Virus record (IMG/VR): IMGVR_UViG_3300035390_000009
Location: 1-64,000 of that record
DNA length: 64,000 nucleotides
Source: a virus
Strand: one strand, 5' to 3'
Below the pieces are notes generated by a model. That model worked only from the letters and a program-made list of their open reading frames with translations. It did not search any database and was not told the origin of the DNA. Numbering within the stretch: position 1 is the stretch's first letter; each line of letters opens with the position of its first letter. Below, in pieces: positions 1 through 64,000 of the stretch. The position numbers were made by a program, and so were the translations under genes.

Positions 1-519
1 GCAGAGTTGGCCAGACGAAGCAAAACATCAACATTACCTGCTGCAGAAACAGTTGGTGGTGTGATTGATAGATATGGAATTGCTCTATTAAGAAATGCTA
101 TTGTTGCAGCCAGAGCTTGGGCATACCCAACTGCTTTGTCTAACACATATCTTATTGAAGGTAAACCAATTCTTAAAGATCAATTTAATCCTATGAGAAC
201 TGAAGTTAATTCACAGGAAGCAGAATGTGTTTGTAATTGTAATTATGCTTGCACATGTCAATGCAATTATGCTTGCACATGTCAATGCAATTATGCTTGC
301 ACATGTCAATGCAATTATGTCTGCACATGTCAATGCAATTATGCCTGCACATGTCAATGCAATTATGCTTGCACATGTCAATGCAATTATGCTTGCACAT
401 GTAATTGTAACTATTGTACTTGTAATTGTAATTATTGCACATGTAATTGTAACTATACTTGCACATGTAATTGTGCATATTCGGATAGAAGATTAAAAAC
501 TGAAATTGAATATATGTAA
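1..519 (+). CDS. Tail fibre C-terminal part with Cys-rich repeat and first strand of an S74 chaperone domain (5' partial)
   Basis: The reading frame is open from base 1, so the gene starts upstream of the window. About 75 ordinary residues are followed by roughly 85 residues made of CNYACTCQ-type repeats with about 33 cysteines, then SDRRLKTEIEYM and a stop. SDRRLK is the hallmark opening of the peptidase S74 intramolecular chaperone of phage fibres and endosialidases, which normally continues for about 100 more residues. Those missing residues are found about 5 kb away as the ORF at 5529-5798. The protein is therefore probably a fibre or receptor-binding subunit whose chaperone domain has been split. 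The cysteines could bind metal, form disulfides, or be a modification target; nothing here decides which. Confidence 0.75.
   Translation, partial: AELARRSKTSTLPAAETVGGVIDRYGIALLRNAIVAARAWAYPTALSNTYLIEGKPILKDQFNPMRTEVNSQEAECVCNCNYACTCQCNYACTCQCNYACTCQCNYVCTCQCNYACTCQCNYACTCQCNYACTCNCNYCTCNCNYCTCNCNYTCTCNCAYSDRRLKTEIEYM
232..465 (+). repeat. In-frame tandem repeat encoding CNYACTCQ units
   Basis: Seven 24-bp units (232-399) are followed by two 21-bp units and one 24-bp unit. The units are almost identical in DNA, for example TGTCAATGCAATTATGCT and so on, and all keep the frame. Near identity at the DNA level suggests recent expansion by slippage or unequal recombination. The protein pattern is Cys at alternating positions with a conserved Asn-Tyr pair. 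Confidence 0.92.
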
Positions 520-522
520 GAA

Positions 523-577
523 AATAAAATTTTATTATGGAACATATTATAAATAATATAGTAAAATTTTATTGGAG
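523..577 (+). promoter_or_regulatory. Late promoter inside a hairpin next to the kdsA ribosome binding site
   Basis: TATAAATA at 548-555 matches the T4-type late promoter core, preceded by GGAACATAT. It lies in the loop of a hairpin whose 12-bp arms are 523-534 and 562-573. The GGAG ribosome binding site (574-577) abuts the 3' arm. A read-through transcript from upstream could fold the hairpin and hinder ribosome binding, while a transcript begun at the late promoter lacks the 5' arm. The same logic is known for T4 I-TevI and lysozyme genes; its use here is inferred. Confidence 0.65.
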
Positions 578-583
578 ATGATA

Positions 584-1348
584 ATGATTTTAATTAGTGG
601 CCCTTGTGTAATTGAGAATAAACAAATATTGAATGATATAGCTGAAAACATTATTAAACATATTATTGACCATAATGAAATAGACTTTTATTTTAAAGCA
701 TCTTGTATTAAAGATAATAGAACCAACAACAATAATTTTAGGGGTGTTGGTTTTGAAAAAGGTATTAGATATCTACTTGATATTAAACAGCAGTATGGGG
801 TCAAGATAACAACTGATTTCCATACTGCTGATCAAGTTAAAGAATATGCTAAGTATGTAGATTTAATTCAAATTCCTGCATTCTTAGCAATGCAATCATC
901 TTTATTAGATGAAGTTGCTAAATTTAATATTCCAATTAATATAAAGAAACCACAGTTTTTGAATCCTCATAATATTAAAAACCCTGTGAATAAAATAAAA
1001 GACCAAAATAAAAATGCTATTGTGTATGCAACTGACAGAGGAACTAAATTTGGATATGATGAAGTAATATTTGATCCAAGACATATCCCTGCAATGAAAG
1101 AAACTGGTGTGTGTGATAAAATTATAGTTGATATAACACACCCACAAAATCATTCTAAAATGTATAATAGAGATTATGCTTATTCTTTAGGTATGGCATC
1201 TATTGCAGCAGGGGCTGATGGTTTATTTATGGAAACTCATATTGATCCTTCTAAAGCTTTATGTGATGGTGATTCTCAATTAACTATTCCAGATTTTGTA
1301 AATTATATAAATAAATTTATTGAACTAGATAAAATAATAAAATGTTAA
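584..1348 (+). CDS. kdsA: 3-deoxy-8-phosphooctulonate synthase (KDO-8-P synthase), metal-dependent type
   Basis: Condenses arabinose-5-phosphate with phosphoenolpyruvate, the first dedicated step to KDO. Start ATG 584 is chosen because GGAG lies 6 bases upstream; a TTG at 572 in the same frame lies in the hairpin arm. The 254-residue product is a little shorter than the usual 280. Family motifs are GPCVIE (5-10), FKAS (37-40), the PAF loop IQIPAFL (95-101), IKKPQFL (120-126), TDRGTKFGY (150-158), and DGLFMETHIDP (212-222). Cys8, His186, Glu217 and Asp228 occupy the four metal-ligand positions of the metal-dependent class (Asn replaces Cys in the metal-free class). It overlaps the next gene by 7 bp and opens the inserted cassette together with a CMP-KDO synthetase at 3998. 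Confidence 0.9.
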   Translation: MILISGPCVIENKQILNDIAENIIKHIIDHNEIDFYFKASCIKDNRTNNNNFRGVGFEKGIRYLLDIKQQYGVKITTDFHTADQVKEYAKYVDLIQIPAFLAMQSSLLDEVAKFNIPINIKKPQFLNPHNIKNPVNKIKDQNKNAIVYATDRGTKFGYDEVIFDPRHIPAMKETGVCDKIIVDITHPQNHSKMYNRDYAYSLGMASIAAGADGLFMETHIDPSKALCDGDSQLTIPDFVNYINKFIELDKIIKC

Positions 1349-2247
1349 ATACAAATGAAGTGAGAATAGAAACTTGCACTAAATGTAATTATTCTTGTAT
1401 ATTTTGTCCTCATTCAACTAAGTTTGAAAGAGAAAAAATATTAATGGATTATAATACATTTGAAGTAATTGTTAATAAAATAAAAGATGAATTACCTAAT
1501 ATCACTGATATTACAATTTCAGGATTTGGTGAGGCATTTTTAGATTTTAATATTATAAGTAAAATAAAATTATGTAGAACTCTTGGATATAAAGTTCATA
1601 TATTAACTAACGGTTCTTTATTAAATAAACATTATATCAATATGATTAATGAATACCAGGTAGATGACATTAGAATAAGTTTACATGCAGTTGAAGAAAA
1701 ACCTTATAGAAAAATAACGAAAAGTAAAGATTTAAAAATAGTTTTAGATAATATAGATAATATAATTAATAAAACTAATTTAAATCTTATATTAACTTTT
1801 GATATTGTAAAAGGTATCAATGAAGATCAAGTTGAAAAAGCCAAAGACAAATATAGTAATAGTGTTATAATTGAAGCATGGAAACCTCATAATTGGGTTA
1901 ATGCCTTTACATATAGAAAAGGCGATTCTGTAAAATCCACATGTGGGAGACCATGGAAGAGTCCATATCAAATTCAAGTTGATGGAACAGTTAATATGTG
2001 TTGTTTTGATTATAATGGTAAGTTGTTATTAGGAAATTTTTTAAATCAAACAATGAAGGAGATATTCAATGGACAAGAGTATTTAAATCTTAAAAAACAT
2101 CATGAAAACGGAACTTTAGATACAAGTTCATATATTTGTAAAAATTGTGATCAAAGAAAAGATCAATCTGATATAATTATATATAATAATAAGTTTAAAT
2201 CTAAAGATAGATTAAATAGAACATCTACTACTTATAAAAAAATATGA
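1342..2247 (+). CDS. Radical SAM/SPASM-type protein
   Basis: The CxxxCxxC cluster site is Cys15, Cys19, Cys22 (CNYSCIFC), followed by the SAM-binding stretch ISGFGEAFLD in place of the GGEP motif. The C-terminal part has CGRPW, then VDGTVNMCCFDYNGKLLLGN and a CKNCDQ end, the layout of a SPASM auxiliary Fe-S domain. Such enzymes modify peptides or sugars by radical chemistry; the substrate cannot be told. The first codon overlaps the end of kdsA, so the two are translationally coupled. It is one of seven radical SAM genes in the window. Confidence 0.88.
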   Translation: MLNTNEVRIETCTKCNYSCIFCPHSTKFEREKILMDYNTFEVIVNKIKDELPNITDITISGFGEAFLDFNIISKIKLCRTLGYKVHILTNGSLLNKHYINMINEYQVDDIRISLHAVEEKPYRKITKSKDLKIVLDNIDNIINKTNLNLILTFDIVKGINEDQVEKAKDKYSNSVIIEAWKPHNWVNAFTYRKGDSVKSTCGRPWKSPYQIQVDGTVNMCCFDYNGKLLLGNFLNQTMKEIFNGQEYLNLKKHHENGTLDTSSYICKNCDQRKDQSDIIIYNNKFKSKDRLNRTSTTYKKI

Positions 2248-2269
2248 AAAATATAATAAACAAATAGAA

Positions 2270-2666
2270 CTTTTTCTTATTAAAGCAATACAATATTCTA
2301 ATATTAATTTATTATTTACTAATCTTTATTTTTTTAAAGATAAAAAATTCATTTATTAATACATTTATATAATTATAAACAATGTTTCAAGTATTACAAA
2401 AACTATAACAAGGAATTATTAATTTTTGAAAAAATTATTTACGAGCATAGTTATTTAGATGATATTCTTCATATTTCTAATTTCCCATCTAAAAGATATA
2501 ATTGTTATATAAATAATATAGATTTAGAAAAAGCAAAAAAAAGGAATTACAAAGGAAATTGAATTAAAACAAGATTTTGAAATTTTAGAAAATGAATTAA
2601 AAGATGAAATGACCTTTTTAGGTTACACCTCAACAATTGAAATAAATAATATTATTAAGGAGATTT
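2270..2666 (+). pseudogene. Decayed copy of the following P-loop sulfotransferase-like gene
   Basis: No intact ORF. Reading across frames gives FEKIIYEHSYLDD, SKRYNCYINNIDLEKAKK and, after a frame change at a run of eight A, ELKQDFEILENELKDEMTFLGY. These align with FEKFTIEYKKIMKN, SPRYNYFLNYIDLEIMKQ and DDFKILEDKLKDEMNFLGY in the C-terminal third of the gene at 2667-3413. Even the end, IEI..IIKE with the same AAGGAG context, is shared. It is a tandem duplicate that has lost its N-terminal part and frame. Confidence 0.8.
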
Positions 2667-3413
2667 ATGGAGGTTGTAGCCCTGATACGTGGTAATATTC
2701 ATAGTGGAAAAACTATGATTACAAAAATATTAGAAAAAAATTATATTAATTGTATAATGCATAATCAATATAATTTTGTAAATAATTTTGATAATATGGA
2801 AATGATATTTTGGAATTTAAAAAGAATAGTTAAACAGAATAAATCAAATATAGAATTACAGGAATTTTTTTCTAATATATTAAACAATATATTTCTTAGG
2901 GGTGAGTTTAAACATAACAGAACTAAAACAATAGAACATAAAATAGATATAATTGAAAAATTTAATTTACATAAACATATAAGTTTGATTAATATATTTA
3001 TATTTAGAGATCCTAGAATAAGTTGGTTATTAAATAATGATTATAAAAAAGAGCAAATATATGATTTTATAATAATTTATAAAAATAAATTTAAAAGATA
3101 TATTAACAATCAACAACAATATACTTTAATTATCTTTGAAAAATTTACTATTGAATATAAAAAAATAATGAAAAATATTTTAAAAATTCATAATAAAAAA
3201 ACTATTATAGAATTACCATCACCAAGATATAATTATTTTTTAAATTATATAGATTTAGAAATAATGAAACAATGTATAATAACTAAAAAAGGATTAACTG
3301 ATGATTTTAAAATTTTAGAAGATAAATTAAAAGATGAAATGAATTTTTTAGGTTATAATTCACCAATTGAAATAAAAAATATTATTAAGGAGAGTTATGA
3401 AGTATTTAATTGA
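2667..3413 (+). CDS. P-loop protein, sulfotransferase-like
   Basis: 248 residues. The N-terminus has RGNIHSGKT (8-16), a Walker A-like or PAPS-binding loop, and near residue 110 IFIFRDPRISWLL, which resembles the 3'-phosphate-binding RDPR segment of sulfotransferases. The C-terminal third is Lys/Asn-rich and helical. ATG 2667 follows AAGGAG with a 5-base gap. A decayed tandem copy lies just upstream, and the 3' end overlaps the transaldolase gene by 17 bp. A sulfotransferase role fits the APS kinase and other sulfotransferases nearby, but a different P-loop kinase activity is not excluded. Confidence 0.55.
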   Translation: MEVVALIRGNIHSGKTMITKILEKNYINCIMHNQYNFVNNFDNMEMIFWNLKRIVKQNKSNIELQEFFSNILNNIFLRGEFKHNRTKTIEHKIDIIEKFNLHKHISLINIFIFRDPRISWLLNNDYKKEQIYDFIIIYKNKFKRYINNQQQYTLIIFEKFTIEYKKIMKNILKIHNKKTIIELPSPRYNYFLNYIDLEIMKQCIITKKGLTDDFKILEDKLKDEMNFLGYNSPIEIKNIIKESYEVFN

Positions 3414-3993
3414 TACTGCTGATCAAATTGAAATTTACAAATGGAAAAATATAGTAGTTGGGGCGACAAGTAATCCTTCAATATTAAGAAAATGTAATAT
3501 GACTGCTGAAAAATTTTATGAGAATAACAAAGATAATTTCGATAGCATATTCATACAAGTTCAAACACTTGATGAAGCAAGAAGTTTTAAAAATACTGCT
3601 AAAATTGTATTTAAGGCTCCTCTATTAATAACGAAAGATTTTAATGGTTGGGTATTATTAAAACAATTAAAAGATGCTGGGTTTAGAACTTGTGCTACTA
3701 TAACATATGATCTTACTCAATTTAATTATGCCTGCGAACTTGGTTGTAATTTTAGTATAGTATTGATTGCAAAAAATGAAAATAAATTCTTTCTTGATGA
3801 ATGTGTTAATCTAAAAGAAAGAAATAATTATAAAACAAAAATAATTGCGGCAAGTTTTAGATCCATAGATGATGTAAATGATGCTATAGATGGTGGTGCT
3901 GATTATGTAACTGTTCCCCCAAAATATATGGATGGACTATTTGCAAATGAAGCTGCTATTGTAGACTATAATAAATTTTATGGAATAGAATAA
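3397..3993 (+). CDS. Transaldolase / fructose-6-phosphate aldolase family protein
   Basis: 198 residues, the length of the short class of transaldolases (about 215). Motifs are YLIDTAD (3-9, with the conserved Asp6), GATSNPSIL (22-30), IVFKAPLL with Lys73 as the expected Schiff-base lysine, ATITYDLTQ (close to 105) and DYVTVPP near the end. The family moves dihydroxyacetone units between sugar phosphates. Between KDO synthesis genes, it may supply or rebalance pentose phosphate for arabinose-5-phosphate, or make another sugar precursor; this is inference. Short transaldolases are also common in phages as carbon-metabolism genes. Confidence 0.82.
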   Translation: MKYLIDTADQIEIYKWKNIVVGATSNPSILRKCNMTAEKFYENNKDNFDSIFIQVQTLDEARSFKNTAKIVFKAPLLITKDFNGWVLLKQLKDAGFRTCATITYDLTQFNYACELGCNFSIVLIAKNENKFFLDECVNLKERNNYKTKIIAASFRSIDDVNDAIDGGADYVTVPPKYMDGLFANEAAIVDYNKFYGIE

Positions 3994-3997
3994 AAAT

Positions 3998-4738
3998 ATG
4001 AAATCTGTAGCAATAATACCTGCAAGGGTAAAATCATCAAGATTCCCGAATAAAATTCTTCATAATTTTGATGGAAAAAGAATAATAGATAAAGTTATAA
4101 ATAATGTTAATAAATTAGATTTTGTTGATGATATAATTATTGCTACAGATGACATAATGTTAGGAAAAGAATTAAAATCAATACATAGTTGTGTTAGTGA
4201 TTATCATATAACTGATGCATGTTGTGGAACTCATAGAGTATTTAAATATTATGAGAAAAATCCAGGTTATGATTACTACATAAGTATTCCATCTGATGAA
4301 GTTGCTTTAAACCCAAAAGAAATAAATAAAACTATTTCAAATATTAAAATTGATTATAATGAAATAACATCTTTCTATACTAAATTTTATTGTAAAGAAG
4401 ATTTACATAGTTGTTTATCATGTAAAATAGTTACAACCGAATTAGATTATATGGTTTACAATTCAAGAACAATTGTACCTGTTAAAAAAGATGGTAGTAT
4501 ATTTAATCTTGACTATTATAAAAAACATGTAGGGATTTTTATTTTTCCAAAAGAAATTTTTGAAACATATGGAGAAAGTTTATGGAAACATACAACTGAT
4601 ATTGAATCTCTGGAACAAAATAGATTTCTTCAAAGAAAAGTTAATATAAAAATGTATGAAACAAATCATATTGGATTTGGGATAGATGTTAAATCCCAAA
4701 TTAAAAAGTTAGAGGAAAGAATAAAATGTCAAAAATAA
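3998..4738 (+). CDS. kdsB: 3-deoxy-manno-octulosonate cytidylyltransferase (CMP-KDO synthetase)
   Basis: 246 residues, full length for KdsB (about 250). The N-terminal IIPARVKSSRFPNKIL matches the nucleotide-binding signature IPAR.xSSR.PxK. IIIATDD, CGTHRVFKYY and YYISIPSDEVAL (usually VQGDEP) follow in the expected order. It activates KDO with CTP for transfer to lipid A or another acceptor. The QGDEP loop reads IPSDEV, so the acidic pair is kept but the loop is divergent. No KDO transferase (WaaA) is visible in the window, so either the host supplies it or a phage glycosyltransferase uses the CMP sugar. Confidence 0.87.
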   Translation: MKSVAIIPARVKSSRFPNKILHNFDGKRIIDKVINNVNKLDFVDDIIIATDDIMLGKELKSIHSCVSDYHITDACCGTHRVFKYYEKNPGYDYYISIPSDEVALNPKEINKTISNIKIDYNEITSFYTKFYCKEDLHSCLSCKIVTTELDYMVYNSRTIVPVKKDGSIFNLDYYKKHVGIFIFPKEIFETYGESLWKHTTDIESLEQNRFLQRKVNIKMYETNHIGFGIDVKSQIKKLEERIKCQK

Positions 4739-5526
4739 TCGGGTTACTTACTACAACTGATAGTGGTAAAAGTCTTTTACAAGATTATTTTAGAAAAAAT
4801 TTTAAAAATCAAATGTATGAAAGTACTAATCATGGTCCTGGCCAAATAACTGATTCTTTAAAAACCATAGATAAATCTAAACTAGAAGATAGAAATGTTG
4901 TATTAGATTTAATTAAAAAACATGGTTGTGATACTTTATTATTTGATTGGGTTAAAAAACAATTTAATAATAAATCAATGAAGAATATGTTTAAAGAACA
5001 CATTACAGATAAAAAAATGATTTTTGTTTTTGTTAGACCAATAGACTTTGATCATTATTGTGATCATGGAGTTTATGTCGCCAGAGATGTTAGACCGAGG
5101 TGGGCTGTTAGTCAACATAGAAAACTTGGAGTTGAAGGCTATGCCGGGATACTTCAAAATTTTTTTACAATGTATGATCAATTATCTGATAAATCAAAAG
5201 TGATGGAAATAATTTTTGAGGATTTGATTGAAAATCCAAAAGTTATATTAAATAAAATTATTGATAAATTTGGATTTATAAAAGAAAGAGAATTTGTAGA
5301 ATCAACTAAACAATATAATAAATGGTTAACAGAAATTGATTTAAAAAACATTAGAACATATGTTGAAGATGGTCAATTATTAAAACAAGAAGAACTGGAT
5401 TACTTATCAGAATTTTTTGCTGATTATAATAAAAAATTTGGTTATCCAGAACAAATGCTAATATCAGATATCTATCCAGAAACTTTAGTTGATGATATTA
5501 ATAATTATTTAAAAAGGAAATCTTAA
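4726..5526 (+). CDS. Sulfotransferase-like P-loop protein
   Basis: 266 residues. The start reads GLLTTTDSGKSLLQDYF, a divergent P-loop, near residue 105 FVFVRPIDFD and near 165 IIFEDLIENPKVILNKIIDKFGF, the typical sulfotransferase stretch (E-D-L..NP...L..I..FLG). It lacks the clean PxxGTT loop of the two sulfotransferases at 8681 and 10233. It overlaps kdsB by 13 bp and ends 2 bp before the S74 half gene. A sulfotransferase or related sugar/peptide modifying role is likely, with unknown acceptor. Confidence 0.6.
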   Translation: MSKIIGLLTTTDSGKSLLQDYFRKNFKNQMYESTNHGPGQITDSLKTIDKSKLEDRNVVLDLIKKHGCDTLLFDWVKKQFNNKSMKNMFKEHITDKKMIFVFVRPIDFDHYCDHGVYVARDVRPRWAVSQHRKLGVEGYAGILQNFFTMYDQLSDKSKVMEIIFEDLIENPKVILNKIIDKFGFIKEREFVESTKQYNKWLTEIDLKNIRTYVEDGQLLKQEELDYLSEFFADYNKKFGYPEQMLISDIYPETLVDDINNYLKRKS

Positions 5527-5528
5527 AT

Positions 5529-5798
5529 ATGTCTTTGAAAATTGTGAATGAATTGAAACCTGTCACCTTCAAATATAATGAACATATTAAAAATGATGAT
5601 GGTAAAACCCATATGGGATTTATAGCACAAGATTTGTTAGAGCAATTTGGCGATCAATATGCTATAGTGGTAGAAAATAAAGAAAATAAATATTTGATGA
5701 TTAGGCATAACGAATTGATTGCACCACTTGTTAAAGCGGTACAAGAACTATCATTACAAGTCGATAATTTACAAAAACAAATAAATACAAATAATTAG
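5529..5798 (+). CDS. Detached C-terminal part of an S74 intramolecular chaperone domain
   Basis: 89 residues beginning MSLKIVNELKPVTFKYN, then HMGFIAQDLLEQFG, a NELIAPLVKAVQEL stretch and a coiled-coil tail. This is the S74 chaperone without its first strand SDRRLK. Read directly after EYM at 519, it would restore one continuous domain, and both junctions share ATATGT. AAAGGAAAT upstream serves as ribosome binding site, so it may be made as a separate polypeptide and act in trans on the fibre at 1-519. An alternative is that it is a decayed leftover. Confidence 0.85.
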   Translation: MSLKIVNELKPVTFKYNEHIKNDDGKTHMGFIAQDLLEQFGDQYAIVVENKENKYLMIRHNELIAPLVKAVQELSLQVDNLQKQINTNN

Positions 5799-5808
5799 GA
5801 GATGACAA

Positions 5809-6723
5809 ATGAGTAAACATCTTTTTATCATTAATGATGACGGAAATGAATATCAAATTACAGGCGCTAGAATTGAGGTTGATACATTTGTAGTAGATAC
5901 ATCATTGTATTACGAAACCTCGGCAGAGGATTTCTATTATTATGTACAACAATTGCTTGAAGCTGGAGCAATTATTAAATATTCAAAAGAATTAACTTAT
6001 GCCTCAGGAATTATTAATTTTAATTCTGGTAGTATTATTTTAAAAGCTGTTATAGAAGGAGATGCTGGTAATGGAATTACAGTTACAATTACAAATCCAG
6101 AAGTAGCATCATCTGCTTTAGCAGTTAGCGTTACTGCTCATGATATTAATATCTCATTAGCTACTGATGAATCTTCTACTGTAATATCAACAATACAAGA
6201 AGTTTCAGATGCTATTAATACTAATGTTTCTGCTAATGTTTTATTATCAACAGTTGCTGATTCTGGGGGTTCCTTTATATCAAATGATGTATCTATAGTA
6301 TCTTTAACTGGTGGTGGAACTATTACTAATTTAGAACAAGATGATTTAATGATTACTAATATTGATAGTCTTGAAGCATATAAATCTAGATATAGAACTA
6401 TAGGAAAACATCTATTAAAACAATATTGTGATTTTACATTGCAATTTGATTTCTTTGAATTTTCTATTTTAAATAACAAATTAATAGATGCTGGTTATAT
6501 TATTACTGATATTAATAGGGAAGAAAAATATCTTGAAATCATTAATACTGGAGATAGTGTTTTAATTAGTAATTTAGAAACATATCTCGAAGTTAAAGAT
6601 AGGATTTCTATTCATACACATCACTATAACAATTATATTACTTATAAAGATAATGTTAATTTATGTTCTAGTGCAATTGAAGTTGATGCCGCATATTCTG
6701 TGTATTCTTCTCTATATCAATAA
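5809..6723 (+). CDS. Putative virion structural protein
   Basis: 304 residues, ATG preceded by TTAGGAGATGACAA. Residues about 70-175 contain IEGDAGNGITVTITNP, ISLATDESSTVISTIQEVSDAIN and a closing SLTGGG, the common phage sheath/fibre insert pattern with G-N-x-I-T-V and repeated AIN motifs. The flanking parts begin HLFIINDDGNEY and end with His/Tyr-rich segments. It lies between the split chaperone gene and the modification island, with visibly less A/T-biased codons than the island. The exact virion part is unknown. Confidence 0.55.
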   Translation: MSKHLFIINDDGNEYQITGARIEVDTFVVDTSLYYETSAEDFYYYVQQLLEAGAIIKYSKELTYASGIINFNSGSIILKAVIEGDAGNGITVTITNPEVASSALAVSVTAHDINISLATDESSTVISTIQEVSDAINTNVSANVLLSTVADSGGSFISNDVSIVSLTGGGTITNLEQDDLMITNIDSLEAYKSRYRTIGKHLLKQYCDFTLQFDFFEFSILNNKLIDAGYIITDINREEKYLEIINTGDSVLISNLETYLEVKDRISIHTHHYNNYITYKDNVNLCSSAIEVDAAYSVYSSLYQ

Positions 6724-6726
6724 ACA

Positions 6727-7620
6727 TTGAAAAAATATTTATTAATTGCTCATAATTATGAATATCTAAAAAGAGGCGCTCATCTTACTTCAATAAGATT
6801 AGCAAAACAATATCCTGAGTATCTAGATTATAAAATTGATCTAGATGCTCAGAATCTTGAAGAATTAAATGAACAATATAAAAGATTGATATTCATAACA
6901 CAAGTGCCTAGTTGTTATAATTTAAATTTAAAATTTAATCGCTTAAAAAATTTAAATTATATATTCATGTTAAGAGGTACCAGGAATCCGTTAATTTACA
7001 ATTCTAGTAATAATGGATTTCATTATTATAGATCTTATAAAAATATAAAATATTTTATTCCTTTCATTACAGATTTTCAAATTCCTAATGAAACTAAAAA
7101 AACATGTATTGGTTTTTATGTTCGTAGAAATATAACACCAGATTCATTAGCGTATACCAAAGACTTCTTAAATAATTTAAAATATCCAACTGATATATAT
7201 GTAATGGGGGATCCTACTCCAGAATTTGAAAAAATAAAAAATGTCAAAAGTTATACTCACACATATGATCAATTTAAATTTTTCTCTAATATTAGTCATT
7301 ATATTTATCCAACATCTATAGTACATAATGATCCGTTTCCAAATAGTGTGTTGGAGGCAGTTCAATGTAATAAACAAATTATATTTCCAGCTCTTCCTAA
7401 TAGAGTTCATAAAGATGGTATAGATGATATTAAGGATTGTATTAAATGGCATGAAACATATACCCCAGACAAAGAATTTGATAACTCAAAATGTATATTG
7501 ATTAGTTCTAATTTTAAAAAATTTTATTTAAAATTATTTGATAATAATTTTGAATATAGTTTTGATAGAACTAAATATAATAAATTTGATAAATGGATTG
7601 AAAAAGAAGGAGATATATAA
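6727..7620 (+). CDS. Glycosyltransferase-like protein (GT4 type)
   Basis: 297 residues from a TTG codon; there is no ATG before residue 80, and the conserved KKYLLIAHNYEYLKRG start supports the TTG although no good ribosome binding site is seen. Near residue 200, DPFPNSVLEAVQCNKQIIFP is the nucleotide-sugar binding signature of GT4 transferases (E.fp..vlEAma.g.pvi). The N-terminal Rossmann half looks short. It opens the run of tightly spaced island genes. Confidence 0.6.
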   Translation: MKKYLLIAHNYEYLKRGAHLTSIRLAKQYPEYLDYKIDLDAQNLEELNEQYKRLIFITQVPSCYNLNLKFNRLKNLNYIFMLRGTRNPLIYNSSNNGFHYYRSYKNIKYFIPFITDFQIPNETKKTCIGFYVRRNITPDSLAYTKDFLNNLKYPTDIYVMGDPTPEFEKIKNVKSYTHTYDQFKFFSNISHYIYPTSIVHNDPFPNSVLEAVQCNKQIIFPALPNRVHKDGIDDIKDCIKWHETYTPDKEFDNSKCILISSNFKKFYLKLFDNNFEYSFDRTKYNKFDKWIEKEGDI

Positions 7621-7622
7621 AA

Positions 7623-8603
7623 TTGTTAAATAAAGATATAGTGTTATACACTAAGACTAATAATGTTTTTTCTAACGATTGTTTAACCATATTTTGGACA
7701 ATGACTAATGCATGTAATTATAATTGTTTTTATTGTTCAGCAAATCCAAGAAATTTATTTCATCCTAAAGAAAAACTTATTTATAATATTATTGATTTTA
7801 TTTTTAAATTACCAAATAAAAATATAGAACTAACTTTAAGTGGAGGAGAAATAACAGCAATTCCAAATATTTTAGAATATTTTAAATATATAGTTAAAAA
7901 AACAAAATCAACAAATAAAAAAATATCTATAAGTATGCTTTCAAATTTTAAAAAATCTAATAAATTTTATGAAGATATATTTGAAATAACAAAACCTCTT
8001 GAAATTGTTAGAATGTATTTTAGTTTTCATAGAGAATTTGTTTCATCTGATATTTTTATGCCAAAATATATTGAAATTGAATCTAAATATAAAGATAATA
8101 TATTGCCCATGGGGTATATGATTCATAACAAAAATTGCATTGGTATTTTTAGAGATAATATAAAAAAATACCCAGAAATAAAATATAAAATAATGCCTAT
8201 ATTTGGATCAAATTTATTAGAAAATGAAAATTTACCAATGACAAATAATCCAATTTCTAACATAGTTTATGTTTATTACAAAAATAATCAATATTATTAC
8301 AAATTAAATAATGACCCCAAAATTATAACACGGGGATTAATATGTCCATCATTTTCAAAAGTTTTTTCAATTGATTTTAAGGGTTATATAAATAATTGTA
8401 TAACAATGGAAAATAAAAAAAATTTACATTTTTTAAAAAAAGATATATTTGAAATATTAAAAAATAAAAAATATATAATATGTAATGAGAATAATTGTTT
8501 ATGTCATCCAGAAATTCCAAAGATAAAAAATGATCCAATTCATAAGTTTTTATTAGATGTTGATTTTAACTATATTAAAAATAATTTTACAGAAATAAAA
8601 TGA
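7623..8603 (+). CDS. Radical SAM protein with C-terminal cysteine cluster
   Basis: 326 residues from TTG (2 bp after the previous stop). CNACNYNCFYC context gives Cys31, Cys35, Cys38, followed by LTLSGGEITAIPN (the GGE SAM motif). The end carries GLICPS, a DFKGYINNC stretch and CNENNCLCHPE, an auxiliary cluster in a shortened SPASM/Twitch layout. Related to the proteins at 10935 and 14144 by its N-terminal WTMTNACNYNC form. Substrate unknown. Confidence 0.85.
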   Translation: MLNKDIVLYTKTNNVFSNDCLTIFWTMTNACNYNCFYCSANPRNLFHPKEKLIYNIIDFIFKLPNKNIELTLSGGEITAIPNILEYFKYIVKKTKSTNKKISISMLSNFKKSNKFYEDIFEITKPLEIVRMYFSFHREFVSSDIFMPKYIEIESKYKDNILPMGYMIHNKNCIGIFRDNIKKYPEIKYKIMPIFGSNLLENENLPMTNNPISNIVYVYYKNNQYYYKLNNDPKIITRGLICPSFSKVFSIDFKGYINNCITMENKKNLHFLKKDIFEILKNKKYIICNENNCLCHPEIPKIKNDPIHKFLLDVDFNYIKNNFTEIK

Positions 8604-8680
8604 ACTCAATAATTTATTACAATATAAAAAATTATATAAATGGTTCCATTATAGATATTTAAAATAATAAGGAAACTAAT
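8600..8680 (+). pseudogene. Remnant of a copy of the 9436 glycosyltransferase-like gene
   Basis: The first 57 bases read MNSIIYYNIKNYINGSIID and match the start of the gene at 9436 almost base for base. Then a stop follows, and AAAATAATAAGGAAACTAAT equals the last bases of that gene before 10233. An internal deletion has joined the two ends. The next gene's ribosome binding site is kept. Confidence 0.85.
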
Positions 8681-9373
8681 ATGATTGAAGGTACTTATTT
8701 AAACATAGGCCCAGCAAAAAATGGAACAACTAGTTTTTTTAAAATGTTGAGTAATCATCCTCAAATACATCCTTCTAAAGTTAAAGAACCTGGGTGGTTT
8801 GGTTATAATATAAATGAAAATTATAATAAGTTTTTAGAGCTTTGGGATTTTAATAATATAAACTATTCTAGGAATTATATATTATTTACTGGTGAAGTTA
8901 TGAGATTGAAATATTTAAAAAGTGATTATTTAAAATTACCTAATATAAAAAAATTTAAATTTATATTTATATTAAGAAATTTTAATGATTATCTTTTATC
9001 ATTCATATTTCACAATTATGTACTAACTAATATAATAGATGTAGATTGGTATATAAAAAAAAATATTTTTTACTATGAATATTTAGAAAATATATCAAAA
9101 AAAATTGGAAAAGAAAATATTCTAATCATACATCTTAATGAAATTGAATCCAACCAAACTAAAATTTATGATTTTTTAGAAATTGACAATCACTACAAAT
9201 TTAAATTAGAACACATAAACCCAAATTCAGAGAGTACCGTGTTATATAAAAAAGAATTGGTGAGGTATTATATAAATAAAAAACATGATATATTATCAAA
9301 AATTTATTTAGATGAATTTTATAAAATACAAGAATTCTTTAATATTGATCTTGATAAAAAATTAATAATATAA
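8681..9373 (+). CDS. Sulfotransferase (PAPS-dependent)
   Basis: 230 residues. IGPAKNGTTSFFKMLSNHPQ (9-28) is the 5'-phosphosulfate-binding loop, with KEPGWFGY following as in carbohydrate N/O-sulfotransferases. FIFILRNFNDYLLSFIFH (93-111) is the 3'-phosphate-binding segment with Arg99 and Ser107. Small for the family (typically 250-300). It would transfer sulfate from PAPS to a glycan or tyrosine. A close paralogue is at 10233, and an APS kinase that can make PAPS is at 19629. Confidence 0.85.
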   Translation: MIEGTYLNIGPAKNGTTSFFKMLSNHPQIHPSKVKEPGWFGYNINENYNKFLELWDFNNINYSRNYILFTGEVMRLKYLKSDYLKLPNIKKFKFIFILRNFNDYLLSFIFHNYVLTNIIDVDWYIKKNIFYYEYLENISKKIGKENILIIHLNEIESNQTKIYDFLEIDNHYKFKLEHINPNSESTVLYKKELVRYYINKKHDILSKIYLDEFYKIQEFFNIDLDKKLII

Positions 9374-9382
9374 AGGAAAGAT

Positions 9383-9439
9383 ATGAAAGTAATTTATTGT
9401 GGACCTTTAAAAAGTATTGATAATTATAAAATAAAATGA
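9383..9439 (+). pseudogene. Truncated start of a copy of the 10935 radical SAM gene
   Basis: MKVIYCGPLKSIDNYKIK and a stop. The same spacing, ribosome binding site and wording begin the radical SAM gene at 10935 (MKVVYCGPIKYVDNYEIQ). The rest was deleted up to the start of the 9436 gene, whose ATG overlaps this stop. Confidence 0.85.
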
Positions 9440-10236
9440 ACTCAATAATTTATTACATTATAAAAAATTATATAAATGGTTCTATTATAGATGCATTTGA
9501 ATATTTTATTACTGCATTTGAATATAATCCAAAATTAAATTTTATTTTAATTTCACCAGTAAAAATATCTATTGATTTTTTTGTTAATATTATAAACAAT
9601 AGATATGATTTAAATCCTGGTTGGGAAAAAAATATTATTTTAATTAAACTACCAGAATTACTTCAATATAAATTTAATAAAGTTTTAGTATTAGATTACT
9701 GGACTATAAAAAATACCAGGGGTTTAATTAGATGTAATGAGTTAATTGTTATTAGTGAAAAACATACGGATGATTCACATTATATGTATTCAAAGTTATA
9801 TACTAATGTAACATATTATGGTGAAATGCCTTTTGAATATAGAGATGAAAAATATAATATTAAGTTAATGTTTTCTAAGTTTAAAAAATTAAATAATGTT
9901 GACTCTGGTATTTATATAAACTCTCCTTATAATGATGATTATAGTTTTTTAGAAAAATTAAATTTGCCAGATAAACCATTATTATTTAAATCTGATAATC
10001 ATATAGAAAATTTATTTGAGAAATTTGATACATATGTTTATTATCATGCTAATAAATGGTTTGATCCGCATCCAAGATTATTATTAGAATGTGCATATTA
10101 TAATAAAACTATTTTATATTATAATGAACATAATATTATAGACGGTAGTTATTATAGATATCATGATCTTTTAAAAAATGGTTTAAAGAATAGATATTTA
10201 AATAAGAATGATAAAATAATAAGGAAACTAATATGA
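9436..10236 (+). CDS. Glycosyltransferase-like protein
   Basis: 266 residues. The C-terminal part has WFDPHPRLLLECAYYNKTILYY followed by a Tyr-rich end, which fits the GT4-like (E-C-A..N..I) nucleotide-binding region. The N-terminal half has alternating strands (FILISPVKI, VLVLDYW, LIVISEK). A related end (SRFLIECKYFNKDIIF) occurs in the 12415 gene. Family assignment is weak; no DxD motif is evident. It is coupled to the following sulfotransferase by an ATGA overlap. Confidence 0.45.
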   Translation: MNSIIYYIIKNYINGSIIDAFEYFITAFEYNPKLNFILISPVKISIDFFVNIINNRYDLNPGWEKNIILIKLPELLQYKFNKVLVLDYWTIKNTRGLIRCNELIVISEKHTDDSHYMYSKLYTNVTYYGEMPFEYRDEKYNIKLMFSKFKKLNNVDSGIYINSPYNDDYSFLEKLNLPDKPLLFKSDNHIENLFEKFDTYVYYHANKWFDPHPRLLLECAYYNKTILYYNEHNIIDGSYYRYHDLLKNGLKNRYLNKNDKIIRKLI

Positions 10237-10925
10237 TTGAAGGTACTTATTTAAGTGTTGGTCCTGCAAAAAATGGAACATCTAGTTTTTTTAAAATGTT
10301 AAGTCAGCATCCTCAAATGTATCCTTCTAAATATAAAGACCCATGTTTTGAAGGATACATTATATATGAAGACTATAATAAATTTTTAAATCTTTGGGAT
10401 TTTAAAAAAATAGATTATTCAAAGAAACATATATTATTTTCAGGGGAAGTTAAAAGAGATATATATTTAAAAAGTGATTATTTAAAATTACCTAATATAA
10501 AAAAAACTAAATATATATTTATATTAAGAAAATTTATTGATAATTTTATTTCATTATTATTTCATGATTATATATTAACTAATAAAATAGATGTAGATTA
10601 TTATATTAAAAAGAATTTTTTTTATTTTGATTATTTAAAAAATATATCAAAAAAAATTGGTAAAGAAAATATTTTTTTTATACGGTTTGATGAAATTGAA
10701 TCTAAACAATCTGAAATCTATGATTTTTTAGAAATTGATAATCAATATAAATTTACTTATCCATTTGTACAATCAAATCCAGGAAGTAAAGAAATATTTA
10801 AACGAAATCTAACAAAACACTATTTTAATAAAAAATGTGATATTTTATTAAAAATTTTTTTAAATGAACTATATAAAATACAAAAAGAATTTAATATAGA
10901 TTTAGATGATGAATCTTTAATTTAG
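10233..10925 (+). CDS. Sulfotransferase (PAPS-dependent), paralogue of 8681
   Basis: 230 residues with VGPAKNGTSSFFKMLSQHPQ at the same position as in 8681, FIFILRKFIDNFISLLFHDY as the 3'-phosphate segment, and the same closing helices. The two genes are a tandem duplication, with surrounding sequence duplicated too. Second Thr of the loop is Ser here (GTS), which is tolerated in the family. The two copies differ mainly in the KDPCFEGY against KEPGWFGY region near the acceptor site, so acceptor use may differ. Confidence 0.83.
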   Translation: MIEGTYLSVGPAKNGTSSFFKMLSQHPQMYPSKYKDPCFEGYIIYEDYNKFLNLWDFKKIDYSKKHILFSGEVKRDIYLKSDYLKLPNIKKTKYIFILRKFIDNFISLLFHDYILTNKIDVDYYIKKNFFYFDYLKNISKKIGKENIFFIRFDEIESKQSEIYDFLEIDNQYKFTYPFVQSNPGSKEIFKRNLTKHYFNKKCDILLKIFLNELYKIQKEFNIDLDDESLI

Positions 10926-10934
10926 GAAAAAAAT

Positions 10935-11846
10935 ATGAAAGTAGTTTATTGTGGACCTATAAAATATGTTGACAATTATGAAATCCAATGGTCTTTAACA
11001 AATAGATGTAATTATAATTGTTCATATTGTGGCATTGTTACTAAAAATGAAAAATTTTCTTCATTAGAAAATATGAAAAAAAATTTAAATTTTTTATACT
11101 ATTTAAATAATAAGAAAGAAGTTAAGTTAACTTTATTTGGTGGGGAACCAACCCATCATCCAGAATTTTTAAATCTACTAAAAATTATTGAATTACAAAA
11201 TCTATCTATATTTACTAATTTATCTAAAGATAAAAATTTTTTAAAAAAAGTTTTAGATATAAAACCAACCATAAGAATTAAAACATCCTTCCATAAAGAA
11301 TATGCAAATCTCAATGATTATATAGATAAGATTAAATTTATCGCTGAGCATGGAAATGAAATTTATTTATGTTTATTATGTAAAGATAAAAATAAAGAAA
11401 CAATCGAAAATTATAATAAAGTTAAAAATGCAACCAAAATGTATACTAATGTAATAGTTGATGTTATTAGTATTCATCCTAATATGAACGAAGAAGTTGT
11501 TAAATGGGGGGATGAAGTTAATAGTGATAGATTTAAAATAAAATATGATAATGGAAATGAAAATGAAGTTACTCTATCTAATATAATATATAATAATTTA
11601 AATTGCTTTGGACTATTTAAATGTTATTGTGGAATTAATAATCTTTTTATAGACTATAACTTTGATGTTCATTATTGTCAAACTTATAGAAATCATCATA
11701 TAAAACCAATTTTTAATCTTATAAATGATAACTATAAAGATTATGAAAATATATTTTCTAATGCAATGTTATGCAAACTTGAAAAGTGTTATTGTGAGGG
11801 TTTTATAAAAAAAGAAAAAGTTTTTAATAGAATAAAAAAATTATGA
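10935..11846 (+). CDS. Radical SAM protein with SPASM-like C-terminus
   Basis: 303 residues. Cys25, Cys29, Cys32 (CNYNCSYC), LTLFGGEPTHHPEF as SAM motif, and a C-terminal region CFGLFKCYCGINNLFIDYNF with HYCQTYRN and CKLEKCYCEG, that is several cysteines for an auxiliary cluster. Strongly similar in order and wording to the 14144 gene (NLFID.N.DV..CQT.RN). GGAAAAAAAT precedes the start. Its C-terminal overlaps the deacetylase gene by 4 bp. Substrate unknown. Confidence 0.87.
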   Translation: MKVVYCGPIKYVDNYEIQWSLTNRCNYNCSYCGIVTKNEKFSSLENMKKNLNFLYYLNNKKEVKLTLFGGEPTHHPEFLNLLKIIELQNLSIFTNLSKDKNFLKKVLDIKPTIRIKTSFHKEYANLNDYIDKIKFIAEHGNEIYLCLLCKDKNKETIENYNKVKNATKMYTNVIVDVISIHPNMNEEVVKWGDEVNSDRFKIKYDNGNENEVTLSNIIYNNLNCFGLFKCYCGINNLFIDYNFDVHYCQTYRNHHIKPIFNLINDNYKDYENIFSNAMLCKLEKCYCEGFIKKEKVFNRIKKL

Positions 11847-12418
11847 AAACATTAATGTTACATGATATAAAACCAATATATTTAAATTATGATTTAAAAA
11901 ATTATGATTTGACTTTTGATGATGGTTTGTTTAGTCAGTTTTATTATTGGCCAATAATAAAAAAAATAAATACTAGTAAAATTTTTTTTATATGTTGTGA
12001 TTTAATATCATTAGAGAATAAAGTTAGACCCAATTTTAGAAATACTTTTATAGAATATCCAACATGTTTTCAATCTATGGATAAATACAAAAAGTTAAAT
12101 ATTAAATCAGATTATATGACTATTGATGAATTAAAAATATTAAGTAAAGATGTAATGATAGGAGCTCATAGTTTTAGTCATAAAAAAATTAATATGAATG
12201 ATAGTTTTTATAATATAAGTCAACAAATAAAACAAGATACTGAATTAATGTTAGAGTGGTTTAAAAAACATTTGAATCTTACCCCATTACATTACTGTTT
12301 TCCTTTTAATGAGAAACACTACTTACATGATTTATTATTACCATATTATGGGTTTAAACATTTTTACGGAAAAGAACGAATTGATATTGAATCTTTAGAT
12401 ATGGGAGAGTCTGAATGA
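11843..12418 (+). CDS. Polysaccharide deacetylase (NodB family)
   Basis: 191 residues. Motif 1 is LTFDDG (23-28) with catalytic and metal Asp26-Asp27, motif 2 is GAHSFSHKKI with His109 and His113, and motif 3-like CFPFNEKHYLHDLLLPYYGF follows. The order of all three NodB motifs is kept. It would remove N-acetyl or O-acyl groups from a sugar polymer, and deacetylated amino sugars are classical acceptors for N-sulfation, which fits neighbouring sulfotransferases. It has no signal peptide, so it would act in the cytoplasm on an intracellular intermediate. Confidence 0.82.
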   Translation: MKTLMLHDIKPIYLNYDLKNYDLTFDDGLFSQFYYWPIIKKINTSKIFFICCDLISLENKVRPNFRNTFIEYPTCFQSMDKYKKLNIKSDYMTIDELKILSKDVMIGAHSFSHKKINMNDSFYNISQQIKQDTELMLEWFKKHLNLTPLHYCFPFNEKHYLHDLLLPYYGFKHFYGKERIDIESLDMGESE

Positions 12419-13353
12419 AATTTATGAAAAAATATGATGTTTGTTTTATGCATCTTTTTACGTATTATATATGTGGAGATTTATTTCAAAGTTTTGAACA
12501 TTTTTATTTATCAAGAAAAAATAAAATTAATGCCTGTTTATTTTTATCCATACATGTAGATAAAGAAAGAATAGAGCAATGCTTCAAACAAAAATATAAT
12601 TTTGATGAATCAGAATTTGAGGAAATATTTTCCCATATTTATATTATTCCAATTAAAGAATTTATTAAAAAAAGAATGTATCAAACTTCTTTTAAAATAA
12701 TATGTTTTCCAGGTATACATCAATTATATCAATTATATACTGGAATTATTATACAACATCAAAAAGCTGTTGCCTTCGCTTGTATGCCTGTAGATGAAAG
12801 TAGGACAATATTTAATCTAGAAGTTTTTCAAGATTATAGAATTTATGGAGATACATTTTTAAACAATAAAACCTATAATTATGTAAGAAAATTATTACTA
12901 GATAAATATAAAAAACCAGAAAGTAATACAGAAGATACTGCTTTAATATATATTAAAAATTTTGTTAAAAATCATACTATTGAAAATACCATTAGGATGA
13001 TGAAAGAATATAAATTTAAAAAATATTTAATATGTGTAGATAAACCTTTCTACCCTACTTTTTCAAAATTAAAAAATGCTCAAGTAGAAGTTATTACTTT
13101 ACCAATTGATGATATCTTTTCTAAATTTTCAACTTATATATATTCTTTAATTAAAGATAATACTGATAAAGTTATTGATTGTTCTTCTAGATTTTTAATT
13201 GAATGTAAATATTTTAATAAAGATATTATTTTTGATGGAGATATTAAAGATAAAGGATTATACTTCAGGAAACAAGATTTAGAAAATGATATAGAATGTT
13301 TAAATTTAAAAGATAATGATTATTTTATTACTTATTTAAAGGATAATTTATGA
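12415..13353 (+). CDS. Unrecognised island protein, weakly glycosyltransferase-like
   Basis: 312 residues. Overlaps the deacetylase stop by ATGA. The final 100 residues (SSRFLIECKYFNKDIIFDGD..KGLYFRKQDL) parallel the C-terminus of the 9436 protein (HPRLLLECAYYNKTILYYNE..YYRYHDL), so the two share a domain. No catalytic motif is certain. Alternating strands and the shared E-C-x-Y-x-N-K element make a nucleotide-sugar binding fold plausible. Confidence 0.35.
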   Translation: MKFMKKYDVCFMHLFTYYICGDLFQSFEHFYLSRKNKINACLFLSIHVDKERIEQCFKQKYNFDESEFEEIFSHIYIIPIKEFIKKRMYQTSFKIICFPGIHQLYQLYTGIIIQHQKAVAFACMPVDESRTIFNLEVFQDYRIYGDTFLNNKTYNYVRKLLLDKYKKPESNTEDTALIYIKNFVKNHTIENTIRMMKEYKFKKYLICVDKPFYPTFSKLKNAQVEVITLPIDDIFSKFSTYIYSLIKDNTDKVIDCSSRFLIECKYFNKDIIFDGDIKDKGLYFRKQDLENDIECLNLKDNDYFITYLKDNL

Positions 13354-14147
13354 TAACATTTATTGATCATTTAGATGATTATTTATGTGGAACTAATATT
13401 ACATTATTAGATTGTTATAAAAATTTATTAAAACTAAATATAGATTGCGAATTAAAAATACATTATACCAATTTAACAGTTGCCTCTAAATATACAAAAC
13501 TCTTTAAATTAGTATCCTTTATAAAACAAATATCTAAAGAAAATATGATAGTTAAAGATGATATTATAATAACAACCCTATATACTTTAAAACAAAAATC
13601 TTACAAAATTAAATGTGATAAATTAATAATATTAGATAGTTTAGATTTTTTAATGTGTCATAATCAAAACATTTTAGATGATTTATATTATGAAATAAGC
13701 AAAACATCTAATGAAATAATTGTGTTAGCGAATCCATTCAATTTCCAATTTATTAAATATGATGTTATTGAGTATTATCATAAATTTGATTTTGATAGAA
13801 TTAAAAAATTAGCAACCACACGTGAGGTAGGCCCCGAATATATTCAAAATAGAGAACAAATTATAAATCCCTTTATGTATAAAAAATTTAATTATGAAAG
13901 ATATTTTAAAGTTGGGGATGGGTATTATGAAAACATATGTAAGATAATATATGAGTTTAATTATTTAAACAAAATAATTTCTTATTCTCCAAAAAATAAA
14001 ACTTGTGATGATGGTTTAACTTATTATTTAAAATTATTTGATATTGATGATAATAAAGAGCAATTAATTAAAATAGAAAAAGAATTAATAATTGATAAGT
14101 TAGGTTTTTTTAAAAATGATAATCTTATAGAGCTGGTGAATTTATGA
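13350..14147 (+). CDS. Unrecognised island protein
   Basis: 265 residues, ATGA-overlapping with both neighbours. It begins ITFIDHLDDYLCGTNITLLDCYKNLLKLNI, a strand-loop-helix start like that of the 9436 and 12415 proteins (each opens with a segment ending in a Gly/Ser/Asp-rich turn and a Phe/Leu helix). It probably belongs to the same loosely related glycosyltransferase-like group. No motif proves it. Confidence 0.3.
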   Translation: MITFIDHLDDYLCGTNITLLDCYKNLLKLNIDCELKIHYTNLTVASKYTKLFKLVSFIKQISKENMIVKDDIIITTLYTLKQKSYKIKCDKLIILDSLDFLMCHNQNILDDLYYEISKTSNEIIVLANPFNFQFIKYDVIEYYHKFDFDRIKKLATTREVGPEYIQNREQIINPFMYKKFNYERYFKVGDGYYENICKIIYEFNYLNKIISYSPKNKTCDDGLTYYLKLFDIDDNKEQLIKIEKELIIDKLGFFKNDNLIELVNL

Positions 14148-15064
14148 AAATTTTAGAATTAGGATTAAAAGAATATATTCCGGATGAGATATTTTTTAGT
14201 CATTGGGCAGTAACTAATAATTGTAATTATAAATGTGATTATTGTGTTTTATCAAAATGTGAAAAATATAGTAATGAAGAAACCTGTAATAAAATAATAG
14301 AATTTTATAATTATATAAATAAAACTAAAAAATTAATTTTAGTTTTGTTTGGTGGAGAACCAACCATACATCCTTTATTTTTAGATATTTTAAATAAACT
14401 AAATGCAGCCCCTAAAATTTTTACTAATCTTAGTAAAAATATATCTTTTTTAGAAAATATTGTTAATATAAATAATAATGTTGAAATAATAACATCTTAT
14501 CATCATAGAATAACTAATATAAATAATTTTATAGATAAGATAAAATTCTTAGTAGAAAATGTTAAATTTGTTAGAATAAAAATTATGTATGAATTAGAAT
14601 TTGCTAAAGAAATTGAAAATATATTTTATGAAGTTAAAGAATTAGATAAAGTATATGACAATTGTTTGACTACCCTTGACATGGTTTATAAACCAAATCA
14701 AAATATTACTACTGATGAATTAAATAATTTTTTATTATTACAAACCGATAAACAATATTATGTTAAATATAGATTAAATAATAAAATAATAGAAGAAGAT
14801 ATATCATATAATCAAATTCGAGCTTTGGGTAATACTTCTTTTAAATATTATAGATGTATGAGTGGGAGAAAAAATATTTTCGTTGACTTTAATGGAGATG
14901 TATTCTTTTGTCAAACCATGAGAAACATGAAAAGAAAGCCAATTTTTAATTTAATGATAGACGATTTTAAAAATCATTTAAATATTTTTAAAAGTGACAT
15001 TATATGTTTTGAAGATGATTGTTGTTCTGAGGTATCAGTACCTAAATATTGGACAAGAAAGTAA
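14144..15064 (+). CDS. Radical SAM protein, paralogue of 10935
   Basis: 306 residues. Cys27, Cys31, Cys34 (CNYKCDYC), LVLFGGEPTIHPLF, and a C-terminal YRCMSGRKNIFVDFNGDVFFC, with CQTMRNMKRKPIFNLMIDDF matching CQTYRNHHIKPIFNLINDNY of the 10935 protein. A final CFEDDCCSE supplies more cysteines. Two copies of one enzyme type suggests two related substrates. Confidence 0.87.
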   Translation: MKILELGLKEYIPDEIFFSHWAVTNNCNYKCDYCVLSKCEKYSNEETCNKIIEFYNYINKTKKLILVLFGGEPTIHPLFLDILNKLNAAPKIFTNLSKNISFLENIVNINNNVEIITSYHHRITNINNFIDKIKFLVENVKFVRIKIMYELEFAKEIENIFYEVKELDKVYDNCLTTLDMVYKPNQNITTDELNNFLLLQTDKQYYVKYRLNNKIIEEDISYNQIRALGNTSFKYYRCMSGRKNIFVDFNGDVFFCQTMRNMKRKPIFNLMIDDFKNHLNIFKSDIICFEDDCCSEVSVPKYWTRK

Positions 15065-15876
15065 TGGAAAAAATTTATGTAGAGATTAGTGGTATATGTA
15101 ATTTGAATTGTATTTTTTGTGGTTATAAATATAGACCTCTTAAAGGTATTATGGATTTTGATTTATTTAAAAAATGTATTAATCAAATTGTAATTTCTGG
15201 AATTAAAGATATTAGATTAACTCCAATGGCTGGAGAAATATTTATGGACCCAAATTGGAAAGAAAAACTTGATTATATAGAATCTATTAAAGAAATTGAA
15301 AGTTATGAATTTTTTACTAATTTTACTGTTATAAATGATATAGAATATTTATCTACATTGAAAAAATTAAATAGTATTACTATAAGTATATACGGAAATA
15401 ATTTAGATTCATTTTTAGAATTGACTAATAGTAAAAAAATATATTATGATCAATTAATAAAAAATTTAAGAATATTAAAAGATATAAAAATCAAAAATTT
15501 AAAAATAGTTATTAAATCTAAGTTAGATTATTTTGATAATTATTTAAAGGGTGAATTATTTCAAATTTTATATAATTTCAAAGGTAATATAGTACAATAT
15601 AAAGAACTAGATAATTTTAATGGATTATCAAATAATTTGAATTTTGATAATTTAAAAACTATAAACAATATTAATTGTAATGTTTTAGAAACAAAAAATA
15701 TTATATTGTGGAATGGTGATTTTAATTTATGTGGGTGTAGAGATATATTTCAAAAATCTACAATCGGTAATATCAAAAATACTCCCTTAAAAGAATTATT
15801 AGAAAGCAATGATTATGAAATAATGAAACAAAATAAATTAATAATATGCAAAGATTGTAGTGGGATATACTCATGA
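15064..15876 (+). CDS. Radical SAM/SPASM protein
   Basis: 270 residues from ATG 15064, which overlaps the upstream stop (TAATG); an in-frame TTG 15 bases earlier is less likely. Cys12, Cys16, Cys19 (CNLNCIFC), LTPMAGEIFMDP in place of GGEP, and a C-terminal CGCRDIFQ, IGNIKNTPLKELLES and CKDCSG, the typical SPASM wording (G(N)..... L..i). Similar in architecture to the 1342 protein rather than to the 10935 pair. Confidence 0.86.
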   Translation: MEKIYVEISGICNLNCIFCGYKYRPLKGIMDFDLFKKCINQIVISGIKDIRLTPMAGEIFMDPNWKEKLDYIESIKEIESYEFFTNFTVINDIEYLSTLKKLNSITISIYGNNLDSFLELTNSKKIYYDQLIKNLRILKDIKIKNLKIVIKSKLDYFDNYLKGELFQILYNFKGNIVQYKELDNFNGLSNNLNFDNLKTINNINCNVLETKNIILWNGDFNLCGCRDIFQKSTIGNIKNTPLKELLESNDYEIMKQNKLIICKDCSGIYS

Positions 15877-16706
15877 ATAAAAGAATAACATTATCTCTAT
15901 TAAACACATGTAATGAAAAATGTTTTTATTGTGATATACCAGAAGCAACTAATTTTAAAAAATTTGTATACAATGAAAATATTTTTAGATTAATTAAAAA
16001 ATTTGAATCCATATCTTTTAGTGGTGGAGAAATAGGATTATTAGATGAGGAAGATTTTATTTTTTTATTTGATTATTTTTCTGACAATAAGATAACAGTT
16101 TGTACTAATGGTTTGTTTTTTGAAAAAGGTTTTTATGATCTATTTCATAATAAAATCGACTCCATTGTTTATCATATATTAGAAGAAAATAAAATTATAG
16201 ATATCAATGATCCAATGATAGATAGAGATATTATTATACATAAGAAAAATATAGAAAATGTGTATAATATTATTAGTGACAACCCAGGTTTAAATTTTTA
16301 TTTAAAATTAGCTCATTTAAGAACTCCAGATAAATCATTTATTATAGATGATTATGATACATTAAATAAATTTTCAAATCTAAAAAATATAAAAAATTAT
16401 GAAATGATAAAAGAGTTTTCTAATATGGATAATAATTTTTATAATAATATATTAAAGTTTTGTAATAGATACCCATATTCATCTTTAATAGATTTAGTGG
16501 ATTATAAAATTAAACATTGTTGTACTAAACATATTAATAATCCAGAAAAAATATTAAATGAAGAAAATATTGAACTCCTATTAAATGATAAATTATTTAA
16601 AAACGTTAGTTTAAAATATTGTGATAATTGTAATTTTGTACTATCTATTAAACAAGATTTATTAGATAAAATGTTTTCTATTTTAAAGGATAAAAAGAAT
16701 GTATGA
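15873..16706 (+). CDS. Radical SAM protein with C-terminal cysteines
   Basis: 277 residues, ATGA overlap with the previous gene. Cys13, Cys17, Cys20 (CNEKCFYC), ISFSGGEIGLL, TVCTNGLFF, and a C-terminal KHCCTKH with CDNCNF. It lacks some of the TIM-barrel signature beyond the third strand, so it may be divergent. GTG-free, ATG start with good spacing. Substrate unknown. Confidence 0.8.
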   Translation: MNKRITLSLLNTCNEKCFYCDIPEATNFKKFVYNENIFRLIKKFESISFSGGEIGLLDEEDFIFLFDYFSDNKITVCTNGLFFEKGFYDLFHNKIDSIVYHILEENKIIDINDPMIDRDIIIHKKNIENVYNIISDNPGLNFYLKLAHLRTPDKSFIIDDYDTLNKFSNLKNIKNYEMIKEFSNMDNNFYNNILKFCNRYPYSSLIDLVDYKIKHCCTKHINNPEKILNEENIELLLNDKLFKNVSLKYCDNCNFVLSIKQDLLDKMFSILKDKKNV

Positions 16707-18093
16707 TAAAATAATGTTTATATCAGTTAACAATGGCACTATAAGTACTGTAAGACATGGGGGAACGTATTATATTAAACAACATTTAAAAAATAATGGT
16801 ATTGAAAGTTCATGTGTAGATTATTTCTATTCTATGGCAAATAGATTCAAAGATAAAAATTATACAACATACGTAGCTGAGATGGCTGATATGCCTAGTT
16901 TTGTTAAACTTCTAACTAACTATAAAAAAGGAAAAGATAATTTATTAGATGGGTTAGATGAATTAACCGGGATACAAGAAGAAATTATTAGTCAAATAAA
17001 TAAGAATTTTAAAAAAATAAAAATTACTAATAAATCTATAGTAGGATTTTCAATTAATTATTTAAACTTTTTTGTATGTTCTTATTATGCTTTATTAATT
17101 AAAAAAGAATACCCCGACATAACAATTGTTTTTGGAGGGTATCAAATGACATTAAGTGAAAAGTCTAGAAAATTTGTCATTGGTACTAAAATAGCAGATT
17201 ATGTTGTTACAGGTGATGGGTGCACACCAATGTTAGATATTATAAATGGTAAGTGTTTACAACCAGAAATTCATGGAGAGTTTCTTGATGATTGTCCATG
17301 GCCAGAATATTCTAAATTTAATATTAGATTATCTAGTAATACAGTATCATTATATACTTCAATAGGATGTCCAAATAATTGTAGTTTTTGTGCTAGTAAA
17401 AGAAAATATAAACTATATGATTTAAATAAACTTAAAATATACTTAGATAAAATGCATAAGCTCGGTATAAAGAAAATAGAATTTTGTGATGATAATTTAA
17501 ATGCTACACTTAAAAGAGGCCATGATGTCTCAACATTAATGGAAAATTATAAGTTACCCAAAGGATGGAATTTTTTTGGGCATGTAACTAATATTGATAC
17601 TGATTTGGCAAATCATTTAAAATATTCTGGTTGTTGTAGTATATTTTTAGGAACAGAAGGATTCACTAATACTGTTACTAAATTAATGCACAAAAATCAA
17701 ACTGTAGAGCAATCATTAAATGCAATTGACCTAGTAGCTAGTAGGAAAATTGTAGTTGGGTCAGGTTTAATAATTGGAATGCCTGGCGATACAGAAGAAA
17801 GTGTAAATTATCTTGTTAAAATGTGTGAAAACTTAAAAAATAAATATGGGGAATTTTATAACATAATTCCAACAATTTATAAATGTTACCCTGGATCTGA
17901 AATATATAATTACCCAGAAAGATTTGGAATAACATTAAGTTATTGGGATAAAATTTATGCTGATGAACTTCCTGAAGTTGCAGATTTAATTTTATCTATA
18001 CCAAAAACATTTAATGTAGATAAACTTAGTAGAGAATATGCAATTAAAATTTTAAATATGATAAGAAAAAGATGGCCAACTAAAGGAATTTAA
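16699..18093 (+). CDS. Radical SAM protein with N-terminal cobalamin-binding-like domain
   Basis: 464 residues. Residues about 1-190 have the Rossmann-like layout of B12-binding radical SAM proteins (VGFSINYLNF, VFGGYQMT, ADYVVTGDG), but the DxHxxG histidine motif is not seen. The radical SAM core has Cys224, Cys228, Cys231 (CPNNCSFC), IEFCDDNL, IFLGTEGFTN and IIGMPGDTEES, the standard series of this class. Such enzymes methylate or rearrange unactivated carbons. It closes the island. Confidence 0.88.
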   Translation: MYDKIMFISVNNGTISTVRHGGTYYIKQHLKNNGIESSCVDYFYSMANRFKDKNYTTYVAEMADMPSFVKLLTNYKKGKDNLLDGLDELTGIQEEIISQINKNFKKIKITNKSIVGFSINYLNFFVCSYYALLIKKEYPDITIVFGGYQMTLSEKSRKFVIGTKIADYVVTGDGCTPMLDIINGKCLQPEIHGEFLDDCPWPEYSKFNIRLSSNTVSLYTSIGCPNNCSFCASKRKYKLYDLNKLKIYLDKMHKLGIKKIEFCDDNLNATLKRGHDVSTLMENYKLPKGWNFFGHVTNIDTDLANHLKYSGCCSIFLGTEGFTNTVTKLMHKNQTVEQSLNAIDLVASRKIVVGSGLIIGMPGDTEESVNYLVKMCENLKNKYGEFYNIIPTIYKCYPGSEIYNYPERFGITLSYWDKIYADELPEVADLILSIPKTFNVDKLSREYAIKILNMIRKRWPTKGI

Positions 18094-18289
18094 TTTAAAT
18101 AATTTAGATGAAACAAAATATATCTGAAATTTATACTAATAAAATAATATTATTAAAAGTTAAAAATATATTAAAAGGTATATATTAAAAGAAACTATCA
18201 TAATATAAAATTGGTTGTTTAATCTAGTAAAAATATTAGAACATATATTAAATACTATTTACTTTTTATAAGATTTTGGGAGTCAGCAT
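18094..18289. other. Intergenic stretch with a possible late promoter
   Basis: A/T-rich, no supported gene (a 26-codon ORF at 18109-18189 has no good ribosome binding site). AGAACATATATTAAATA at about 18236-18255 resembles the AGAACATATTATAAATA element seen elsewhere, followed 35 bases later by TTGGGAG and the start at 18290. It probably restarts late transcription after the island. Confidence 0.4.
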
Positions 18290-18583
18290 ATGTCACACAT
18301 TTCACACAAAAAAGCTCAGTTGTTTTTAGAAGGTTTACACAGCAATGTAACTAGTCAAACATTTGAAATGTTACAAGGTTTAATTGAGGTGCTCGAATCT
18401 AAAAACGACCCGGATCCCGCTGAAATTAGATTGGTAGATAGTATCTATAGTTTTGTAGAAAAATTGAATATTTTAGAAAGTAACATTTCTAATTATTCAA
18501 AAAAGAATAGTGAGGATGCTGGATCAAAGTTAAATTCTTTGTATGAAAATATTTCTTACAATGGTAGTATATATAGGGATTAA
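18290..18583 (+). CDS. Small acidic/helical hypothetical protein
   Basis: 97 residues, preceded by TTTGGGAGTCAGCAT. Helical (GLIEVLESK, VEKLNILESNISNYSK), no membrane segment, no recognised family. It is 3 bp from the papain-like protease and probably in the same operon. Confidence 0.7.
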   Translation: MSHISHKKAQLFLEGLHSNVTSQTFEMLQGLIEVLESKNDPDPAEIRLVDSIYSFVEKLNILESNISNYSKKNSEDAGSKLNSLYENISYNGSIYRD

Positions 18584-18586
18584 ATT

Positions 18587-19627
18587 ATGAAAACAATACA
18601 TATAAAACAAAAAGGGTTTCTTGTACAAGTTGGAAATAAAGTTGTTAGAACTCCTTTGATTATTAAATGTGATCCAGAACAAGAAGCTTTGATATTACAA
18701 GAAATTGAAAAATATAATATTGTATATTATGAAATTGATGAAGGTGTTGCAAAAATGCCTAAATTAATTGTACCAACAAAATCTACTGCATCATCAAAAA
18801 AGGTTTCAGGTACTTTATTAAAAAAGTATATTTTAAATTATAAGAAAGATAACGAAGATCTAAAAGATCATAAACCGTTAAAACTTTCAACACCATTGTT
18901 AGAAAAAATTCAGGCAACTACTAATGTGATAGATTATACCTTAGAAATGAGTGAAGTTAAAAACCAGGGAAGTCTTGGTTCATGTGTTGGATTTGCTGTT
19001 GTTTCAATGAAAGAATGGCAGGAACAACAAGAGCACCTAGAAGAATTAGAAGAAGGTAAATCTTATAAGAGAGCTAAAAAACATTACGACTTGTCTGAGC
19101 AATGGTTATATTATAAATGTAAAGAAATAGATTATTGGCCAGGTGAAGAAGGAACCTCAATTAGATTTGCTATGAAAATATTAAATCAAGTTGGAGTCCC
19201 ATGTGAAAAAGCATGGCCATATAATGCTAGTTATGTAGGAAAACCAAAACGATGGGCAAATTTAGTTTCTAAATGGGCCCTTGGTGGAGAGTATATTAGA
19301 TTAGAAACTCCAGAAGATATAATTAATTCTCTTGGGACTAATGGACCTTTACCAATTGGTGTTGGAGTATTTTTGGAAATGTTTTATACCACAAGTAATG
19401 GTATTGTTGCATATCCAAATGATCCTGATACTTGTTATGGAGGTCATGCTATTTGTTTAGTAGGATGGAATCCTAAAACCCAAATGTTTAAATTCAAAAA
19501 TTCTTGGGGAATTAGTTGGGGAGAAAATGGTTATGGGTATTTACCATATAATTATATTAAAGATTTCTGCTGGGACTCATGGGAAATTAAAGACCTTAGT
19601 GTGACCAAGGAAATGTTAAAGGGGTAA
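18587..19627 (+). CDS. Papain-like (C1A) cysteine peptidase
   Basis: 346 residues with about 105 residues of N-terminal extension. The catalytic set is clear: Gln127 and Cys133 in NQGSLGSCVGFA, His287 in GGHAICLVGW and Asn305 in FKNSWGISWGENGYG. The mature-domain arrangement fits C1A proteases. No signal peptide, so it may act in the virion or the cytoplasm, for example in processing of structural proteins or as a tail-associated hydrolase; both are inference. It neighbours an M15 peptidase and a membrane protein. Confidence 0.87.
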   Translation: MKTIHIKQKGFLVQVGNKVVRTPLIIKCDPEQEALILQEIEKYNIVYYEIDEGVAKMPKLIVPTKSTASSKKVSGTLLKKYILNYKKDNEDLKDHKPLKLSTPLLEKIQATTNVIDYTLEMSEVKNQGSLGSCVGFAVVSMKEWQEQQEHLEELEEGKSYKRAKKHYDLSEQWLYYKCKEIDYWPGEEGTSIRFAMKILNQVGVPCEKAWPYNASYVGKPKRWANLVSKWALGGEYIRLETPEDIINSLGTNGPLPIGVGVFLEMFYTTSNGIVAYPNDPDTCYGGHAICLVGWNPKTQMFKFKNSWGISWGENGYGYLPYNYIKDFCWDSWEIKDLSVTKEMLKG

Positions 19628-19628
19628 A

Positions 19629-20021
19629 ATGATTATATGGTTAACTGGCAACAGTGGTTCAGGAAAAACTACTGTTGCTTATACTATAAAAAATATTTTT
19701 TTTAATTGGATAGTATTAGATGGTGATGAAATGAGACATTCTATTTCAAGAGATTTAGGATTATCAAAAAACGACCGAATAAAAAATAATATTATAATTG
19801 CTAGATTAGCTAATATTTTACATAAACAAGGTTTCAATATAATTATATCATCTATTGCTCCATTTCAATGCGGTAGAGAATTGGTAAATAAAATAATTAA
19901 TTGTATTTGGATATATATAGAAGGAGGAAAAACCGGATATAAATATCCATATGAAATACCTGATTGTATAAGATTTAATTCTATACAACAATTGCAAGAT
20001 ATTATTAAGGAGAATTTATGA
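19629..20021 (+). CDS. cysC: Compact adenylylsulfate (APS) kinase
   Basis: 130 residues against about 175-200 for CysC. WLTGNSGSGKTTVAY (4-18) is the P-loop; VLDGDEMRHSISRDLGLSKNDRIKNN is the near-diagnostic APS kinase segment; IARLANILHKQGFNIIISSIAPF follows. After CIWIYIEGG the usual lid of about 40 residues is missing, but TGYKYPYEIPD recalls the TG...PYE.P C-terminal stretch. It would phosphorylate APS to PAPS, the donor for the sulfotransferases at 8681 and 10233. It overlaps the next gene by 4 bp. Activity without the lid is not certain. Confidence 0.83.
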   Translation: MIIWLTGNSGSGKTTVAYTIKNIFFNWIVLDGDEMRHSISRDLGLSKNDRIKNNIIIARLANILHKQGFNIIISSIAPFQCGRELVNKIINCIWIYIEGGKTGYKYPYEIPDCIRFNSIQQLQDIIKENL

Positions 20022-20509
20022 TGTTAAGAAACTTAAATGCTAAATTACCTATGGCACCAAATTTTAGATATAAAGAATTTATCAGATCTGCTACTGCATT
20101 AAGATTAGGCATCAGAAATGTTCCCAGTGAATCAGAATGGCAGTCTATTGAAAGAGTAGCAGGTAATATTATACAACCGGTTAGAGATCAATTTGGTCCT
20201 ATTAGAATTACATCTGGTTATCGAAGTGTTGAATTATGTTTAAAAGTTGGAAGCTCTCCAAGATCAAATCATGTTAGGGGAGAGGCAGTTGATTTTGAAC
20301 CTGTTAGTTCAAAAATTAAATTGATAGATATTGTTAAATGGATACATATGAATTTAGAATATAGAGAATTAATAGCCGAATATTTTCCTGATGGATGGAT
20401 TCATGTTGCTTATCGTTTACATAAAAATGTTAGAAAATTAAAACTAAAAGATTCTCAGCATAGTTACTCAGTTGTTTCTATGCCATATATTTTAAATATT
20501 TACGGGTAA
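20018..20509 (+). CDS. M15-family peptidase (D-Ala-D-Ala carboxypeptidase / endolysin-like)
   Basis: 163 residues. ITSGYRS (64-70), SNHVRGEAVDFE with zinc ligands His85 and Asp92, and DGWIHVAY with His129 give the peptidase M15_3 pattern. It probably cuts peptidoglycan cross-links as a lysin or virion-borne hydrolase. It is followed at 20527 by a single-membrane-segment protein. Confidence 0.83.
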   Translation: MMLRNLNAKLPMAPNFRYKEFIRSATALRLGIRNVPSESEWQSIERVAGNIIQPVRDQFGPIRITSGYRSVELCLKVGSSPRSNHVRGEAVDFEPVSSKIKLIDIVKWIHMNLEYRELIAEYFPDGWIHVAYRLHKNVRKLKLKDSQHSYSVVSMPYILNIYG

Positions 20510-20526
20510 ATCAAAGGACTTATATC

Positions 20527-20949
20527 ATGGGAGAAATTCTAAGCAAAGAAGATGTATTCTTAATGATGAAATCTTATGAGAACAATGTTAAATATAATAC
20601 TCAACTTTATGATAGACAAGAAGTATTAGTTAAAGAACAATCGAAAGTAATTGATAATTTAAAGATTATTACAATAGAACAACAAAAAGTTAATTCACAA
20701 TTAGAAATATTAATTAAAACTATAACAGATAACAACATACTGTGCAACTCAGGTGTTTCAGATATTAGTAAATCAATAATGGATAGTCATATTAATAATG
20801 TAAAAGAACACGGTAGATTAAAATATCATTTGATAGGGATTTCTGGTGGTCTCATGGTAGTTATTATTGCTCTTATTACTGCCCTAGAAAAAATTTGGTC
20901 TAAAAGCGACATTATTGATGCCGTCGCAAAATATATAGGGCTATCATAA
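20527..20949 (+). CDS. Coiled-coil protein with one membrane segment
   Basis: 140 residues. Long N-terminal helix (coiled coil, 1-100), then LIGISGGLMVVIIALITAL as a membrane segment near 108-126, and a short tail. This layout, next to the M15 peptidase, could fit a lysis accessory protein, but no holin signature is present. AAAGGACTTATATC precedes the start. Confidence 0.6.
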   Translation: MGEILSKEDVFLMMKSYENNVKYNTQLYDRQEVLVKEQSKVIDNLKIITIEQQKVNSQLEILIKTITDNNILCNSGVSDISKSIMDSHINNVKEHGRLKYHLIGISGGLMVVIIALITALEKIWSKSDIIDAVAKYIGLS

Positions 20950-20984
20950 CTATTAAGCGAAAATTTATTTATAGGAGTAATAAG

Positions 20985-21863
20985 ATGAGTAATGACCCTA
21001 CTAAACAAATAATTTTTATAATTGACGATGATAAAAATATAACAAAATTGTTAGATGAATATATTAATAAAAAACTATCTGATATTAATGTTTATACATT
21101 TAACACATGTGCTAGTATGCTTGATCATCCATTAATTAAGGAATGTAGTTTATTTATTATTGATATTGAGTTAGATGCTAATGCAAAGGGTAATGAAGTC
21201 GCTAACGAATTATTTAAAAATAAATTTAATAAGCCTTATTTATTTATGTCTGGAAAAACATATGATTTTGAATGCTTTCAACAATATGATTATACATATG
21301 ATTTTATTAAAAAACCTTTAGACTTAAATAAATTGATGAACAGAATATCAGTTTTATTAAAGGTTAGTGATACTTATAGATTGCATGAAATGGAAGAAAA
21401 AAAATTAAAATTTAGTTTGAAAGAAGTATTTGATTATACAAATATTTATATGGTTATTTTAGATGATAAAATGAATATTAAAACTTGTAGTTTTAAATTA
21501 GCTAAAGACCTAGAATATAATAATTATAAAGATATTATTGGAATGTCATGGACTGAATTTATAAGAAAAGAAGATCTTAAAAATATAGAAATAGTTCACA
21601 CTAATATAGTTCAGGATACAGAAAAATATCAAAAATCCTTGAGAGAACTTACCAGCACATTATTAACAAAATCAGGAAAAACAATTTCAGTTAAATGGTT
21701 TAATTCAAGAATAAAAAATGGACATGTTTCAACATTTAGTATTGGCATTCCATATAATAGAAAAGTAACTGTTGACGATGAAGTTGATTCTATTAGAGCA
21801 TATTGGAAACATGTTCTTGACAAAGATGAAACCACTTTAAGAGCTTTAAAAACTTTATCATAA
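20985..21863 (+). CDS. Receiver domain plus PAS domain protein
   Basis: 292 residues. Residues 8-120 are a response-regulator receiver: acidic pocket Asp14-Asp15-Asp16 (FIIDDDKN), phosphoacceptor Asp60 in LFIIDIEL, Ser89 in FMSGK, and Lys109-Pro110 in FIKKPL. Residues about 145-250 read as a PAS fold (YMVILDDKMNIKTCS, DIIGMSWTEFI, GHVSTFSIGI). No histidine kinase or DNA-binding output is attached. Presence in a phage fibre region is unusual. It may sense or titrate a host two-component signal. GGAG at 20973 supports the start. Confidence 0.82.
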   Translation: MSNDPTKQIIFIIDDDKNITKLLDEYINKKLSDINVYTFNTCASMLDHPLIKECSLFIIDIELDANAKGNEVANELFKNKFNKPYLFMSGKTYDFECFQQYDYTYDFIKKPLDLNKLMNRISVLLKVSDTYRLHEMEEKKLKFSLKEVFDYTNIYMVILDDKMNIKTCSFKLAKDLEYNNYKDIIGMSWTEFIRKEDLKNIEIVHTNIVQDTEKYQKSLRELTSTLLTKSGKTISVKWFNSRIKNGHVSTFSIGIPYNRKVTVDDEVDSIRAYWKHVLDKDETTLRALKTLS

Positions 21864-21873
21864 AGGATAATAA

Positions 21874-22326
21874 ATGTTACGAGATATTATAAGACCTGGT
21901 ACTCCTTTAATACAAAATGTTGATGGGATTCTTATGTTTGAAGATAGTACCCGAAATAAGGTTTTAAGTGTTACTAGAGAAAATTTATCTTTTGGAATTG
22001 ATCACAGAAACATATCTGGTAAAAGATGGTTAAAAACTTCGGGTAATGTTGTATCATCATTGGTAGGATATAAAATTCCGAGAGATGCAACAATAACCTC
22101 TATAACAATAGAAACACAAAATATAGTAACTGATGCTAGATTCAATATAAGAAAAAATAATTCAATATCAAATATACATACTACTAATCTACTATTAGAA
22201 TCTGAAATAATAGAAGATAACTTAAACTATAATATAAACAAAGGTGATTATTTACAATTGTATCTATGGGTTGTATCTGGAAATGTTGATTATCCAGTAG
22301 TAACTGTAGAACTAGCTTGGAGATAA
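21874..22326 (+). CDS. Fibre distal-domain protein
   Basis: 150 residues. DGILMFEDSTRNKVLSVTRENLSFG, RDATITSITIETQ, ARFNIRKN and a closing VTVELAWR correspond to the last 130 residues of the 22349 protein (DGILCIYDATRSKWLSVQRQFLVFG, TFNIRRN, VVIEIAWRL). The domain therefore exists both alone and as the C-terminal head of a larger fibre, which suggests module shuffling. Confidence 0.65.
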   Translation: MLRDIIRPGTPLIQNVDGILMFEDSTRNKVLSVTRENLSFGIDHRNISGKRWLKTSGNVVSSLVGYKIPRDATITSITIETQNIVTDARFNIRKNNSISNIHTTNLLLESEIIEDNLNYNINKGDYLQLYLWVVSGNVDYPVVTVELAWR

Positions 22327-22348
22327 TCTATAATTAGGAGATATAAAT

Positions 22349-23794
22349 ATGTCTGTAATGTGGGATGTAATAATTAATAATAATTCTGGGTCAATCGTAA
22401 CAGTAGAAGATTTAGGAATTGAACTTTCTAATGGAGATACTGTAAATTTTAGTCAACAATTTGATTTTGAAGAAATTGCAGGATCTGATGATCTTAGAAG
22501 TTTAGTATCTTCAGCAGATTTGAGAGTACAAGATCCTTATGATCTCCCAAACTACTGTAGTCCAGCTAATGGAGTTTTATTTCTTAGATTAGATCATCTT
22601 TATAATCTAAAGAAAAATCATTATACTATTGATGATTTAGAAACAGCTAATAGTGGAGTTGCAATTGACTGGACTAACATCACTAATGCACCTTCTTTTG
22701 GTTCCGTTAACTGGAGTGCTCCAATTATTGCAAGAGTAACAGCTATTGGTTCTGGTAAACCAGCTGCTCCTGTAATTGGTGATATGTGTGTTGATACAGA
22801 TGATAGCCCAGATAAGCTATATAAATATAATGGGACTGCTTGGGTAGATCTTGGTGTAGTTCCAGATGCAGGAAGAGTAATTGATTTATCATCAGCAACT
22901 GAAAATGTTAAATATTTTACTGCTGCTGGCGAAACATGGACTGATAATGGCGAGGCACCTGATAATACTGCGGCAATGGTTAATGACGATGGTGATGGTA
23001 ATCCAGCTCAGTATATTTATGAAACTACTGCTGATGTATGGATGAAAATTGCTGATGTTGATTTTGCATCACATTTTGATGGTGGTTCTAGTAAACATGA
23101 TGCATCTGAAATTGATGTGGAAAATACTTATACTAATATACCTGGAACGCCAACTGATCTAGAAACAACTGTTGGAGCTATTGATACACTTTTAGGAACT
23201 ATTAGCAGTGCTGTAGATGATACTACTTTAGATGGTGCTTATGATCAAGGTGGTGCTGGTGCTGGTAGACTTATAAATGCTACTGATGGTACAGTTAAAA
23301 TTGATAGAGGTGCTGCTACATCTGGATCATTTGAAATTGTTCCAAAATCTAACTTGCCTACTACTGGTCTTTCTGATGGTCAGATTGATATTAAAGATGG
23401 TATTCTTTGTATCTATGATGCAACTAGATCTAAATGGTTATCAGTCCAGAGACAATTCTTAGTATTTGGTAGAAAAGTTACTACTAGGAATCAGTATCTT
23501 GGTTTCTTTGGTTCAAGACTTGTTTCTAATAGTTCTGGCCTTAGATTAGCAAGAGCAGCTACTATTGTTTCTATTGCTGGTCAATTAGATGCATCAGGAA
23601 CATGTACTTTTAATATAAGAAGAAATGATGTTGCAACTAATGTAGAAAGTTTAACTGTTAGCGCATCTGTTGGTAATGAAGACATTTCTAAAAACACTGA
23701 TCTAAACGGTGGTGATTATATTCAATGTCAATTAGGAGCAACCGTAGCAGTAGAAGACCCAATGGTTGTTATAGAGATCGCCTGGAGATTATAA
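22349..23794 (+). CDS. Tail fibre protein with shared N-terminal anchor
   Basis: 481 residues. N-terminal 70 residues (VTVEDLGIELSNGDTVNFSQQFDFEEIAGSDDL) recur in 23798 (IFIDDLGISV..LFDFEDISGSDDL) and 26211 (IKDMGYSI..SKSDDL), so this looks like a virion attachment domain. The middle is Gly/Asp/Thr-rich with KYNGTAWVDLG-type fibre repeats. The C-terminal head matches the 21874 protein. Ribosome binding site TTAGGAGATATAAAT. Confidence 0.75.
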   Translation: MSVMWDVIINNNSGSIVTVEDLGIELSNGDTVNFSQQFDFEEIAGSDDLRSLVSSADLRVQDPYDLPNYCSPANGVLFLRLDHLYNLKKNHYTIDDLETANSGVAIDWTNITNAPSFGSVNWSAPIIARVTAIGSGKPAAPVIGDMCVDTDDSPDKLYKYNGTAWVDLGVVPDAGRVIDLSSATENVKYFTAAGETWTDNGEAPDNTAAMVNDDGDGNPAQYIYETTADVWMKIADVDFASHFDGGSSKHDASEIDVENTYTNIPGTPTDLETTVGAIDTLLGTISSAVDDTTLDGAYDQGGAGAGRLINATDGTVKIDRGAATSGSFEIVPKSNLPTTGLSDGQIDIKDGILCIYDATRSKWLSVQRQFLVFGRKVTTRNQYLGFFGSRLVSNSSGLRLARAATIVSIAGQLDASGTCTFNIRRNDVATNVESLTVSASVGNEDISKNTDLNGGDYIQCQLGATVAVEDPMVVIEIAWRL

Positions 23795-23797
23795 TAA

Positions 23798-25876
23798 ATG
23801 GCAATAGTAATTGTTAAAAATACTACAGGGTTGTCTATTTTTATAGACGACCTTGGTATTAGTGTAGATGGTTCTGGACAATTAAATCTATCAGAGTTGT
23901 TTGATTTTGAAGATATAAGCGGCTCTGATGATTTAAAAATTCTTGTTGAGAATGGATCGCTGACAGTAAATGATGATACAATTGATTTATCTATACAAGA
24001 TGGTTTAAATCATATATATCATCAAACTGTTTATGAAGATTCATTTGAAGACGGTGGTGGTGTTTCTCTATTAGCTAAGCAATTACATAGTGTACAAATA
24101 AGAAGAACCACAGATTTGTCTTTATCCACATCATGGCAGGATATTTATTTTGATACTACTGATATTGAAAATAATAATGAGATTATAGAACATAGTAATA
24201 TAGATAAAGACAGAATATTAATTAAAGATTCTGGATATTATTTAATTCATTATTCTTTTCAAGCAAGATCTTTTGATGCAACCAGAAATTGTTTATCAAG
24301 AATAAGAGTTAATGATTCTACAACAATAGAAGGTAGTTCTATTTTACAAAATTTATATAGAAGTGAAACACATCAACAAGTATCAACAATTGTTAAATAT
24401 TTATCCAATGGTGATTTTATATCATTACAAATTTCAGCAGGTTCAACTCCAATTGAAACATATTCTGATTATATATTTGTTGCTATTAAGTTAGAAGGTA
24501 TTCGTGGAGCACAAGGTGAACAAGGAATACCTGGTAGTGTATTAGGAGTTTTAGAATTACCGGCAATACAGATAAGAAAAACAACTAATATTACTGAGAT
24601 ACCTTTATCTTGGACTAATATAACTTTTGACACAACTGACTTTGAACCAACTCCTACTAAAATAGAACATAACAATATAAATACAGATAGAATTGAAATA
24701 AAAGAGAATGGAAATTATTTTATAACTTATTCTTGTGAGATTGATGATGAATCATATACAAGATTAAGAATTAATAATTCCCAAACAATTTCTGGTAGTG
24801 AAGAGCATGTAGGAAGTGATGATTCAGCTGGTATGTTTCCAGTAAGTTTGCATCAATCTTGCATTACTTATCTAAACTCTGGAGATTTTATAACATTTCA
24901 AATGTATGCATCATCTAATTCTGAAGAAGTTTATGCTCCAATAGTTATAACAGTTCATAAATTAGATGGAATTAAAGGAGATACTGGTATTCAAGGTATT
25001 CAAGGTATTCAAGGTATTCAAGGACCTCCAGGCGAAGCTTCTAGTATTACTTCTTCTGGTGATTTAGACGAAGCTAAAGTTACTGACATTGAAAATAATT
25101 CCGGAGCATCACCTACTGAATTATATTTCTATTTAGTACAGCTTGATTCAAGATCAAATCAATCTTCTCCAATAGGTATTAGTGGAGATATGTCAACTCA
25201 TGTAGTATTATATGATGGAACCAGTTGGTCTGATATTGGAGCATTTGTAGGTATTAAAGGAGATACCGGAAGCACTGGTCTTACTGGTCTTCCTGGAGAA
25301 GATGGGGTCGACGGAAACTCAGTAAAAATTCAATCTAATAATTCTGATATAATGACCAATGTAGCAACTATTAATTTTGAAGGTGATATTTCTGTTACTA
25401 CAGATCCAGGATCTAAAGTTAATGTAAATATAGGTTCAACTAAAATATGTCAGGTATATGATAGTTATGGTGGAACTAGTATCAATAATTCTACTCCAGT
25501 TGCATTACCATTTAATCAACAAATGATAAAAGATAGTATATATACTCATTATACTTCATATTATAATACTAGAATATATGTTAATTTATCAGGTTATTAT
25601 AAAATTACATATTCTATTTCTTGGGATGCAAATGAGAAAAGAAATATTCATAGTTATATTAGAAAAGACGGAACAACAAAAGTAATATTATCAGATTCAT
25701 ATGGTGATACAGGCGATAAAGCAAATGGCTTTGAAACTACTAATGCTACATTTATTTCTCCATTAACAAATGGTACTTATATTGAATTAATGTCAGAACG
25801 AGTTGGAAAGAGTGGTGATGTATACGCATTAGCAAATCAAAGTTGGATCATACTTGAATATATTAGAGAGGTTTAA
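23798..25876 (+). CDS. Collagen-like fibre with three C1q/TNF-like jelly-roll domains
   Basis: 692 residues. After the shared N-terminal anchor there are three jelly-roll copies (SWQDIYFDTTD...YYLIHYSFQA; SWTNITFDTTDFEP...YFITYSCE; TPVALPFNQQ...YYKITYSISW), separated by Gly-X-Y stretches such as GEQGIPG, the triple GIQGIQ run and TGSTGLTGLPG. Collagen-like G-X-Y with C1q-type heads indicates a trimeric fibre, plausibly a receptor-binding protein. Confidence 0.85.
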   Translation: MAIVIVKNTTGLSIFIDDLGISVDGSGQLNLSELFDFEDISGSDDLKILVENGSLTVNDDTIDLSIQDGLNHIYHQTVYEDSFEDGGGVSLLAKQLHSVQIRRTTDLSLSTSWQDIYFDTTDIENNNEIIEHSNIDKDRILIKDSGYYLIHYSFQARSFDATRNCLSRIRVNDSTTIEGSSILQNLYRSETHQQVSTIVKYLSNGDFISLQISAGSTPIETYSDYIFVAIKLEGIRGAQGEQGIPGSVLGVLELPAIQIRKTTNITEIPLSWTNITFDTTDFEPTPTKIEHNNINTDRIEIKENGNYFITYSCEIDDESYTRLRINNSQTISGSEEHVGSDDSAGMFPVSLHQSCITYLNSGDFITFQMYASSNSEEVYAPIVITVHKLDGIKGDTGIQGIQGIQGIQGPPGEASSITSSGDLDEAKVTDIENNSGASPTELYFYLVQLDSRSNQSSPIGISGDMSTHVVLYDGTSWSDIGAFVGIKGDTGSTGLTGLPGEDGVDGNSVKIQSNNSDIMTNVATINFEGDISVTTDPGSKVNVNIGSTKICQVYDSYGGTSINNSTPVALPFNQQMIKDSIYTHYTSYYNTRIYVNLSGYYKITYSISWDANEKRNIHSYIRKDGTTKVILSDSYGDTGDKANGFETTNATFISPLTNGTYIELMSERVGKSGDVYALANQSWIILEYIREV

Positions 25877-25878
25877 TT

Positions 25879-26211
25879 ATGGGATTACAAAAACAAATAG
25901 AACTTGAAAGTGGAGTTATATTACCAGAAGCTTATGCTAAAGTATCCACATTTTATTTTTATAATACTTCAAGCGATAATAGTTATGTGAATATAGAAGT
26001 TAATATTTTTAAAGATAAAGCAGCCAGAGATTCTGGAAAACCAGAAGTTGCTAAATTTATTCATAAGTGTAATGATCCAAATTTCACTGAATACTTTTCA
26101 TTATCTGTATTAAATGGTATAGATGTAAATATGATTTCTCAGGCATATGAATGGATGAAGACAATGAGCATATATTCTGGCTCCATTGACATAGTAGATA
26201 GTAAGGAGTAA
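25879..26211 (+). CDS. Small conserved-type phage protein
   Basis: 110 residues beginning MGLQKQIELESGVILPEAYAKVST, a start often seen in small phage structural genes. It lies 2 bp after the collagen-like fibre and one base overlaps the next start. Mostly beta and acidic; no catalytic motif. Function unknown. Confidence 0.6.
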   Translation: MGLQKQIELESGVILPEAYAKVSTFYFYNTSSDNSYVNIEVNIFKDKAARDSGKPEVAKFIHKCNDPNFTEYFSLSVLNGIDVNMISQAYEWMKTMSIYSGSIDIVDSKE

Positions 26212-27179
26212 TGATGACAACTTATATAAAAAATATAACTGATACGATAATAACCATCAAAGACATGGGTTATTCAATTCCTCCATTAACTACTGTTAAT
26301 TCTCAAGATTGTTGTAATAATGTTGAATTATCTAAATCTGATGATTTAATTTCTAAAGTATCAATAGGAAGTATTAAAATAAATGATGGTAATAATGATC
26401 TTAGTATTAGTGCAGGTATAAAACATATTCTTGGTCATAAAATGGATTATATCACTGATATTTCAGGAAAGCAAAGAGTCCATCAAACATCAAGAAAACT
26501 TGGTACCAGAATTATGTGGATAGGTCTTGGAGATGATACATCTGATATGAATAATGTAGGTGGTGGACAGCCATTTGATATTAAACATGATATAGGTGAA
26601 GGTGATCCAGAACATGTTTATATTGACTTCAATATAGCTACTAATGAAACATGGCTTCATGAAGGTTATATGACTTGGAAAGATTGTGATATGGATAGAT
26701 TAACTCTTGAAATGGTAAGCAGAGCTACTGCTGGTCAAGCTGGTACTGGTACTAATTATAATCTATATAAAGGATATATGATTATTCCAGCAGCAGGGGA
26801 TGGAACATTTGATATAACTGCTGATATAACAGATCCTAATGCAGGACTAATTTATATGCCTAACAATGATTTAGGTAAGGCGCCAACAGCATTTTGGAAT
26901 GCTGATTATAATTCAACAACTAAATTATATGAAAATATTACTGCAGCTCCATATGGTGATGGAAGATATAATATGTTTCCAATGGAAATTGTTTTTGCCA
27001 GATTCTTAAATCATATGCCATTATTAGGTAGTGGATTTTTAGCATTAAATTCATCTGATACTGATAGAATGGGACAAGGAATGAGATTGAAAATGATTGC
27101 TAGTACTAATACAACAGTGGCAGATCATTCATGGGCAGTTGCCTGTTTAATGTGTATGCATAGAAACGCATCAGTATAA
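26211..27179 (+). CDS. Fibre-type protein with shared N-terminal anchor
   Basis: 322 residues; ATG 26211 and ATG 26214 are both possible, with 26214 better spaced (5 bases) from AAGGAG. Residues 1-60 match the anchor of 22349 and 23798. The remainder (KLGTRIMWIGLGDD, GGGQPFDIKHDIGEG, HEGYMTWKDCDMDRLTLEMVSRAT) resembles a beta-rich C-terminal head found in phage virion proteins. No enzyme motif. Confidence 0.65.
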   Translation: MMTTYIKNITDTIITIKDMGYSIPPLTTVNSQDCCNNVELSKSDDLISKVSIGSIKINDGNNDLSISAGIKHILGHKMDYITDISGKQRVHQTSRKLGTRIMWIGLGDDTSDMNNVGGGQPFDIKHDIGEGDPEHVYIDFNIATNETWLHEGYMTWKDCDMDRLTLEMVSRATAGQAGTGTNYNLYKGYMIIPAAGDGTFDITADITDPNAGLIYMPNNDLGKAPTAFWNADYNSTTKLYENITAAPYGDGRYNMFPMEIVFARFLNHMPLLGSGFLALNSSDTDRMGQGMRLKMIASTNTTVADHSWAVACLMCMHRNASV

Positions 27180-27191
27180 AGGAGATCTATT

Positions 27192-27752
27192 ATGTGGTAT
27201 AAAATAAAAAGTTTTATTATAAAATGGTTTGGTGATATTCAGATATTTCCTTATCCATTTTTTATAATGTTTGGTCATACTGCTTATGAAATGAAAGGTG
27301 GAGATGTACAAGAAGTATTAAATATTATTCAACCTGGTGATATTCTATTGAGAAGATATAATCATTATATTAGCGGTTTGTTGATTCCTGGATATTTTAC
27401 ACATTCTGCTATTTATATTGGTTCTGGTAAAATAATACATATGTTAGGAGAAGGTATTGATAAACAAGATATTCTAACATTTTGTCGTTGTGATGAAGTA
27501 GCAATCATACATTGTAATTCAGAACAAATTAATAAAATAGCCATCAAGAAAGCTATTGGTTATTTTAAGGATGAAACAGAATATGATTTTTCATTTGACT
27601 TCTTGGATGAAACAAAATTTTCATGCACCGAGTTTATTGATACTATATTTGATCACCCAAAAATGGATAGGATAAAAGAAAATTATATAATGCCAGATGA
27701 TTTTCTAACGCTTGATAATTCAATTTTTTCAGTAAGTTATCGAAAAGGATAA
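27192..27752 (+). CDS. YiiX/YebB-like permuted NlpC/P60 superfamily protein
   Basis: 186 residues. IQPGDILLRRYNHYISGLLIPGYFTHSAIYIG carries the catalytic His71 and the P-G-D-I motif; FSCTEFIDTIF carries Cys145. The order His then Cys is that of the permuted papain-fold group. Members cleave peptide or lipid amide bonds. N-terminal 30 residues are hydrophobic (IKSFIIKWFGDIQIFPYPFFIMF) and may bind membrane. Likely a virion or lysis hydrolase. Confidence 0.7.
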   Translation: MWYKIKSFIIKWFGDIQIFPYPFFIMFGHTAYEMKGGDVQEVLNIIQPGDILLRRYNHYISGLLIPGYFTHSAIYIGSGKIIHMLGEGIDKQDILTFCRCDEVAIIHCNSEQINKIAIKKAIGYFKDETEYDFSFDFLDETKFSCTEFIDTIFDHPKMDRIKENYIMPDDFLTLDNSIFSVSYRKG

Positions 27753-27759
27753 TATAATA

Positions 27760-28275
27760 ATGATTCTTGGTAAACTTGGAGAAGAAGTAAAAGAGGATTT
27801 CTCTGTTCTAGATATCTCCAATAATCTAGTTAGCGGAATTTCTTTGAATGAGTTCACCGCTCATTTATTTGATCCTTCTGATAACGAGGTATACGACTCA
27901 ACATCCGTATCATTTATAGAACTTGGTCATGGACATTATAGAGTTTCATATACTCCAAATCAAATTGGTAATTGGATGATGATCGTTTATCATATAACTC
28001 ATTTTCCTTGGGGCAAATCTAATACTATCCAAGTGTTTGCAAATGATTTTGATAGTATAGCTGTAATGTTACAAAAAGTATTAGGATTGGTGCAAGAAAA
28101 TTTTTCAGTAGATATGACTATATATGACGAGAATAATAATTTAACAGCTTCAAGAGTTAGAATTTATAATGATAGTAGTTCAGTAGGATCAGATAATAAT
28201 GTTTTAGAAACATATTTAATGACCGCTGAATATAATGGTTTATTAATGACATCTTATAAAATGGAAAAAATATAA
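27760..28275 (+). CDS. Putative Ig-like virion protein
   Basis: 171 residues. EEVKEDFSVLDISNNLVSG, FTAHLFDPSDNEVYDSTSVSF, HGHYRVSYTPNQIGNWMMIVYH read as Ig-like beta sandwich wording common in phage structural proteins, followed by a second short beta segment. Coupled with the next gene by a single-base overlap. Confidence 0.5.
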   Translation: MILGKLGEEVKEDFSVLDISNNLVSGISLNEFTAHLFDPSDNEVYDSTSVSFIELGHGHYRVSYTPNQIGNWMMIVYHITHFPWGKSNTIQVFANDFDSIAVMLQKVLGLVQENFSVDMTIYDENNNLTASRVRIYNDSSSVGSDNNVLETYLMTAEYNGLLMTSYKMEKI

Positions 28276-28496
28276 TGGCTGGAATATCACTAGTAACTAA
28301 AGGATTTATTTCTCCAGTTGGAAGTGGCAGTGGTAGTGGAAGCGGTGGTGCTGGATTTGTAAGACCACAAGAAGAGTTGCCAAAACCATTTATTAAGGTT
28401 ACTGATGTTACCATTAAAGCTAACGATAGACCCTCAATAACAGAAGATACATTTAAAGTTAAATCTCTTAAAATAATAGTTGATCAAAAGGATTAA
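28275..28496 (+). CDS. Small Gly/Ser-linker protein
   Basis: 73 residues with a GSGSGSGSGG linker at 17-26 between a short N-terminal segment (MAGISLVTKGFISP) and a beta-rich end. It precedes the 28501 gene by 4 bp. Probably a small virion component. Function unknown. Confidence 0.55.
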   Translation: MAGISLVTKGFISPVGSGSGSGSGGAGFVRPQEELPKPFIKVTDVTIKANDRPSITEDTFKVKSLKIIVDQKD

Positions 28497-28500
28497 AAGT

Positions 28501-29529
28501 ATGCTTAAACTAAATACAGATGAGATAAGAAATCTTCAATTTGAGGTTTCTATACAGGGTATAAATTATGATGAATTGCAAGGTTCATTAAAATTTATAA
28601 TTGAGGATGTAGAATACGGAATCCCTGTAAAAATTCAAAGAGATTTAGTATCTGTAGAAGTTCCTCCGTTAGAAGAAATTGTTGCTAGAGGTATGAAAAA
28701 TGGTGATATAGTTGAATGTAAATTAGATATTTTTGGTAATGGATTTTATATTAACCCATGGGGTGGTCAGTTTGAATTATCAACTCCAGTTAAAATGGAA
28801 ACCAAAAATTTTAATATGAATAACAAACAGCCAGATAAAAAAATTGTTGCTGAATTAAAAGACCCAACTACAACATTATCTGAACCTATTGTTGAAGATT
28901 CTAAACCAAAAGAAATTTTAGATAAAGAAGCAATACTTGAAATGCTTTTTGAAAAATTAGAGGAACGAGGGTTTAAAACAGATGGTCATAAAATACCAGA
29001 AGCTATAAAAGAAACTATTGAACAACCAAAAGAAAATAAATTATCCCGAAAAGAATTAGTTGAACAAAAAATAAGAAGTAAATTTAAAAGAGTTAATAGT
29101 CTTGTTAAAGAGGTCAAATCATTAACAGAAGGGAAAAAGGTCATATCTAGTATTCAAACTCCTGCTACAGAAATAGTAAGAAACACTAATATTATAAATA
29201 CTGATATGTCAAGTGTAATGCAAAAAGTAGAAGAATTAAAAAGCAGAACTTCTTCAACTGTTGCACAACCAATATTACCAACTCAATTAAATAATCCAAT
29301 TCAATCTGATCAATCAATAGAACATGAAATAACTATTGACTATGAAGATCCTCACGTATTGATGGAATCAGTAGGAATGAAAAATCCTAAGATTCAACAA
29401 ATCATGCTTGATAAAGCTATTGAGTTGGGTGGTGATGGAGATTCAGCAATATCACAAACATTAAAGAAATTATTAGGAATTGAAAAACCACAAGGTTATG
29501 AGGCATACCAAAATCAAAATTTTAATTAA
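28501..29529 (+). CDS. Hypothetical structural/scaffold-type protein
   Basis: ATG 28501 is preferred over an in-frame TTG at 28480 because AAAAGGATTAAAAGT precedes it. About 342 residues: an N-terminal beta part (LQFEVSIQGINYDELQGSLKFIIEDVEYGIPVKI), a charged low-complexity centre (100-270), and a C-terminal helical end (VGMKNPKIQQIMLDKAIELGGDGDSAISQTLKKLLGI). Function unknown. Confidence 0.65.
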   Translation: MLKLNTDEIRNLQFEVSIQGINYDELQGSLKFIIEDVEYGIPVKIQRDLVSVEVPPLEEIVARGMKNGDIVECKLDIFGNGFYINPWGGQFELSTPVKMETKNFNMNNKQPDKKIVAELKDPTTTLSEPIVEDSKPKEILDKEAILEMLFEKLEERGFKTDGHKIPEAIKETIEQPKENKLSRKELVEQKIRSKFKRVNSLVKEVKSLTEGKKVISSIQTPATEIVRNTNIINTDMSSVMQKVEELKSRTSSTVAQPILPTQLNNPIQSDQSIEHEITIDYEDPHVLMESVGMKNPKIQQIMLDKAIELGGDGDSAISQTLKKLLGIEKPQGYEAYQNQNFN

Positions 29530-29548
29530 TAAAAACAAGTGGGAGAAA

Positions 29549-29815
29549 ATGGCCAGATTAAAGTGTAAGATGTGTAAGGTTAAACGGAAATTGTGGGAGG
29601 ATGGAAATTTCTTTGGGGTCAAATGTAAAAAACATTTTGTTCCATTAATTGTTTTAAAAGAACATAGAAATAAATTAACTATATCTGAAAAGAAAGAAGT
29701 ATTAGAAATTATTAAAACTAGATATAAGGGTTTATATATAGATGATACTATATCTGATTCTGACAATCATTGGCATATTCATCTGAGTAAAAAAAATAAA
29801 TTATCAATGTTATAG
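29549..29815 (+). CDS. Small zinc-finger-like protein
   Basis: ATG 29549 with GGGAGAAA upstream; an earlier in-frame ATG at 29480 overlaps the previous gene too far. 88 residues beginning MARLKCKMCKVKRKLWEDGNFFGVKCKKH, where CxxC and C..H could bind one zinc ion. Rest is helical and basic. Function unknown. Confidence 0.6.
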   Translation: MARLKCKMCKVKRKLWEDGNFFGVKCKKHFVPLIVLKEHRNKLTISEKKEVLEIIKTRYKGLYIDDTISDSDNHWHIHLSKKNKLSML

Positions 29816-29827
29816 GGAGTGTAGTAT

Positions 29828-30511
29828 ATGAAAAAATTAGTGATTTCGGATATTCATTTAGGAAGCCCTCTAGTTGAGAAAAAGTTAGAAATAATGAATT
29901 TAATGGAATCAGACGAATATGATACTATAATTTTGAATGGAGATATTTTTGATATTTGGGAAAAATCTTTTAATAAAATCTTATTAGAGAATATAGATTT
30001 TGTAAAGTTAGTACATTCTGTATGTCTAAAAAAGACTGTATATTTTATTATGGGTAATCATGATCCTCATATGTTAGAAGTTATGAAATTATTTCCTGGC
30101 ATGATAGTTAAAAGAAATTTATTAATTCAGGATGATATATTTATAGTTCATGGTGATGAATTTGATTCCTTAGTTACTAAATATTCTCTGTTTGGTAAAT
30201 TATTATTTATCCCAAATTGGATAGCAGAAAGGCTTTTTGGATGGAATTTAAAAGCATCATTTAGAGAGTTTTTTTATTCTATTTCTAATAAAAAGAATAA
30301 ACCATATTATGATAAACTTGTTAATAATATAGAAAAAGAAGCATATAAAAAATATAAAGATCAATGTAGATATCTTATAATGGGACACACTCACACTCCA
30401 AAAATTGTTGAGGATGAAATATGCACTTATATAAATTGTGGTGATATAATTCATAATAAAGTTTGTATAGAGTTTGATAAAGATAAAAACTTCAAATTCA
30501 TAAAGGTTTAA
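29828..30511 (+). CDS. Calcineurin-like metallophosphoesterase, LpxH-like
   Basis: 227 residues with the full series: SDIHLGS (7-13), NGDIFDIW (close to 38), MGNHDPH (75), VHGDEFD (108) and MGHTHTP (189). It is closest in wording to UDP-2,3-diacylglucosamine pyrophosphatases (LpxH/COG2908). A role on lipid A precursors would match the KDO genes, but phage phosphoesterases also act on nucleic acids. Start follows GGGAGTGTAGTAT. Confidence 0.82.
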   Translation: MKKLVISDIHLGSPLVEKKLEIMNLMESDEYDTIILNGDIFDIWEKSFNKILLENIDFVKLVHSVCLKKTVYFIMGNHDPHMLEVMKLFPGMIVKRNLLIQDDIFIVHGDEFDSLVTKYSLFGKLLFIPNWIAERLFGWNLKASFREFFYSISNKKNKPYYDKLVNNIEKEAYKKYKDQCRYLIMGHTHTPKIVEDEICTYINCGDIIHNKVCIEFDKDKNFKFIKV

Positions 30512-30515
30512 ATAA

Positions 30516-31109
30516 ATGGCTGATATAATTCTAACTGGTAATTCAAGTGTTTTAAGTATTGTTTCTAATTCACTTATTCTATCGCTTGCAATTAATGGTT
30601 CTTCTACTATAGAAGGAAATGTTGTATCAACCATAGATATAGGTGAGTACACATATGTATCTTCTTCAATAACTATAATGTCTAATATTTTATTAAATAA
30701 TTTAAATATTGAAATGATATTATCTGGTAATTCTATTATAGATACAATTATAACACCTTCTATAAATATTGGAATTATTGAATTATTATCTGGTGATTCT
30801 ATTATAGATACAATTGTAACAGCTTCTATAATAGATATTGGCAGTGATGAAATTTTATCTAGTAATTCTATTATAAATACAGTTATAACATCTTCTATAT
30901 ATATTGGTACTAATGAATCAATAAATGGAAATGTCCATATTCATTCTAATGCAGAAGCTATTATAATGATTAAATTCAGATGTGTTAACTGTATGTTAAG
31001 CAATCTCATTGGAGGTGTAAAATTTTCTCCAGGTTGCAATAGAACAGTTAGATTTCAAGATCCTAATATTACAACTAGTTGCAATATGTATAAATATAAA
31101 GGAAAATAA
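30516..31109 (+). CDS. Short repeat adhesin paralogue
   Basis: 197 residues opening MADIILTGNSSVLS. Repeats of 22-23 residues (IELLSGDSIIDTIVTAS, DEILSSNSIINTVITSS, NESINGN) are a small version of those in the giant proteins at 56462 and 62860. The end (RCVNCMLSNLIGG..SPGCNRTVRFQDPNITTSCNMYKYKGK) is cysteine-containing and differs. Likely a small fibre or baseplate-type subunit. Confidence 0.6.
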   Translation: MADIILTGNSSVLSIVSNSLILSLAINGSSTIEGNVVSTIDIGEYTYVSSSITIMSNILLNNLNIEMILSGNSIIDTIITPSINIGIIELLSGDSIIDTIVTASIIDIGSDEILSSNSIINTVITSSIYIGTNESINGNVHIHSNAEAIIMIKFRCVNCMLSNLIGGVKFSPGCNRTVRFQDPNITTSCNMYKYKGK

Positions 31110-31110
31110 A

Positions 31111-31356
31111 ATGACACTGGTAAATGAATATTTAGAATATATACAAGAAGCTAATAGAAAACAAAAATCTAGAACTACCATTAGTAGGCAAACAAAAATT
31201 AAAAGATCTCAAGGTCAATTATCAACTTCTATGGCAAGAAAGGGAAATGATCCTTTATATAAAATGATGAAAAAATATTGTGATATGTGTAAAAGTTATA
31301 GAACAAAAGTTCATAAAAAATATGCTGGTAGAACTCGATCCCAAGCCAGAAGATAA
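31111..31356 (+). CDS. Small basic protein
   Basis: 81 residues, one base after the previous gene. ARKGNDPLYKMMKKYCDMCKSYRTKVHKKYAGRTRSQARR is strongly basic, fitting a DNA- or RNA-binding or capsid-associated small virion protein. Function unknown. It ends just before a bidirectional terminator. Confidence 0.6.
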   Translation: MTLVNEYLEYIQEANRKQKSRTTISRQTKIKRSQGQLSTSMARKGNDPLYKMMKKYCDMCKSYRTKVHKKYAGRTRSQARR

Positions 31357-31363
31357 TTTATAC

Positions 31364-31405
31364 AAAAAAAAGTTTGGGTCCTATATAAGCGACCCAACTT
31401 TTTTT
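31364..31405. terminator. Bidirectional intrinsic terminator
   Basis: A-run, GTTTGGGTC, loop CTATATAAGC, GACCCAAC, T-run. It separates plus-strand structural genes from minus-strand small genes. Confidence 0.85.
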
Positions 31406-31583
31406 AAACACCTTTACCGTTTCCAGTAAATGCTTCTTTAAACACCTTAAGCATACCAATAACAACTATAATTCCTGCCCCAAGAAAAAACAAATTCATA
31501 ATACATTCCTTAATAACTTCAGCATTTCCAAAAAATGTTGAAACTCCAAAAAACAGCAATAAACAAAACATAAACACTTTCAT
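31404..31583 (-). CDS. Small membrane protein
   Basis: 59 residues from the ATG with GGGAGGG upstream at 31583 (an in-frame start 24 bases earlier has none). VFMFCLLLFFGVSTFF and FFLGAGIIVVIGMLKV are two hydrophobic segments. Follows the 31585 gene in one operon. Confidence 0.6.
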   Translation of the reverse strand: MKVFMFCLLLFFGVSTFFGNAEVIKECIMNLFFLGAGIIVVIGMLKVFKEAFTGNGKGV

Positions 31584-31584
31584 A

Positions 31585-32613
31585 TTACACCCTCCCTTTT
31601 TTTTCAAGTTCTATACCTTTATTAATCAATTGAAGGACTTTAACCATAGCAGTTCCAAGCAATAGAAAAGACTTCCGAAAAAACACAAACATGAAAATAT
31701 AACATGCCCCTACAACCAAAGCAACATCAAGACCATACATAAGAAAAGAAACCCAAAGAGACATAAAGAGAAATAGAATAACTATTTTTACTTTAGCAAT
31801 ATCAATCCTCTTTTTAAGATCAGCTTCATTTTGTTGATTTTGTTGATTTTGTTGATCTTGCTCATGCTGTGATTTTGCCTTGAGTTTGCTATACTCTTTG
31901 GTAAAGATTTGATCGACTTCTTTTTTATCATCAATCATCACTTCTAATTCAAGTAAATGCTTTTTAAAAAAGTCTACCCTCTTGCAATTTTCAGCTTTAG
32001 TTTCCTCTCTAATACCTGTTACTATGTCGGCAACCACTCTTAAATCACAAATAAAATTATGATTTTCTGTCAAGATGCCTTCAATTCTATCCCTCCAATC
32101 TTCAAGACTTTCTTCCTCATTAAGTCTTGGAAATTCATTAATTATTTTGACCTCAACACCTTTACTAATTTTGTTCTTAATTGATATATAATTTTTCATT
32201 CTATCAATAAAAACTTTAGTAGATTCATTAGACCGTTTAGTAATTATAGTAGATTCATTAGCAATAAATCTAAAATAATGCTGAGTTATAGATTCAGTAA
32301 ATCTTTTTTCAGACCTACGTTCTAACTCTTCATCAAAACAGCCATTGGTTAAAAACTCTTCTAAGTCAGAGATTTCAAGATGCCTTGCTTGAAGAATTGA
32401 TGGATGCTCGCCATTCCTGAATCCAACCATATAGCAAACAAACTCAGGAGTCATTTTGTAAGAGTTGAATCTTTCATAATGTGCTATAAAAGATTCACCA
32501 GTCTTACGAGTTTTGATTTCCTCCCAGTTTTTATCAGTAGCAATTAAAACTCTTTTTAGAAAATCATCTTTACTTTCACCAGGACGTTTATCCATAGTCA
32601 ATGTATTAATCAT
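31585..32613 (-). CDS. Protein with helical cytoplasmic part and two C-terminal membrane segments
   Basis: About 342 residues from ATG 32613, which AGGAGGTTTT precedes (an upstream in-frame start lacks this). Charged helical region to about residue 270, then a QNQQNQQN linker, then IVILFLFMSLWVSFLMYG and VALVVGACYIFMFVFF membrane segments. No recognised family. Confidence 0.65.
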   Translation of the reverse strand: MINTLTMDKRPGESKDDFLKRVLIATDKNWEEIKTRKTGESFIAHYERFNSYKMTPEFVCYMVGFRNGEHPSILQARHLEISDLEEFLTNGCFDEELERRSEKRFTESITQHYFRFIANESTIITKRSNESTKVFIDRMKNYISIKNKISKGVEVKIINEFPRLNEEESLEDWRDRIEGILTENHNFICDLRVVADIVTGIREETKAENCKRVDFFKKHLLELEVMIDDKKEVDQIFTKEYSKLKAKSQHEQDQQNQQNQQNEADLKKRIDIAKVKIVILFLFMSLWVSFLMYGLDVALVVGACYIFMFVFFRKSFLLLGTAMVKVLQLINKGIELEKKGRV

Positions 32614-32644
32614 AAAACCTCCTATATATTTAGTACAAATTTTT

Positions 32645-32673
32645 CTATCTATCTTACCAAATAATATATATAG
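32645..32673 (-). promoter_or_regulatory. A/T-rich promoter-type element for the minus-strand operon
   Basis: On the minus strand it reads CTATATATATTATTTGG then TAAGATAGATAG. The same compound pattern occurs at 33221-33253 and 36601-36629, each just upstream of a minus-strand gene start with AGGAGG. Confidence 0.55.
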
Positions 32674-32827
32674 CATATTGAACTATATTGAATAGAATTA
32701 TACTGAACAAACCCTAAAAATATCACCTAAAAATCTATCCATTAAAGACCAAAATTCTATATATATTATTTAACAATTGTGTTGTGTTGTGTTTGCTTTT
32801 TTTATTGTTTAATTGAAGGAGAATATA

Positions 32828-33082
32828 ATGTTATATTTACACGTACTAGATACCCATGATGATGACTTTCCAATTAAATCAATGTTTGTAGAAAATGAAG
32901 ACTCATGTAGATTAGCCCAAATGATCTCATTAGCTGAACTAGATAATATAGTTATAGTTAATAGTATTGAAATTGATAGAGATACTTTAAATAAAAGAAT
33001 AGTAAAAATTCAACATATATTTTTAAATGGAAATGAAGATGTTATATATCCGGAAACATTAAAAGTTGACAAAAAAAATTAA
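32828..33082 (+). CDS. Small acidic hypothetical protein
   Basis: 84 residues from ATG 32828 with GAAGGAGAATATA upstream. MLYLHVLDTHDDDFPIKSMFVENEDSCRLAQM is followed by beta strands. Isolated between two minus-strand genes. Function unknown. Confidence 0.6.
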   Translation: MLYLHVLDTHDDDFPIKSMFVENEDSCRLAQMISLAELDNIVIVNSIEIDRDTLNKRIVKIQHIFLNGNEDVIYPETLKVDKKN

Positions 33083-33105
33083 GATGTAGAGTCTCAATTT
33101 TTTTT
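33071..33105. terminator. Convergent bidirectional terminator
   Basis: Eight A plus TT then AGA, loop TGTAGAG, TCT then AA and eight T, with one mismatch. Lies between convergent genes ending at 33082 (+) and 33109 (-). Confidence 0.75.
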
Positions 33106-33108
33106 GTT

Positions 33109-33195
33109 TTAAATTATTACAATGCCAATCAATCCAACAATACTTATCAATGTGGATATAACTACCCATAGACTTGAACTAAAAAAGGTTTTCAT
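33109..33195 (-). CDS. 28-residue single-membrane-segment peptide
   Basis: MKTFFSSSLWVVISTLIS and on to IVII. It has an AGGAGGTCAA ribosome binding site, a promoter-type element at 33221-33253 and a terminator, so it looks like a real mini-gene despite its size. Likely membrane peptide. Confidence 0.6.
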   Translation of the reverse strand: MKTFFSSSLWVVISTLISIVGLIGIVII

Positions 33196-33220
33196 TTGAC
33201 CTCCTAAAAAAGTAATTTTT

Positions 33221-33253
33221 CTATCTATCTTAGTTATTAATATATATAGATAG
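33221..33253 (-). promoter_or_regulatory. A/T-rich promoter-type element
   Basis: Minus strand CTATATATATTAATAACTAAGATAGATAG; the same core as at 44852-44925 and the same TAAGATAGATAG tail as at 32645 and 36601. Confidence 0.55.
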
Positions 33254-33290
33254 TGGATTTTATAATTAGAACAAAATAAAAAGGATTATC

Positions 33291-33401
33291 ATGAAAGATT
33301 TTATAATATGGTTTTTAATAGTTCCTCCTACAACTTGTTGCATATTTTGGGTCATGGTTAAAACTATATTATACATAATTAATAAAGGAAAATTAATATG
33401 A
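33291..33401 (+). CDS. 36-residue membrane peptide
   Basis: MKDFIIWFLIVPPTTCCIFWV and so on; AAAAAGGATTATC precedes ATG. AGAACAAAATAAAAAGG upstream is a weak late-promoter-like element. Stop overlaps the next ATG (ATGA). Confidence 0.5.
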   Translation: MKDFIIWFLIVPPTTCCIFWVMVKTILYIINKGKLI

Positions 33402-33550
33402 ATAAATCAGAGATAAAAACTAAATTAAATAAAGTATTTGAAATGACTTCTGCCGCCGGTGGTATTGTTGGTATAGAGAATCTCCATGATAAAAAAGTTA
33501 AAAAAAAGAAACAACACAACGAGGACATATTGGGTCATGACAAGGTTTAG
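33398..33550 (+). CDS. 50-residue hypothetical protein
   Basis: MNKSEIKTKLNKVFEMTSAAGGIVGIENLHDKK with a Lys-rich end. Translationally coupled to the membrane peptide and followed by a strong terminator. Function unknown. Confidence 0.5.
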   Translation: MNKSEIKTKLNKVFEMTSAAGGIVGIENLHDKKVKKKKQHNEDILGHDKV

Positions 33551-33560
33551 ACGCGATTTA

Positions 33561-33613
33561 AAGGGGTTTGCCATTATTATAATATCCATATATCATAATA
33601 ATGGTAACCCCTT
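33561..33613. terminator. Strong hairpin terminator
   Basis: AAGGGGTT..CCATTATTAT pairs with ATAATAATGG.AACCCCTT (about 18 bp), with outer ACGCG/CGCGT arms further out. Marks another plus/minus gene boundary. Confidence 0.8.
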
Positions 33614-33640
33614 ATATACGCGTTTTATTTTTTCCTTCCT

Positions 33641-34060
33641 TTAAATTTTAATATTAAAATTTTTAAATTTTTCCTTCATTAATACACCAGCTGATATGGT
33701 ATACGCTGTTGCAATTAGTATAAGAGGTATGTTCCAATTGTAATCCTCTGGATGAAATACCATTTCAAGAGACAGACCAAGTACGGCGCCACCTCCAACT
33801 CCAGTTAAAAGACCCCAAGCCCACCATGCCGCTTTAAATGCAATCTTTCCTGCAATTCCAAAGTTGCCGAAAATGAATGCTATGATAAGCATAATGACAG
33901 TTGTTAGTCCAATGCTGCTCAATGAAACCCACCACTTGGCGAGGAATGATTTTTCCTCAACACAGAAGGTTCCAATGATGGTCATAAGAATAACTGACAA
34001 AGTAAAATTAATAACATTTGATATTGTCTTTCCTTTTATTGTCAAACCAATTTTTTTCAT
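33641..34060 (-). CDS. Four-segment membrane protein
   Basis: 139 residues with four hydrophobic segments (VINFTLSVILMTIIGTF, IGLTTVIMLIIAFIFG, AWGLLTGVGGGAVLGL, IPLILIATAYTISAGV). No family recognised. Last cistron of the minus-strand operon. Confidence 0.6.
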   Translation of the reverse strand: MKKIGLTIKGKTISNVINFTLSVILMTIIGTFCVEEKSFLAKWWVSLSSIGLTTVIMLIIAFIFGNFGIAGKIAFKAAWWAWGLLTGVGGGAVLGLSLEMVFHPEDYNWNIPLILIATAYTISAGVLMKEKFKNFNIKI

Positions 34061-34061
34061 T

Positions 34062-34331
34062 TTATTGTTTCCTCCCTTTCCATAAAGTTAAATCCTTTCC
34101 ACATTTAGGACAGTGGTATCCCATGTCAGGAGTTTCACTCTTTCTACAAGTGATATTTGTCCCTACCCCGTCACAGTGAGGATCCCAACATGTAAATTCA
34201 TAGAGACTCTTTTCACCAAAAGCTTCTGGTGGAGCATCATGAATCGGGCACCCAACCTGGTCTTCATAGTATGGCAAATCCTCATATGATCTTCCACACT
34301 TCCTACATTTAACCCCTTGTAGTACAGCCAT
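34062..34331 (-). CDS. Zinc-ribbon protein
   Basis: 89 residues with CRKCGR, GCPIH, TCWDPHC and CPKCGK, that is three or four CxxC-type pairs for two zinc sites. The separate cysteine pairs suggest a small nucleic-acid or protein binding adaptor. Function unknown. Confidence 0.65.
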   Translation of the reverse strand: MAVLQGVKCRKCGRSYEDLPYYEDQVGCPIHDAPPEAFGEKSLYEFTCWDPHCDGVGTNITCRKSETPDMGYHCPKCGKDLTLWKGRKQ

Positions 34332-34342
34332 ATGAAACCTCC

Positions 34343-34792
34343 TTATACAATAAGAAATCCGCCTTTGGATTTTCCATCCTTGGTTAAAAATTTGTCTTTA
34401 CATCTGCCATTACATTTGCAAATAACTCGAATCCCATGATCTTCGGCATATGTAGTATCACCGTTTTCATCCAACCATTCGGTTGCCGTCCACACTGCAT
34501 GATGTTTTCCATCACACCCATATGCGAACATCTTACGTTTCAGATCTTTACTCATAGCTCCGTTACGGGAACTAAAAATATCAAACCCTGGCATGATTTC
34601 CGAGTAGTATCCTTCCCAGAAAAGATCAAGATCTTCTACAGAACCTTTATAATGTAATCTCCCACTCTGGGCAATATGATCAGTTACATCCTTGTTATAT
34701 TCAAGAATTTGACAATTCAATCCCCACTGGTACCAATCGGTATTGATTGAGGCAATTGATTTTAGTTGTCTTTTTATTTTAGTTATTTCCAT
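34343..34792 (-). CDS. Hypothetical protein with a cysteine motif
   Basis: 149 residues from the ATG with AAGGAGGTTTCA upstream (34792). It holds a W-rich centre (WYQWGLNCQILEYN, LFWEGYYSEIMPG) and ends CKCNGRCKDKF. No recognised family. Neighbour genes are also Cys-containing. Confidence 0.6.
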   Translation of the reverse strand: MEITKIKRQLKSIASINTDWYQWGLNCQILEYNKDVTDHIAQSGRLHYKGSVEDLDLFWEGYYSEIMPGFDIFSSRNGAMSKDLKRKMFAYGCDGKHHAVWTATEWLDENGDTTYAEDHGIRVICKCNGRCKDKFLTKDGKSKGGFLIV

Positions 34793-34802
34793 TGAAACCT
34801 CC

Positions 34803-34979
34803 TTAATCACATTCACAACATTCGTTTGGTTTGTTGCACATCATGCACCAGATATCACCATCATCTGTTAGACATGCCCCCATACCCAATTGTGCTCGCT
34901 CTTGATCTGTAATTGGTTTCTCTAGATCACTTTCGCTGATTTCTCCATCAAGGAGCTTTTGAGCAATTTCTTTTTTCAT
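34803..34979 (-). CDS. Short protein with a Cys-rich tail
   Basis: 58 residues: MKKEIAQKLLDGEISESDLEKP and so on to CMMCNKPNECCECD. AAAGGAAATTCAA upstream. The tail carries six cysteines in 14 residues, a likely metal site. Too short for the general ORF size cut. Confidence 0.6.
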   Translation of the reverse strand: MKKEIAQKLLDGEISESDLEKPITDQERAQLGMGACLTDDGDIWCMMCNKPNECCECD

Positions 34980-34990
34980 TTGAATTTCCT

Positions 34991-35173
34991 TTAATAGAAT
35001 GGGTTAGGAATATATTTAAATATAATCATGTATGAAACTATTATATAAACACAAGCAATAAAACCAAATATGGAAGATATATGTTTTCCTTGTATAGCAT
35101 AATCTGCCACGTTCATAGCGATATCAAAAATACACATAATTCCTACCAACGCTATAATAATTTCAGGCTTCAT
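34991..35173 (-). CDS. Small two-segment membrane protein
   Basis: 60 residues, IIIALVGIMCIFDIAMNV and IFGFIACVYIIVSYMIIF as membrane segments; AGGAGGATTAAAT upstream. Part of the same minus-strand operon. Function unknown. Confidence 0.55.
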   Translation of the reverse strand: MKPEIIIALVGIMCIFDIAMNVADYAIQGKHISSIFGFIACVYIIVSYMIIFKYIPNPFY

Positions 35174-35184
35174 ATTTAATCCTC

Positions 35185-35793
35185 CTAGTCTTCTGGAAAA
35201 AAGTCAATGTTCTTGGTTCTCTTTATCCATTCTTTGATAAAGTACTCCGTACCGCCTTGAGAACTATCATTGGTTTTAGCAAGGTCATTCGCCAGATCAA
35301 CAATGTCCAAGTTACTGAGAGTAACCGTTTTGGGTTCATGTTTCAGGTTTGAATATTGATTGTTGTAGTATTCAAAAAGATCTGTACAAGTTCTCAATGA
35401 TATAAGTCGAGCATTATTTATCATTGAAGATGATTGGTCATTTGCCATATTACATGCGTGAAACTTAATAGCTTCAACACATTCCATTGGACTTAAAAGA
35501 CCACCCTTAGTAGGTATATCACAAAACTTAATTTCATCTTTCACCTCTCCCCTTTTATATCCAATATCCATTCCATTTTCCTCAGCAAATTCACCAAGGG
35601 ATAATTCACCTTTATACTCAGGGTACAATCCAAAACATGGAGTATCTCGTTTTGGGTTACTTTTTGATTCAGCCAAATTACAACTTGAATCTTTATAAGA
35701 ATGCTTGATTCTCTCCCATTCTTCCGGAGTATCAATTTGCCCCCATGCTTGATTGCCATCAAAATAAAATGGAATCCATCTTTTATTACTCAT
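35185..35793 (-). CDS. Hypothetical protein
   Basis: 202 residues from ATG 35793 (AGGGGGAATAAAA upstream), overlapping the end of 35786-36226. Begins MSNKRWIPFYFDGNQAWGQID. Soluble, mixed; no motif recognised. Confidence 0.6.
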   Translation of the reverse strand: MSNKRWIPFYFDGNQAWGQIDTPEEWERIKHSYKDSSCNLAESKSNPKRDTPCFGLYPEYKGELSLGEFAEENGMDIGYKRGEVKDEIKFCDIPTKGGLLSPMECVEAIKFHACNMANDQSSSMINNARLISLRTCTDLFEYYNNQYSNLKHEPKTVTLSNLDIVDLANDLAKTNDSSQGGTEYFIKEWIKRTKNIDFFPED

Positions 35794-36226
35794 TTTTATT
35801 CCCCCTGTCATTAAGTTTCAAAATCAACATTTGAATATATTTATTACTTTTAACTTGAATTGCCTCGTATGTTTCTATTTCGGCATCACGTCTTTTAACA
35901 CCAGCTTCAAGAGTTTTAACATCAGCTTTGCATCTCTGCATTTGTTGAAGGATCTCCAATTGTCTGCTAGTTGGTAATTTAAGTTTTCTCAGCTTTTTCA
36001 TCTCTTTGTCTACATACTCAACCTCAGCAGTCTTTCGTACAACCTCATTCCTAAGCATTGAAATTGTATTGTCTTTGTCGAATATGGAATCCCTATGTTG
36101 GTTTATAACAGAGTTTGCATAACAATATAATGAAAGCAAACCGCAAACCAAAACAAAACACAATGTAGCAAAGAATGCAGAGCTTGATGATTGTGACATA
36201 TCTTCATCATTGATATTTCTTTTCAT
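35786..36226 (-). CDS. Single-membrane-segment coiled-coil protein
   Basis: 146 residues: FFATLCFVLVCGLLSLYCYA as a membrane segment near 18-38, then a heptad-like helix to about 120 (ISMLRNEVVRKTAEVEYVDKEMKKLRKL). Same layout as nine more small proteins in the region. Confidence 0.65.
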   Translation of the reverse strand: MKRNINDEDMSQSSSSAFFATLCFVLVCGLLSLYCYANSVINQHRDSIFDKDNTISMLRNEVVRKTAEVEYVDKEMKKLRKLKLPTSRQLEILQQMQRCKADVKTLEAGVKRRDAEIETYEAIQVKSNKYIQMLILKLNDRGNKNE

Positions 36227-36240
36227 TTTTTCTCCTTTAA

Positions 36241-36277
36241 AAAAAAAGGGTTGTTAATAATATACAACCCTTTTTTT
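36241..36277. terminator. Bidirectional terminator
   Basis: A7 GGGTTGT loop TAATAATAT ACAACCC T7. Confidence 0.85.
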
Positions 36278-36283
36278 ATTTTA

Positions 36284-36565
36284 TTACATTTTATTAAGTT
36301 TATCTACCAAGTCCAATATAGGACTATTTTCATCTATCTTACTAACGCTGATAGATTCATTGTTGATAGTGGTTGTAACATTTAGTTTGCCTGCAGGTAC
36401 AGTTGAATTGCTTTCAACATGATAACCAGGCAAATTGATATCATTGTTAAACATATCTTCGTCTACATTCATATAAATGAGTGTACCCACAACCAATATA
36501 ATTGTAAGTGCCCCAGATAAAGTTTTGGATGTTTTTACAAAATCATCCCAATATTTTTTAAACAT
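36284..36565 (-). CDS. Single-membrane-segment small protein
   Basis: 93 residues from ATG 36565 with CAGGAGGATATGTT upstream. LSGALTIILVVGTLIYMNV is the membrane segment and the rest is a polar, Asn/Ser-rich outside part. Last gene of its operon. Confidence 0.6.
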   Translation of the reverse strand: MFKKYWDDFVKTSKTLSGALTIILVVGTLIYMNVDEDMFNNDINLPGYHVESNSTVPAGKLNVTTTINNESISVSKIDENSPILDLVDKLNKM

Positions 36566-36600
36566 AACATATCCTCCTGTTAAAATTAAATACAAATAAT

Positions 36601-36662
36601 CTATCTATCTTACTTAATAATATATATAGTCATGACCTATATAATGGAACATACTATAAATA
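36601..36662. promoter_or_regulatory. Divergent promoter region
   Basis: The minus strand reads CTATATATATTATTAAG then TAAGATAGATAG (36601-36629) for the 36284 gene. TATAAATA at 36655-36662 with GGAACATAC before it is the late promoter for the 36677 gene. Early-type and late-type elements lie back to back. Confidence 0.6.
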
Positions 36663-36676
36663 GTAAAGGAGCTAAT

Positions 36677-36856
36677 ATGATAGAATTATTAAGCCTTATA
36701 ATTTTTTTAATTTGTATTATTTGGGGCGCTGAGTATATGAGAAAAAATAACTCCAGTAAAAAGATTTTATTATTAAATTTAATAATATACATAATAGCAT
36801 TTTCAATATGGACATCATTAATATTAAGTTGGTTATGTCATTTTATAAATAAATAA
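36677..36856 (+). CDS. Small two-segment membrane protein
   Basis: 59 residues from ATG 36677 (AAAGGAGCTAAT). IELLSLIIFLICIIWGAEY and LLNLIIYIIAFSIWTSLI are hydrophobic. Function unknown, likely late-expressed. Confidence 0.6.
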   Translation: MIELLSLIIFLICIIWGAEYMRKNNSSKKILLLNLIIYIIAFSIWTSLILSWLCHFINK

Positions 36857-36925
36857 TATAAAGTTAAAGCATCCCGATCGAGTAGTTATACTCAAAAGTT
36901 CCTATATGTAAAGGAGTAGCAAATC

Positions 36926-37180
36926 ATGGACAAATCATTATTAAATGAAGTATTTATAAAAAAGAATGGGCCAGTAACCCCTGCACAAGCTAATCGTACA
37001 CAGGATAGAAAAGCTGCTCGCTTACCAGATGATAAAAATGCTCACATAGCCAAGATAGATAATCAAATAAATAAGCTAATCCATCATGCAAAAATCAAAG
37101 GTAACTCTCCAAAGATACAACGCATGATAAGAAGAGCTAAATTAAGCAGAAATAAAATTGCTAAAAAGTTAAATAATTAA
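36926..37180 (+). CDS. Small basic helical protein
   Basis: 84 residues, Lys/Asn/Arg-rich (QANRTQDRKAARLPDD, KIQRMIRRAKLSRNKIAKKL). AAAGGAGTAGCAAATC precedes it. May bind nucleic acid or be a capsid-internal protein. Confidence 0.55.
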   Translation: MDKSLLNEVFIKKNGPVTPAQANRTQDRKAARLPDDKNAHIAKIDNQINKLIHHAKIKGNSPKIQRMIRRAKLSRNKIAKKLNN

Positions 37181-37194
37181 AGGAGTATAATAAA

Positions 37195-37584
37195 ATGGAT
37201 AAAAAATGTAAAGAAGGTCAACGCTGGTGCCCAATAGAAAAGAAATGCGTCCCTATGGATGATAAGAAACAACAAGGAAAAGGATTGGGTCATGGAAAAG
37301 GTAATGGTCCTATTGGGATTCCAAAAAAGGATATAGTCGAAGGATTAAATCAAGTAATGGAAAGAGAAGCAACTTTGTATGGAGTAGAACGTGGTTATTA
37401 TGAAGCAGGTGATAGACTTGCTAAACAAAGAAAACAAAAAAGAAGTGACAAAAAGAATAGAACATTAGGAAAAGTTTATACTAAAAAAAGAGATCCCTTA
37501 CTACTTCATAAAAAACAAAAACAAAAATTAAATAATTGGAATGATGCTGAGAAATATTTTGGCACTTCAAAAGATTCAATGTAA
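37195..37584 (+). CDS. Basic protein with N-terminal Cys motif
   Basis: 129 residues. MDKKCKEGQRWCPIEKKCVP suggests a three-Cys metal or fold motif; then GKGLGHGKGNG and a strongly basic helical C-terminus. AAAGGAGTATAATAAA upstream. It and the 36926 gene resemble small internal virion proteins. Function unknown. Confidence 0.55.
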   Translation: MDKKCKEGQRWCPIEKKCVPMDDKKQQGKGLGHGKGNGPIGIPKKDIVEGLNQVMEREATLYGVERGYYEAGDRLAKQRKQKRSDKKNRTLGKVYTKKRDPLLLHKKQKQKLNNWNDAEKYFGTSKDSM

Positions 37585-37610
37585 AGAAAGGATATTATTT
37601 ATATACAAAA

Positions 37611-37626
37611 GAACATATTATAAAAT
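37611..37626 (+). promoter_or_regulatory. Late promoter-like element
   Basis: GAACATATTATAAAAT just upstream of 37650, with TATAAAAT in place of TATAAATA. Confidence 0.45.
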
Positions 37627-37649
37627 GAATAATCATACAGGAGAATTAA

Positions 37650-37976
37650 ATGGAAAATTTTAGACCTAATAGTGATATGAATGTAGGAAAAGGAAATTTT
37701 TTAATATTAGAATTTGATGCATATAAAGAATATCATAGCAAAGTTACTATAACTAATTGTGGTAGAGTATTAATAATTGATAAACATTTAACATCCGAAG
37801 CATATAATATGAAAAATATTGGATCCATAGTATATAAAACCTTAGACACAGCTCAAATAATTAACATTAAATTCAAACACCCTAATGTTTCTGTACCCAT
37901 TTATTGTGAATTAAAAAATGACTTGTTTGTTGAGCAATACAATGAGCTGATTGATTGGTGGAACAAGGCACTATAA
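37650..37976 (+). CDS. Hypothetical protein
   Basis: 108 residues, AGGAGAATTAA upstream. Beta-rich (FLILEFDAYKEYHSKVTITNCGRVLIIDKHL). Stop overlaps the next ATG. Function unknown. Confidence 0.55.
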   Translation: MENFRPNSDMNVGKGNFLILEFDAYKEYHSKVTITNCGRVLIIDKHLTSEAYNMKNIGSIVYKTLDTAQIINIKFKHPNVSVPIYCELKNDLFVEQYNELIDWWNKAL

Positions 37977-38119
37977 TGTATTCTGAAAGTAGAGCCATAG
38001 TATTTGCTTCTTGTGTTGGGTTAGCTTTGGTTTGTCAATGGTTATTAGGATTGGATTGGACTATGATATTTGACAGAGCAATTGAATTATGGTTTGATTT
38101 AATATTCATTATTAGATAG
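37976..38119 (+). CDS. 47-residue membrane peptide
   Basis: MYSESRAIVFASCVGLALVC and so on, starting within the previous stop (TAATG), so translationally coupled. One clear hydrophobic segment; likely real. Confidence 0.55.
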   Translation: MYSESRAIVFASCVGLALVCQWLLGLDWTMIFDRAIELWFDLIFIIR

Positions 38120-38474
38120 TGTCTGGGTTTGAAATAGGACGGTTGGGTTTGAATTGATACTAGTATATAGGATTGGATGAATAGCTTTAATTGTTCTGGA
38201 TTGTTAGTTGGTAGGTGTCTTAGGTGCTGGTTGATTAGGTTAGTGATTAGGGTTGGAGGGGATTTATATAAAAGGAATGTTTGTTTGCAATTAATATCCT
38301 AGTAAGTATTCAAGGATAGTTATTAATGCTTTGAGTATATTGCATATTTCATATAACATGAGCGACTCCTTGGCTGGGGTTGCTCCACTCCAACCATTAT
38401 ATGACTTAGTGGAGTATCATTAATATGTTCCAGAATTTGGTTTGTTAACGATCGAGTGAATAGGAGATTTAATT
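38120..38474. other. Gene-poor G/T-rich stretch with leader-like end
   Basis: No ORF supported. The plus strand from 38120 to about 38290 is unusually G/T-rich and C-poor. A short hairpin TATCCT..AGGATA sits near 38300-38325. The pseudoknot candidate at 38378-38414 lies 60 bases before the ORF at 38475. Confidence 0.6.
38378..38414 (+). ncRNA. Candidate H-type RNA pseudoknot upstream of a small gene
   Basis: Stem 1 is GGTTG 38378-38382 with CAACC 38391-38395. Its loop contains CTCCACT 38383-38389, which pairs perfectly (7 bp) with AGTGGAG 38408-38414. This nesting defines an H-type pseudoknot. A leader or riboswitch-like role for the ORF at 38475 is possible. No homology information is available. 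Confidence 0.4.
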
Positions 38475-38612
38475 ATGAAAAAAGAACATCCATATGATAT
38501 TGTGGAAGTTGCAGATGGATCCATTACAAGAGATGTAATGAGAGGCACCGCTATTAGAAAGAATCTATATATTATTAAGACTGTTAAATATTATAAGGAA
38601 GAATATAAATAA
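38475..38612 (+). CDS. 45-residue hypothetical protein
   Basis: MKKEHPYDIVEVADGSITRD and on; ATAGGAGATTTAATT precedes the ATG at 38475. A good ribosome binding site and sensible composition support it. Function unknown. Confidence 0.55.
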   Translation: MKKEHPYDIVEVADGSITRDVMRGTAIRKNLYIIKTVKYYKEEYK

Positions 38613-38692
38613 TAATATGTTTTAGTTTGTTAGCTGCTAAGTGTTTTACTTTTTGTACAGGAAAAAGTGAAACTATTTGTCCAGGAGGAAAA

Positions 38693-38814
38693 ATGAGTAT
38701 TTTATTTTTTTTGCCATCTTTTTATATAGGAGGTTCTGTATGGTTGACTTTGGCATAGCGGTTATTATCGTGGTAGTTTGTTTGATTTATGTATGGAATG
38801 TTAGAAGGAAGTAA
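38693..38814 (+). CDS. Two overlapping tiny membrane ORFs
   Basis: 38693-38758 codes MSILFFLPSFYIGGSVWLTLA (AGGAGGAAAA upstream) and 38740-38814, in another frame, codes MVDFGIAVIIVVVCLIYVW (AGGAGGTTCTGT). Both have strong ribosome binding sites and hydrophobic content, so a coupled pair of membrane peptides is plausible. Confidence 0.4.
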
Positions 38815-39084
38815 TAGAGTTTATATATGTACTATGCTAAAGCGAATTACCCTATATGGTGAAAAATTGGTTTATTACCCGAGAGGGGTTGCTGTCGCTT
38901 GTTTGTACCAGTGAGGTATAGAAAAAAGCAATCAGTGATAGTACCAAGATAGTATACCCCACCATAAATATAGAAGTGAGATTGATACAAACTAACTAGT
39001 CAGACAGACCGTCAATTTTGCAGCAGATACATGCCAGATACCACTCATACACATTACTACTATGCATCCAAACTAATTAACTAA
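38815..39084. other. Noncoding stretch with candidate structured RNA
   Basis: AAGCGA 38840-38845 pairs with TCGCTT 38895-38900. Between them ACCC GAGAG GGGT (38877-38889) forms a small hairpin. Another GGTATA/TATACC pair lies further on. It could be a small RNA; weak evidence. Confidence 0.3.
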
Positions 39085-39216
39085 ACATAATCCAAACTAA
39101 TTAACTAAACATAATCCAAAACATAATCCAAAACATAATCCAAAACATAATCCAAAACATAATCCAAAACATAATCCAAAACATAATCCAAAACATAATC
39201 CAAAACATAATCCAAA
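39085..39216 (+). repeat. 12-bp tandem repeats (iteron-like)
   Basis: ACATAATCCAAA occurs at 39085, then after the 12-mer CTAATTAACTAA nine perfect copies run head to tail from 39109 to 39216. The plus strand contains no G here. Not CRISPR, as there are no spacers. Confidence 0.9.
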
Positions 39217-39247
39217 ACAATTAGCAAGATATAATAAAGAATGTATA

Positions 39248-39357
39248 TTCTATGTTTGCCTACTAATATATACATAGATAGCATAAAGTACATATAGCCA
39301 TTCATAAGCTATTACACCATACCAAATCTATACCATATTGCATAGGCAAACATAGAA
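39248..39357. repeat. 15-bp inverted repeat
   Basis: TTCTATGTTTGCCTA 39248-39262 and TAGGCAAACATAGAA 39343-39357 are perfect reverse complements 80 bases apart, upstream of the 39405 gene. Could be a protein binding site pair or long-range RNA stem. Confidence 0.8.
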
Positions 39358-39404
39358 CAGGATATAATCTAAAACATAAACCGACTTATATAGGAGCTAT
39401 AACA

Positions 39405-39695
39405 ATGAATAATGACTATGTCAAACCTGGATATAAAACAACAGAGTTTTGGACAATGATAGTATCTGCCTTCTTTGGTATATTAATACTGTTTGGGATA
39501 ATAACAAATTTTGAGTCTAACAGTATGTTAGCATATGTAAACAATATCTCAGGTAGTTTGTTAACAGTTAGCTCAGTAGTATCTTACATATGGTCAAGAG
39601 GAAAGAGTAAGACCAATGCTAACATTGACTATACTAAGCTATTAGCTGATATAGAAACCTTAGTAAACAAAGCTAATATAGACAAGGGTATATAA
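39405..39695 (+). CDS. Holin-like small membrane protein
   Basis: 96 residues. PGYKTTEFWTMIVSAFFGILILFGII and VNNISGSLLTVSSVVSYIW are two membrane segments, then SRGKSKTNANIDYTKLLADIETLV. Start wording (YKTTEFW) and a basic end after the second segment resemble small phage holin-type proteins. ATAGGAGCTATAACA precedes it. The holin role is inferred. Confidence 0.55.
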   Translation: MNNDYVKPGYKTTEFWTMIVSAFFGILILFGIITNFESNSMLAYVNNISGSLLTVSSVVSYIWSRGKSKTNANIDYTKLLADIETLVNKANIDKGI

Positions 39696-39742
39696 CCGGT
39701 TATATAAACGGGTATATAGTAAGTCATATAACCGTTTATATA
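39689..39742. repeat. 18-bp palindrome and adjoining hairpin
   Basis: TATATAACCGGTTATATA 39689-39706 is a perfect palindrome overlapping the end of the 39405 gene. TATATAAACGG 39701-39711 pairs with CCGTTTATATA 39732-39742. It may terminate the transcript or bind a protein. Confidence 0.7.
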
Positions 39743-40354
39743 GAAAAGATTACAAAAAAAAAGTTAGCAGGATAGTGTTTAGTACAGTTAGCATATGCAA
39801 AAGCCTTTTTACTGAGTAAAAACCTTTTAGTTGTCTTAGTTCTTTCTTGATATTGTGTTGGATTGTGTATTGGATTGTTGGATTGGATTGTTGGATTGTA
39901 TGTGTGCTCAAAGATTTTATCCATAACTACCGGTAGGTGTCTAACATTATGAAATTGCCTCTAAGAAACTAACTCATATTCTCAATTACTACCTTTTTAT
40001 TTACTACTAATTCAATTCTAACATAAAAATGCCCTCATAATACCCAAACAGTATCCCTGATATACCCAACCTACACATTACTAACATAATACTCAGTTTA
40101 CTACATACAAACTACACAAAAATAGCTAGTAAACCTCCCACTGAATATTAAAGAAACATACTTAATCCCATTAAGAATAAAACTAACCTCAAGAAACCAA
40201 CTAAAAGATAGTTTAAGAAACAAACTCATTTAACTCATTCTTATTATACACTATAGGCTATACTATGATACTCTTATACATTCTTTATACAATATACCTC
40301 ATACTTATCCTATACTTAATACTCTTATATAAAATAGATAAATAATTAATACAA
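39743..40354. other. Noncoding stretch with alternating strand bias
   Basis: No ORF supported. About 39780-39905 is G/T-rich on the plus strand; 39940-40350 is A/C-rich and nearly free of G. CTACCGGTAG palindrome at 39926-39935. May be part of a replication or packaging region. Confidence 0.55.
39858..39897 (+). repeat. Five TTGGATT units
   Basis: TTGGATT at 39858, 39870, 39878, 39883 and 39891. It is the reverse complement of AATCCAA found in the 39085-39216 array, so the two arrays are inverted around the 39405 gene. Confidence 0.75.
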
Positions 40355-40397
40355 AAAAAAGGGATAAGATATTAGCTATTTACCTTATTCCTTTTTT
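40355..40397. terminator. Bidirectional terminator
   Basis: AAAAAAGGGATAAG, loop, CTTATTCCTTTTTT (one G-T pair). Ends the minus-strand gene block. Confidence 0.8.
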
Positions 40398-40453
40398 ATA
40401 TTACTATAATACTTATTTACTGAATGTTTATATTAATCCTTTATTATTATTAT

Positions 40454-40528
40454 GTTTGTTTTTTCTTGAGTTTTATATCCGACTTAATTACTTTGGTTTG
40501 TTTTTTCTGGGGTTTTATATCCTGACTT
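40454..40528. repeat. Imperfect 33-bp direct repeat
   Basis: GTTTGTTTTTTCTTGAG followed by TTTTATATCCGACTTA, and a second copy with CTGGGG and TCCTGACTTA. Position next to the 40527 stop suggests a 3' regulatory or duplicated end. Confidence 0.6.
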
Positions 40529-40751
40529 ACTTGATATCTTTAATCTCTTTAACTATTGTTAGCCAATGCTCTTTACTTATTTTAGCATTACTATATTCAA
40601 CAAAGTTATAACTCTTACTCCATTCAAGATATTCATTAACTAACTTGATTCTCTTTGTATTTGTTGAAAGTTGTTCTATTAACTCATTGTTTAAGTCTTG
40701 ATAACATTTGAGTTTAGCATTTAACAACTTAGTCATTATCTCTACTTTCAC
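40527..40751 (-). CDS. Small helical hypothetical protein
   Basis: 74 residues from GTG 40751 with AAGGAGATTAAA upstream. Helical (LLNAKLKCYQDLNNELIEQL). Function unknown. Last gene of the operon. Confidence 0.5.
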   Translation of the reverse strand: MKVEIMTKLLNAKLKCYQDLNNELIEQLSTNTKRIKLVNEYLEWSKSYNFVEYSNAKISKEHWLTIVKEIKDIK

Positions 40752-40788
40752 TTTAATCTCCTTAACTTAACTTTGGTGTTTGGTTAAA

Positions 40789-41334
40789 TCAAATAGTGAA
40801 TGTTTGATTCTTTAGTATATGCATCTGACTTGCTCTAAAGATATATCCATGTTTGATTAAGTGTTTAACATGAAATATTGAGTCTTCTTTATCATCAATA
40901 TTATGATAGTATTGATTAATCATCAATTTTGTTATTGACTCATACTTTTCAATTGTCTTTAATAACTCAAATTTAAATGACTTATGAACATGTCTCCCAT
41001 TTTCTATAAGAAATACTAAGTTCATTATCTTCTGAGCATATTCCTGTCTATCATAACCTCCCATGTTTACTTGAAGTTTACCATCAAGGAAGTGATTAAG
41101 ATATTCAATCCTTTCAAGTGTCTCTTCTCTAACTCTTGGGTAATCTGATAAAGAATTACTATCCATTGGGTTGTTAGCTCTAAACCATCTATAACTATTG
41201 TTTATTAATACAATGACTCTTCCTTTAGTTATATTAAGTTTCTTAGCTATATAATCATTACTTAATCCCAATAACCTAAACCTGATTAACTCTTTACTAT
41301 ATAATGCTATAGTCGGGTAATACCTTTGTTTCAT
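40789..41334 (-). CDS. Helix-turn-helix protein
   Basis: 181 residues from ATG 41334 (AAAGGAGTATAAAACA), chosen over a TTG 24 bases earlier. RLLGLSNDYIAKKLNITKGRVIVLINNSYRWFR looks like a helix-turn-helix with sigma region 4-like spacing. The remainder is helical. Possibly a small transcription regulator. Confidence 0.5.
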   Translation of the reverse strand: MKQRYYPTIALYSKELIRFRLLGLSNDYIAKKLNITKGRVIVLINNSYRWFRANNPMDSNSLSDYPRVREETLERIEYLNHFLDGKLQVNMGGYDRQEYAQKIMNLVFLIENGRHVHKSFKFELLKTIEKYESITKLMINQYYHNIDDKEDSIFHVKHLIKHGYIFRASQMHILKNQTFTI

Positions 41335-41338
41335 TGTT

Positions 41339-41527
41339 TTATACTCCTTTAAATTCAAGATAGTTGAGAGACTCTAATGCTACAATGATATCATCTATTG
41401 TTTCTTCTGATATAATGTTATCACTTACTCTTTCTATAGCAATCATTATCTCTTTTCTTACAGTCTTATCAACCTTCCATTGATCCTTATCATCAAAGGT
41501 ATCACTCTTTTTTATTTTCCTGGTCAT
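41339..41527 (-). CDS. Small acidic/basic hypothetical protein
   Basis: 62 residues; helical, overlaps the upstream gene by 4 bp. Function unknown. Confidence 0.45.
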   Translation of the reverse strand: MTRKIKKSDTFDDKDQWKVDKTVRKEIMIAIERVSDNIISEETIDDIIVALESLNYLEFKGV

Positions 41528-41916
41528 ATATTATCCTTTTTCTTTAGTATTGAAATAAAGTTATCATTATCATCATAATATCCAATTGGTATTAAGGATG
41601 CATCTCTTAACCTTACATGGATATATTCAATTGATTTATCAGCCTTACGATAATCAACCATAATGTTAGCATTCGTTAAGTCCTCTAATGTGAATTGAGT
41701 AAGGACTTGCATTAAGGCATTCCGGACTGCTGCTTTATTTCTTAAAGTATTTATTTGATCCATACTATCATATCTTGTTTCAGTAATAGAATCAACTGGT
41801 TGTTCCTTATAACTTGATGTTAAACATAAGGATGTGATTAATGATATTGCAAGAAGAGACATAGTCAATATGAGTAGTGATTTGAATTGATTCTTTGGAC
41901 TTTGTTTTGTTTTCAT
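41524..41916 (-). CDS. Single-membrane-segment protein
   Basis: 130 residues: LILTMSLLAISLITSLCLTSS near 15-35 as a membrane or signal segment, then a soluble helical and beta part. Possible periplasmic orientation. Function unknown. Confidence 0.55.
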   Translation of the reverse strand: MKTKQSPKNQFKSLLILTMSLLAISLITSLCLTSSYKEQPVDSITETRYDSMDQINTLRNKAAVRNALMQVLTQFTLEDLTNANIMVDYRKADKSIEYIHVRLRDASLIPIGYYDDNDNFISILKKKDNI

Positions 41917-41928
41917 TGCTTTAATCCT

Positions 41929-42246
41929 TTAATGATGCTTTATATTAATAAACTCATGAACCATGTTGATTAACTCGAGTGATATTCCTTTTGTTTTGTC
42001 ATGGTAACAAAGGAATGTTTCAATGATGGAATCGTCAGTATACTTATTATGTTTTTCAACCTGGCACATCACATGGAATAAACCTTGGATAGTTGTATCA
42101 ACCTTTATAGCAGCTAACTGATTCATCAAGTTAATCAAGACTGTGTTTAAAGGGTCTTCCTTATAATGTTTTTCAATTACTACAATAGCTAGTGTATTTA
42201 GTATATCTTCTGCATATTCATCTGCTATTAATTCAAATAGAATCAA
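41929..42246 (-). CDS. Helical hypothetical protein
   Basis: 105 residues, starting MILFELIADEYAEDILNTLAIVVIEKHY. Soluble and mostly helical. No recognised family. Confidence 0.5.
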   Translation of the reverse strand: MILFELIADEYAEDILNTLAIVVIEKHYKEDPLNTVLINLMNQLAAIKVDTTIQGLFHVMCQVEKHNKYTDDSIIETFLCYHDKTKGISLELINMVHEFINIKHH

Positions 42247-42270
42247 TTGTTAGTCCCCTTTATTATATGT

Positions 42271-42672
42271 TTAATATCCTATCTCTTCTTGGTGCCTTAT
42301 GTATCTTACTAACTCATGTGTATCTATAACTCTACACTTATCAATTAATCCACCTTGTGATGGACCTATCATAGTTAGCTTAACCTCCTTACTATGGTTT
42401 TGTCTTGATAAATTAAAATGAGTTCTACAGAATAGACATTCAAAAGCAGTATGGTGATGACTCCTCATTGCCTGAGTTTGAAAATAGACTTGATCATGAT
42501 GACATACTGGGCATACATGATATTCTTTTATAAAATCAAATGTTTCAATAAAATCCTTTTGACTATTTAGTCTATTATGTTGAATTAAATCATTAACATC
42601 ATCACATTTTTTACTACAATGTGCTATGACTATACATTGAGGATTGACTATATTACATAGATACTTATTCAT
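42271..42672 (-). CDS. Zinc-binding-type hypothetical protein
   Basis: 133 residues. CNIVNPQCIVIAHCSKKC, VCPVCHHDQ and ECLFCRTHF supply paired cysteines and a HHH element, consistent with a small zinc-finger protein. Function unknown. Confidence 0.55.
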   Translation of the reverse strand: MNKYLCNIVNPQCIVIAHCSKKCDDVNDLIQHNRLNSQKDFIETFDFIKEYHVCPVCHHDQVYFQTQAMRSHHHTAFECLFCRTHFNLSRQNHSKEVKLTMIGPSQGGLIDKCRVIDTHELVRYIRHQEEIGY

Positions 42673-42997
42673 CTCCTCTACACTCTTTCAGTTTAGTTTC
42701 AAGGTTAGTTAATTTAAGCTCATATTCATTGAGTTGATATGCTTGTTCTTCAATTATGATCTTATTAGTTTTAATCACCTTTTCCATAAGACCATCCTTA
42801 ATCTTATAACCTTCAATGATCTTAGACCTTAGTTGATTACCTCTCTTTAATTCAGTTGTTACGTCTGATTCACCTTTACTAAATCCCACGAATGCACCAA
42901 GTATCAATACAACAGCCATTATAGAAAAGAATAGTATTAACTCTTTGGTATTATTCTGAATGAACTGTGTGATATTGTTTGTTGTTTTATCGCTCAT
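42665..42997 (-). CDS. Single-membrane-segment coiled-coil protein
   Basis: 110 residues from ATG 42997 (AAGGAGAATAAAG upstream). LILFFSIMAVVLILGAFVGF then a long helix (EEQAYQLNEYELKLTNLETKLKE). Start overlaps the end of the gene at 42987-43196. Confidence 0.6.
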   Translation of the reverse strand: MSDKTTNNITQFIQNNTKELILFFSIMAVVLILGAFVGFSKGESDVTTELKRGNQLRSKIIEGYKIKDGLMEKVIKTNKIIIEEQAYQLNEYELKLTNLETKLKECRGDE

Positions 42998-43196
42998 CTT
43001 TATTCTCCTTAAGTGATTGCTCATATTCTTTTCTAAACTTTTCCTTTATCTTAGCTCTATAAGCATCATTCAACTCATACCTATCAATCTTAGCCTGTTG
43101 TATTGAAATCTTTGATTCCAACATAATAATTTTATATATGACAAAGATTAAAGCTCCAGTTAATATCATAGTCATAGTGACAAAGAATATTGTCAT
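42987..43196 (-). CDS. Single-membrane-segment coiled-coil protein
   Basis: 69 residues. MTIFFVTMTMILTGALIFVI membrane segment then charged helix. One of a chain of alike small genes. Confidence 0.55.
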   Translation of the reverse strand: MTIFFVTMTMILTGALIFVIYKIIMLESKISIQQAKIDRYELNDAYRAKIKEKFRKEYEQSLKENKDER

Positions 43197-43198
43197 TG

Positions 43199-43591
43199 TT
43201 AATCTCCTATGCCATTGATGATAACATTAAGTTTTTCTTTGATTTGGTTAAGTTTAGCTTCACCTGCAAGCTTAGTATATTTCAAATCAGCTTTAAGGAT
43301 TTCATTACGAACCTCAAGCTTTACTATTTTAACCTCCATTTCCATCTTTTTAACTTGACCTTTCTTTATCATCAAGGCTATTTCATTTTCAAACTCATGT
43401 ATTACGATGAATTGTTTTGATCTGAGTTCAGTAAGTTTTTGTTGAGATGCTATATATTTCTTACTGAATTGTTCATTAATAATTGTCGCATCCTTATACT
43501 TCTCTGTCATTATTACAGATACAATAATAAACAATACTGCTGCTAAGGATGAAACTATAGTTAATACTTTCCAATGTTTTAATTCAGTCAT
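43199..43591 (-). CDS. Single-membrane-segment coiled-coil protein
   Basis: 130 residues: VLTIVSSLAAVLFIIVSVIM then a helix of about 100 residues with heptads (VKKMEMEVKIVKLEVRNEIL). Function unknown. Confidence 0.6.
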   Translation of the reverse strand: MTELKHWKVLTIVSSLAAVLFIIVSVIMTEKYKDATIINEQFSKKYIASQQKLTELRSKQFIVIHEFENEIALMIKKGQVKKMEMEVKIVKLEVRNEILKADLKYTKLAGEAKLNQIKEKLNVIINGIGD

Positions 43592-43593
43592 GG

Positions 43594-43851
43594 TTAACCT
43601 CTTTTAATTTCATTGATATTAAATTGTAGGTATTCTTCTTTATACCTATTTCGATTAATCAAGAACCTATCTCTTTCCAATTGCTCATGTGTTTTAAACT
43701 TAGAGATAGTTATATTGAGATCATCTATTATATCTTCTTGATCACTGATCTTATTCATAGCCTTATGATTGAATAATAAAAGGACTATAATGATTAGGAT
43801 CATGAAGATTAAGAAATAGAAATGAAACATATGTAGCATATCAATCACCAT
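43594..43851 (-). CDS. Single-membrane-segment coiled-coil protein
   Basis: 85 residues: FYFLIFMILIIIVLLLF, then charged helix. Start overlaps the upstream gene's stop by 11 bp. Confidence 0.55.
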   Translation of the reverse strand: MVIDMLHMFHFYFLIFMILIIIVLLLFNHKAMNKISDQEDIIDDLNITISKFKTHEQLERDRFLINRNRYKEEYLQFNINEIKRG

Positions 43852-44203
43852 TTAATAGTTTAACTGCTGCTTTCATCAATCTGTCCCTTACTTGACATTC
43901 AGCATCATACTTAGAAATTGTTTGTTTAAGGGAAGATTCCATGTCATAAAACCTTTTAGCGGATACATAGTTTTCATTATCCTTAGGATCAACAACCGCC
44001 TCTTCCAATTTATTGATCTTTGTTTTTAATCTATCAATAATTACATCCTGGTTGTTAAAGTTTGAATTGACTACTCTCAAGTTAGATATCATATGTTTTG
44101 CTTGGAATAAACTTAATGTTAATCCAATTATAATAAACCCAGCTATTATTAATCCAACTGTCAACAACATAATTCTTCTATAATCTGATTCATCATGATT
44201 CAT
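43841..44203 (-). CDS. Single-membrane-segment coiled-coil protein
   Basis: 120 residues: IMLLTVGLIIAGFIIIGLTL then a helix (VIIDRLKTKINKLEEAV, MESSLKQTISKYDAE). Same build as its neighbours. Confidence 0.6.
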   Translation of the reverse strand: MNHDESDYRRIMLLTVGLIIAGFIIIGLTLSLFQAKHMISNLRVVNSNFNNQDVIIDRLKTKINKLEEAVVDPKDNENYVSAKRFYDMESSLKQTISKYDAECQVRDRLMKAAVKLLNGD

Positions 44204-44460
44204 CTGAATTTCCCCTTTGGTATTGTTACTGGTTCTATTGTAATATTTGCTATTGAATTTATGATTTCTTGATATTCATCGCTAGACATTTCAAAGTCCT
44301 TATATTTCTTATAAGAATTTAATGATAACTCTTTGAGATGTTCTTCACATTTCTTTATTTTACCCATAGCCATTAGAGCATCGTTTAAAGCTTTTTCATA
44401 ATTATCTATGTTAGCTTTATGTATTGATCTAATAGCTATCATTGCCTTTGGCACTTTCAT
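44200..44460 (-). CDS. Helical hypothetical protein
   Basis: 86 residues, soluble, helical, without a membrane segment. ATGA overlap with the next gene. Function unknown. Confidence 0.5.
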   Translation of the reverse strand: MKVPKAMIAIRSIHKANIDNYEKALNDALMAMGKIKKCEEHLKELSLNSYKKYKDFEMSSDEYQEIINSIANITIEPVTIPKGKFR

Positions 44461-44463
44461 ACA

Positions 44464-44811
44464 CTACTCCTTTAGTTTATTAAGGAATTCATTGTTAGTT
44501 TCTAATACCTTTTCAACACCTTCTGTTATATCAGATTTAAACAATAATGATTTATCTACTTCAGATTGTAATTTAACTTCCAATACTCTAATGGTACCAT
44601 TAAGATTAGCTTGTTCAATGAGTGATTGATTCAACTCATTCTTATATTTCCAAGCTAAGTCATAGTTAGTGTCATCCATAGATTTAGCATTACTCCACTT
44701 ATCTCTGTAATCAACACAACCATGAATAGAAAACATCCATAAGGTAAACATAACAGCAATAATAATTAGGGAAATCCATTCTGTTGTAGTAGTAGTACTT
44801 CTCTGGTTCAT
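44464..44811 (-). CDS. Single-membrane-segment coiled-coil protein
   Basis: 115 residues: WISLIIIAVMFTLWMFSIHG then a helix (LIEQANLNGTIRVLEVKLQSEVD). AAAGGAGTATTAAAG upstream. First gene of the minus-strand operon. Confidence 0.6.
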   Translation of the reverse strand: MNQRSTTTTTEWISLIIIAVMFTLWMFSIHGCVDYRDKWSNAKSMDDTNYDLAWKYKNELNQSLIEQANLNGTIRVLEVKLQSEVDKSLLFKSDITEGVEKVLETNNEFLNKLKE

Positions 44812-44851
44812 CTTTAATACTCCTTTAAAATTAATTACAATTAAACTTCTT

Positions 44852-44925
44852 TATAGTTATTAATATATATAGATGAATTTTCCTTCTCTTATATAATGGA
44901 TTGACTATATATATTAATAACTATA
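44852..44925. promoter_or_regulatory. Divergent promoter with perfect 21-bp inverted repeat
   Basis: The 21 bases 44852-44872 are the exact reverse complement of 44905-44925; the outer/inner core is CTATATATATTAATAACTATA-type, cut here to positions. The element faces outward on both sides, toward the 44464 minus-strand operon and the plus-strand gene at 44977. Very likely paired promoters or operator sites with coordinated use. Confidence 0.7.
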
Positions 44926-44976
44926 ACATAAATGAGTTTGTTTAATTATTATAACCTTAATACAGGAGAATGTAGA

Positions 44977-45591
44977 ATGGACCACCTATCAAAAACTGGA
45001 GCCATAGACAAAATTGAAAACCTTATTGCTTTTATGTCAGCCAATGCAGAGTTTAATAAAAGTATAGTTAGTCTTGCTAAATCTCTTGATGCCAAAGATG
45101 ATTCAGTGTCTATCATAATGTCGGCATTATTATCTTCAACAATCAGATCAATAATTGATCCAAATGATAAAAACAATACACCTGAAATGGTGGAGGCAAT
45201 TGAGATGGACAGTCTGTTAGGAAGTGTTGATGATATAGATAAAATGAAAAAGTCAGTTAAACTATTGGATCAAAGTTTTAACAATAAACATAATAGAATC
45301 TATAAGCTTCTTAAAACATTGGAAGACAATTCAACTATATCAGAGGAAGATTATAACTATAGTATATCTCATGAACATAAGGAAGTTAATACTATAGTAA
45401 ACAAATACCTTGAGGAATTGGATAAGGTATCTTTTGGTGGTGATAAAAATGATCCTTTAAATACTGTGGTCGCTTTATCATTGTATGCTATAAATGTTAT
45501 TAGAATGTCAGTGTATAGTCATGGTGTTATGGTTAATCCTAATCAAGATACAATGACAGAGATACTGGGATTATGTGATGATATGGAATAA
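44977..45591 (+). CDS. Hypothetical helical protein
   Basis: Start ATG 44977 with CAGGAGAATGTAGA; an in-frame ATG 45 bases earlier overlaps the promoter. 204 residues, helical, acidic. No recognised motif. Divergently transcribed from the small-membrane-protein operon. Confidence 0.6.
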   Translation: MDHLSKTGAIDKIENLIAFMSANAEFNKSIVSLAKSLDAKDDSVSIIMSALLSSTIRSIIDPNDKNNTPEMVEAIEMDSLLGSVDDIDKMKKSVKLLDQSFNNKHNRIYKLLKTLEDNSTISEEDYNYSISHEHKEVNTIVNKYLEELDKVSFGGDKNDPLNTVVALSLYAINVIRMSVYSHGVMVNPNQDTMTEILGLCDDME

Positions 45592-45616
45592 AGATATTCC
45601 ATTATATCAGGATTAA

Positions 45617-45641
45617 CTATATATATTATAATTTAATATAG
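45617..45641 (+). promoter_or_regulatory. A/T-rich promoter-type element
   Basis: CTATATATATTATA core, same as at 44852, 50427, 32645 and 36601, oriented toward the 45680 gene. Confidence 0.45.
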
Positions 45642-45679
45642 AAGTTTGTTTTAATTAATCTTAGCTTAGGAGATTTAAA

Positions 45680-46807
45680 ATGTCAAGAAAAAAGAATACA
45701 AGTACTGTCCAAATTCAAAACTGTGTTTTTGAAGTTATAGCAACCAACCCGTTAAAGGAATTTACAACTCCTGCTGTTATGGCGGATTTAAAAACTGTCT
45801 ATGGTATTAACCCTCCGGAAATTGTGGTATGGAGAGCAATCAATAGGCTGAAGAAGGATGGACTGATATCACTTCAATCCAAAGTTAGTCGGATTAAACA
45901 TTACTCTGTTGTATCAAGTACTGATATTAGTAATTTGATTGACATTGTAATTGGATTTCCGACAGTTTTTATTTCTTCAATTAATGATTCTATTGGTGCT
46001 TCAACTGATGACACTACATCTGATGAATTTACTGTTGACTCTGTTGATAAAGTCATCGGGAAAATTAAGGATCAAGATTTTGATCCTTTGGATTATGTAG
46101 ACGAAAGATACTACAACCGGATCATCCATGCACTCTATAAGAACAATGTTGAAGAGTCAAAAGAGATGGTAATAGTTGTTTTGGCCATCATGGGATATTG
46201 TTCTGCAGAAGATACTACTAGGTTTAAGAGTAGAGAGATATTTACTGCTCTCAACTTTTTGAGCAAGATGACCATCCTCTGTAAGCTCGAAATTCTTTGC
46301 AACTCTTTCTACATGATAAGGGCGGAAGAGAATAATTCTGGTGCTGAGGTGTTATATCGAATCACTATGAAACCAATTGATTTTGGTTTGAATCTAGACG
46401 TCAGTGGAGTATTGAGACCTTTGGTAATATCAACTGGGTCCTTAACTGAGGATGAAGTTACAGAATTGGTTTCTGGTCTTGATACCCCGGAAGAAAAGGT
46501 TGCAGGTATGACCTTAACCCATGAAGAAATTGGCTATGGCTTTATTGCCATATACAAAAGGGTTGAGGATGATAATGCGAGGATGCTTCGAAGAATTGAA
46601 CAACTGGAAAAGGAGAATGTTCAGTTGATGGATGAAAGAAACAGTTTTCATCTAGCATTGAAAAAAGCCAATAAGGATCTGGTCGATCTGTCTTCAAAGA
46701 ATGATGAATTGAAGATAGTGAAAAAGAATACTCCAAAGACTGAGATCACATTAAGAAGTATGGCTGATCTTAAGAATATTAATGTTAGTAAGAAACTCGG
46801 GTTATAA
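45680..46807 (+). CDS. Winged-helix regulator with C-terminal coiled coil
   Basis: 375 residues. Residues 10-75 read as a winged helix (FEVIATNPLKEFTTPAVMADLKTVYGINPPEIVVWRAINRLKKDGLISL). Residues 295-345 form a heptad helix (ARMLRRIEQLEKENVQLMDE). TTAGGAGATTTAAA upstream. Probably DNA-binding and dimeric. It ends at a strong terminator. Confidence 0.65.
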   Translation: MSRKKNTSTVQIQNCVFEVIATNPLKEFTTPAVMADLKTVYGINPPEIVVWRAINRLKKDGLISLQSKVSRIKHYSVVSSTDISNLIDIVIGFPTVFISSINDSIGASTDDTTSDEFTVDSVDKVIGKIKDQDFDPLDYVDERYYNRIIHALYKNNVEESKEMVIVVLAIMGYCSAEDTTRFKSREIFTALNFLSKMTILCKLEILCNSFYMIRAEENNSGAEVLYRITMKPIDFGLNLDVSGVLRPLVISTGSLTEDEVTELVSGLDTPEEKVAGMTLTHEEIGYGFIAIYKRVEDDNARMLRRIEQLEKENVQLMDERNSFHLALKKANKDLVDLSSKNDELKIVKKNTPKTEITLRSMADLKNINVSKKLGL

Positions 46808-46814
46808 CCGACGA

Positions 46815-46855
46815 TAAAAAAGGAGCAAGCTAATAATATGCTTGCTCCTTTTTTT
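46815..46855. terminator. Strong intrinsic terminator
   Basis: A7, GGAGCAAGC, loop TAATAATAT, GCTTGCTCC, T7. Confidence 0.9.
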
Positions 46856-46864
46856 GTCATCTTT

Positions 46865-47095
46865 TTATCTCCATGTTATATTATTTGGGTTACCAAGATC
46901 TAACTCTTTACCCTCACCATATATCTCATGGTATCTTAATGATAACCCACAATTAGGACACTCTAATCCATAATATCCATCTGGGATTAAAGAAGTATCG
47001 GTTCTATCTATCTCTGTGTTACAATTCCAACATTCAGTTATTTCAGAGAAAGGGTGCTCACCTATTGCTCCTATTGATGATATCTTATCTTTCAT
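46865..47095 (-). CDS. Zinc-ribbon protein
   Basis: 76 residues with ECWNCNTE and LECPNCGL, two CxxC knuckles 25 residues apart. Small, likely nucleic-acid or protein binding. AAAGGAGAAACTGAA upstream. Confidence 0.65.
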   Translation of the reverse strand: MKDKISSIGAIGEHPFSEITECWNCNTEIDRTDTSLIPDGYYGLECPNCGLSLRYHEIYGEGKELDLGNPNNITWR

Positions 47096-47119
47096 TTCAG
47101 TTTCTCCTTTATATTAATT

Positions 47120-47136
47120 AGAACATATTATAAATA
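47120..47136 (+). promoter_or_regulatory. Late promoter
   Basis: AGAACATATTATAAATA, with TATAAATA at 47129-47136, 18 bases before the 47154 start. Confidence 0.75.
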
Positions 47137-47153
47137 TTATATAGGGGGTTTAT

Positions 47154-47474
47154 ATGACTTTTAGAATTATAGAAGGTGGCTCGCCAGAATCTCCTACTCA
47201 AAAGAAAAAACAACTATCCGATAAAGTAGAACAATTGAAAATCTTTGTGTCTCATATGAGATCTTTAGAGAAGTCAATTGCCTCTATTAAATCTATGGCG
47301 CATCAAATTGAGTGGGATGATTTAGATAAAAGATTAACTTCATGTCATGATCAAATTTTAGATACCCTTTCCTTTGTTAAAAAATCTACAAATGATAAAA
47401 AGCAAGATAGGTTGAATTTAGACAAACCTATAAAGACTAAGTTGAAGATTGTCAAGTTAAAGGATAAAGAATAA
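47154..47474 (+). CDS. Helical hypothetical protein, late
   Basis: 106 residues, helical, basic tail. A GGGGG ribosome binding site is present. Function unknown. Confidence 0.55.
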   Translation: MTFRIIEGGSPESPTQKKKQLSDKVEQLKIFVSHMRSLEKSIASIKSMAHQIEWDDLDKRLTSCHDQILDTLSFVKKSTNDKKQDRLNLDKPIKTKLKIVKLKDKE

Positions 47475-47526
47475 TTTCTTTTATAATATGTTCATACTAA
47501 TATAATAAGTTTCTTATATATAGAAA

Positions 47527-47543
47527 TAGAACATATAATAAAG
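47527..47543 (+). promoter_or_regulatory. Late promoter-like element
   Basis: AGAACATATAATAAAGG precedes the gene at 47570; TATAATAAA variant. Confidence 0.5.
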
Positions 47544-47569
47544 GTTATATAGAAATAGTGAGGTGAACT

Positions 47570-48517
47570 ATGAGCATGGAAAAAATATGGTTTGGTATAA
47601 AATCAACTTCAATGATAGCAGTATTAATCGCTGGGTTTATAATTCTTGCTCCTATGGCTAAAGCTGTTATTGGTTATTTTGAATCCAAGGAGTTGTTATA
47701 CAATGAGCAGATGATAAGGTTATCTGATTCAGGTGACCTGGCAAGTAAGAGAGTAGAGTTTAATAATAAACTTCTACAAACTCAAATAGAAACACTAAGA
47801 GATGAGATTAAGATTCAAGCTAAGGCAAGGAACCAAGAGATTGTTGCATTTGGTGAAGTTATCGCTGAGCTTAAACAAGACTTTAGTGAACAGATAGGTA
47901 ATGTATATAAGGATAGTCAAGATAGTACTAAGGATTATGTTGAAACAGTTATAAGAAAGAATATGGCTGATGGATCAGAAATGCCATGGAGTTGGGCAAT
48001 GTATAGTCCTAATATTTCAGGAGATGAGAAATGGACTACTGGGACATATCCTGCTAAACTCCATACTAAGATTGCCCTTGGCCAGGATAAAAAGACTGGT
48101 GGTAGAAAAGATGCATATGTTGAAAGTTATATGACTAGTGAAATATTTGAAGCTGATAAAGGGAAGAAGTTTCCTGTTGAGATTGCCAGTATTGAATGGG
48201 TTGAGAAACCACCTGATCCATATTCTTTTATGTTTAATCCAAGACTATCATTGGGATTTGGATTTACTGATGAAGCATTTGGATCTGTTGAAATGAGTTT
48301 CTTTAGCTATGGACAAACCAAAGGTGATATGGATTGGAGAATTTTAAGCTTAGGTTTTGGAATAGGTAATGATGATAGATTCTTATATGTTGCACCTGTA
48401 GAATATAATATAGGCAAACCTTTACCATTCATGGAGAATTTATTCATAGCTCCATTTGTAGGGCTTGATGATGATTCAAATACAATATGGGGCGGTCAGT
48501 TACAGATTCCATTTTAA
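47570..48517 (+). CDS. Membrane-anchored coiled-coil protein with beta-rich C-terminus
   Basis: 315 residues: SMIAVLIAGFIILAPMAKAV as an N-terminal membrane segment (about 14-34), coiled coil to about 135, then a Gly/Ser/Tyr-rich alternating region that could be strands of an outer-membrane-like barrel (PRLSLGFGFTDEAFGSVEMSFFSYG, ILSLGFGIG, FLYVAPVEYNIG) ending in FIAPFVGLDDD..GGQLQIPF. A span from inner membrane to outer membrane would suggest a spanin or virion-associated role; only a hypothesis. Confidence 0.5.
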   Translation: MSMEKIWFGIKSTSMIAVLIAGFIILAPMAKAVIGYFESKELLYNEQMIRLSDSGDLASKRVEFNNKLLQTQIETLRDEIKIQAKARNQEIVAFGEVIAELKQDFSEQIGNVYKDSQDSTKDYVETVIRKNMADGSEMPWSWAMYSPNISGDEKWTTGTYPAKLHTKIALGQDKKTGGRKDAYVESYMTSEIFEADKGKKFPVEIASIEWVEKPPDPYSFMFNPRLSLGFGFTDEAFGSVEMSFFSYGQTKGDMDWRILSLGFGIGNDDRFLYVAPVEYNIGKPLPFMENLFIAPFVGLDDDSNTIWGGQLQIPF

Positions 48518-48529
48518 AGGAGAAATGTT

Positions 48530-48880
48530 ATGGCTAATTCACAAGAAGTAATAACAGCATTAGAGCAAATACAAAAGACTAATATTGATTCTATTATAGT
48601 AAGCTTCTTAATAGCAGCAGTAGCATTAATGTTATTAAAGATAGTAGCAGAAGCAATAACTGGATGGGTTCAATTAAGATTGGATCAACATATAGCGATT
48701 GGAACAACTGTTGAGGTATATGGCAAGAAGGGTAGAATTAAAGAGATTAGTGTATTCACTATTACTATTGAAAGTCAATGTGGTTATATCAGAGTTCCTA
48801 CTAAGGCATGGAGAGCAAGTAGATTTTTAATATTAAAGGATACACAAAAATTACATAATAGAAGAAAAGAAGATAAATAA
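48530..48880 (+). CDS. MscS-like small membrane protein
   Basis: 116 residues: IIVSFLIAAVALMLLKIVAEAIT (23-45) as a membrane segment, then HIAIGTTVEVYGKKGRIKEISVFTITIES with IRVPTKAWR, very like the beta domain that follows the pore helix in mechanosensitive channels MscS. No full MscS length (about 286). May form a small channel. AAAGGAGAAATGTT upstream. Confidence 0.5.
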   Translation: MANSQEVITALEQIQKTNIDSIIVSFLIAAVALMLLKIVAEAITGWVQLRLDQHIAIGTTVEVYGKKGRIKEISVFTITIESQCGYIRVPTKAWRASRFLILKDTQKLHNRRKEDK

Positions 48881-48894
48881 TTAAAGGAGAAGGA

Positions 48895-49302
48895 ATGAAA
48901 ATTACAGAGAAATCAGAAGCCTATGGTGTTGACTTGGATGGTACATTAGCTGAATATCATGGATGGACTGGTGATAGGTCAGTTGGTAAGGCTATACCTA
49001 AAATGTTATCCAAAGTTAAACAGTGGATTGAAGAAGGAACAAGAGTTGTTATCTTTACTGCTAGAGCTGAGGACCCAGAAAATATACCGCCAATAGTTGA
49101 ATGGTTAGAATATAATGGAATTGGTGGGTTAGAAATAACTAATATGAAAACTCCTGACATATCAAGAATATATGATGACAGGGCTATTCAAGTGAAAAGA
49201 AATGAAGGTGATATACTTGGTGACGAATCTTTAATGATAGAATGGAAAACAAGATTAGGCCCAGGTATAAAATTAAATGAATTATATAATAGGGAGGATT
49301 AG
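48895..49302 (+). CDS. HAD-superfamily-like hydrolase
   Basis: 135 residues. GVDLDGTLAEYHGW (11-24) is HAD motif I with two aspartates; VVIFTAR is motif II; later DDRAIQ may be motif IV. Short, single-domain, typical of phage HAD phosphatases. AAAGGAGAAGGA upstream. Confidence 0.75.
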   Translation: MKITEKSEAYGVDLDGTLAEYHGWTGDRSVGKAIPKMLSKVKQWIEEGTRVVIFTARAEDPENIPPIVEWLEYNGIGGLEITNMKTPDISRIYDDRAIQVKRNEGDILGDESLMIEWKTRLGPGIKLNELYNRED

Positions 49303-49305
49303 ATT

Positions 49306-50406
49306 ATGAAAGCTTTTTGGATTTGGTTATTAGGAATATTTGGAATGGCTCCGGTTAAAATACCAGAGGAAATATTGGATGATACTACTGCTCATGTTGA
49401 ACCAGATAATTATGTTCCAGGAGAGATTATAGATGATTATGTTCCAGAAGAATACCCTGATGTTATAATTCCACCCGGTGATTCAGATGATCTCTTTGAT
49501 GATGATACTTTAATGGATGAACTTGAAGATATAGATGAACCATATGTTGATCCAGATCAAAGGGCACCTGGAAAATTTGCAGTTCTAATTGGTATTAATA
49601 AATATGATCCATCTCTTAATTCTAATCTGAATGGTTGTGTTAATGATGTTGAAGGTATGTATGATATACTAGTAAATACATATGGGTTTCTTCCTGATAA
49701 TATTAGAGTGTTAACTGATTATAGAGCAACACAGGAGATGATGCTTGAAAGGATTAGTTGGTTATTGGATCATGATGTTTATGGTGATGAATTAGTCTTA
49801 CACTACTCTGGTCATGGTTCACAAATAAGAGATAGAGATGGGGATGAACTGAATGATTACTTAGATGAAATATTATGCCCAACTGATTTAGATTGGGATG
49901 ATCCATTAACTGATGATGATATTAAATGGATATTTAATATGAAAGAGGATGGAGTATTCCTTACATTCATATGTGATTCATGTCATAGTGGATCAATAAC
50001 TAAAACCATTCAAAATAATCCAGAAGGTATAGAGTTTGCACCTCTTGAATACCCAAGATTTATTAGTCCTCCACTTGATATTAAAATAAGAGAAGGATCT
50101 AATTCTATTGCTAGTCATAAATTTGGTGGATTAAATATAAATGAAAAGGAATTGTTTGAACAACAACATGTGTTATTGTCAGGATGCAGAGATAACCAAA
50201 CATCTGCTGATGCTTACATTGATGGTAAGTGGCAAGGAGCAATGACTTCTAGTTTAATTTCTGCTATTAGAAAGAATCCTAATAGAGATTGGAATTCTAT
50301 ACATGCTGATGTTATTTCAATATTGAATGTAGGTGGGTATGCTCAGAAGCCTCAATTGAGTGGAGAGGATTCATTGATAAAAGGTCGTAACATATTTGGG
50401 TCATGA
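49306..50406 (+). CDS. Metacaspase-like cysteine peptidase (C14)
   Basis: 366 residues. N-terminal 1-20 is hydrophobic (MKAFWIWLLGIFGMAPVKIP), 21-88 an acidic, proline-rich linker, then the C14 domain. FAVLIGINKYDP (91-102), LVLHYSGHGSQIRDRDGDE with His170, and FICDSCHSG with Cys226, plus LSGCRDNQTSAD, are the metacaspase catalytic and binding segments. Unlike most phage peptidases, this fold cleaves after basic residues or acts in regulated cell death in hosts. A membrane-tethered form is suggested by the start. Confidence 0.85.
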   Translation: MKAFWIWLLGIFGMAPVKIPEEILDDTTAHVEPDNYVPGEIIDDYVPEEYPDVIIPPGDSDDLFDDDTLMDELEDIDEPYVDPDQRAPGKFAVLIGINKYDPSLNSNLNGCVNDVEGMYDILVNTYGFLPDNIRVLTDYRATQEMMLERISWLLDHDVYGDELVLHYSGHGSQIRDRDGDELNDYLDEILCPTDLDWDDPLTDDDIKWIFNMKEDGVFLTFICDSCHSGSITKTIQNNPEGIEFAPLEYPRFISPPLDIKIREGSNSIASHKFGGLNINEKELFEQQHVLLSGCRDNQTSADAYIDGKWQGAMTSSLISAIRKNPNRDWNSIHADVISILNVGGYAQKPQLSGEDSLIKGRNIFGS

Positions 50407-50426
50407 TTCTCCTCGAAAGGGAAACC

Positions 50427-50448
50427 CTATAGTTAATAATATATATAG
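50427..50448. promoter_or_regulatory. A/T-rich promoter-type element
   Basis: CTATAGTTAATAATATATATAG; near-palindromic and in the opposite orientation of the 45617 copy, upstream of 50479. Confidence 0.45.
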
Positions 50449-50478
50449 AAAAACGTTTTATAATGGAGGGAAATTTAA

Positions 50479-51045
50479 GTGAATTACAAAGATAAAGTTA
50501 ATGAATTACTAGAAAAGAATATGACTGAGAAAGGGTATAAACTATGGTTAGGTATCAACACAATGGTTGTTGATATATGGAATAGACCTTCATCTAGTTC
50601 TGGTAAATATCATAAGAAAAGCGATGGTAGAGTCCATGATATAGCTGAGCATACATATGAAATGTTATATAATGCCATGAAGATTATTAGACTATTTGAT
50701 ATTACTTCAAATACTAGTAGATGTGATGCTATGTTATTTGCTATTGGACTCCATGATATATTAAAGTATGGTGAGCATGGAGAATTGAAGCATACTACAG
50801 GCAAGCATGATCAGTTGGCTGGTGATTTAATATCAGGCAACTTTGATACCTTTAGAAAAGTTATGGGTGACAATGATGTTTTGATTATGGCTGAGGCTGC
50901 AAGATATCATAGTGGTCGTTGGAGTACTGACGTTAAGGTTAGGAATGCATTTGATTGGAAAACCTTTAACCCTGAAACCTTATTTGTTCATATAATGGAT
51001 ATGCTTAGTACTGGCGATTGTTTGAATCTACCGGAGGAAAAATGA
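50479..51045 (+). CDS. HD-domain phosphohydrolase-like protein
   Basis: 188 residues from GTG 50479 (GGAGGGAAATTTAA upstream). RVHDIAEHTYEML (His53, His58), AIGLHDILKYGEHGE with His92-Asp93, and later MAEAARYHSGRW and VHIMDMLS are HD metal motifs. Acts on a nucleotide or phosphate ester; substrate unknown. Overlaps the macro-domain gene by ATGA. Confidence 0.75.
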   Translation: MNYKDKVNELLEKNMTEKGYKLWLGINTMVVDIWNRPSSSSGKYHKKSDGRVHDIAEHTYEMLYNAMKIIRLFDITSNTSRCDAMLFAIGLHDILKYGEHGELKHTTGKHDQLAGDLISGNFDTFRKVMGDNDVLIMAEAARYHSGRWSTDVKVRNAFDWKTFNPETLFVHIMDMLSTGDCLNLPEEK

Positions 51046-51500
51046 TTATAGAAGAATTGAAAGAAGATATATTGAAAGTCTCTGTTAGACTAATTGGTGA
51101 AGGACATAAGGTTGTGCTATTGCATGGGTGTAATTGTTTCCATACAATGGGTGGTGGTATTGCTTTATACCTAAAGAATAAATACCCAGAAATATATGAG
51201 GCAGACTTAATAACTAAGTATGGTGATAGAGAAAAACTTGGTGGTTTTTCTTATGAAGAAATTAATAACAATTTAACAATTGCTAATTGTTATACACAAC
51301 ATGGATATGGTAACGATAGGGTATATGTAGAGTCAGATGCTATTTTCAATAGTGTTTCAAGAGTATGTGAATATTATCCAAATCATTATATTCTAATGCC
51401 TAAGATTGGGTGCGGGTTAGCTGGTGGTGATTGGAAAGAAATAAAACCAATTATTAATTCAGCTTTGAAAAATAAAGATGCTGTAGTGTGTTATATATAA
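51042..51500 (+). CDS. Macro-domain protein (ADP-ribose binding)
   Basis: 152 residues from ATG 51042 (GGAGGAAAA upstream). LLHGCNCFHTMGGGIALYLKNKYPEIYEADL with TKYGDREKLGGFSYEE and ANCYTQ, then MPKIGCGLAGGDWKEIKPII are the ADP-ribose pocket segments of Appr-1''-p-type macro domains. Such proteins remove or bind ADP-ribose. It is paired with the HD protein. Confidence 0.85.
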   Translation: MIIEELKEDILKVSVRLIGEGHKVVLLHGCNCFHTMGGGIALYLKNKYPEIYEADLITKYGDREKLGGFSYEEINNNLTIANCYTQHGYGNDRVYVESDAIFNSVSRVCEYYPNHYILMPKIGCGLAGGDWKEIKPIINSALKNKDAVVCYI

Positions 51501-51683
51501 AGAATGAATGGTGATCTTAAGATTTGAATTTTAAATGAATAGTGTACCCAGAAACAAACTCATTTTTTTTGTATGAATTTGTATCTAAACTTGAACGTAA
51601 TATAGAACATATTTAAAAGGTAAATATTATATTTATGCTAATATTATATTTTAGTTTAATTTAACACTAAGGAGGAATCTACC
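51501..51683. other. Intergenic with terminator-like hairpin and late-promoter-like element
   Basis: Around 51555-51585 a hairpin ACAAACTCAT...ATGAATTTGT surrounds a T-run. At 51603-51618 AGAACATATTTAAAAGG recalls the late element but lacks the exact core. AAGGAGGAATCTACC precedes 51684. Confidence 0.45.
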
Positions 51684-52466
51684 ATGGGTTCACTATCAAA
51701 TTATGTCGAAGACGAAGTCCTGGATCATGTATTAAAAACAGGTGACTGGGCACAACCTGCTGCACTATATGTAGCACTTTCAACTGCAGATCCTACAGAT
51801 GATGCATCTGGAATTTTAGAGCCTGTTGGAAATGGCTATGCAAGAGTAAGTCATGCAGCATGGGATGTAGCAGCTTCAAGAGCTACTGAGAATACTGGAA
51901 CTATCAGTTTCCCAGAAGCAAGTGGTGCTTGGGGAACTATTACCCATTTCTTTATTTCTGATGCTTCTACAGCTGGAAATATGATAGCACATGGCGCATT
52001 GTCTGCATCCAAAACTATTGGTGCTGGCGATAATGCATCTTTCCAAGATGGCGCTATTGATGTATCTTTTAACACTGGTGGTATTGCTACATTCTTAGCT
52101 AATGCTGTTCTTGATCATATCTTTGGTAACACTGCATATGATACTACAGCTACTATTTATGTTGCTCTTTCATTAGCTAATCCTACAGATGATGGTTCAG
52201 CAGTTGATGAGCATTCTGGTGATGCTTATGCCAGAGTTGCTCATAATACTTGGGACGTTTCAAGTGGTGGTGCTACTGAGAATGATGGCGCTATTACATT
52301 CCCTCAAGCATCTGCAGCATGGGGTACTGTCACACATTTTGCAATGTTTGATGCTGCTACTGCTGGTAATATGTTGTTTTATGGTTCTCTCGATAATGCT
52401 AGAAACATTGGACAGAATGATACACCTTCATTTGCTGATGGCGCATTAGATATTACTATGGACTAA
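51684..52466 (+). CDS. Virion protein with two copies of a phage tail/capsid decoration-type domain
   Basis: 260 residues made of two homologous halves: VLDHVLKTGDWAQPAALYVALSTADPTDD...SFPEASGAWGTITHFFISDASTAGNM and VLDHIFGNTAYDTTATIYVALSLANPTDD...TFPQASAAWGTVTHFAMFDAATAGNM. The single-domain form (ALYVALFTADPTD...WGTVTHF.IFDA..GGNLL..G) is common in phage virion genes. Head-to-tail gene duplication. Late-expressed by position. Confidence 0.75.
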   Translation: MGSLSNYVEDEVLDHVLKTGDWAQPAALYVALSTADPTDDASGILEPVGNGYARVSHAAWDVAASRATENTGTISFPEASGAWGTITHFFISDASTAGNMIAHGALSASKTIGAGDNASFQDGAIDVSFNTGGIATFLANAVLDHIFGNTAYDTTATIYVALSLANPTDDGSAVDEHSGDAYARVAHNTWDVSSGGATENDGAITFPQASAAWGTVTHFAMFDAATAGNMLFYGSLDNARNIGQNDTPSFADGALDITMD

Positions 52467-52502
52467 TCTTTACCAGATTAAGAAATAGTTTTAAGAACAT
52501 TT

Positions 52503-52552
52503 CCCTCTCATTGAGAACATATTATAAATATTAATCAATGAGAGGGTTTTTT
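52503..52552 (+). promoter_or_regulatory. Late promoter nested in a hairpin/terminator before the homing endonuclease
   Basis: CCCTCTCATTGA 52503-52514 pairs with TCAATGAGAGGG 52535-52546, followed by T6. TATAAATA 52523-52530 with GAGAACATAT before it sits in the loop. As a terminator it ends the upstream transcript; as a promoter it starts a new one lacking the 5' arm. AGAGGG in the 3' arm may be the ribosome binding site of the next gene. Confidence 0.7.
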
Positions 52553-52557
52553 CCGTC

Positions 52558-53352
52558 ATGAAAATAAGTGAAACTAAATCATTAATAAGAAAAAATGAAT
52601 ATAAACATTATGTATATGGTATAATATCACCATCAGGCAAACCATTTTATATAGGTAAAGGCCAAGATTATAGATTTCAACTTCATTTAGCTGAAGCTAT
52701 TAACACAGATAATAAAAATTTAAAATTGAGTATAATCAGAGGGATTATAAAATCTAACAAAAGATTAAACTATAAAATTTATGGATTTTATAAAACAGAT
52801 GAAATTGCATTGGTAGTTGAAAAATTTTTAATATTATATTATGGTAGGATTGATTTAAAAACTGGAATACTAACTAATCTAACTGATGGTGGTGGTCCAA
52901 GAAATTGTGCTGAGGAATCATTAAAAAAATTAAGTGATTCAATTAAAAATTATGTTTTAACACATCCAATAGAACATAAATCTTATCAAAAAAATGCAAC
53001 AAAAGTTAAACAATTACCTGAAGTAAGAAATAAATATAGAAAAGCCCAATTAGATTATATGAAATCATTTCCAGATGAACATGTTGATACTATGGCTAAA
53101 ACACATAAGACTAGAAGAAAACCAGAGAATAGAAAAGCTAATAGTAAACGTTTGAAAGAATATTTTAAAGATCCTAAAGCGAGAAAGAAAAATAGTGAAG
53201 CCCAAAAATTAGCTCATAAAAGAAAAAGATTAGTTATAGATAGATGTAAAAATTTAATAGATTCTAACTTTTTAAATATTCAGTTACCATCAACTACTAA
53301 GAGTATTAAAGTTTTTGAAGAATTAGAAAAGAAATTACTTGAATTAATTTAA
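52558..53352 (+). CDS. GIY-YIG homing endonuclease
   Basis: 264 residues. YVYGIISPSGKPFYIGKGQDYRFQLH (18-43) holds Gly-Ile-Ile and Tyr-Ile-Gly motifs with Arg39; NLTDGGGP follows. The C-terminal half has NUMOD3-type repeats (KPENRKANSKRLKEYF, DPKARKKNSEAQKLAH) that bind DNA. It is freestanding, between two hairpins sharing GAGAGGGTTTTTTCCGTCA, which probably mark its insertion boundaries. Confidence 0.88.
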   Translation: MKISETKSLIRKNEYKHYVYGIISPSGKPFYIGKGQDYRFQLHLAEAINTDNKNLKLSIIRGIIKSNKRLNYKIYGFYKTDEIALVVEKFLILYYGRIDLKTGILTNLTDGGGPRNCAEESLKKLSDSIKNYVLTHPIEHKSYQKNATKVKQLPEVRNKYRKAQLDYMKSFPDEHVDTMAKTHKTRRKPENRKANSKRLKEYFKDPKARKKNSEAQKLAHKRKRLVIDRCKNLIDSNFLNIQLPSTTKSIKVFEELEKKLLELI

Positions 53353-53359
53353 GTTTCAA

Positions 53360-53400
53360 ACCCTCTCACTATTTTATTAGGTGAGAGGGTTTTTTCCGTC
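53360..53400 (+). terminator. Terminator after the homing endonuclease
   Basis: CCCTCTCAC, loop TATTTTATTAG, GTGAGAGGG, T6, CCGTC. The 3' part repeats the hairpin at 52535-52556. Confidence 0.85.
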
Positions 53401-53499
53401 AGCATTTTATACTGAATCATACTAAGTTTTAGAACAAATTAAAAAATATAGAGTTTGGAAATACAAATATTAATTTTAGATTTATAAAGGGGTTAAGCT

Positions 53500-55938
53500 A
53501 TGGCGAATTATATATACGGAGCTGTTGCTTTAAATGGTGGGGTTACAGGTTCATTAGATTCTATTGATGGAACTGACCTTGCTCAAGGCGATGCAGCAAT
53601 TGTTTTTACATCAGATGCTACATATATTTATACATTAGATGAATCAAGTGGTGGTACTGAAAGTTCGCCTGATTTAATCTCACCAGATGCAAATGAAGAA
53701 AACAAGAGATGGATTTTAGTTTCAAGTAGAGCTGCTGAGTCAGCATTAGATGTCACTACATTTAATGGTATACTTGATGCTAACGATGATGATGTTCAAA
53801 AAGCATTGATAACAATTGATGATATGTTTGATAGTGGAGATTTTACTATTGCACCTGGATCAGTTACATTAGTTGATACTGTAGTAAAAGTAATTACTAC
53901 TGATAATGGTACAGTAGGTGTTGTTGGTCATTCATTGGCTATTAATGGTACTGGTAAAGTTAATACCACAGGATCAGGATCAGCAGTATCAATTGCAGTT
54001 GATGATCTTAAAGTTGTAACTAAAACAGCTGCTTATTCTATTACTACTGCCGATGATATTGTTATTGGTGATTGTTCTGGTGGAGATATTGAATTAACAT
54101 TACCTCAAGCAGCAACTAAATCATCTATTTCAATTTTTAAGAAATCATCTTCTAATACATTAACAGTTAGTTGTTATGGATCAGAAACTATTGAAGCTAA
54201 TACCTCATATACTATAGATGACGAGTATGGTTGTTTAAGACTAATTTCTGATGGTGTTAATACATGGGTAAGAAGTGCTGAGATGTATGATCTACCAACT
54301 GCTTCTTCATCATTATTAGGTGGTGTTAAGATTGGTGATTCCCTTAAGATTGCCGCTGGTATTGTTGATGTTGATTATTCAGCAGTTGATGTTGATATTA
54401 TTCCTGACGTTGATATTACTAGATCATTAGGTAGTGCATCTAAACAATGGAAAGATGTTTTCGTTGGACCTGGATCTTTATATGTAAATGGTCAACAAGT
54501 TTTATCAGATGAATCAGGAACAATTGTTTGTAGTGCTGATCCAGATCAAAACCTTCAATTTAAAACTCTTGGTTCTGGTGAACTTCAATTGTTACCTGCT
54601 GGTACTGGTTCAATTCAAATGAAAGGTAATTTCTCAATTTTAGCTGGTAAAAATATAATGTCAAGTGATGGTAATGCTATTAATTATAGTGATGGCATTG
54701 ATATGAATGGAAATTCAATTACTGGATTACCGTTACCATCTGCTGGAGGTGATGTAGCTACAAGAGATTATGTAAATACCTATTCTTCTAATGCAAGTAA
54801 TCTTTCTACTGGAACTATACCAACTTCAGTGTTACCACCTATTGCTATTACAACTACACAAACTGCTGTTTCAGAAATTGCTATGTTAGCATTAGTTACT
54901 CAAGAAGGTGATGTTGTAGTTAGAACAGATGAAAGCAGATCTTATATTAGAAATGCTGGTGTCTCTGGAACTATGTCAGACTTCAATGAACTTGCAACAC
55001 CTACTGATTCAGTTCTTAGTGTTAATGGTGAAACAGGAGCAGTTACAATAAATCAAGATGAGGTTCTTGATGGTTCAACATATGTAAGAACAGCTAATGA
55101 CTTTACTGATATTCTTAAAATTAAACTTGATGGAGTTGAGGCAGGTGCTGATGTTAACATGACTCCAGCAGAACTATTGACTGCTATTAAAACAGTTGAT
55201 GGTCCTGGTTCTGGATTAAATGCTGATCAATTAGATAATATGGATTCAGCTAATGCAGCTACTGGTAATACAATTGTTGCAAGAGATTCTAATGGTGATG
55301 CTACATTTAGATATATGAATTGTAATGCTATAAATACTAGTATAGCTCAATCTGCTAATAATGCTCATACTATATTTTATTCTTCAACTGATGCTTTTAT
55401 TAGAAAAAATACTGCTGCAGGATTTAAAGCTTCTCTTGATTTAGATCAAGTAGAAAACTTACCAGCATCTACTGGCTCAGTTGGTAATAACTTAGTACTA
55501 AGAGATGCAAGTGGAAATTTTGCTGCTAATATTATTACTGCTACTGTTACTACTGCTAGATATGCTGATTTAGCTGAAAAACATACATGTGCGAATAAAA
55601 CACTTATTACTGGTACTGTTATTTGTGCTTGTACTCAAGGTGAGTATGAAGTAGAAGAATGTTCAGATGAAAAGGCATCAAATGTTGTTGGTGTTGTTTC
55701 AGAAAAAGCTGGTTATATAATGAATGAAGGACTAGAAGATAGTATAATTGTTGGTCTTACTGGTAAAGTCCCAGTTAGAATTATTGGTGAAGTTAAGAAA
55801 GGTGAACCAATTGTTTCAGCTGGAAATGGATGTGCAAGACAAGCAATTACTGAAATGGAACTTCTGTATAAGATGGGAGTTGCATTAGAAGATAATAGTG
55901 ACATAAATGAAAAATTAGTTTATTGTGCTATAAAATAA
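53500..55938 (+). CDS. Long tail fibre with C-terminal auto-processing-like domain
   Basis: 812 residues. Repeats of fibre motifs (GTGKVNTTGSG, SLGSASKQWKDVFVGPGSLYVNGQQV, DGIDMNGNSITGLPLPSAGGDVATRDYV, VNGETGAVTINQDEVLDGS). The end ARYADLAEKHTCANK..GTVICACTQGEYEV followed by ASNVVGVVSEKAGYIMNEG and LTGKVPVRIIGEVKKGEPIV is the C-terminal fibre region seen in many phages of T4 type. AAAGGGGTTAAGCT precedes ATG. Confidence 0.85.
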   Translation: MANYIYGAVALNGGVTGSLDSIDGTDLAQGDAAIVFTSDATYIYTLDESSGGTESSPDLISPDANEENKRWILVSSRAAESALDVTTFNGILDANDDDVQKALITIDDMFDSGDFTIAPGSVTLVDTVVKVITTDNGTVGVVGHSLAINGTGKVNTTGSGSAVSIAVDDLKVVTKTAAYSITTADDIVIGDCSGGDIELTLPQAATKSSISIFKKSSSNTLTVSCYGSETIEANTSYTIDDEYGCLRLISDGVNTWVRSAEMYDLPTASSSLLGGVKIGDSLKIAAGIVDVDYSAVDVDIIPDVDITRSLGSASKQWKDVFVGPGSLYVNGQQVLSDESGTIVCSADPDQNLQFKTLGSGELQLLPAGTGSIQMKGNFSILAGKNIMSSDGNAINYSDGIDMNGNSITGLPLPSAGGDVATRDYVNTYSSNASNLSTGTIPTSVLPPIAITTTQTAVSEIAMLALVTQEGDVVVRTDESRSYIRNAGVSGTMSDFNELATPTDSVLSVNGETGAVTINQDEVLDGSTYVRTANDFTDILKIKLDGVEAGADVNMTPAELLTAIKTVDGPGSGLNADQLDNMDSANAATGNTIVARDSNGDATFRYMNCNAINTSIAQSANNAHTIFYSSTDAFIRKNTAAGFKASLDLDQVENLPASTGSVGNNLVLRDASGNFAANIITATVTTARYADLAEKHTCANKTLITGTVICACTQGEYEVEECSDEKASNVVGVVSEKAGYIMNEGLEDSIIVGLTGKVPVRIIGEVKKGEPIVSAGNGCARQAITEMELLYKMGVALEDNSDINEKLVYCAIK

Positions 55939-55945
55939 TATAAGA

Positions 55946-55994
55946 AACAAACTCCCTCAGTCAATATACCGATTGAGGGAGTTTGTTCCGTCGG
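55946..55994 (+). terminator. Hairpin terminator with the TTCCGTC tail
   Basis: AACAAACTCCCTCAGTC pairs with GATTGAGGGAGTTTGTT (17 bp, one G-T). The following TTCCGTC equals the bases after the terminators at 52535 and 53381. Confidence 0.8.
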
Positions 55995-56010
55995 AATATT
56001 TTCTTAATAC

Positions 56011-56018
56011 TATAAATA
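56011..56018 (+). promoter_or_regulatory. Late promoter core
   Basis: TATAAATA, with AGAACAAATATAAAATT downstream as a second candidate. Upstream of the 56065 gene. Confidence 0.55.
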
Positions 56019-56064
56019 TTTAGAACAAATATAAAATTAATACCATCTTAAAAATGGAGGAATA

Positions 56065-56433
56065 ATGGCTGACTTAATTATACGGAAACGAAACCTAGTA
56101 GTATCAATGGGTGGAGCTTCTTCCGTAAGGTCAGTGAGCAGATATTCAGATTTTGCTCTGTTGATGTTCTTTGGTGGAACCGCTAAAGTATCAACAATTA
56201 TTCAAACTGTAAATACTATAGTAATTGAATCAGTCTCTCATGTAGCTATTGAAACTGATTGCGTTTCCTTATCTACTAACGTCTGTATTGGTACGTCAAT
56301 ACAAACCCATGGTCCTCCTATGGTAGATATTAAATCGTTCCTCCATTCTTTTACTGTATTTACAGTTATTTCAAGTACCTACCATGACTATAAAACAAAT
56401 AATTTTTTAAAAAATATAAGTAGATGCGGTTAG
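56065..56433 (+). CDS. Small protein related to the N-terminus of the repeat adhesins
   Basis: 122 residues opening MADLIIRKRN; the giant genes begin MADIIFINRSSVKWND and MSDIVFINRADVKWND. Beta-rich and Ser/Thr/Val-rich (VSTIIQTVNTIVIESVSHVAIETD). Likely a small fibre-type protein. TGGAGGAATA upstream. Confidence 0.5.
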   Translation: MADLIIRKRNLVVSMGGASSVRSVSRYSDFALLMFFGGTAKVSTIIQTVNTIVIESVSHVAIETDCVSLSTNVCIGTSIQTHGPPMVDIKSFLHSFTVFTVISSTYHDYKTNNFLKNISRCG

Positions 56434-56461
56434 TCCGTAATTAGAATAGGAGATAAATAGT

Positions 56462-59400
56462 ATGGCTGATATTATTTTTATAAATAGAAGTAGTGTAAAA
56501 TGGAATGATACATATGATAGTTATATGGTTAATTCAGTTGTTGGTGGGGATACTATAGCAGGAGCTCAAATGACTTTAGGTAGTAATGAAACATTATCTG
56601 CTTCCTCTGTATCTGTTAGTTTAGTTGATGTTATTATGACTGCCGGTATTGCTGAATTACTAGCCTCATCTAATACAATTACTACTAGTACACCATCTGC
56701 GATTTTAACTATAGGTGTAATTGAAGTATTAACTTCTGTAAGCGATAGTTTAGTTAATATTTCTGCATGGATTACAATGGGTGTAGCTACTGACGTTGCT
56801 GGATCTCTTTCTTTCACATCAAATATAATTGATACTGAGTTAACTATTGGTGTAGTTGAAATTGTATCTTCAACTGTTGCATATACATCAGTTACTGCTG
56901 GTCCATTACTTGCTATTGGTAGAGATGAATTATTAACATCTAGTCAAACATCAACTGCATTTGTAACCGGTTTGTTAGATCTTGGTGTAACAGAGTTACT
57001 TGCCTCATCATCATCAAATGCCTCAACTACAGATGCTTGGTTGCAAATAGGTATTCTTGAACCATTGAGCTCTACTGCTACTTGTGTTGTTAATGAAACT
57101 GATAAAGAATTAACAATGGGAGAAGAAGTTGAATTATCTAACGGTATTATTATTCAATCAAACTCTGTTTCCTTATTAGACTTAGGGGTTTCTGAATTAT
57201 TAGCATCTACTGGTCCTATTAGTTCTACTGTTTCAGCCGCAGTTATTACAATGGGTATTGATGAAGATTTATCTTCAACTATAAATATTGATTCTATTGT
57301 TTCCATTGTGAACCTTATTAAAGGACATGTAGAAGTTCTTACTGCTACTATTGTTTTAGTTAGTCCTGTAAGTTCTCCAGATATTGTTACAGGGATTCAA
57401 GAAGCTACAGCTTCAACTGGATCAATTGTTTCAACTATATTAAATACTGAATTAACAATGGGTTTGGAGACATTGATATCATCATCTATTAACTTAGAAT
57501 CACAAGTTAGTTCATTCTTGAACTTAGGTGTTACTGAGGTATTAGAAGGAACTATCAATTTCACTAGTTCTATAAGAGAAGGTGGACAATATCTTGATCT
57601 TATCATAGGTATTCAAGAATTACTTGCATCGACTTCAGTTGATACATCTAATGCTATTGCTGAATTAACTCTTGGTAGTAATGAACCATTGAGTCATAGA
57701 CTTAATAATCCAGAATTTACCAGCGATGGTGTAACAAGATTATTATATAATTTTAATAGTCTACCTATAGTTGATGAATCTCTTTATAACCATAACGCAT
57801 CTGCTTACCCCGCTTCTTTATCAGGTACTCCTATATTTGGCGCTGATTCTTTAAATCCGGAAATAGGTTCAGTTGAAGTAGGTAATATTAATACTACTTT
57901 AAATTATGGCACTGGGAATTTTTGTATAGAATTTTGGTTAAAAGATCCTGGCATTAAAGAAACTGGAGATGGTTATAGTATTCTTGATAGATTAAAATTT
58001 ACTGGAGATGCAGGAACTCAAGGTGTATATGATGCTAGTGCATATGATTCAGAAGTATTTCTTTATACTAAACTATCTAATGGAACATTAAGATTTAGTT
58101 ATAGAAGTCAAGAATTTCAATATTGGTTAGGTGCTGGATATGATCATGTATATTATGGAGCATCTATCTATGTTGATCTTCCTGGAGATACTTTAGACGA
58201 AAATACTCATATTGCTATATTTAGATATGATGGTAATATTTATTTATCTGTAAATGGTGTAATTCATGGAAATTCTATATATGATGGTTGCCCAAATCTT
58301 TCAGGCGGTACATTCGATATTGGTAATAAACTTGGAACATATACTAACCCTGAATTAAGTATAGATTCTTATAGAATTAGTTCTGCATCAAGATATACAC
58401 CTGAGACATTTGAGCCTTTAAATTATTTAAAACATATTGAATCTAATATTACTTCTGATATTACATTGGGTCTTGCAGAATTACTTGCATCAACTACAGC
58501 TAATACATCTGATGCTATTGCTGATATAGGATTTGGTGGGTTTGAACCATTAGCTCATACTACTTCAGATGTAATTAGTAATGCTAGTGCTGTAACAATT
58601 GTATTTGGTGTTACTGAAGTATTATCAGCTTCATCCAATATAACTTCTAATTCTAACTCTACTTTAACATTAGGTATAACAGAATTAGTAGCATCAACAA
58701 TTATAAATACTTCATCAGCATCTGCCACATATATAATATTCGGTGGGTTTGAAATATTAACTTCAACTTCTTTAGTGACTACTACAGTTTCATGTAATAC
58801 TATTGATTTTGGTGGGTTTGAACCATTAGCTCATACATTAATTCCATCTGGTTATGTTGGTGATTGGAATGATTTATTTCAAACACCAGATGATCATTTT
58901 GTAGCTTCAATAATTACATCAGTATTACTTAAAGGTGTTGATGAAATTTTAACTGCAACAAGTGATACTACTACAGATGTTCAGGTCTATATTAACCTTG
59001 GTCAGAACGAGAATATGACTTCAACAGCAAATATTGTATCAGTTGTAGATTCAGCTATAACATTAGGTGTAACAGAAGATTTAACTGCTACTATTGGACC
59101 TATCTCTACAATTTCTAATAGTTTATTAACTATAGGTATTGATGAATTATTAGGTGATGTTGACAATGCTCTTTCATCTTCAGTAACTGCTAGTTTATCA
59201 TTTGGTGTTGCAGAAGAATTATCTCATACATTATATGAATTTTCATCTGGTCCTGTTGATCCTTATGTTATTACAGTAGCTTCTAATGCAGTATTAGATC
59301 TTGGTGTTGATGAAATATTAGCTTTATCTGAATCTTCTACTAGTTCAACAAATGCTAGTTTAGTAATTGGTATTACTGAAGCATTAAGTTCTACTCAGTC

Positions 59401-62400
59401 TATTATTAGTACTATTGGATCTGGTGATTTAATTCTTGGTGTTGAAGAAGAATTATCAGATGAATGTGTATGTTGGACTTCTATCTCTGGCACATTAACG
59501 TCAGGATTAGTAGAAATATTATCATCATCAGTAGCTTCTAATTCAGTAGCAGACGCTGAATTAACATTGGGCCTTGATACACCATTATCTCATTCAATAA
59601 CATTTACTCCTGGTGAATCATTAGAAACAGGTAAATTATTTATTGATGGTGAAAGTGTAATACAAGATGAAAATGCAACATATACAATTACTACCATTGG
59701 TAATACTGCAGTTGATACAAATGAGTATTGTCCAAAAGGTGACAGTTTAAGCTCAATTTATTTTGATGGAGATGGTGATGAATTAACAATTCCTTCAAGT
59801 TCTGATTGGGATTTAAATAAAGATTACTTTACTGCTGACCTATGGGAAAAACCAACATTTGAGGATTCAGTTGGAACATGGATGGCTCACGAAGATCAAT
59901 GGTCTATAGGCATTGGATCAGATAATACTTTACGTGTACAGATTTATGATATTTCTGGTGTTATGTATTCTCCAAATAATATTAGTGCTTTAGTTGAAGA
60001 TGCATGGGTTCATGTTGCTATAGTTAAAAATTTAAATGTTGTTAAAATTTATATTAATGGTTTACATACATCTACTATAAATATTACAAATGGTATAAAA
60101 AATGTAAATACTATACTATCAATAGGTAAAGATAGTCATGGTTATATGGATAATATCAGAATAGATGATACAATACTTTGGACATCTGACTTTAATGTTG
60201 CATCTAATGAAAACTTATTATATGAAACACAAAGTATTCCTGAACCTTATATAGTAATAGATACTATTGCTGCATTAACTCTTGGTATTGATACACCAAT
60301 AAGTTCTACACAAGGAGTTATATCTACAACATCAATTTCCTTATTAGATCTTGGTGTTGATGTAATAAATGCTGGTGCTGTATTTAGTGTATCTGTTACT
60401 AGTGCTGATTTAATTATTGGTCAAGATGAAATATTAACAGCAAGTGTTACTGCTCAATCTAATATAAGTTCTAATATTTCATTTGGTCAAGATGAACCTT
60501 TAAGCGCCTCTTCTGAATTGGTTACTTCATTTGTTGCCCCATTATACTTAGGTGATACAGAGTATATGGGAATGTCAATTTCCACACAGTCTGTAACATA
60601 TGCTAGTTTAGTATTAGGTGCAACAGAGTTATTAAGTGCTACAAGTGCCACAAGTCAATCAGCAATTGCTTTAATAAGTTTTGGTATTGTTGAAACTGCA
60701 AGTGTTAGTACATCATTCACTTCATCCTCAGCGGCTGACTTAACTATAGGTCATGTTGAGGAATTATCATCTACTCTGGATAGTGTTACATTAACTAATG
60801 ATGTTGAAATGGATCTTGGTGGTCCAGTAGTATTAATAGGAAATACATTAGTTCAATCATATGCTATTTCAAGTACTTTAGTATTTGGTGTATCGGAATT
60901 AATGGCATCAACTATTATATCAGCTTCAATAACTGATGCTACACTTGTATTAGGTATTGATGAACTAATGACTGCTACTGGAATAGTTACTTCTAATCCA
61001 GTTGGTTGGTTAACTATGGGTATTGTTGAATCTTTAAGCGCGACTCAGGAATTTATTTCAACTAGTGATGCCATTGCTATTCTTGGTCTTGATGAAGTAT
61101 TAGAAGCGGGTTCTATTATTCAATCATTGGTTAATGGTGATGTTGGTCTTGGTACAATGGAAATGATGACATCAACTATTGGTCCTATATCTACTACAGG
61201 AGTTGCACTATTAGATTTAGGTGTAACAACAATTGTTGCATCAACAGGATCAATTGTTTCTAATCTTGGATCTAATTTAACTCTTGGTGCTCCAGAAGAT
61301 TTATCATTTACTTGCGTTACTAATATTATAGGAGAAACTGGAGAATTATTCATTGATGGTGAAGGAATAATAGAGGATGAAAATGGAAATCATACTATAA
61401 CAAATTATGGCATTCCATCAATTGATCCATCTGAATCAGTTCAAGGTGAGTCAAGTATTTACTTCAATGGAGGTTCATATTTAGAAATAGCAGATAGTGA
61501 GGCTTGGAATTTTGGAGATGATAATCTTACTATTGATTTCTGGATTAAACTTGAGAATTTAATAAATCCTCAATATATAATAAATCAATATGAGTCTGCA
61601 ACTGAAAGATGGGATATTTCTTATAATCCTACTAATGGAATTAGTTTTAATTTTAGAACTGCAGGGTCATTGGCATTACAATTAACTACAGGTGTTTCAT
61701 CAAATACTACTGAGTGGCAACATATTGCATTAGTTAGAAATGTAAATGATTGGAGTATATATAAAGATAGTGTTTTAAAAGATTCTGAAACTCTTGATGT
61801 TACAATTCCAAATTATGCTAGTCCTTTATATATAGCATATAGACCTAACTATGCTTATAAAATGTCTGGTAATATGGATAATATAAGAGTAGTAAATGGT
61901 GATGCTCTTTGGACTTCTGAATTTGATATAGAAACTGATTTACAATATTCAGGTATTTCTGTTAATACTCATATAGCTGCTTCAGAAACTATTCCTGTAT
62001 TAACTATGGGTATTGTTGAGGAATTATCATCAACTATTAATTTTACTACAGAGTCTGATGGTTCTATAGTTACTGGTATCATTGAAGTTCTTGCCACATT
62101 AGGATTTGGAATAGCTATCACTAGTGCTGATATTACTATGGGTGTTGATGAACCATTAGCTCATACTGAAGTTGGGATAACTGGTCAATCTAATGTTGTT
62201 GCCGATCTTGGTATTCCAGGAAATTTAGAAGAATTATCATCAAGTATTTCTATTGAATTATATGCAGAGGCTACATCTCTTGATACTGGTGTAACTGAGT
62301 TAGTATCAGCATTTAAAATGATATGGTCTCAAATTCACACTCCTGTAATTACATTTGGTGTAACTGAACTATTCAGTGGGTCTGTTTCAGTTAGTACAGT

Positions 62401-62821
62401 AGTTGGGACACCAGATATGATTATTGGTATGCTTGAGATAATGTCAAGTACCTCATTCTCTGTAGTTGCTAATATAGTCGAGTTATCAATGGGTATTGGT
62501 GAATATGTATCATCAACAGTAAATATTTCTTCTACTAGTGATGCATTATTAAGTACTGGCGATGATGAATTACTTGCCTCAACTATTATAACAACAGGTG
62601 CTGTTGCTGGTGAAATTATCTTTGGTTTGATAGAGATGATTTCAGCTACAAGAATTGTCAACACAGTAACAATTGGACAAATCTTTGCAGGTATAGAAGA
62701 AATTCAAGAAGGTACTGTTGTATGTTCATCTAATACAACTGCCTTATTAGGATTAGATACTTGTTCTCTGGTACATAACAGAAGAAGATCAAGAAACGGT
62801 GGTATATTCATAACAACATAA
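56462..62821 (+). CDS. Giant repeat adhesin with three LamG-like domains
   Basis: 2119 residues. Dozens of 22-23 residue repeats of the form LxLGVTELLASTxxxxSxxxA (for example LTIGVIEVLTSVSDSLVNI, LDLGVTELLASSSSNASTTDAW). Three concanavalin/LamG-like blocks interrupt them at about 420-660, 1055-1255 and 1630-1830, each with FIEFWLK or FTADLWEK or IDFWIK, a KIYINGL / IYLSVNG or WSIYKDSV strand and IDNIRI / MDNIRV. The end CSLVHNRRRSRNGGIF is basic. Probably a long trimeric receptor-binding or adhesion fibre. AATAGGAGATAAATAGT upstream. Confidence 0.8.
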   Translation: MADIIFINRSSVKWNDTYDSYMVNSVVGGDTIAGAQMTLGSNETLSASSVSVSLVDVIMTAGIAELLASSNTITTSTPSAILTIGVIEVLTSVSDSLVNISAWITMGVATDVAGSLSFTSNIIDTELTIGVVEIVSSTVAYTSVTAGPLLAIGRDELLTSSQTSTAFVTGLLDLGVTELLASSSSNASTTDAWLQIGILEPLSSTATCVVNETDKELTMGEEVELSNGIIIQSNSVSLLDLGVSELLASTGPISSTVSAAVITMGIDEDLSSTINIDSIVSIVNLIKGHVEVLTATIVLVSPVSSPDIVTGIQEATASTGSIVSTILNTELTMGLETLISSSINLESQVSSFLNLGVTEVLEGTINFTSSIREGGQYLDLIIGIQELLASTSVDTSNAIAELTLGSNEPLSHRLNNPEFTSDGVTRLLYNFNSLPIVDESLYNHNASAYPASLSGTPIFGADSLNPEIGSVEVGNINTTLNYGTGNFCIEFWLKDPGIKETGDGYSILDRLKFTGDAGTQGVYDASAYDSEVFLYTKLSNGTLRFSYRSQEFQYWLGAGYDHVYYGASIYVDLPGDTLDENTHIAIFRYDGNIYLSVNGVIHGNSIYDGCPNLSGGTFDIGNKLGTYTNPELSIDSYRISSASRYTPETFEPLNYLKHIESNITSDITLGLAELLASTTANTSDAIADIGFGGFEPLAHTTSDVISNASAVTIVFGVTEVLSASSNITSNSNSTLTLGITELVASTIINTSSASATYIIFGGFEILTSTSLVTTTVSCNTIDFGGFEPLAHTLIPSGYVGDWNDLFQTPDDHFVASIITSVLLKGVDEILTATSDTTTDVQVYINLGQNENMTSTANIVSVVDSAITLGVTEDLTATIGPISTISNSLLTIGIDELLGDVDNALSSSVTASLSFGVAEELSHTLYEFSSGPVDPYVITVASNAVLDLGVDEILALSESSTSSTNASLVIGITEALSSTQSIISTIGSGDLILGVEEELSDECVCWTSISGTLTSGLVEILSSSVASNSVADAELTLGLDTPLSHSITFTPGESLETGKLFIDGESVIQDENATYTITTIGNTAVDTNEYCPKGDSLSSIYFDGDGDELTIPSSSDWDLNKDYFTADLWEKPTFEDSVGTWMAHEDQWSIGIGSDNTLRVQIYDISGVMYSPNNISALVEDAWVHVAIVKNLNVVKIYINGLHTSTINITNGIKNVNTILSIGKDSHGYMDNIRIDDTILWTSDFNVASNENLLYETQSIPEPYIVIDTIAALTLGIDTPISSTQGVISTTSISLLDLGVDVINAGAVFSVSVTSADLIIGQDEILTASVTAQSNISSNISFGQDEPLSASSELVTSFVAPLYLGDTEYMGMSISTQSVTYASLVLGATELLSATSATSQSAIALISFGIVETASVSTSFTSSSAADLTIGHVEELSSTLDSVTLTNDVEMDLGGPVVLIGNTLVQSYAISSTLVFGVSELMASTIISASITDATLVLGIDELMTATGIVTSNPVGWLTMGIVESLSATQEFISTSDAIAILGLDEVLEAGSIIQSLVNGDVGLGTMEMMTSTIGPISTTGVALLDLGVTTIVASTGSIVSNLGSNLTLGAPEDLSFTCVTNIIGETGELFIDGEGIIEDENGNHTITNYGIPSIDPSESVQGESSIYFNGGSYLEIADSEAWNFGDDNLTIDFWIKLENLINPQYIINQYESATERWDISYNPTNGISFNFRTAGSLALQLTTGVSSNTTEWQHIALVRNVNDWSIYKDSVLKDSETLDVTIPNYASPLYIAYRPNYAYKMSGNMDNIRVVNGDALWTSEFDIETDLQYSGISVNTHIAASETIPVLTMGIVEELSSTINFTTESDGSIVTGIIEVLATLGFGIAITSADITMGVDEPLAHTEVGITGQSNVVADLGIPGNLEELSSSISIELYAEATSLDTGVTELVSAFKMIWSQIHTPVITFGVTELFSGSVSVSTVVGTPDMIIGMLEIMSSTSFSVVANIVELSMGIGEYVSSTVNISSTSDALLSTGDDELLASTIITTGAVAGEIIFGLIEMISATRIVNTVTIGQIFAGIEEIQEGTVVCSSNTTALLGLDTCSLVHNRRRSRNGGIFITT

Positions 62822-62859
62822 AATGTTCTATTAACTAATTCTCAAAGGAAATAATACTT

Positions 62860-64000
62860 ATGAGTGATATAGTTTTTATAAATAGGGCAGATGTAAAATG
62901 GAATGATTCATATGAATCTTATTTTATTAATTCTAATGTAAGTGGTGATACTTTAAGTGGTGCATCACTTATATTAGGATCAAGCGAAGTATTAGCAGGA
63001 AAATCTTTTTCAGTAACATCTGCAATTTCAATATTATCATTAGGGCTTGTAGAGATTTTAGCGTCTACTATTCCTACAACTTCTATCAGTGAAAATATTG
63101 AATTGTTTATAGGTGTAGCAGAAGAAATTTCATCTGGAACTATTATAGGAACAGTAGTTGATTCATTTTTAACAATGGGTTTAGCGGAAGGTGTTTCATC
63201 TACTAGTTCATGTCAAGTTATTATAACATCTAATTTAGATCTTGGTGTCGTTGAATTATTAGGTAGCTCAACATCTGTTGTTTCAAATACTGCATCTGAA
63301 ATGACTATGGGTGCTGTTGAATTAGTAACTAGTAACATTCATGTTAATAGTACTACCACTACACCTCAATTATCGTCTGGTCGAATAGAACATTTAGTAG
63401 GATCAACATCTATAATTGAGAGCATAGTTTCTGGATTTATAATTCTTGGTACAGAAGAAGTTGTATTTGCTAGTTTTAATATAGATTCAAATGTCGATGC
63501 AGAATTAACTTTAGGAGTTGAAGTACCTTTATTCGCCACAGTTAACTTACAATCATTTGGCGAAGCTTTAATTACTATTGGTATATCAGAATTATTAGCT
63601 GTTTCATCTATTTCAATAAGTTTAGCGACAGGATTATCAATTGATCTTGGTCAAGATGAACCATTAGATTCAACTACTTTAATTAATTCTATTACATCTG
63701 CTGAATTAATCCTTGGTCAATCTGAAATATTAAGCTCAAGCATTGATATAACAAATGATGTTGATAGTTTACTTACCCTTGGTGTTCATGTAATACTTGG
63801 TAGTATTATACCCACAACATCTATTGTAGAACCAGAACTTACAATAGGACATATAGAACCTTTAGAATCAACATCATCAGTTGTATCATCAATTAGTTCA
63901 TTCTTAATACTTGGTTTAACTGAACCATTATCCTCTGCAATACACCTACAAAGTTTTATAAGACAAGGTGGTGAATGGTCTAATCTTATAATTGGGCATA
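62860..64000 (+). CDS. Second giant repeat adhesin (3' partial)
   Basis: Starts ATG 62860 after AAAGGAAATAATACTT and runs off the window end. MSDIVFINRADVKWNDSYES and following SGDTLSGASLILGSSEVLA copy the N-terminus of the 56462 gene, then the same 22-23 residue repeats (LDLGVVELLGSSTSVVS, LTLGVEVPLFATVNLQS). A paralogue from duplication. The C-terminus is not visible. Confidence 0.85.
   Translation, partial: MSDIVFINRADVKWNDSYESYFINSNVSGDTLSGASLILGSSEVLAGKSFSVTSAISILSLGLVEILASTIPTTSISENIELFIGVAEEISSGTIIGTVVDSFLTMGLAEGVSSTSSCQVIITSNLDLGVVELLGSSTSVVSNTASEMTMGAVELVTSNIHVNSTTTTPQLSSGRIEHLVGSTSIIESIVSGFIILGTEEVVFASFNIDSNVDAELTLGVEVPLFATVNLQSFGEALITIGISELLAVSSISISLATGLSIDLGQDEPLDSTTLINSITSAELILGQSEILSSSIDITNDVDSLLTLGVHVILGSIIPTTSIVEPELTIGHIEPLESTSSVVSSISSFLILGLTEPLSSAIHLQSFIRQGGEWSNLIIGH

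Follow-up and report, generated by a model that had tools for sequence, protein, structure and literature searches.

The island analysed here is probably the variable downstream wing of a phage module in which three radical SAM (rSAM) enzymes, R00, R01 and R02, carry out RiPP-like maturation of the tail-fibre tip. The module is widespread and apparently undescribed. The overall result suggests that in many phages the host-contacting tip is remodelled chemically and perhaps glycosylated. The window, which means the whole stretch of 64,000 nucleotides that was analysed, comes from a 79-kb IMG/VR virus record whose start falls within the Cys-repeat gene (1–519). None of R00, R01 and R02 was found on the window's record. 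Judging from relatives, the trio would lie upstream of the window's 5' edge, and the core of the module is expected just off the record, with the three enzymes beside a short fibre-tip gene. The preliminary description overlooked this core, the Cys-repeat fibre tip and the trio at or beyond the 5' edge of the record. The tip is represented in the window by the following features.

1–519, + strand: predicted tail-fibre tip protein with Cys repeats, truncated at the 5' end by the record start, ending ...CTCNCAYSDRRLKTEIEYM
226–480, + strand: array of C-x-C-x-C-N-Y units with a period of 7–8 residues, read directly from the sequence
481–516, + strand: start (12 residues) of a split Peptidase_S74 chaperone domain, assigned from unsplit homologues and the same split elsewhere
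5529–5798, + strand: second part of the split S74 chaperone, covering profile positions 16–52 of 58 (PF13884, 2.9e-9)

The tip protein would end in tandem C-T-C-(N/D)-C-N-Y repeats, often capped by the S74 folding chaperone. The repeat protein of the window reads (C-T-C-N/Q-C-N-Y)n and then enters the S74 tail-fibre chaperone domain, which in unsplit homologues starts directly after the last repeat. PF13884 was found in 7 of 16 tip members, the others being split or finishing at the array. The split point of the window is the same in other phages, and a remainder of the 5529–5798 type adjoins the Cys-repeat gene in relatives. Stop-codon readthrough or frameshifting at the split was considered; split genes are likelier because most relatives encode the second half as an ORF of its own that lies in a different frame (in frame only in G030/L100). 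The link to fibres proposed in the preliminary description is strongly supported, and more directly than could be seen there. The tip proteins are 160–530 aa long, and their arrays are near-identical across phages with divergent N-termini. Among 269 heptad units from 32 distinct homologues, position 2 is Thr in 72%, position 4 is Asn or Asp in 90% and position 6 is Asn or Asp in 95%; the heptad contains no Cys-X3-Asp motif. AlphaFold2 modelled the array of the Cys-repeat protein as disordered, with a pLDDT of about 30.

Trio and repeat protein are found together in phages of very different kinds, most often in an operon arrangement. Between 3 and 16 rSAM genes were present in 44 of the 45 IMG/VR records with the Cys-repeat protein and in none of the 34 chance-match records of the comparison set. 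In 27 regions a tip homologue follows the rSAM trio directly on the 3' side; among the 27 fetched regions whose tip gene is intact, R00 and R01 adjoin it without exception and R02 does so in 25, often at 0–20 bp. The distance from the upstream rSAM gene to the tip gene was about 30 bp or less in 28 of 64 measured loci and mostly about 350–530 bp otherwise. A reverse search with R00 alone, blind to the repeat, returned a Cys-dense ORF in 69 of 77 loci, and several of the loci lacking one are contig ends. Two fragments deviate: G012 (43.8 kb) has repeats and no rSAM gene, and R00 is absent from G081. The repeat type also goes with the enzyme set, since R02 accompanies 33 of 35 distinct heptad tips and 1 of 18 other tips. 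Fisher-type associations of this kind carry no correction for shared ancestry. In the cultured Campylobacter phage CPt10 the genes are unlinked and occur once each, R00 as gp023 (7e-117), R01 as gp141 (3e-96) and R02 as gp102 (9e-91), and the tip is gp145, adjoining the tail-fibre attachment gene. Trio and tip gene together show the RiPP arrangement of a ribosomal substrate beside its maturase.

PapB was the best NCBIfam match in all 10 trio members tested (best 5.7e-43), at no more than 147 bits against an equivalog cut-off of 340 bits. In the PDB, R00 (3.5e-42) and R01 (1.9e-37) both matched CteB (5WGG) best. The rSAM core of the trio enzymes lies near the N-terminus. R00 has an invariant SPASM pattern, CX2CX5CX3C...C, with TIGR04085 above cut-off; R01 has a near-canonical and likewise invariant SPASM Cys set; R02 lacks a full SPASM, so that two of the three pass as SPASM maturases. 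Ten conserved small neighbours were searched for an RRE and gave no PqqD-type match. By homology over their full length, R00 and R01 are related to peptide maturases that form thioethers; the best match of R02 is likewise PapB. Thioether acceptors in ranthipeptides are Thr, Asn and Asp (PMC8326336), and PapB tolerates Cys-Xn-Asp with n from 0 to 6 (PMC9413430). The trio likely acts on the repeat, and it could plausibly form Cys-to-Thr/Asn/Asp thioether cross-links, because the positions not taken by Cys are filled with these residues, all of them known acceptors. Cross-linked in this way, the repeat would become a rigid rod that withstands extracellular conditions, under which free thiols would be oxidised.

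All seven rSAM genes of the preliminary description are retained, each with CX3CX2C and PF04055 above the curated cut-off. The E-values of 6.7e-17 to 4.1e-7 mean that these matches are not due to chance. One site had been given at 15064; the gene is real, and its ORF starts at 15049.

1342–2247, + strand: radical SAM with SPASM domain (PF04055 6.7e-17, PF13186 2.4e-10)
7623–8603, + strand: radical SAM, family R39 (PF04055 3.8e-7)
10935–11846, + strand: radical SAM, family R05 (PF04055 5.6e-9)
14144–15064, + strand: radical SAM, family R05 (PF04055 4.1e-7)
15049–15876, + strand: radical SAM with SPASM (PF04055 1.1e-13, PF13186 3.8e-8)
15873–16706, + strand: radical SAM, family R42 (PF04055 2.4e-7)
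16699–18093, + strand: B12-class radical SAM, PhpK-like (PF04055 1.1e-15; TIGR04479 1.5e-33, below cut-off)

An eighth rSAM gene lies at 74 kb of the virus record. SPASM exceeded the Pfam cut-off only in 1342 and 15049, the others having extra Cys. The best NCBIfam match of 16699 was PhpK-like, with the B12 domain below the Pfam cut-off; direct search of viral contigs found no relatives of this enzyme, and weak homologues occur in loci L003 and L004. In tblastn against 50,697 phage records, 10935 gave no match, 16699 a single weak fragment and 1342 distant matches only. Therefore, the window's own enzymes are fast-evolving. Best matches of the accessory rSAMs were mixed.

The island itself is real, but the range of 1342–18093 first assigned to it was too small. 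KdsA (572), an aldolase (3397), a KdsB-like gene (3998) and an APS kinase (19629) are also members, all of them missed in the earlier gene list, as was the Cys-repeat/S74 gene. Overlapping genes had been noted, and from 9436 to 18093 the genes are indeed tightly packed, with overlaps in most. The other genes of the wing are given below.

572–1348, + strand: KdsA, Kdo-8-phosphate synthase (NF003543 above cut-off; PDB 1FWN, E 2.4e-52)
2667–3413, + strand: P-loop protein, possibly sulfotransferase-like (P-loop by eye; no Pfam or PHROG match)
3397–3993, + strand: member of the fructose-6-phosphate aldolase (FSA)/transaldolase family (PF00923 9.5e-15)
3998–4738, + strand: KdsB-like CMP-Kdo synthetase (PF02348 3.6e-22; best NCBIfam match KdsB, below cut-off)
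4726–5526, + strand: P-loop protein resembling sulfotransferases by eye only (searches of Pfam, PHROG and PDB gave no match)
5809–6723, + strand: protein of the family following the fibre-tip gene in most relatives (relatives' gene order)
6727–7620, + strand: glycosyltransferase-like protein (homologue at the same place in L004, 7e-57; no Pfam match)
8681–9373, + strand: putative sulfotransferase 1 (weak Pfam match, E 0.024; motifs by eye)
9436–10236, + strand: GT-B-like protein, family F09, phrog_14526 (predicted model; homologues in 11 other loci)
10233–10925, + strand: putative sulfotransferase 2 (65% identical to 8681; motifs by eye)
11843–12418, + strand: NodB/CE4-type deacetylase (PF01522 E 0.002, below cut-off; TFDDG and HSxxH conserved)
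12415–13353, + strand: GT-B-like protein, family F03 (homologues from 17 other loci fall in its cluster; aligns with 9436)
13350–14147, + strand: uncharacterised protein (no Pfam or PHROG match)
19629–20021, + strand: APS kinase (PAPS supply) with shortened C-terminus (PF01583 8.8e-22; PDB 8A8H 4.8e-15, residues 2–98)

For the Kdo pathway, KdsA scored above its cut-off, and KdsB was the best match of the second enzyme, below cut-off. The two sulfotransferases had been called clear, which is overstated: 8681 reached Pfam at E 0.024 only, with no PDB match, and 10233 had no Pfam match. Both keep, by eye, GPAKNGT[TS]SFFKMLSxHPQ and FILRxFxDxxxS, segments of the kind expected in PAPS-binding loops. 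The NodB deacetylase at 11843 keeps TFDDG and HSxxH in three homologues, although its Pfam score is below the cut-off. The predicted model of 9436 has a pLDDT of 92.8, and GT-B enzymes top its Foldseek ranking weakly (best E only 0.014); a profile search of the PDB with this family gave no match. Its relatives have the Cys-repeat gene in common, which was the route to the module. GT-like families F03/F09 or the GT2 family F12 are present in most tip regions. The donor-making genes (KdsA/KdsB-like and APS kinase) are consistent with a decorated glycan. With less certainty than for the trio, the wing of seven more rSAMs and GT-like, NodB, sulfotransferase-like and Kdo genes may further modify or glycosylate the tip, with the APS kinase feeding the sulfotransferase-like genes. 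Decoration by the wing would vary between phages and serve as a host-recognition or shielding surface. There is about an even chance that the full proposal holds, a dedicated RiPP-like line in many tailed phages that makes a thioether-stapled Cys-repeat rod, variably decorated with sugars, sulfate and rSAM changes, as a new class of virion PTM for host recognition.

The assignment of the island to a phage was correct. A host–phage assembly chimaera is ruled out because head and tail genes of phage type lie on the window's record and the same type of island recurs, with its architecture repeated, in dozens of independent virus contigs. A complete cluster in a bacterial chromosome had been named as a finding that would speak against the earlier reading, and this was followed up in part. 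When 84,980 species genomes of bacteria and archaea were scanned for the motif, a method that misses variant repeats, the Cys-repeat/rSAM module turned up in only four phage-like MAG contigs, and a bacterial origin of the module was rejected on this basis.

Remodelling of the host surface by a phage LPS/O-antigen or capsule pathway against superinfection, with the fibre genes belonging to the same hypervariable host-recognition region, is an unlikely account of the whole, although it may be correct for the wing alone. The KdsA/KdsB-like, APS kinase, GT-like and NodB genes of the window would suit it, as would the UDP-glucose dehydrogenase, GT2, DegT aminotransferase, epimerase, PIG-L and transketolase-like genes of related islands, a typical surface-sugar set; similar pelagimyophage islands are interpreted as O-chain modification (PMC7029224). 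However, it leaves unexplained that the trio accompanies the Cys-repeat tip also where the genes are not linked, that the trio resembles peptide maturases and that the repeat type is paired with R02. Binding of metal by the Cys repeats, whether iron, zinc or FeS clusters, as a cysteine counterpart of iron-binding HxH tips is rather improbable; the rSAMs would then act in metal loading or elsewhere. C-x-C repeats do look like metallothionein-like ligands, C-x-x-H motifs occur in many tip-protein N-termini, and T4 gp37 is known to have HxH iron sites, which have been proposed for further phages as well (PMC11705849). Nevertheless, metal loading is not a role of rSAM maturases, three PapB/CteB-like enzymes would not be needed for metal binding, and thiolate clusters are prone to oxidation outside cells.

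The S74 tail-fibre chaperone is fused or adjacent in many cases, the gene sits beside tail-fibre genes, and no exporter or leader peptidase was found adjoining the repeat gene. These observations make it quite improbable that the repeat proteins belong to the phage's cargo and not to the virion, as a genuine secreted RiPP with an antimicrobial or signalling role, even though a core-like Cys array adjoins RiPP-type maturases and tandem precursor-like paralogues occur in 3–4 copies in L095 and L093. A metabolic aid for low-oxygen infection, as proposed for CP220/CPt10 (PMC2853527), would agree with the often anaerobic nature of rSAM enzymes. It is very improbable here, with the trio bound to one virion-type gene in phages of many samples and matching no housekeeping rSAM equivalog above cut-off.

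RiPP-like maturation of the fibre tip would explain, in a concrete way that can be tested, why about a dozen radical SAM enzymes occur in some phages, a question that has stood since 2010. If true, RiPP-type radical chemistry reaches beyond secreted peptides to viral structural proteins, and many natural enzyme–substrate pairs for stapling tandem repeats become available. The reading of phage host recognition would also change, because the fibre tip would differ from its gene sequence. The parts are already present in cultured phages.

PapB/freyrasin and CteB/SCIFF resemble the phage module as the best NCBIfam (PapB, for the trio) and PDB (CteB, for R00 and R01) matches, in having a Cys-rich substrate next door and in the Thr, Asn or Asp beside each Cys of the phage repeat. 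On the other hand, the phage substrate is a fibre-tip protein rather than a short precursor, there are three phage-borne maturases rather than one, their scores are far below the equivalog cut-offs, and no RRE or export/protease genes were seen at the phage loci. QhpD also provides an rSAM/SPASM cross-linking of a structural protein and not of a secreted peptide, making Cys-Asp/Glu thioethers inside a quinohemoprotein subunit (PMC8326336). It is among the NCBIfam matches of the trio, weaker than PapB, and differs in substrate and organism. To our knowledge, mycobacteriophage virion glycosylation involves neither rSAM enzymes nor a Cys-repeat substrate. Its likeness lies in self-encoded GT genes beside virion genes that decorate the particle (Freeman 2023, as cited in PMC12619734). 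HxH iron-binding tips such as T4 gp37 likewise repeat a motif resembling metal ligands at the distal end of the fibre (PMC11705849), with His in place of Cys and no dedicated enzymes.

The phage origin and the fibre link of the preliminary description stand, but its view that such a gene set was unknown in phages is not supported. Campylobacter phages with 11–12 rSAM genes had been described in 2010 (PMC2853527), and rSAM cassettes together with glycosyltransferases were reported in 2020 from host-recognition islands of pelagimyophages (PMC7029224). The pelagimyophage cluster is likewise a variable island beside tail fibres; it was read as host O-chain modification, and a Cys-repeat tip is not reported in the available part of PMC7029224. 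For CP220/CPt10, the authors proposed a role of the rSAMs in metabolism or DNA protection (PMC2853527) and, in the text covered, did not tie them to the repeat protein. CP220, CPt10 and IBB_35 (Firehammervirus) differ from the module in that their trio is dispersed, and they share with it the trio itself, the Cys-repeat protein, which is gene 3-9 in IBB_35, and, as seen in CPt10, the NodB, PIG-L and epimerase genes.

The virus record holding the window comprises 79,155 bases, of which the window is bases 1-64,000. The preliminary description had claimed seven radical SAM (rSAM) genes in it, and all seven passed the PF04055 cut-off. An eighth rSAM gene lies outside the window, at 74 kb of the same record. 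The genes at 8681 and 10233, previously called clear sulfotransferases, are kept as putative ones on their motifs, and the putative NodB deacetylase at 11843 is based on conserved catalytic motifs. The following genes had been overlooked.

Overlooked genes (coordinates or start in the window)
1-519, Cys-repeat gene
572, KdsA
3397, FSA/transaldolase-family aldolase
3998, KdsB-like gene
19629, APS kinase

The Cys-repeat gene is cut by the 5' edge of the record, and its visible sequence begins inside the gene. Its product carries an array of C-x-C-x-C-x-Y units near its end and then SDRRLKTEIEYM, the start of a Peptidase_S74 (S74) domain. S74 chaperones serve the folding of tail fibres and spikes at the C-terminus, from which they are often cleaved. 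Since S74 begins immediately after the last Cys repeat, the array would be the distal end, or tip, of the fibre. In several phages S74 is split at one shared residue (after SDxRLKxxIxY), and the second half is an ORF with its own start. The two halves in the window are separated by a 5-kb kds/rSAM/P-loop cassette.

Split S74 domains
window, 481-519 and the remainder as a separate ORF, 5529-5798
loci L006, L098, L100, L101, L136, L186 and L188

Relatives were reached by a search with the glycosyltransferase (GT)-like protein 9436 as query, which found similar islands in four virus contigs. Common among them were fibre-tip, 5809-like (the family following the tip gene), GT-like 6727-like, 9436-like and NodB genes together with arrays of other rSAMs. 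The tip gene of L006 has nearly the same terminal Cys repeats as the window, plus the split S74. In an architecture survey of 26 fetched regions and the loci found earlier, three rSAM families recurred around the tip gene.

Core trio of rSAM families
R00, about 370 aa
R01, about 375 aa
R02, about 285 aa

All 27 regions whose tip gene is intact contain R00 and R01, and 25 of them contain R02. The gap from the end of the upstream rSAM to the tip gene was within about 30 bp in 28 of 64 measured loci. A reverse search using the R00 profile alone, without knowledge of the repeats, gave 77 loci, 69 of them with a Cys-dense ORF; in control loci 5 of 793 ORFs were Cys-dense. A DNA pattern encoding C-T-C-N-C-N-Y was also scanned across IMG/VR. 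It gave 80 stretches, about half inside a true repeat protein and the others single chance matches; the reversed pattern had no match in 38 records. Between 3 and 16 rSAM genes were found in 41 of 42 repeat-bearing records and in all three added later. They were absent from all 34 chance-match records, which are mostly shorter contigs, although dozens would be expected there, by rough estimate, at the density of repeat-bearing records. The association between the Cys-repeat tip and rSAM enzymes is strong. Its sole exception is G012 (L019), where a Cys-repeat protein occurs without an rSAM in 43.8 kb.

The tip designs seen were CTCNCNY, CPCNCNF, CICNSDCxCN... and CHSNCHSD. Of 35 distinct cases of the heptad design, 33 occur with R02, as against 1 of 18 cases of other designs (kinship ignored). 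Three of these 18 are loci from Campylobacter, where R02 is not linked and the Cys-dense ORF encodes another protein. Divergent tips (CHSNCHSD; CICNSDCxCN) occur with divergent R00/R01 in L182 (12564-13067), L188-L201 and L204-L207, and some such loci lie in jumbo-phage contigs of 278-315 kb. In some phages the tip gene is repeated in tandem, the three or four copies sharing the array but differing at the N-terminus. The array is near-identical across phages whose N-termini diverge, as expected of an enzyme-selected core.

In the searched parts of Campylobacter phage CPt10, one clear R00 (gp023), R01 (gp141) and R02 (gp102) are scattered over the genome, and a single repeat protein (gp145) adjoins the RNA ligase/tail-fibre attachment gene. 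That they occur together without being linked speaks for a functional tie. Of 50,697 phage records searched, those with R00 are 15 from Campylobacter phages plus a distant gut contig. When 84,980 species genomes of bacteria and archaea were scanned with a sequence pattern, 13 stretches matched. Four of them fall in a repeat protein, and all four proteins lie on phage-like MAG contigs carrying trio relatives. By this sequence scan the module is phage-specific. Two earlier papers term Campylobacter phage rSAMs highly unusual and attribute them to metabolism (PMC2853527) or offer DNA protection as a possible role (PMC3322345). A second Cys-rich repeat type, CxxCxxC-dense, near an rSAM and annotated antifreeze-like in Campylobacter phages, is seen in CPt10 gp169 (L128 8920-9345) and L171-L173; it is possibly another substrate.

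The genes downstream (3') of the tip gene encode conserved proteins of small size, GT-like proteins (F03/F09) or a GT2 (F12), and a varying set of rSAMs. Window genes (rSAMs R39, R05 twice and R42; GT-B-like F03 and F09; NodB) belong to this wing or are neighbours like it. GC is 19-25% in the island (2001-18000) versus 26-36% in most of the remaining record. The predicted structure of 9436 is confident, and its top fold matches, weak ones, are GT-B type glycosyltransferases. KdsA and the KdsB-like enzyme would supply CMP-Kdo, and APS kinase PAPS; GT-like and putative sulfotransferase-like wing genes could consume them. Related islands encode UDP-glucose dehydrogenase, GT2, DegT, epimerase and PIG-L. 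The product of the wing may sit on the fibre or on the host; pelagimyophage islands are interpreted as O-chain change in one study (PMC7029224). The island first described is confirmed and enlarged, and its interpretation as a decoration pathway for fibres or the host surface is supported in part.

Other genes noticed in the record
18587-19627, papain-family (C1) cysteine protease, adjoined by an M15 peptidase at 20018
20985-21863, response-regulator receiver domain protein with more, unassigned sequence behind the domain
23798-25876, tail-fibre-like protein with BclA C-terminal and collagen-repeat matches
56462-62821, 2119-aa ORF, probably a virion protein
62860-64000, continuing in L002 1-6599, giant repetitive protein (repeats like LxLGxxExLSSxIxIxS), probably a virion protein
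L002 11354-14398, minus strand, helicase-like protein with C-terminal tandem AEKLAKxNGGKLPxxxWLxKNGY repeats

Ten trio members were tested against NCBIfam. PapB, a thioether-forming ranthipeptide maturase, was the best match in all ten, far under the equivalog cut-off, and the match spans nearly the whole length of R00 and R01. The best PDB match was CteB, likewise from a ranthipeptide system (3.5e-42 for R00 and 1.9e-37 for R01), and the Cys set of R00 agrees with the SPASM signature. Best matches of six accessory rSAMs were spread over mixed families. Thioether-type chemistry of the trio on the repeats is putative. In the journal literature covered, mostly open-access, no such system of rSAM enzymes and a tail-fibre tip was found. 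PapB tolerates Cys-Xn-Asp with n of 0-6 (PMC9413430), and the acceptor residues known in ranthipeptides are Asp, Thr and Asn (PMC8326336). The same residues dominate the non-Cys positions of the phage repeats, which are, in order, Thr (72%), Asn/Asp (90%) and Asn/Asp (95%).
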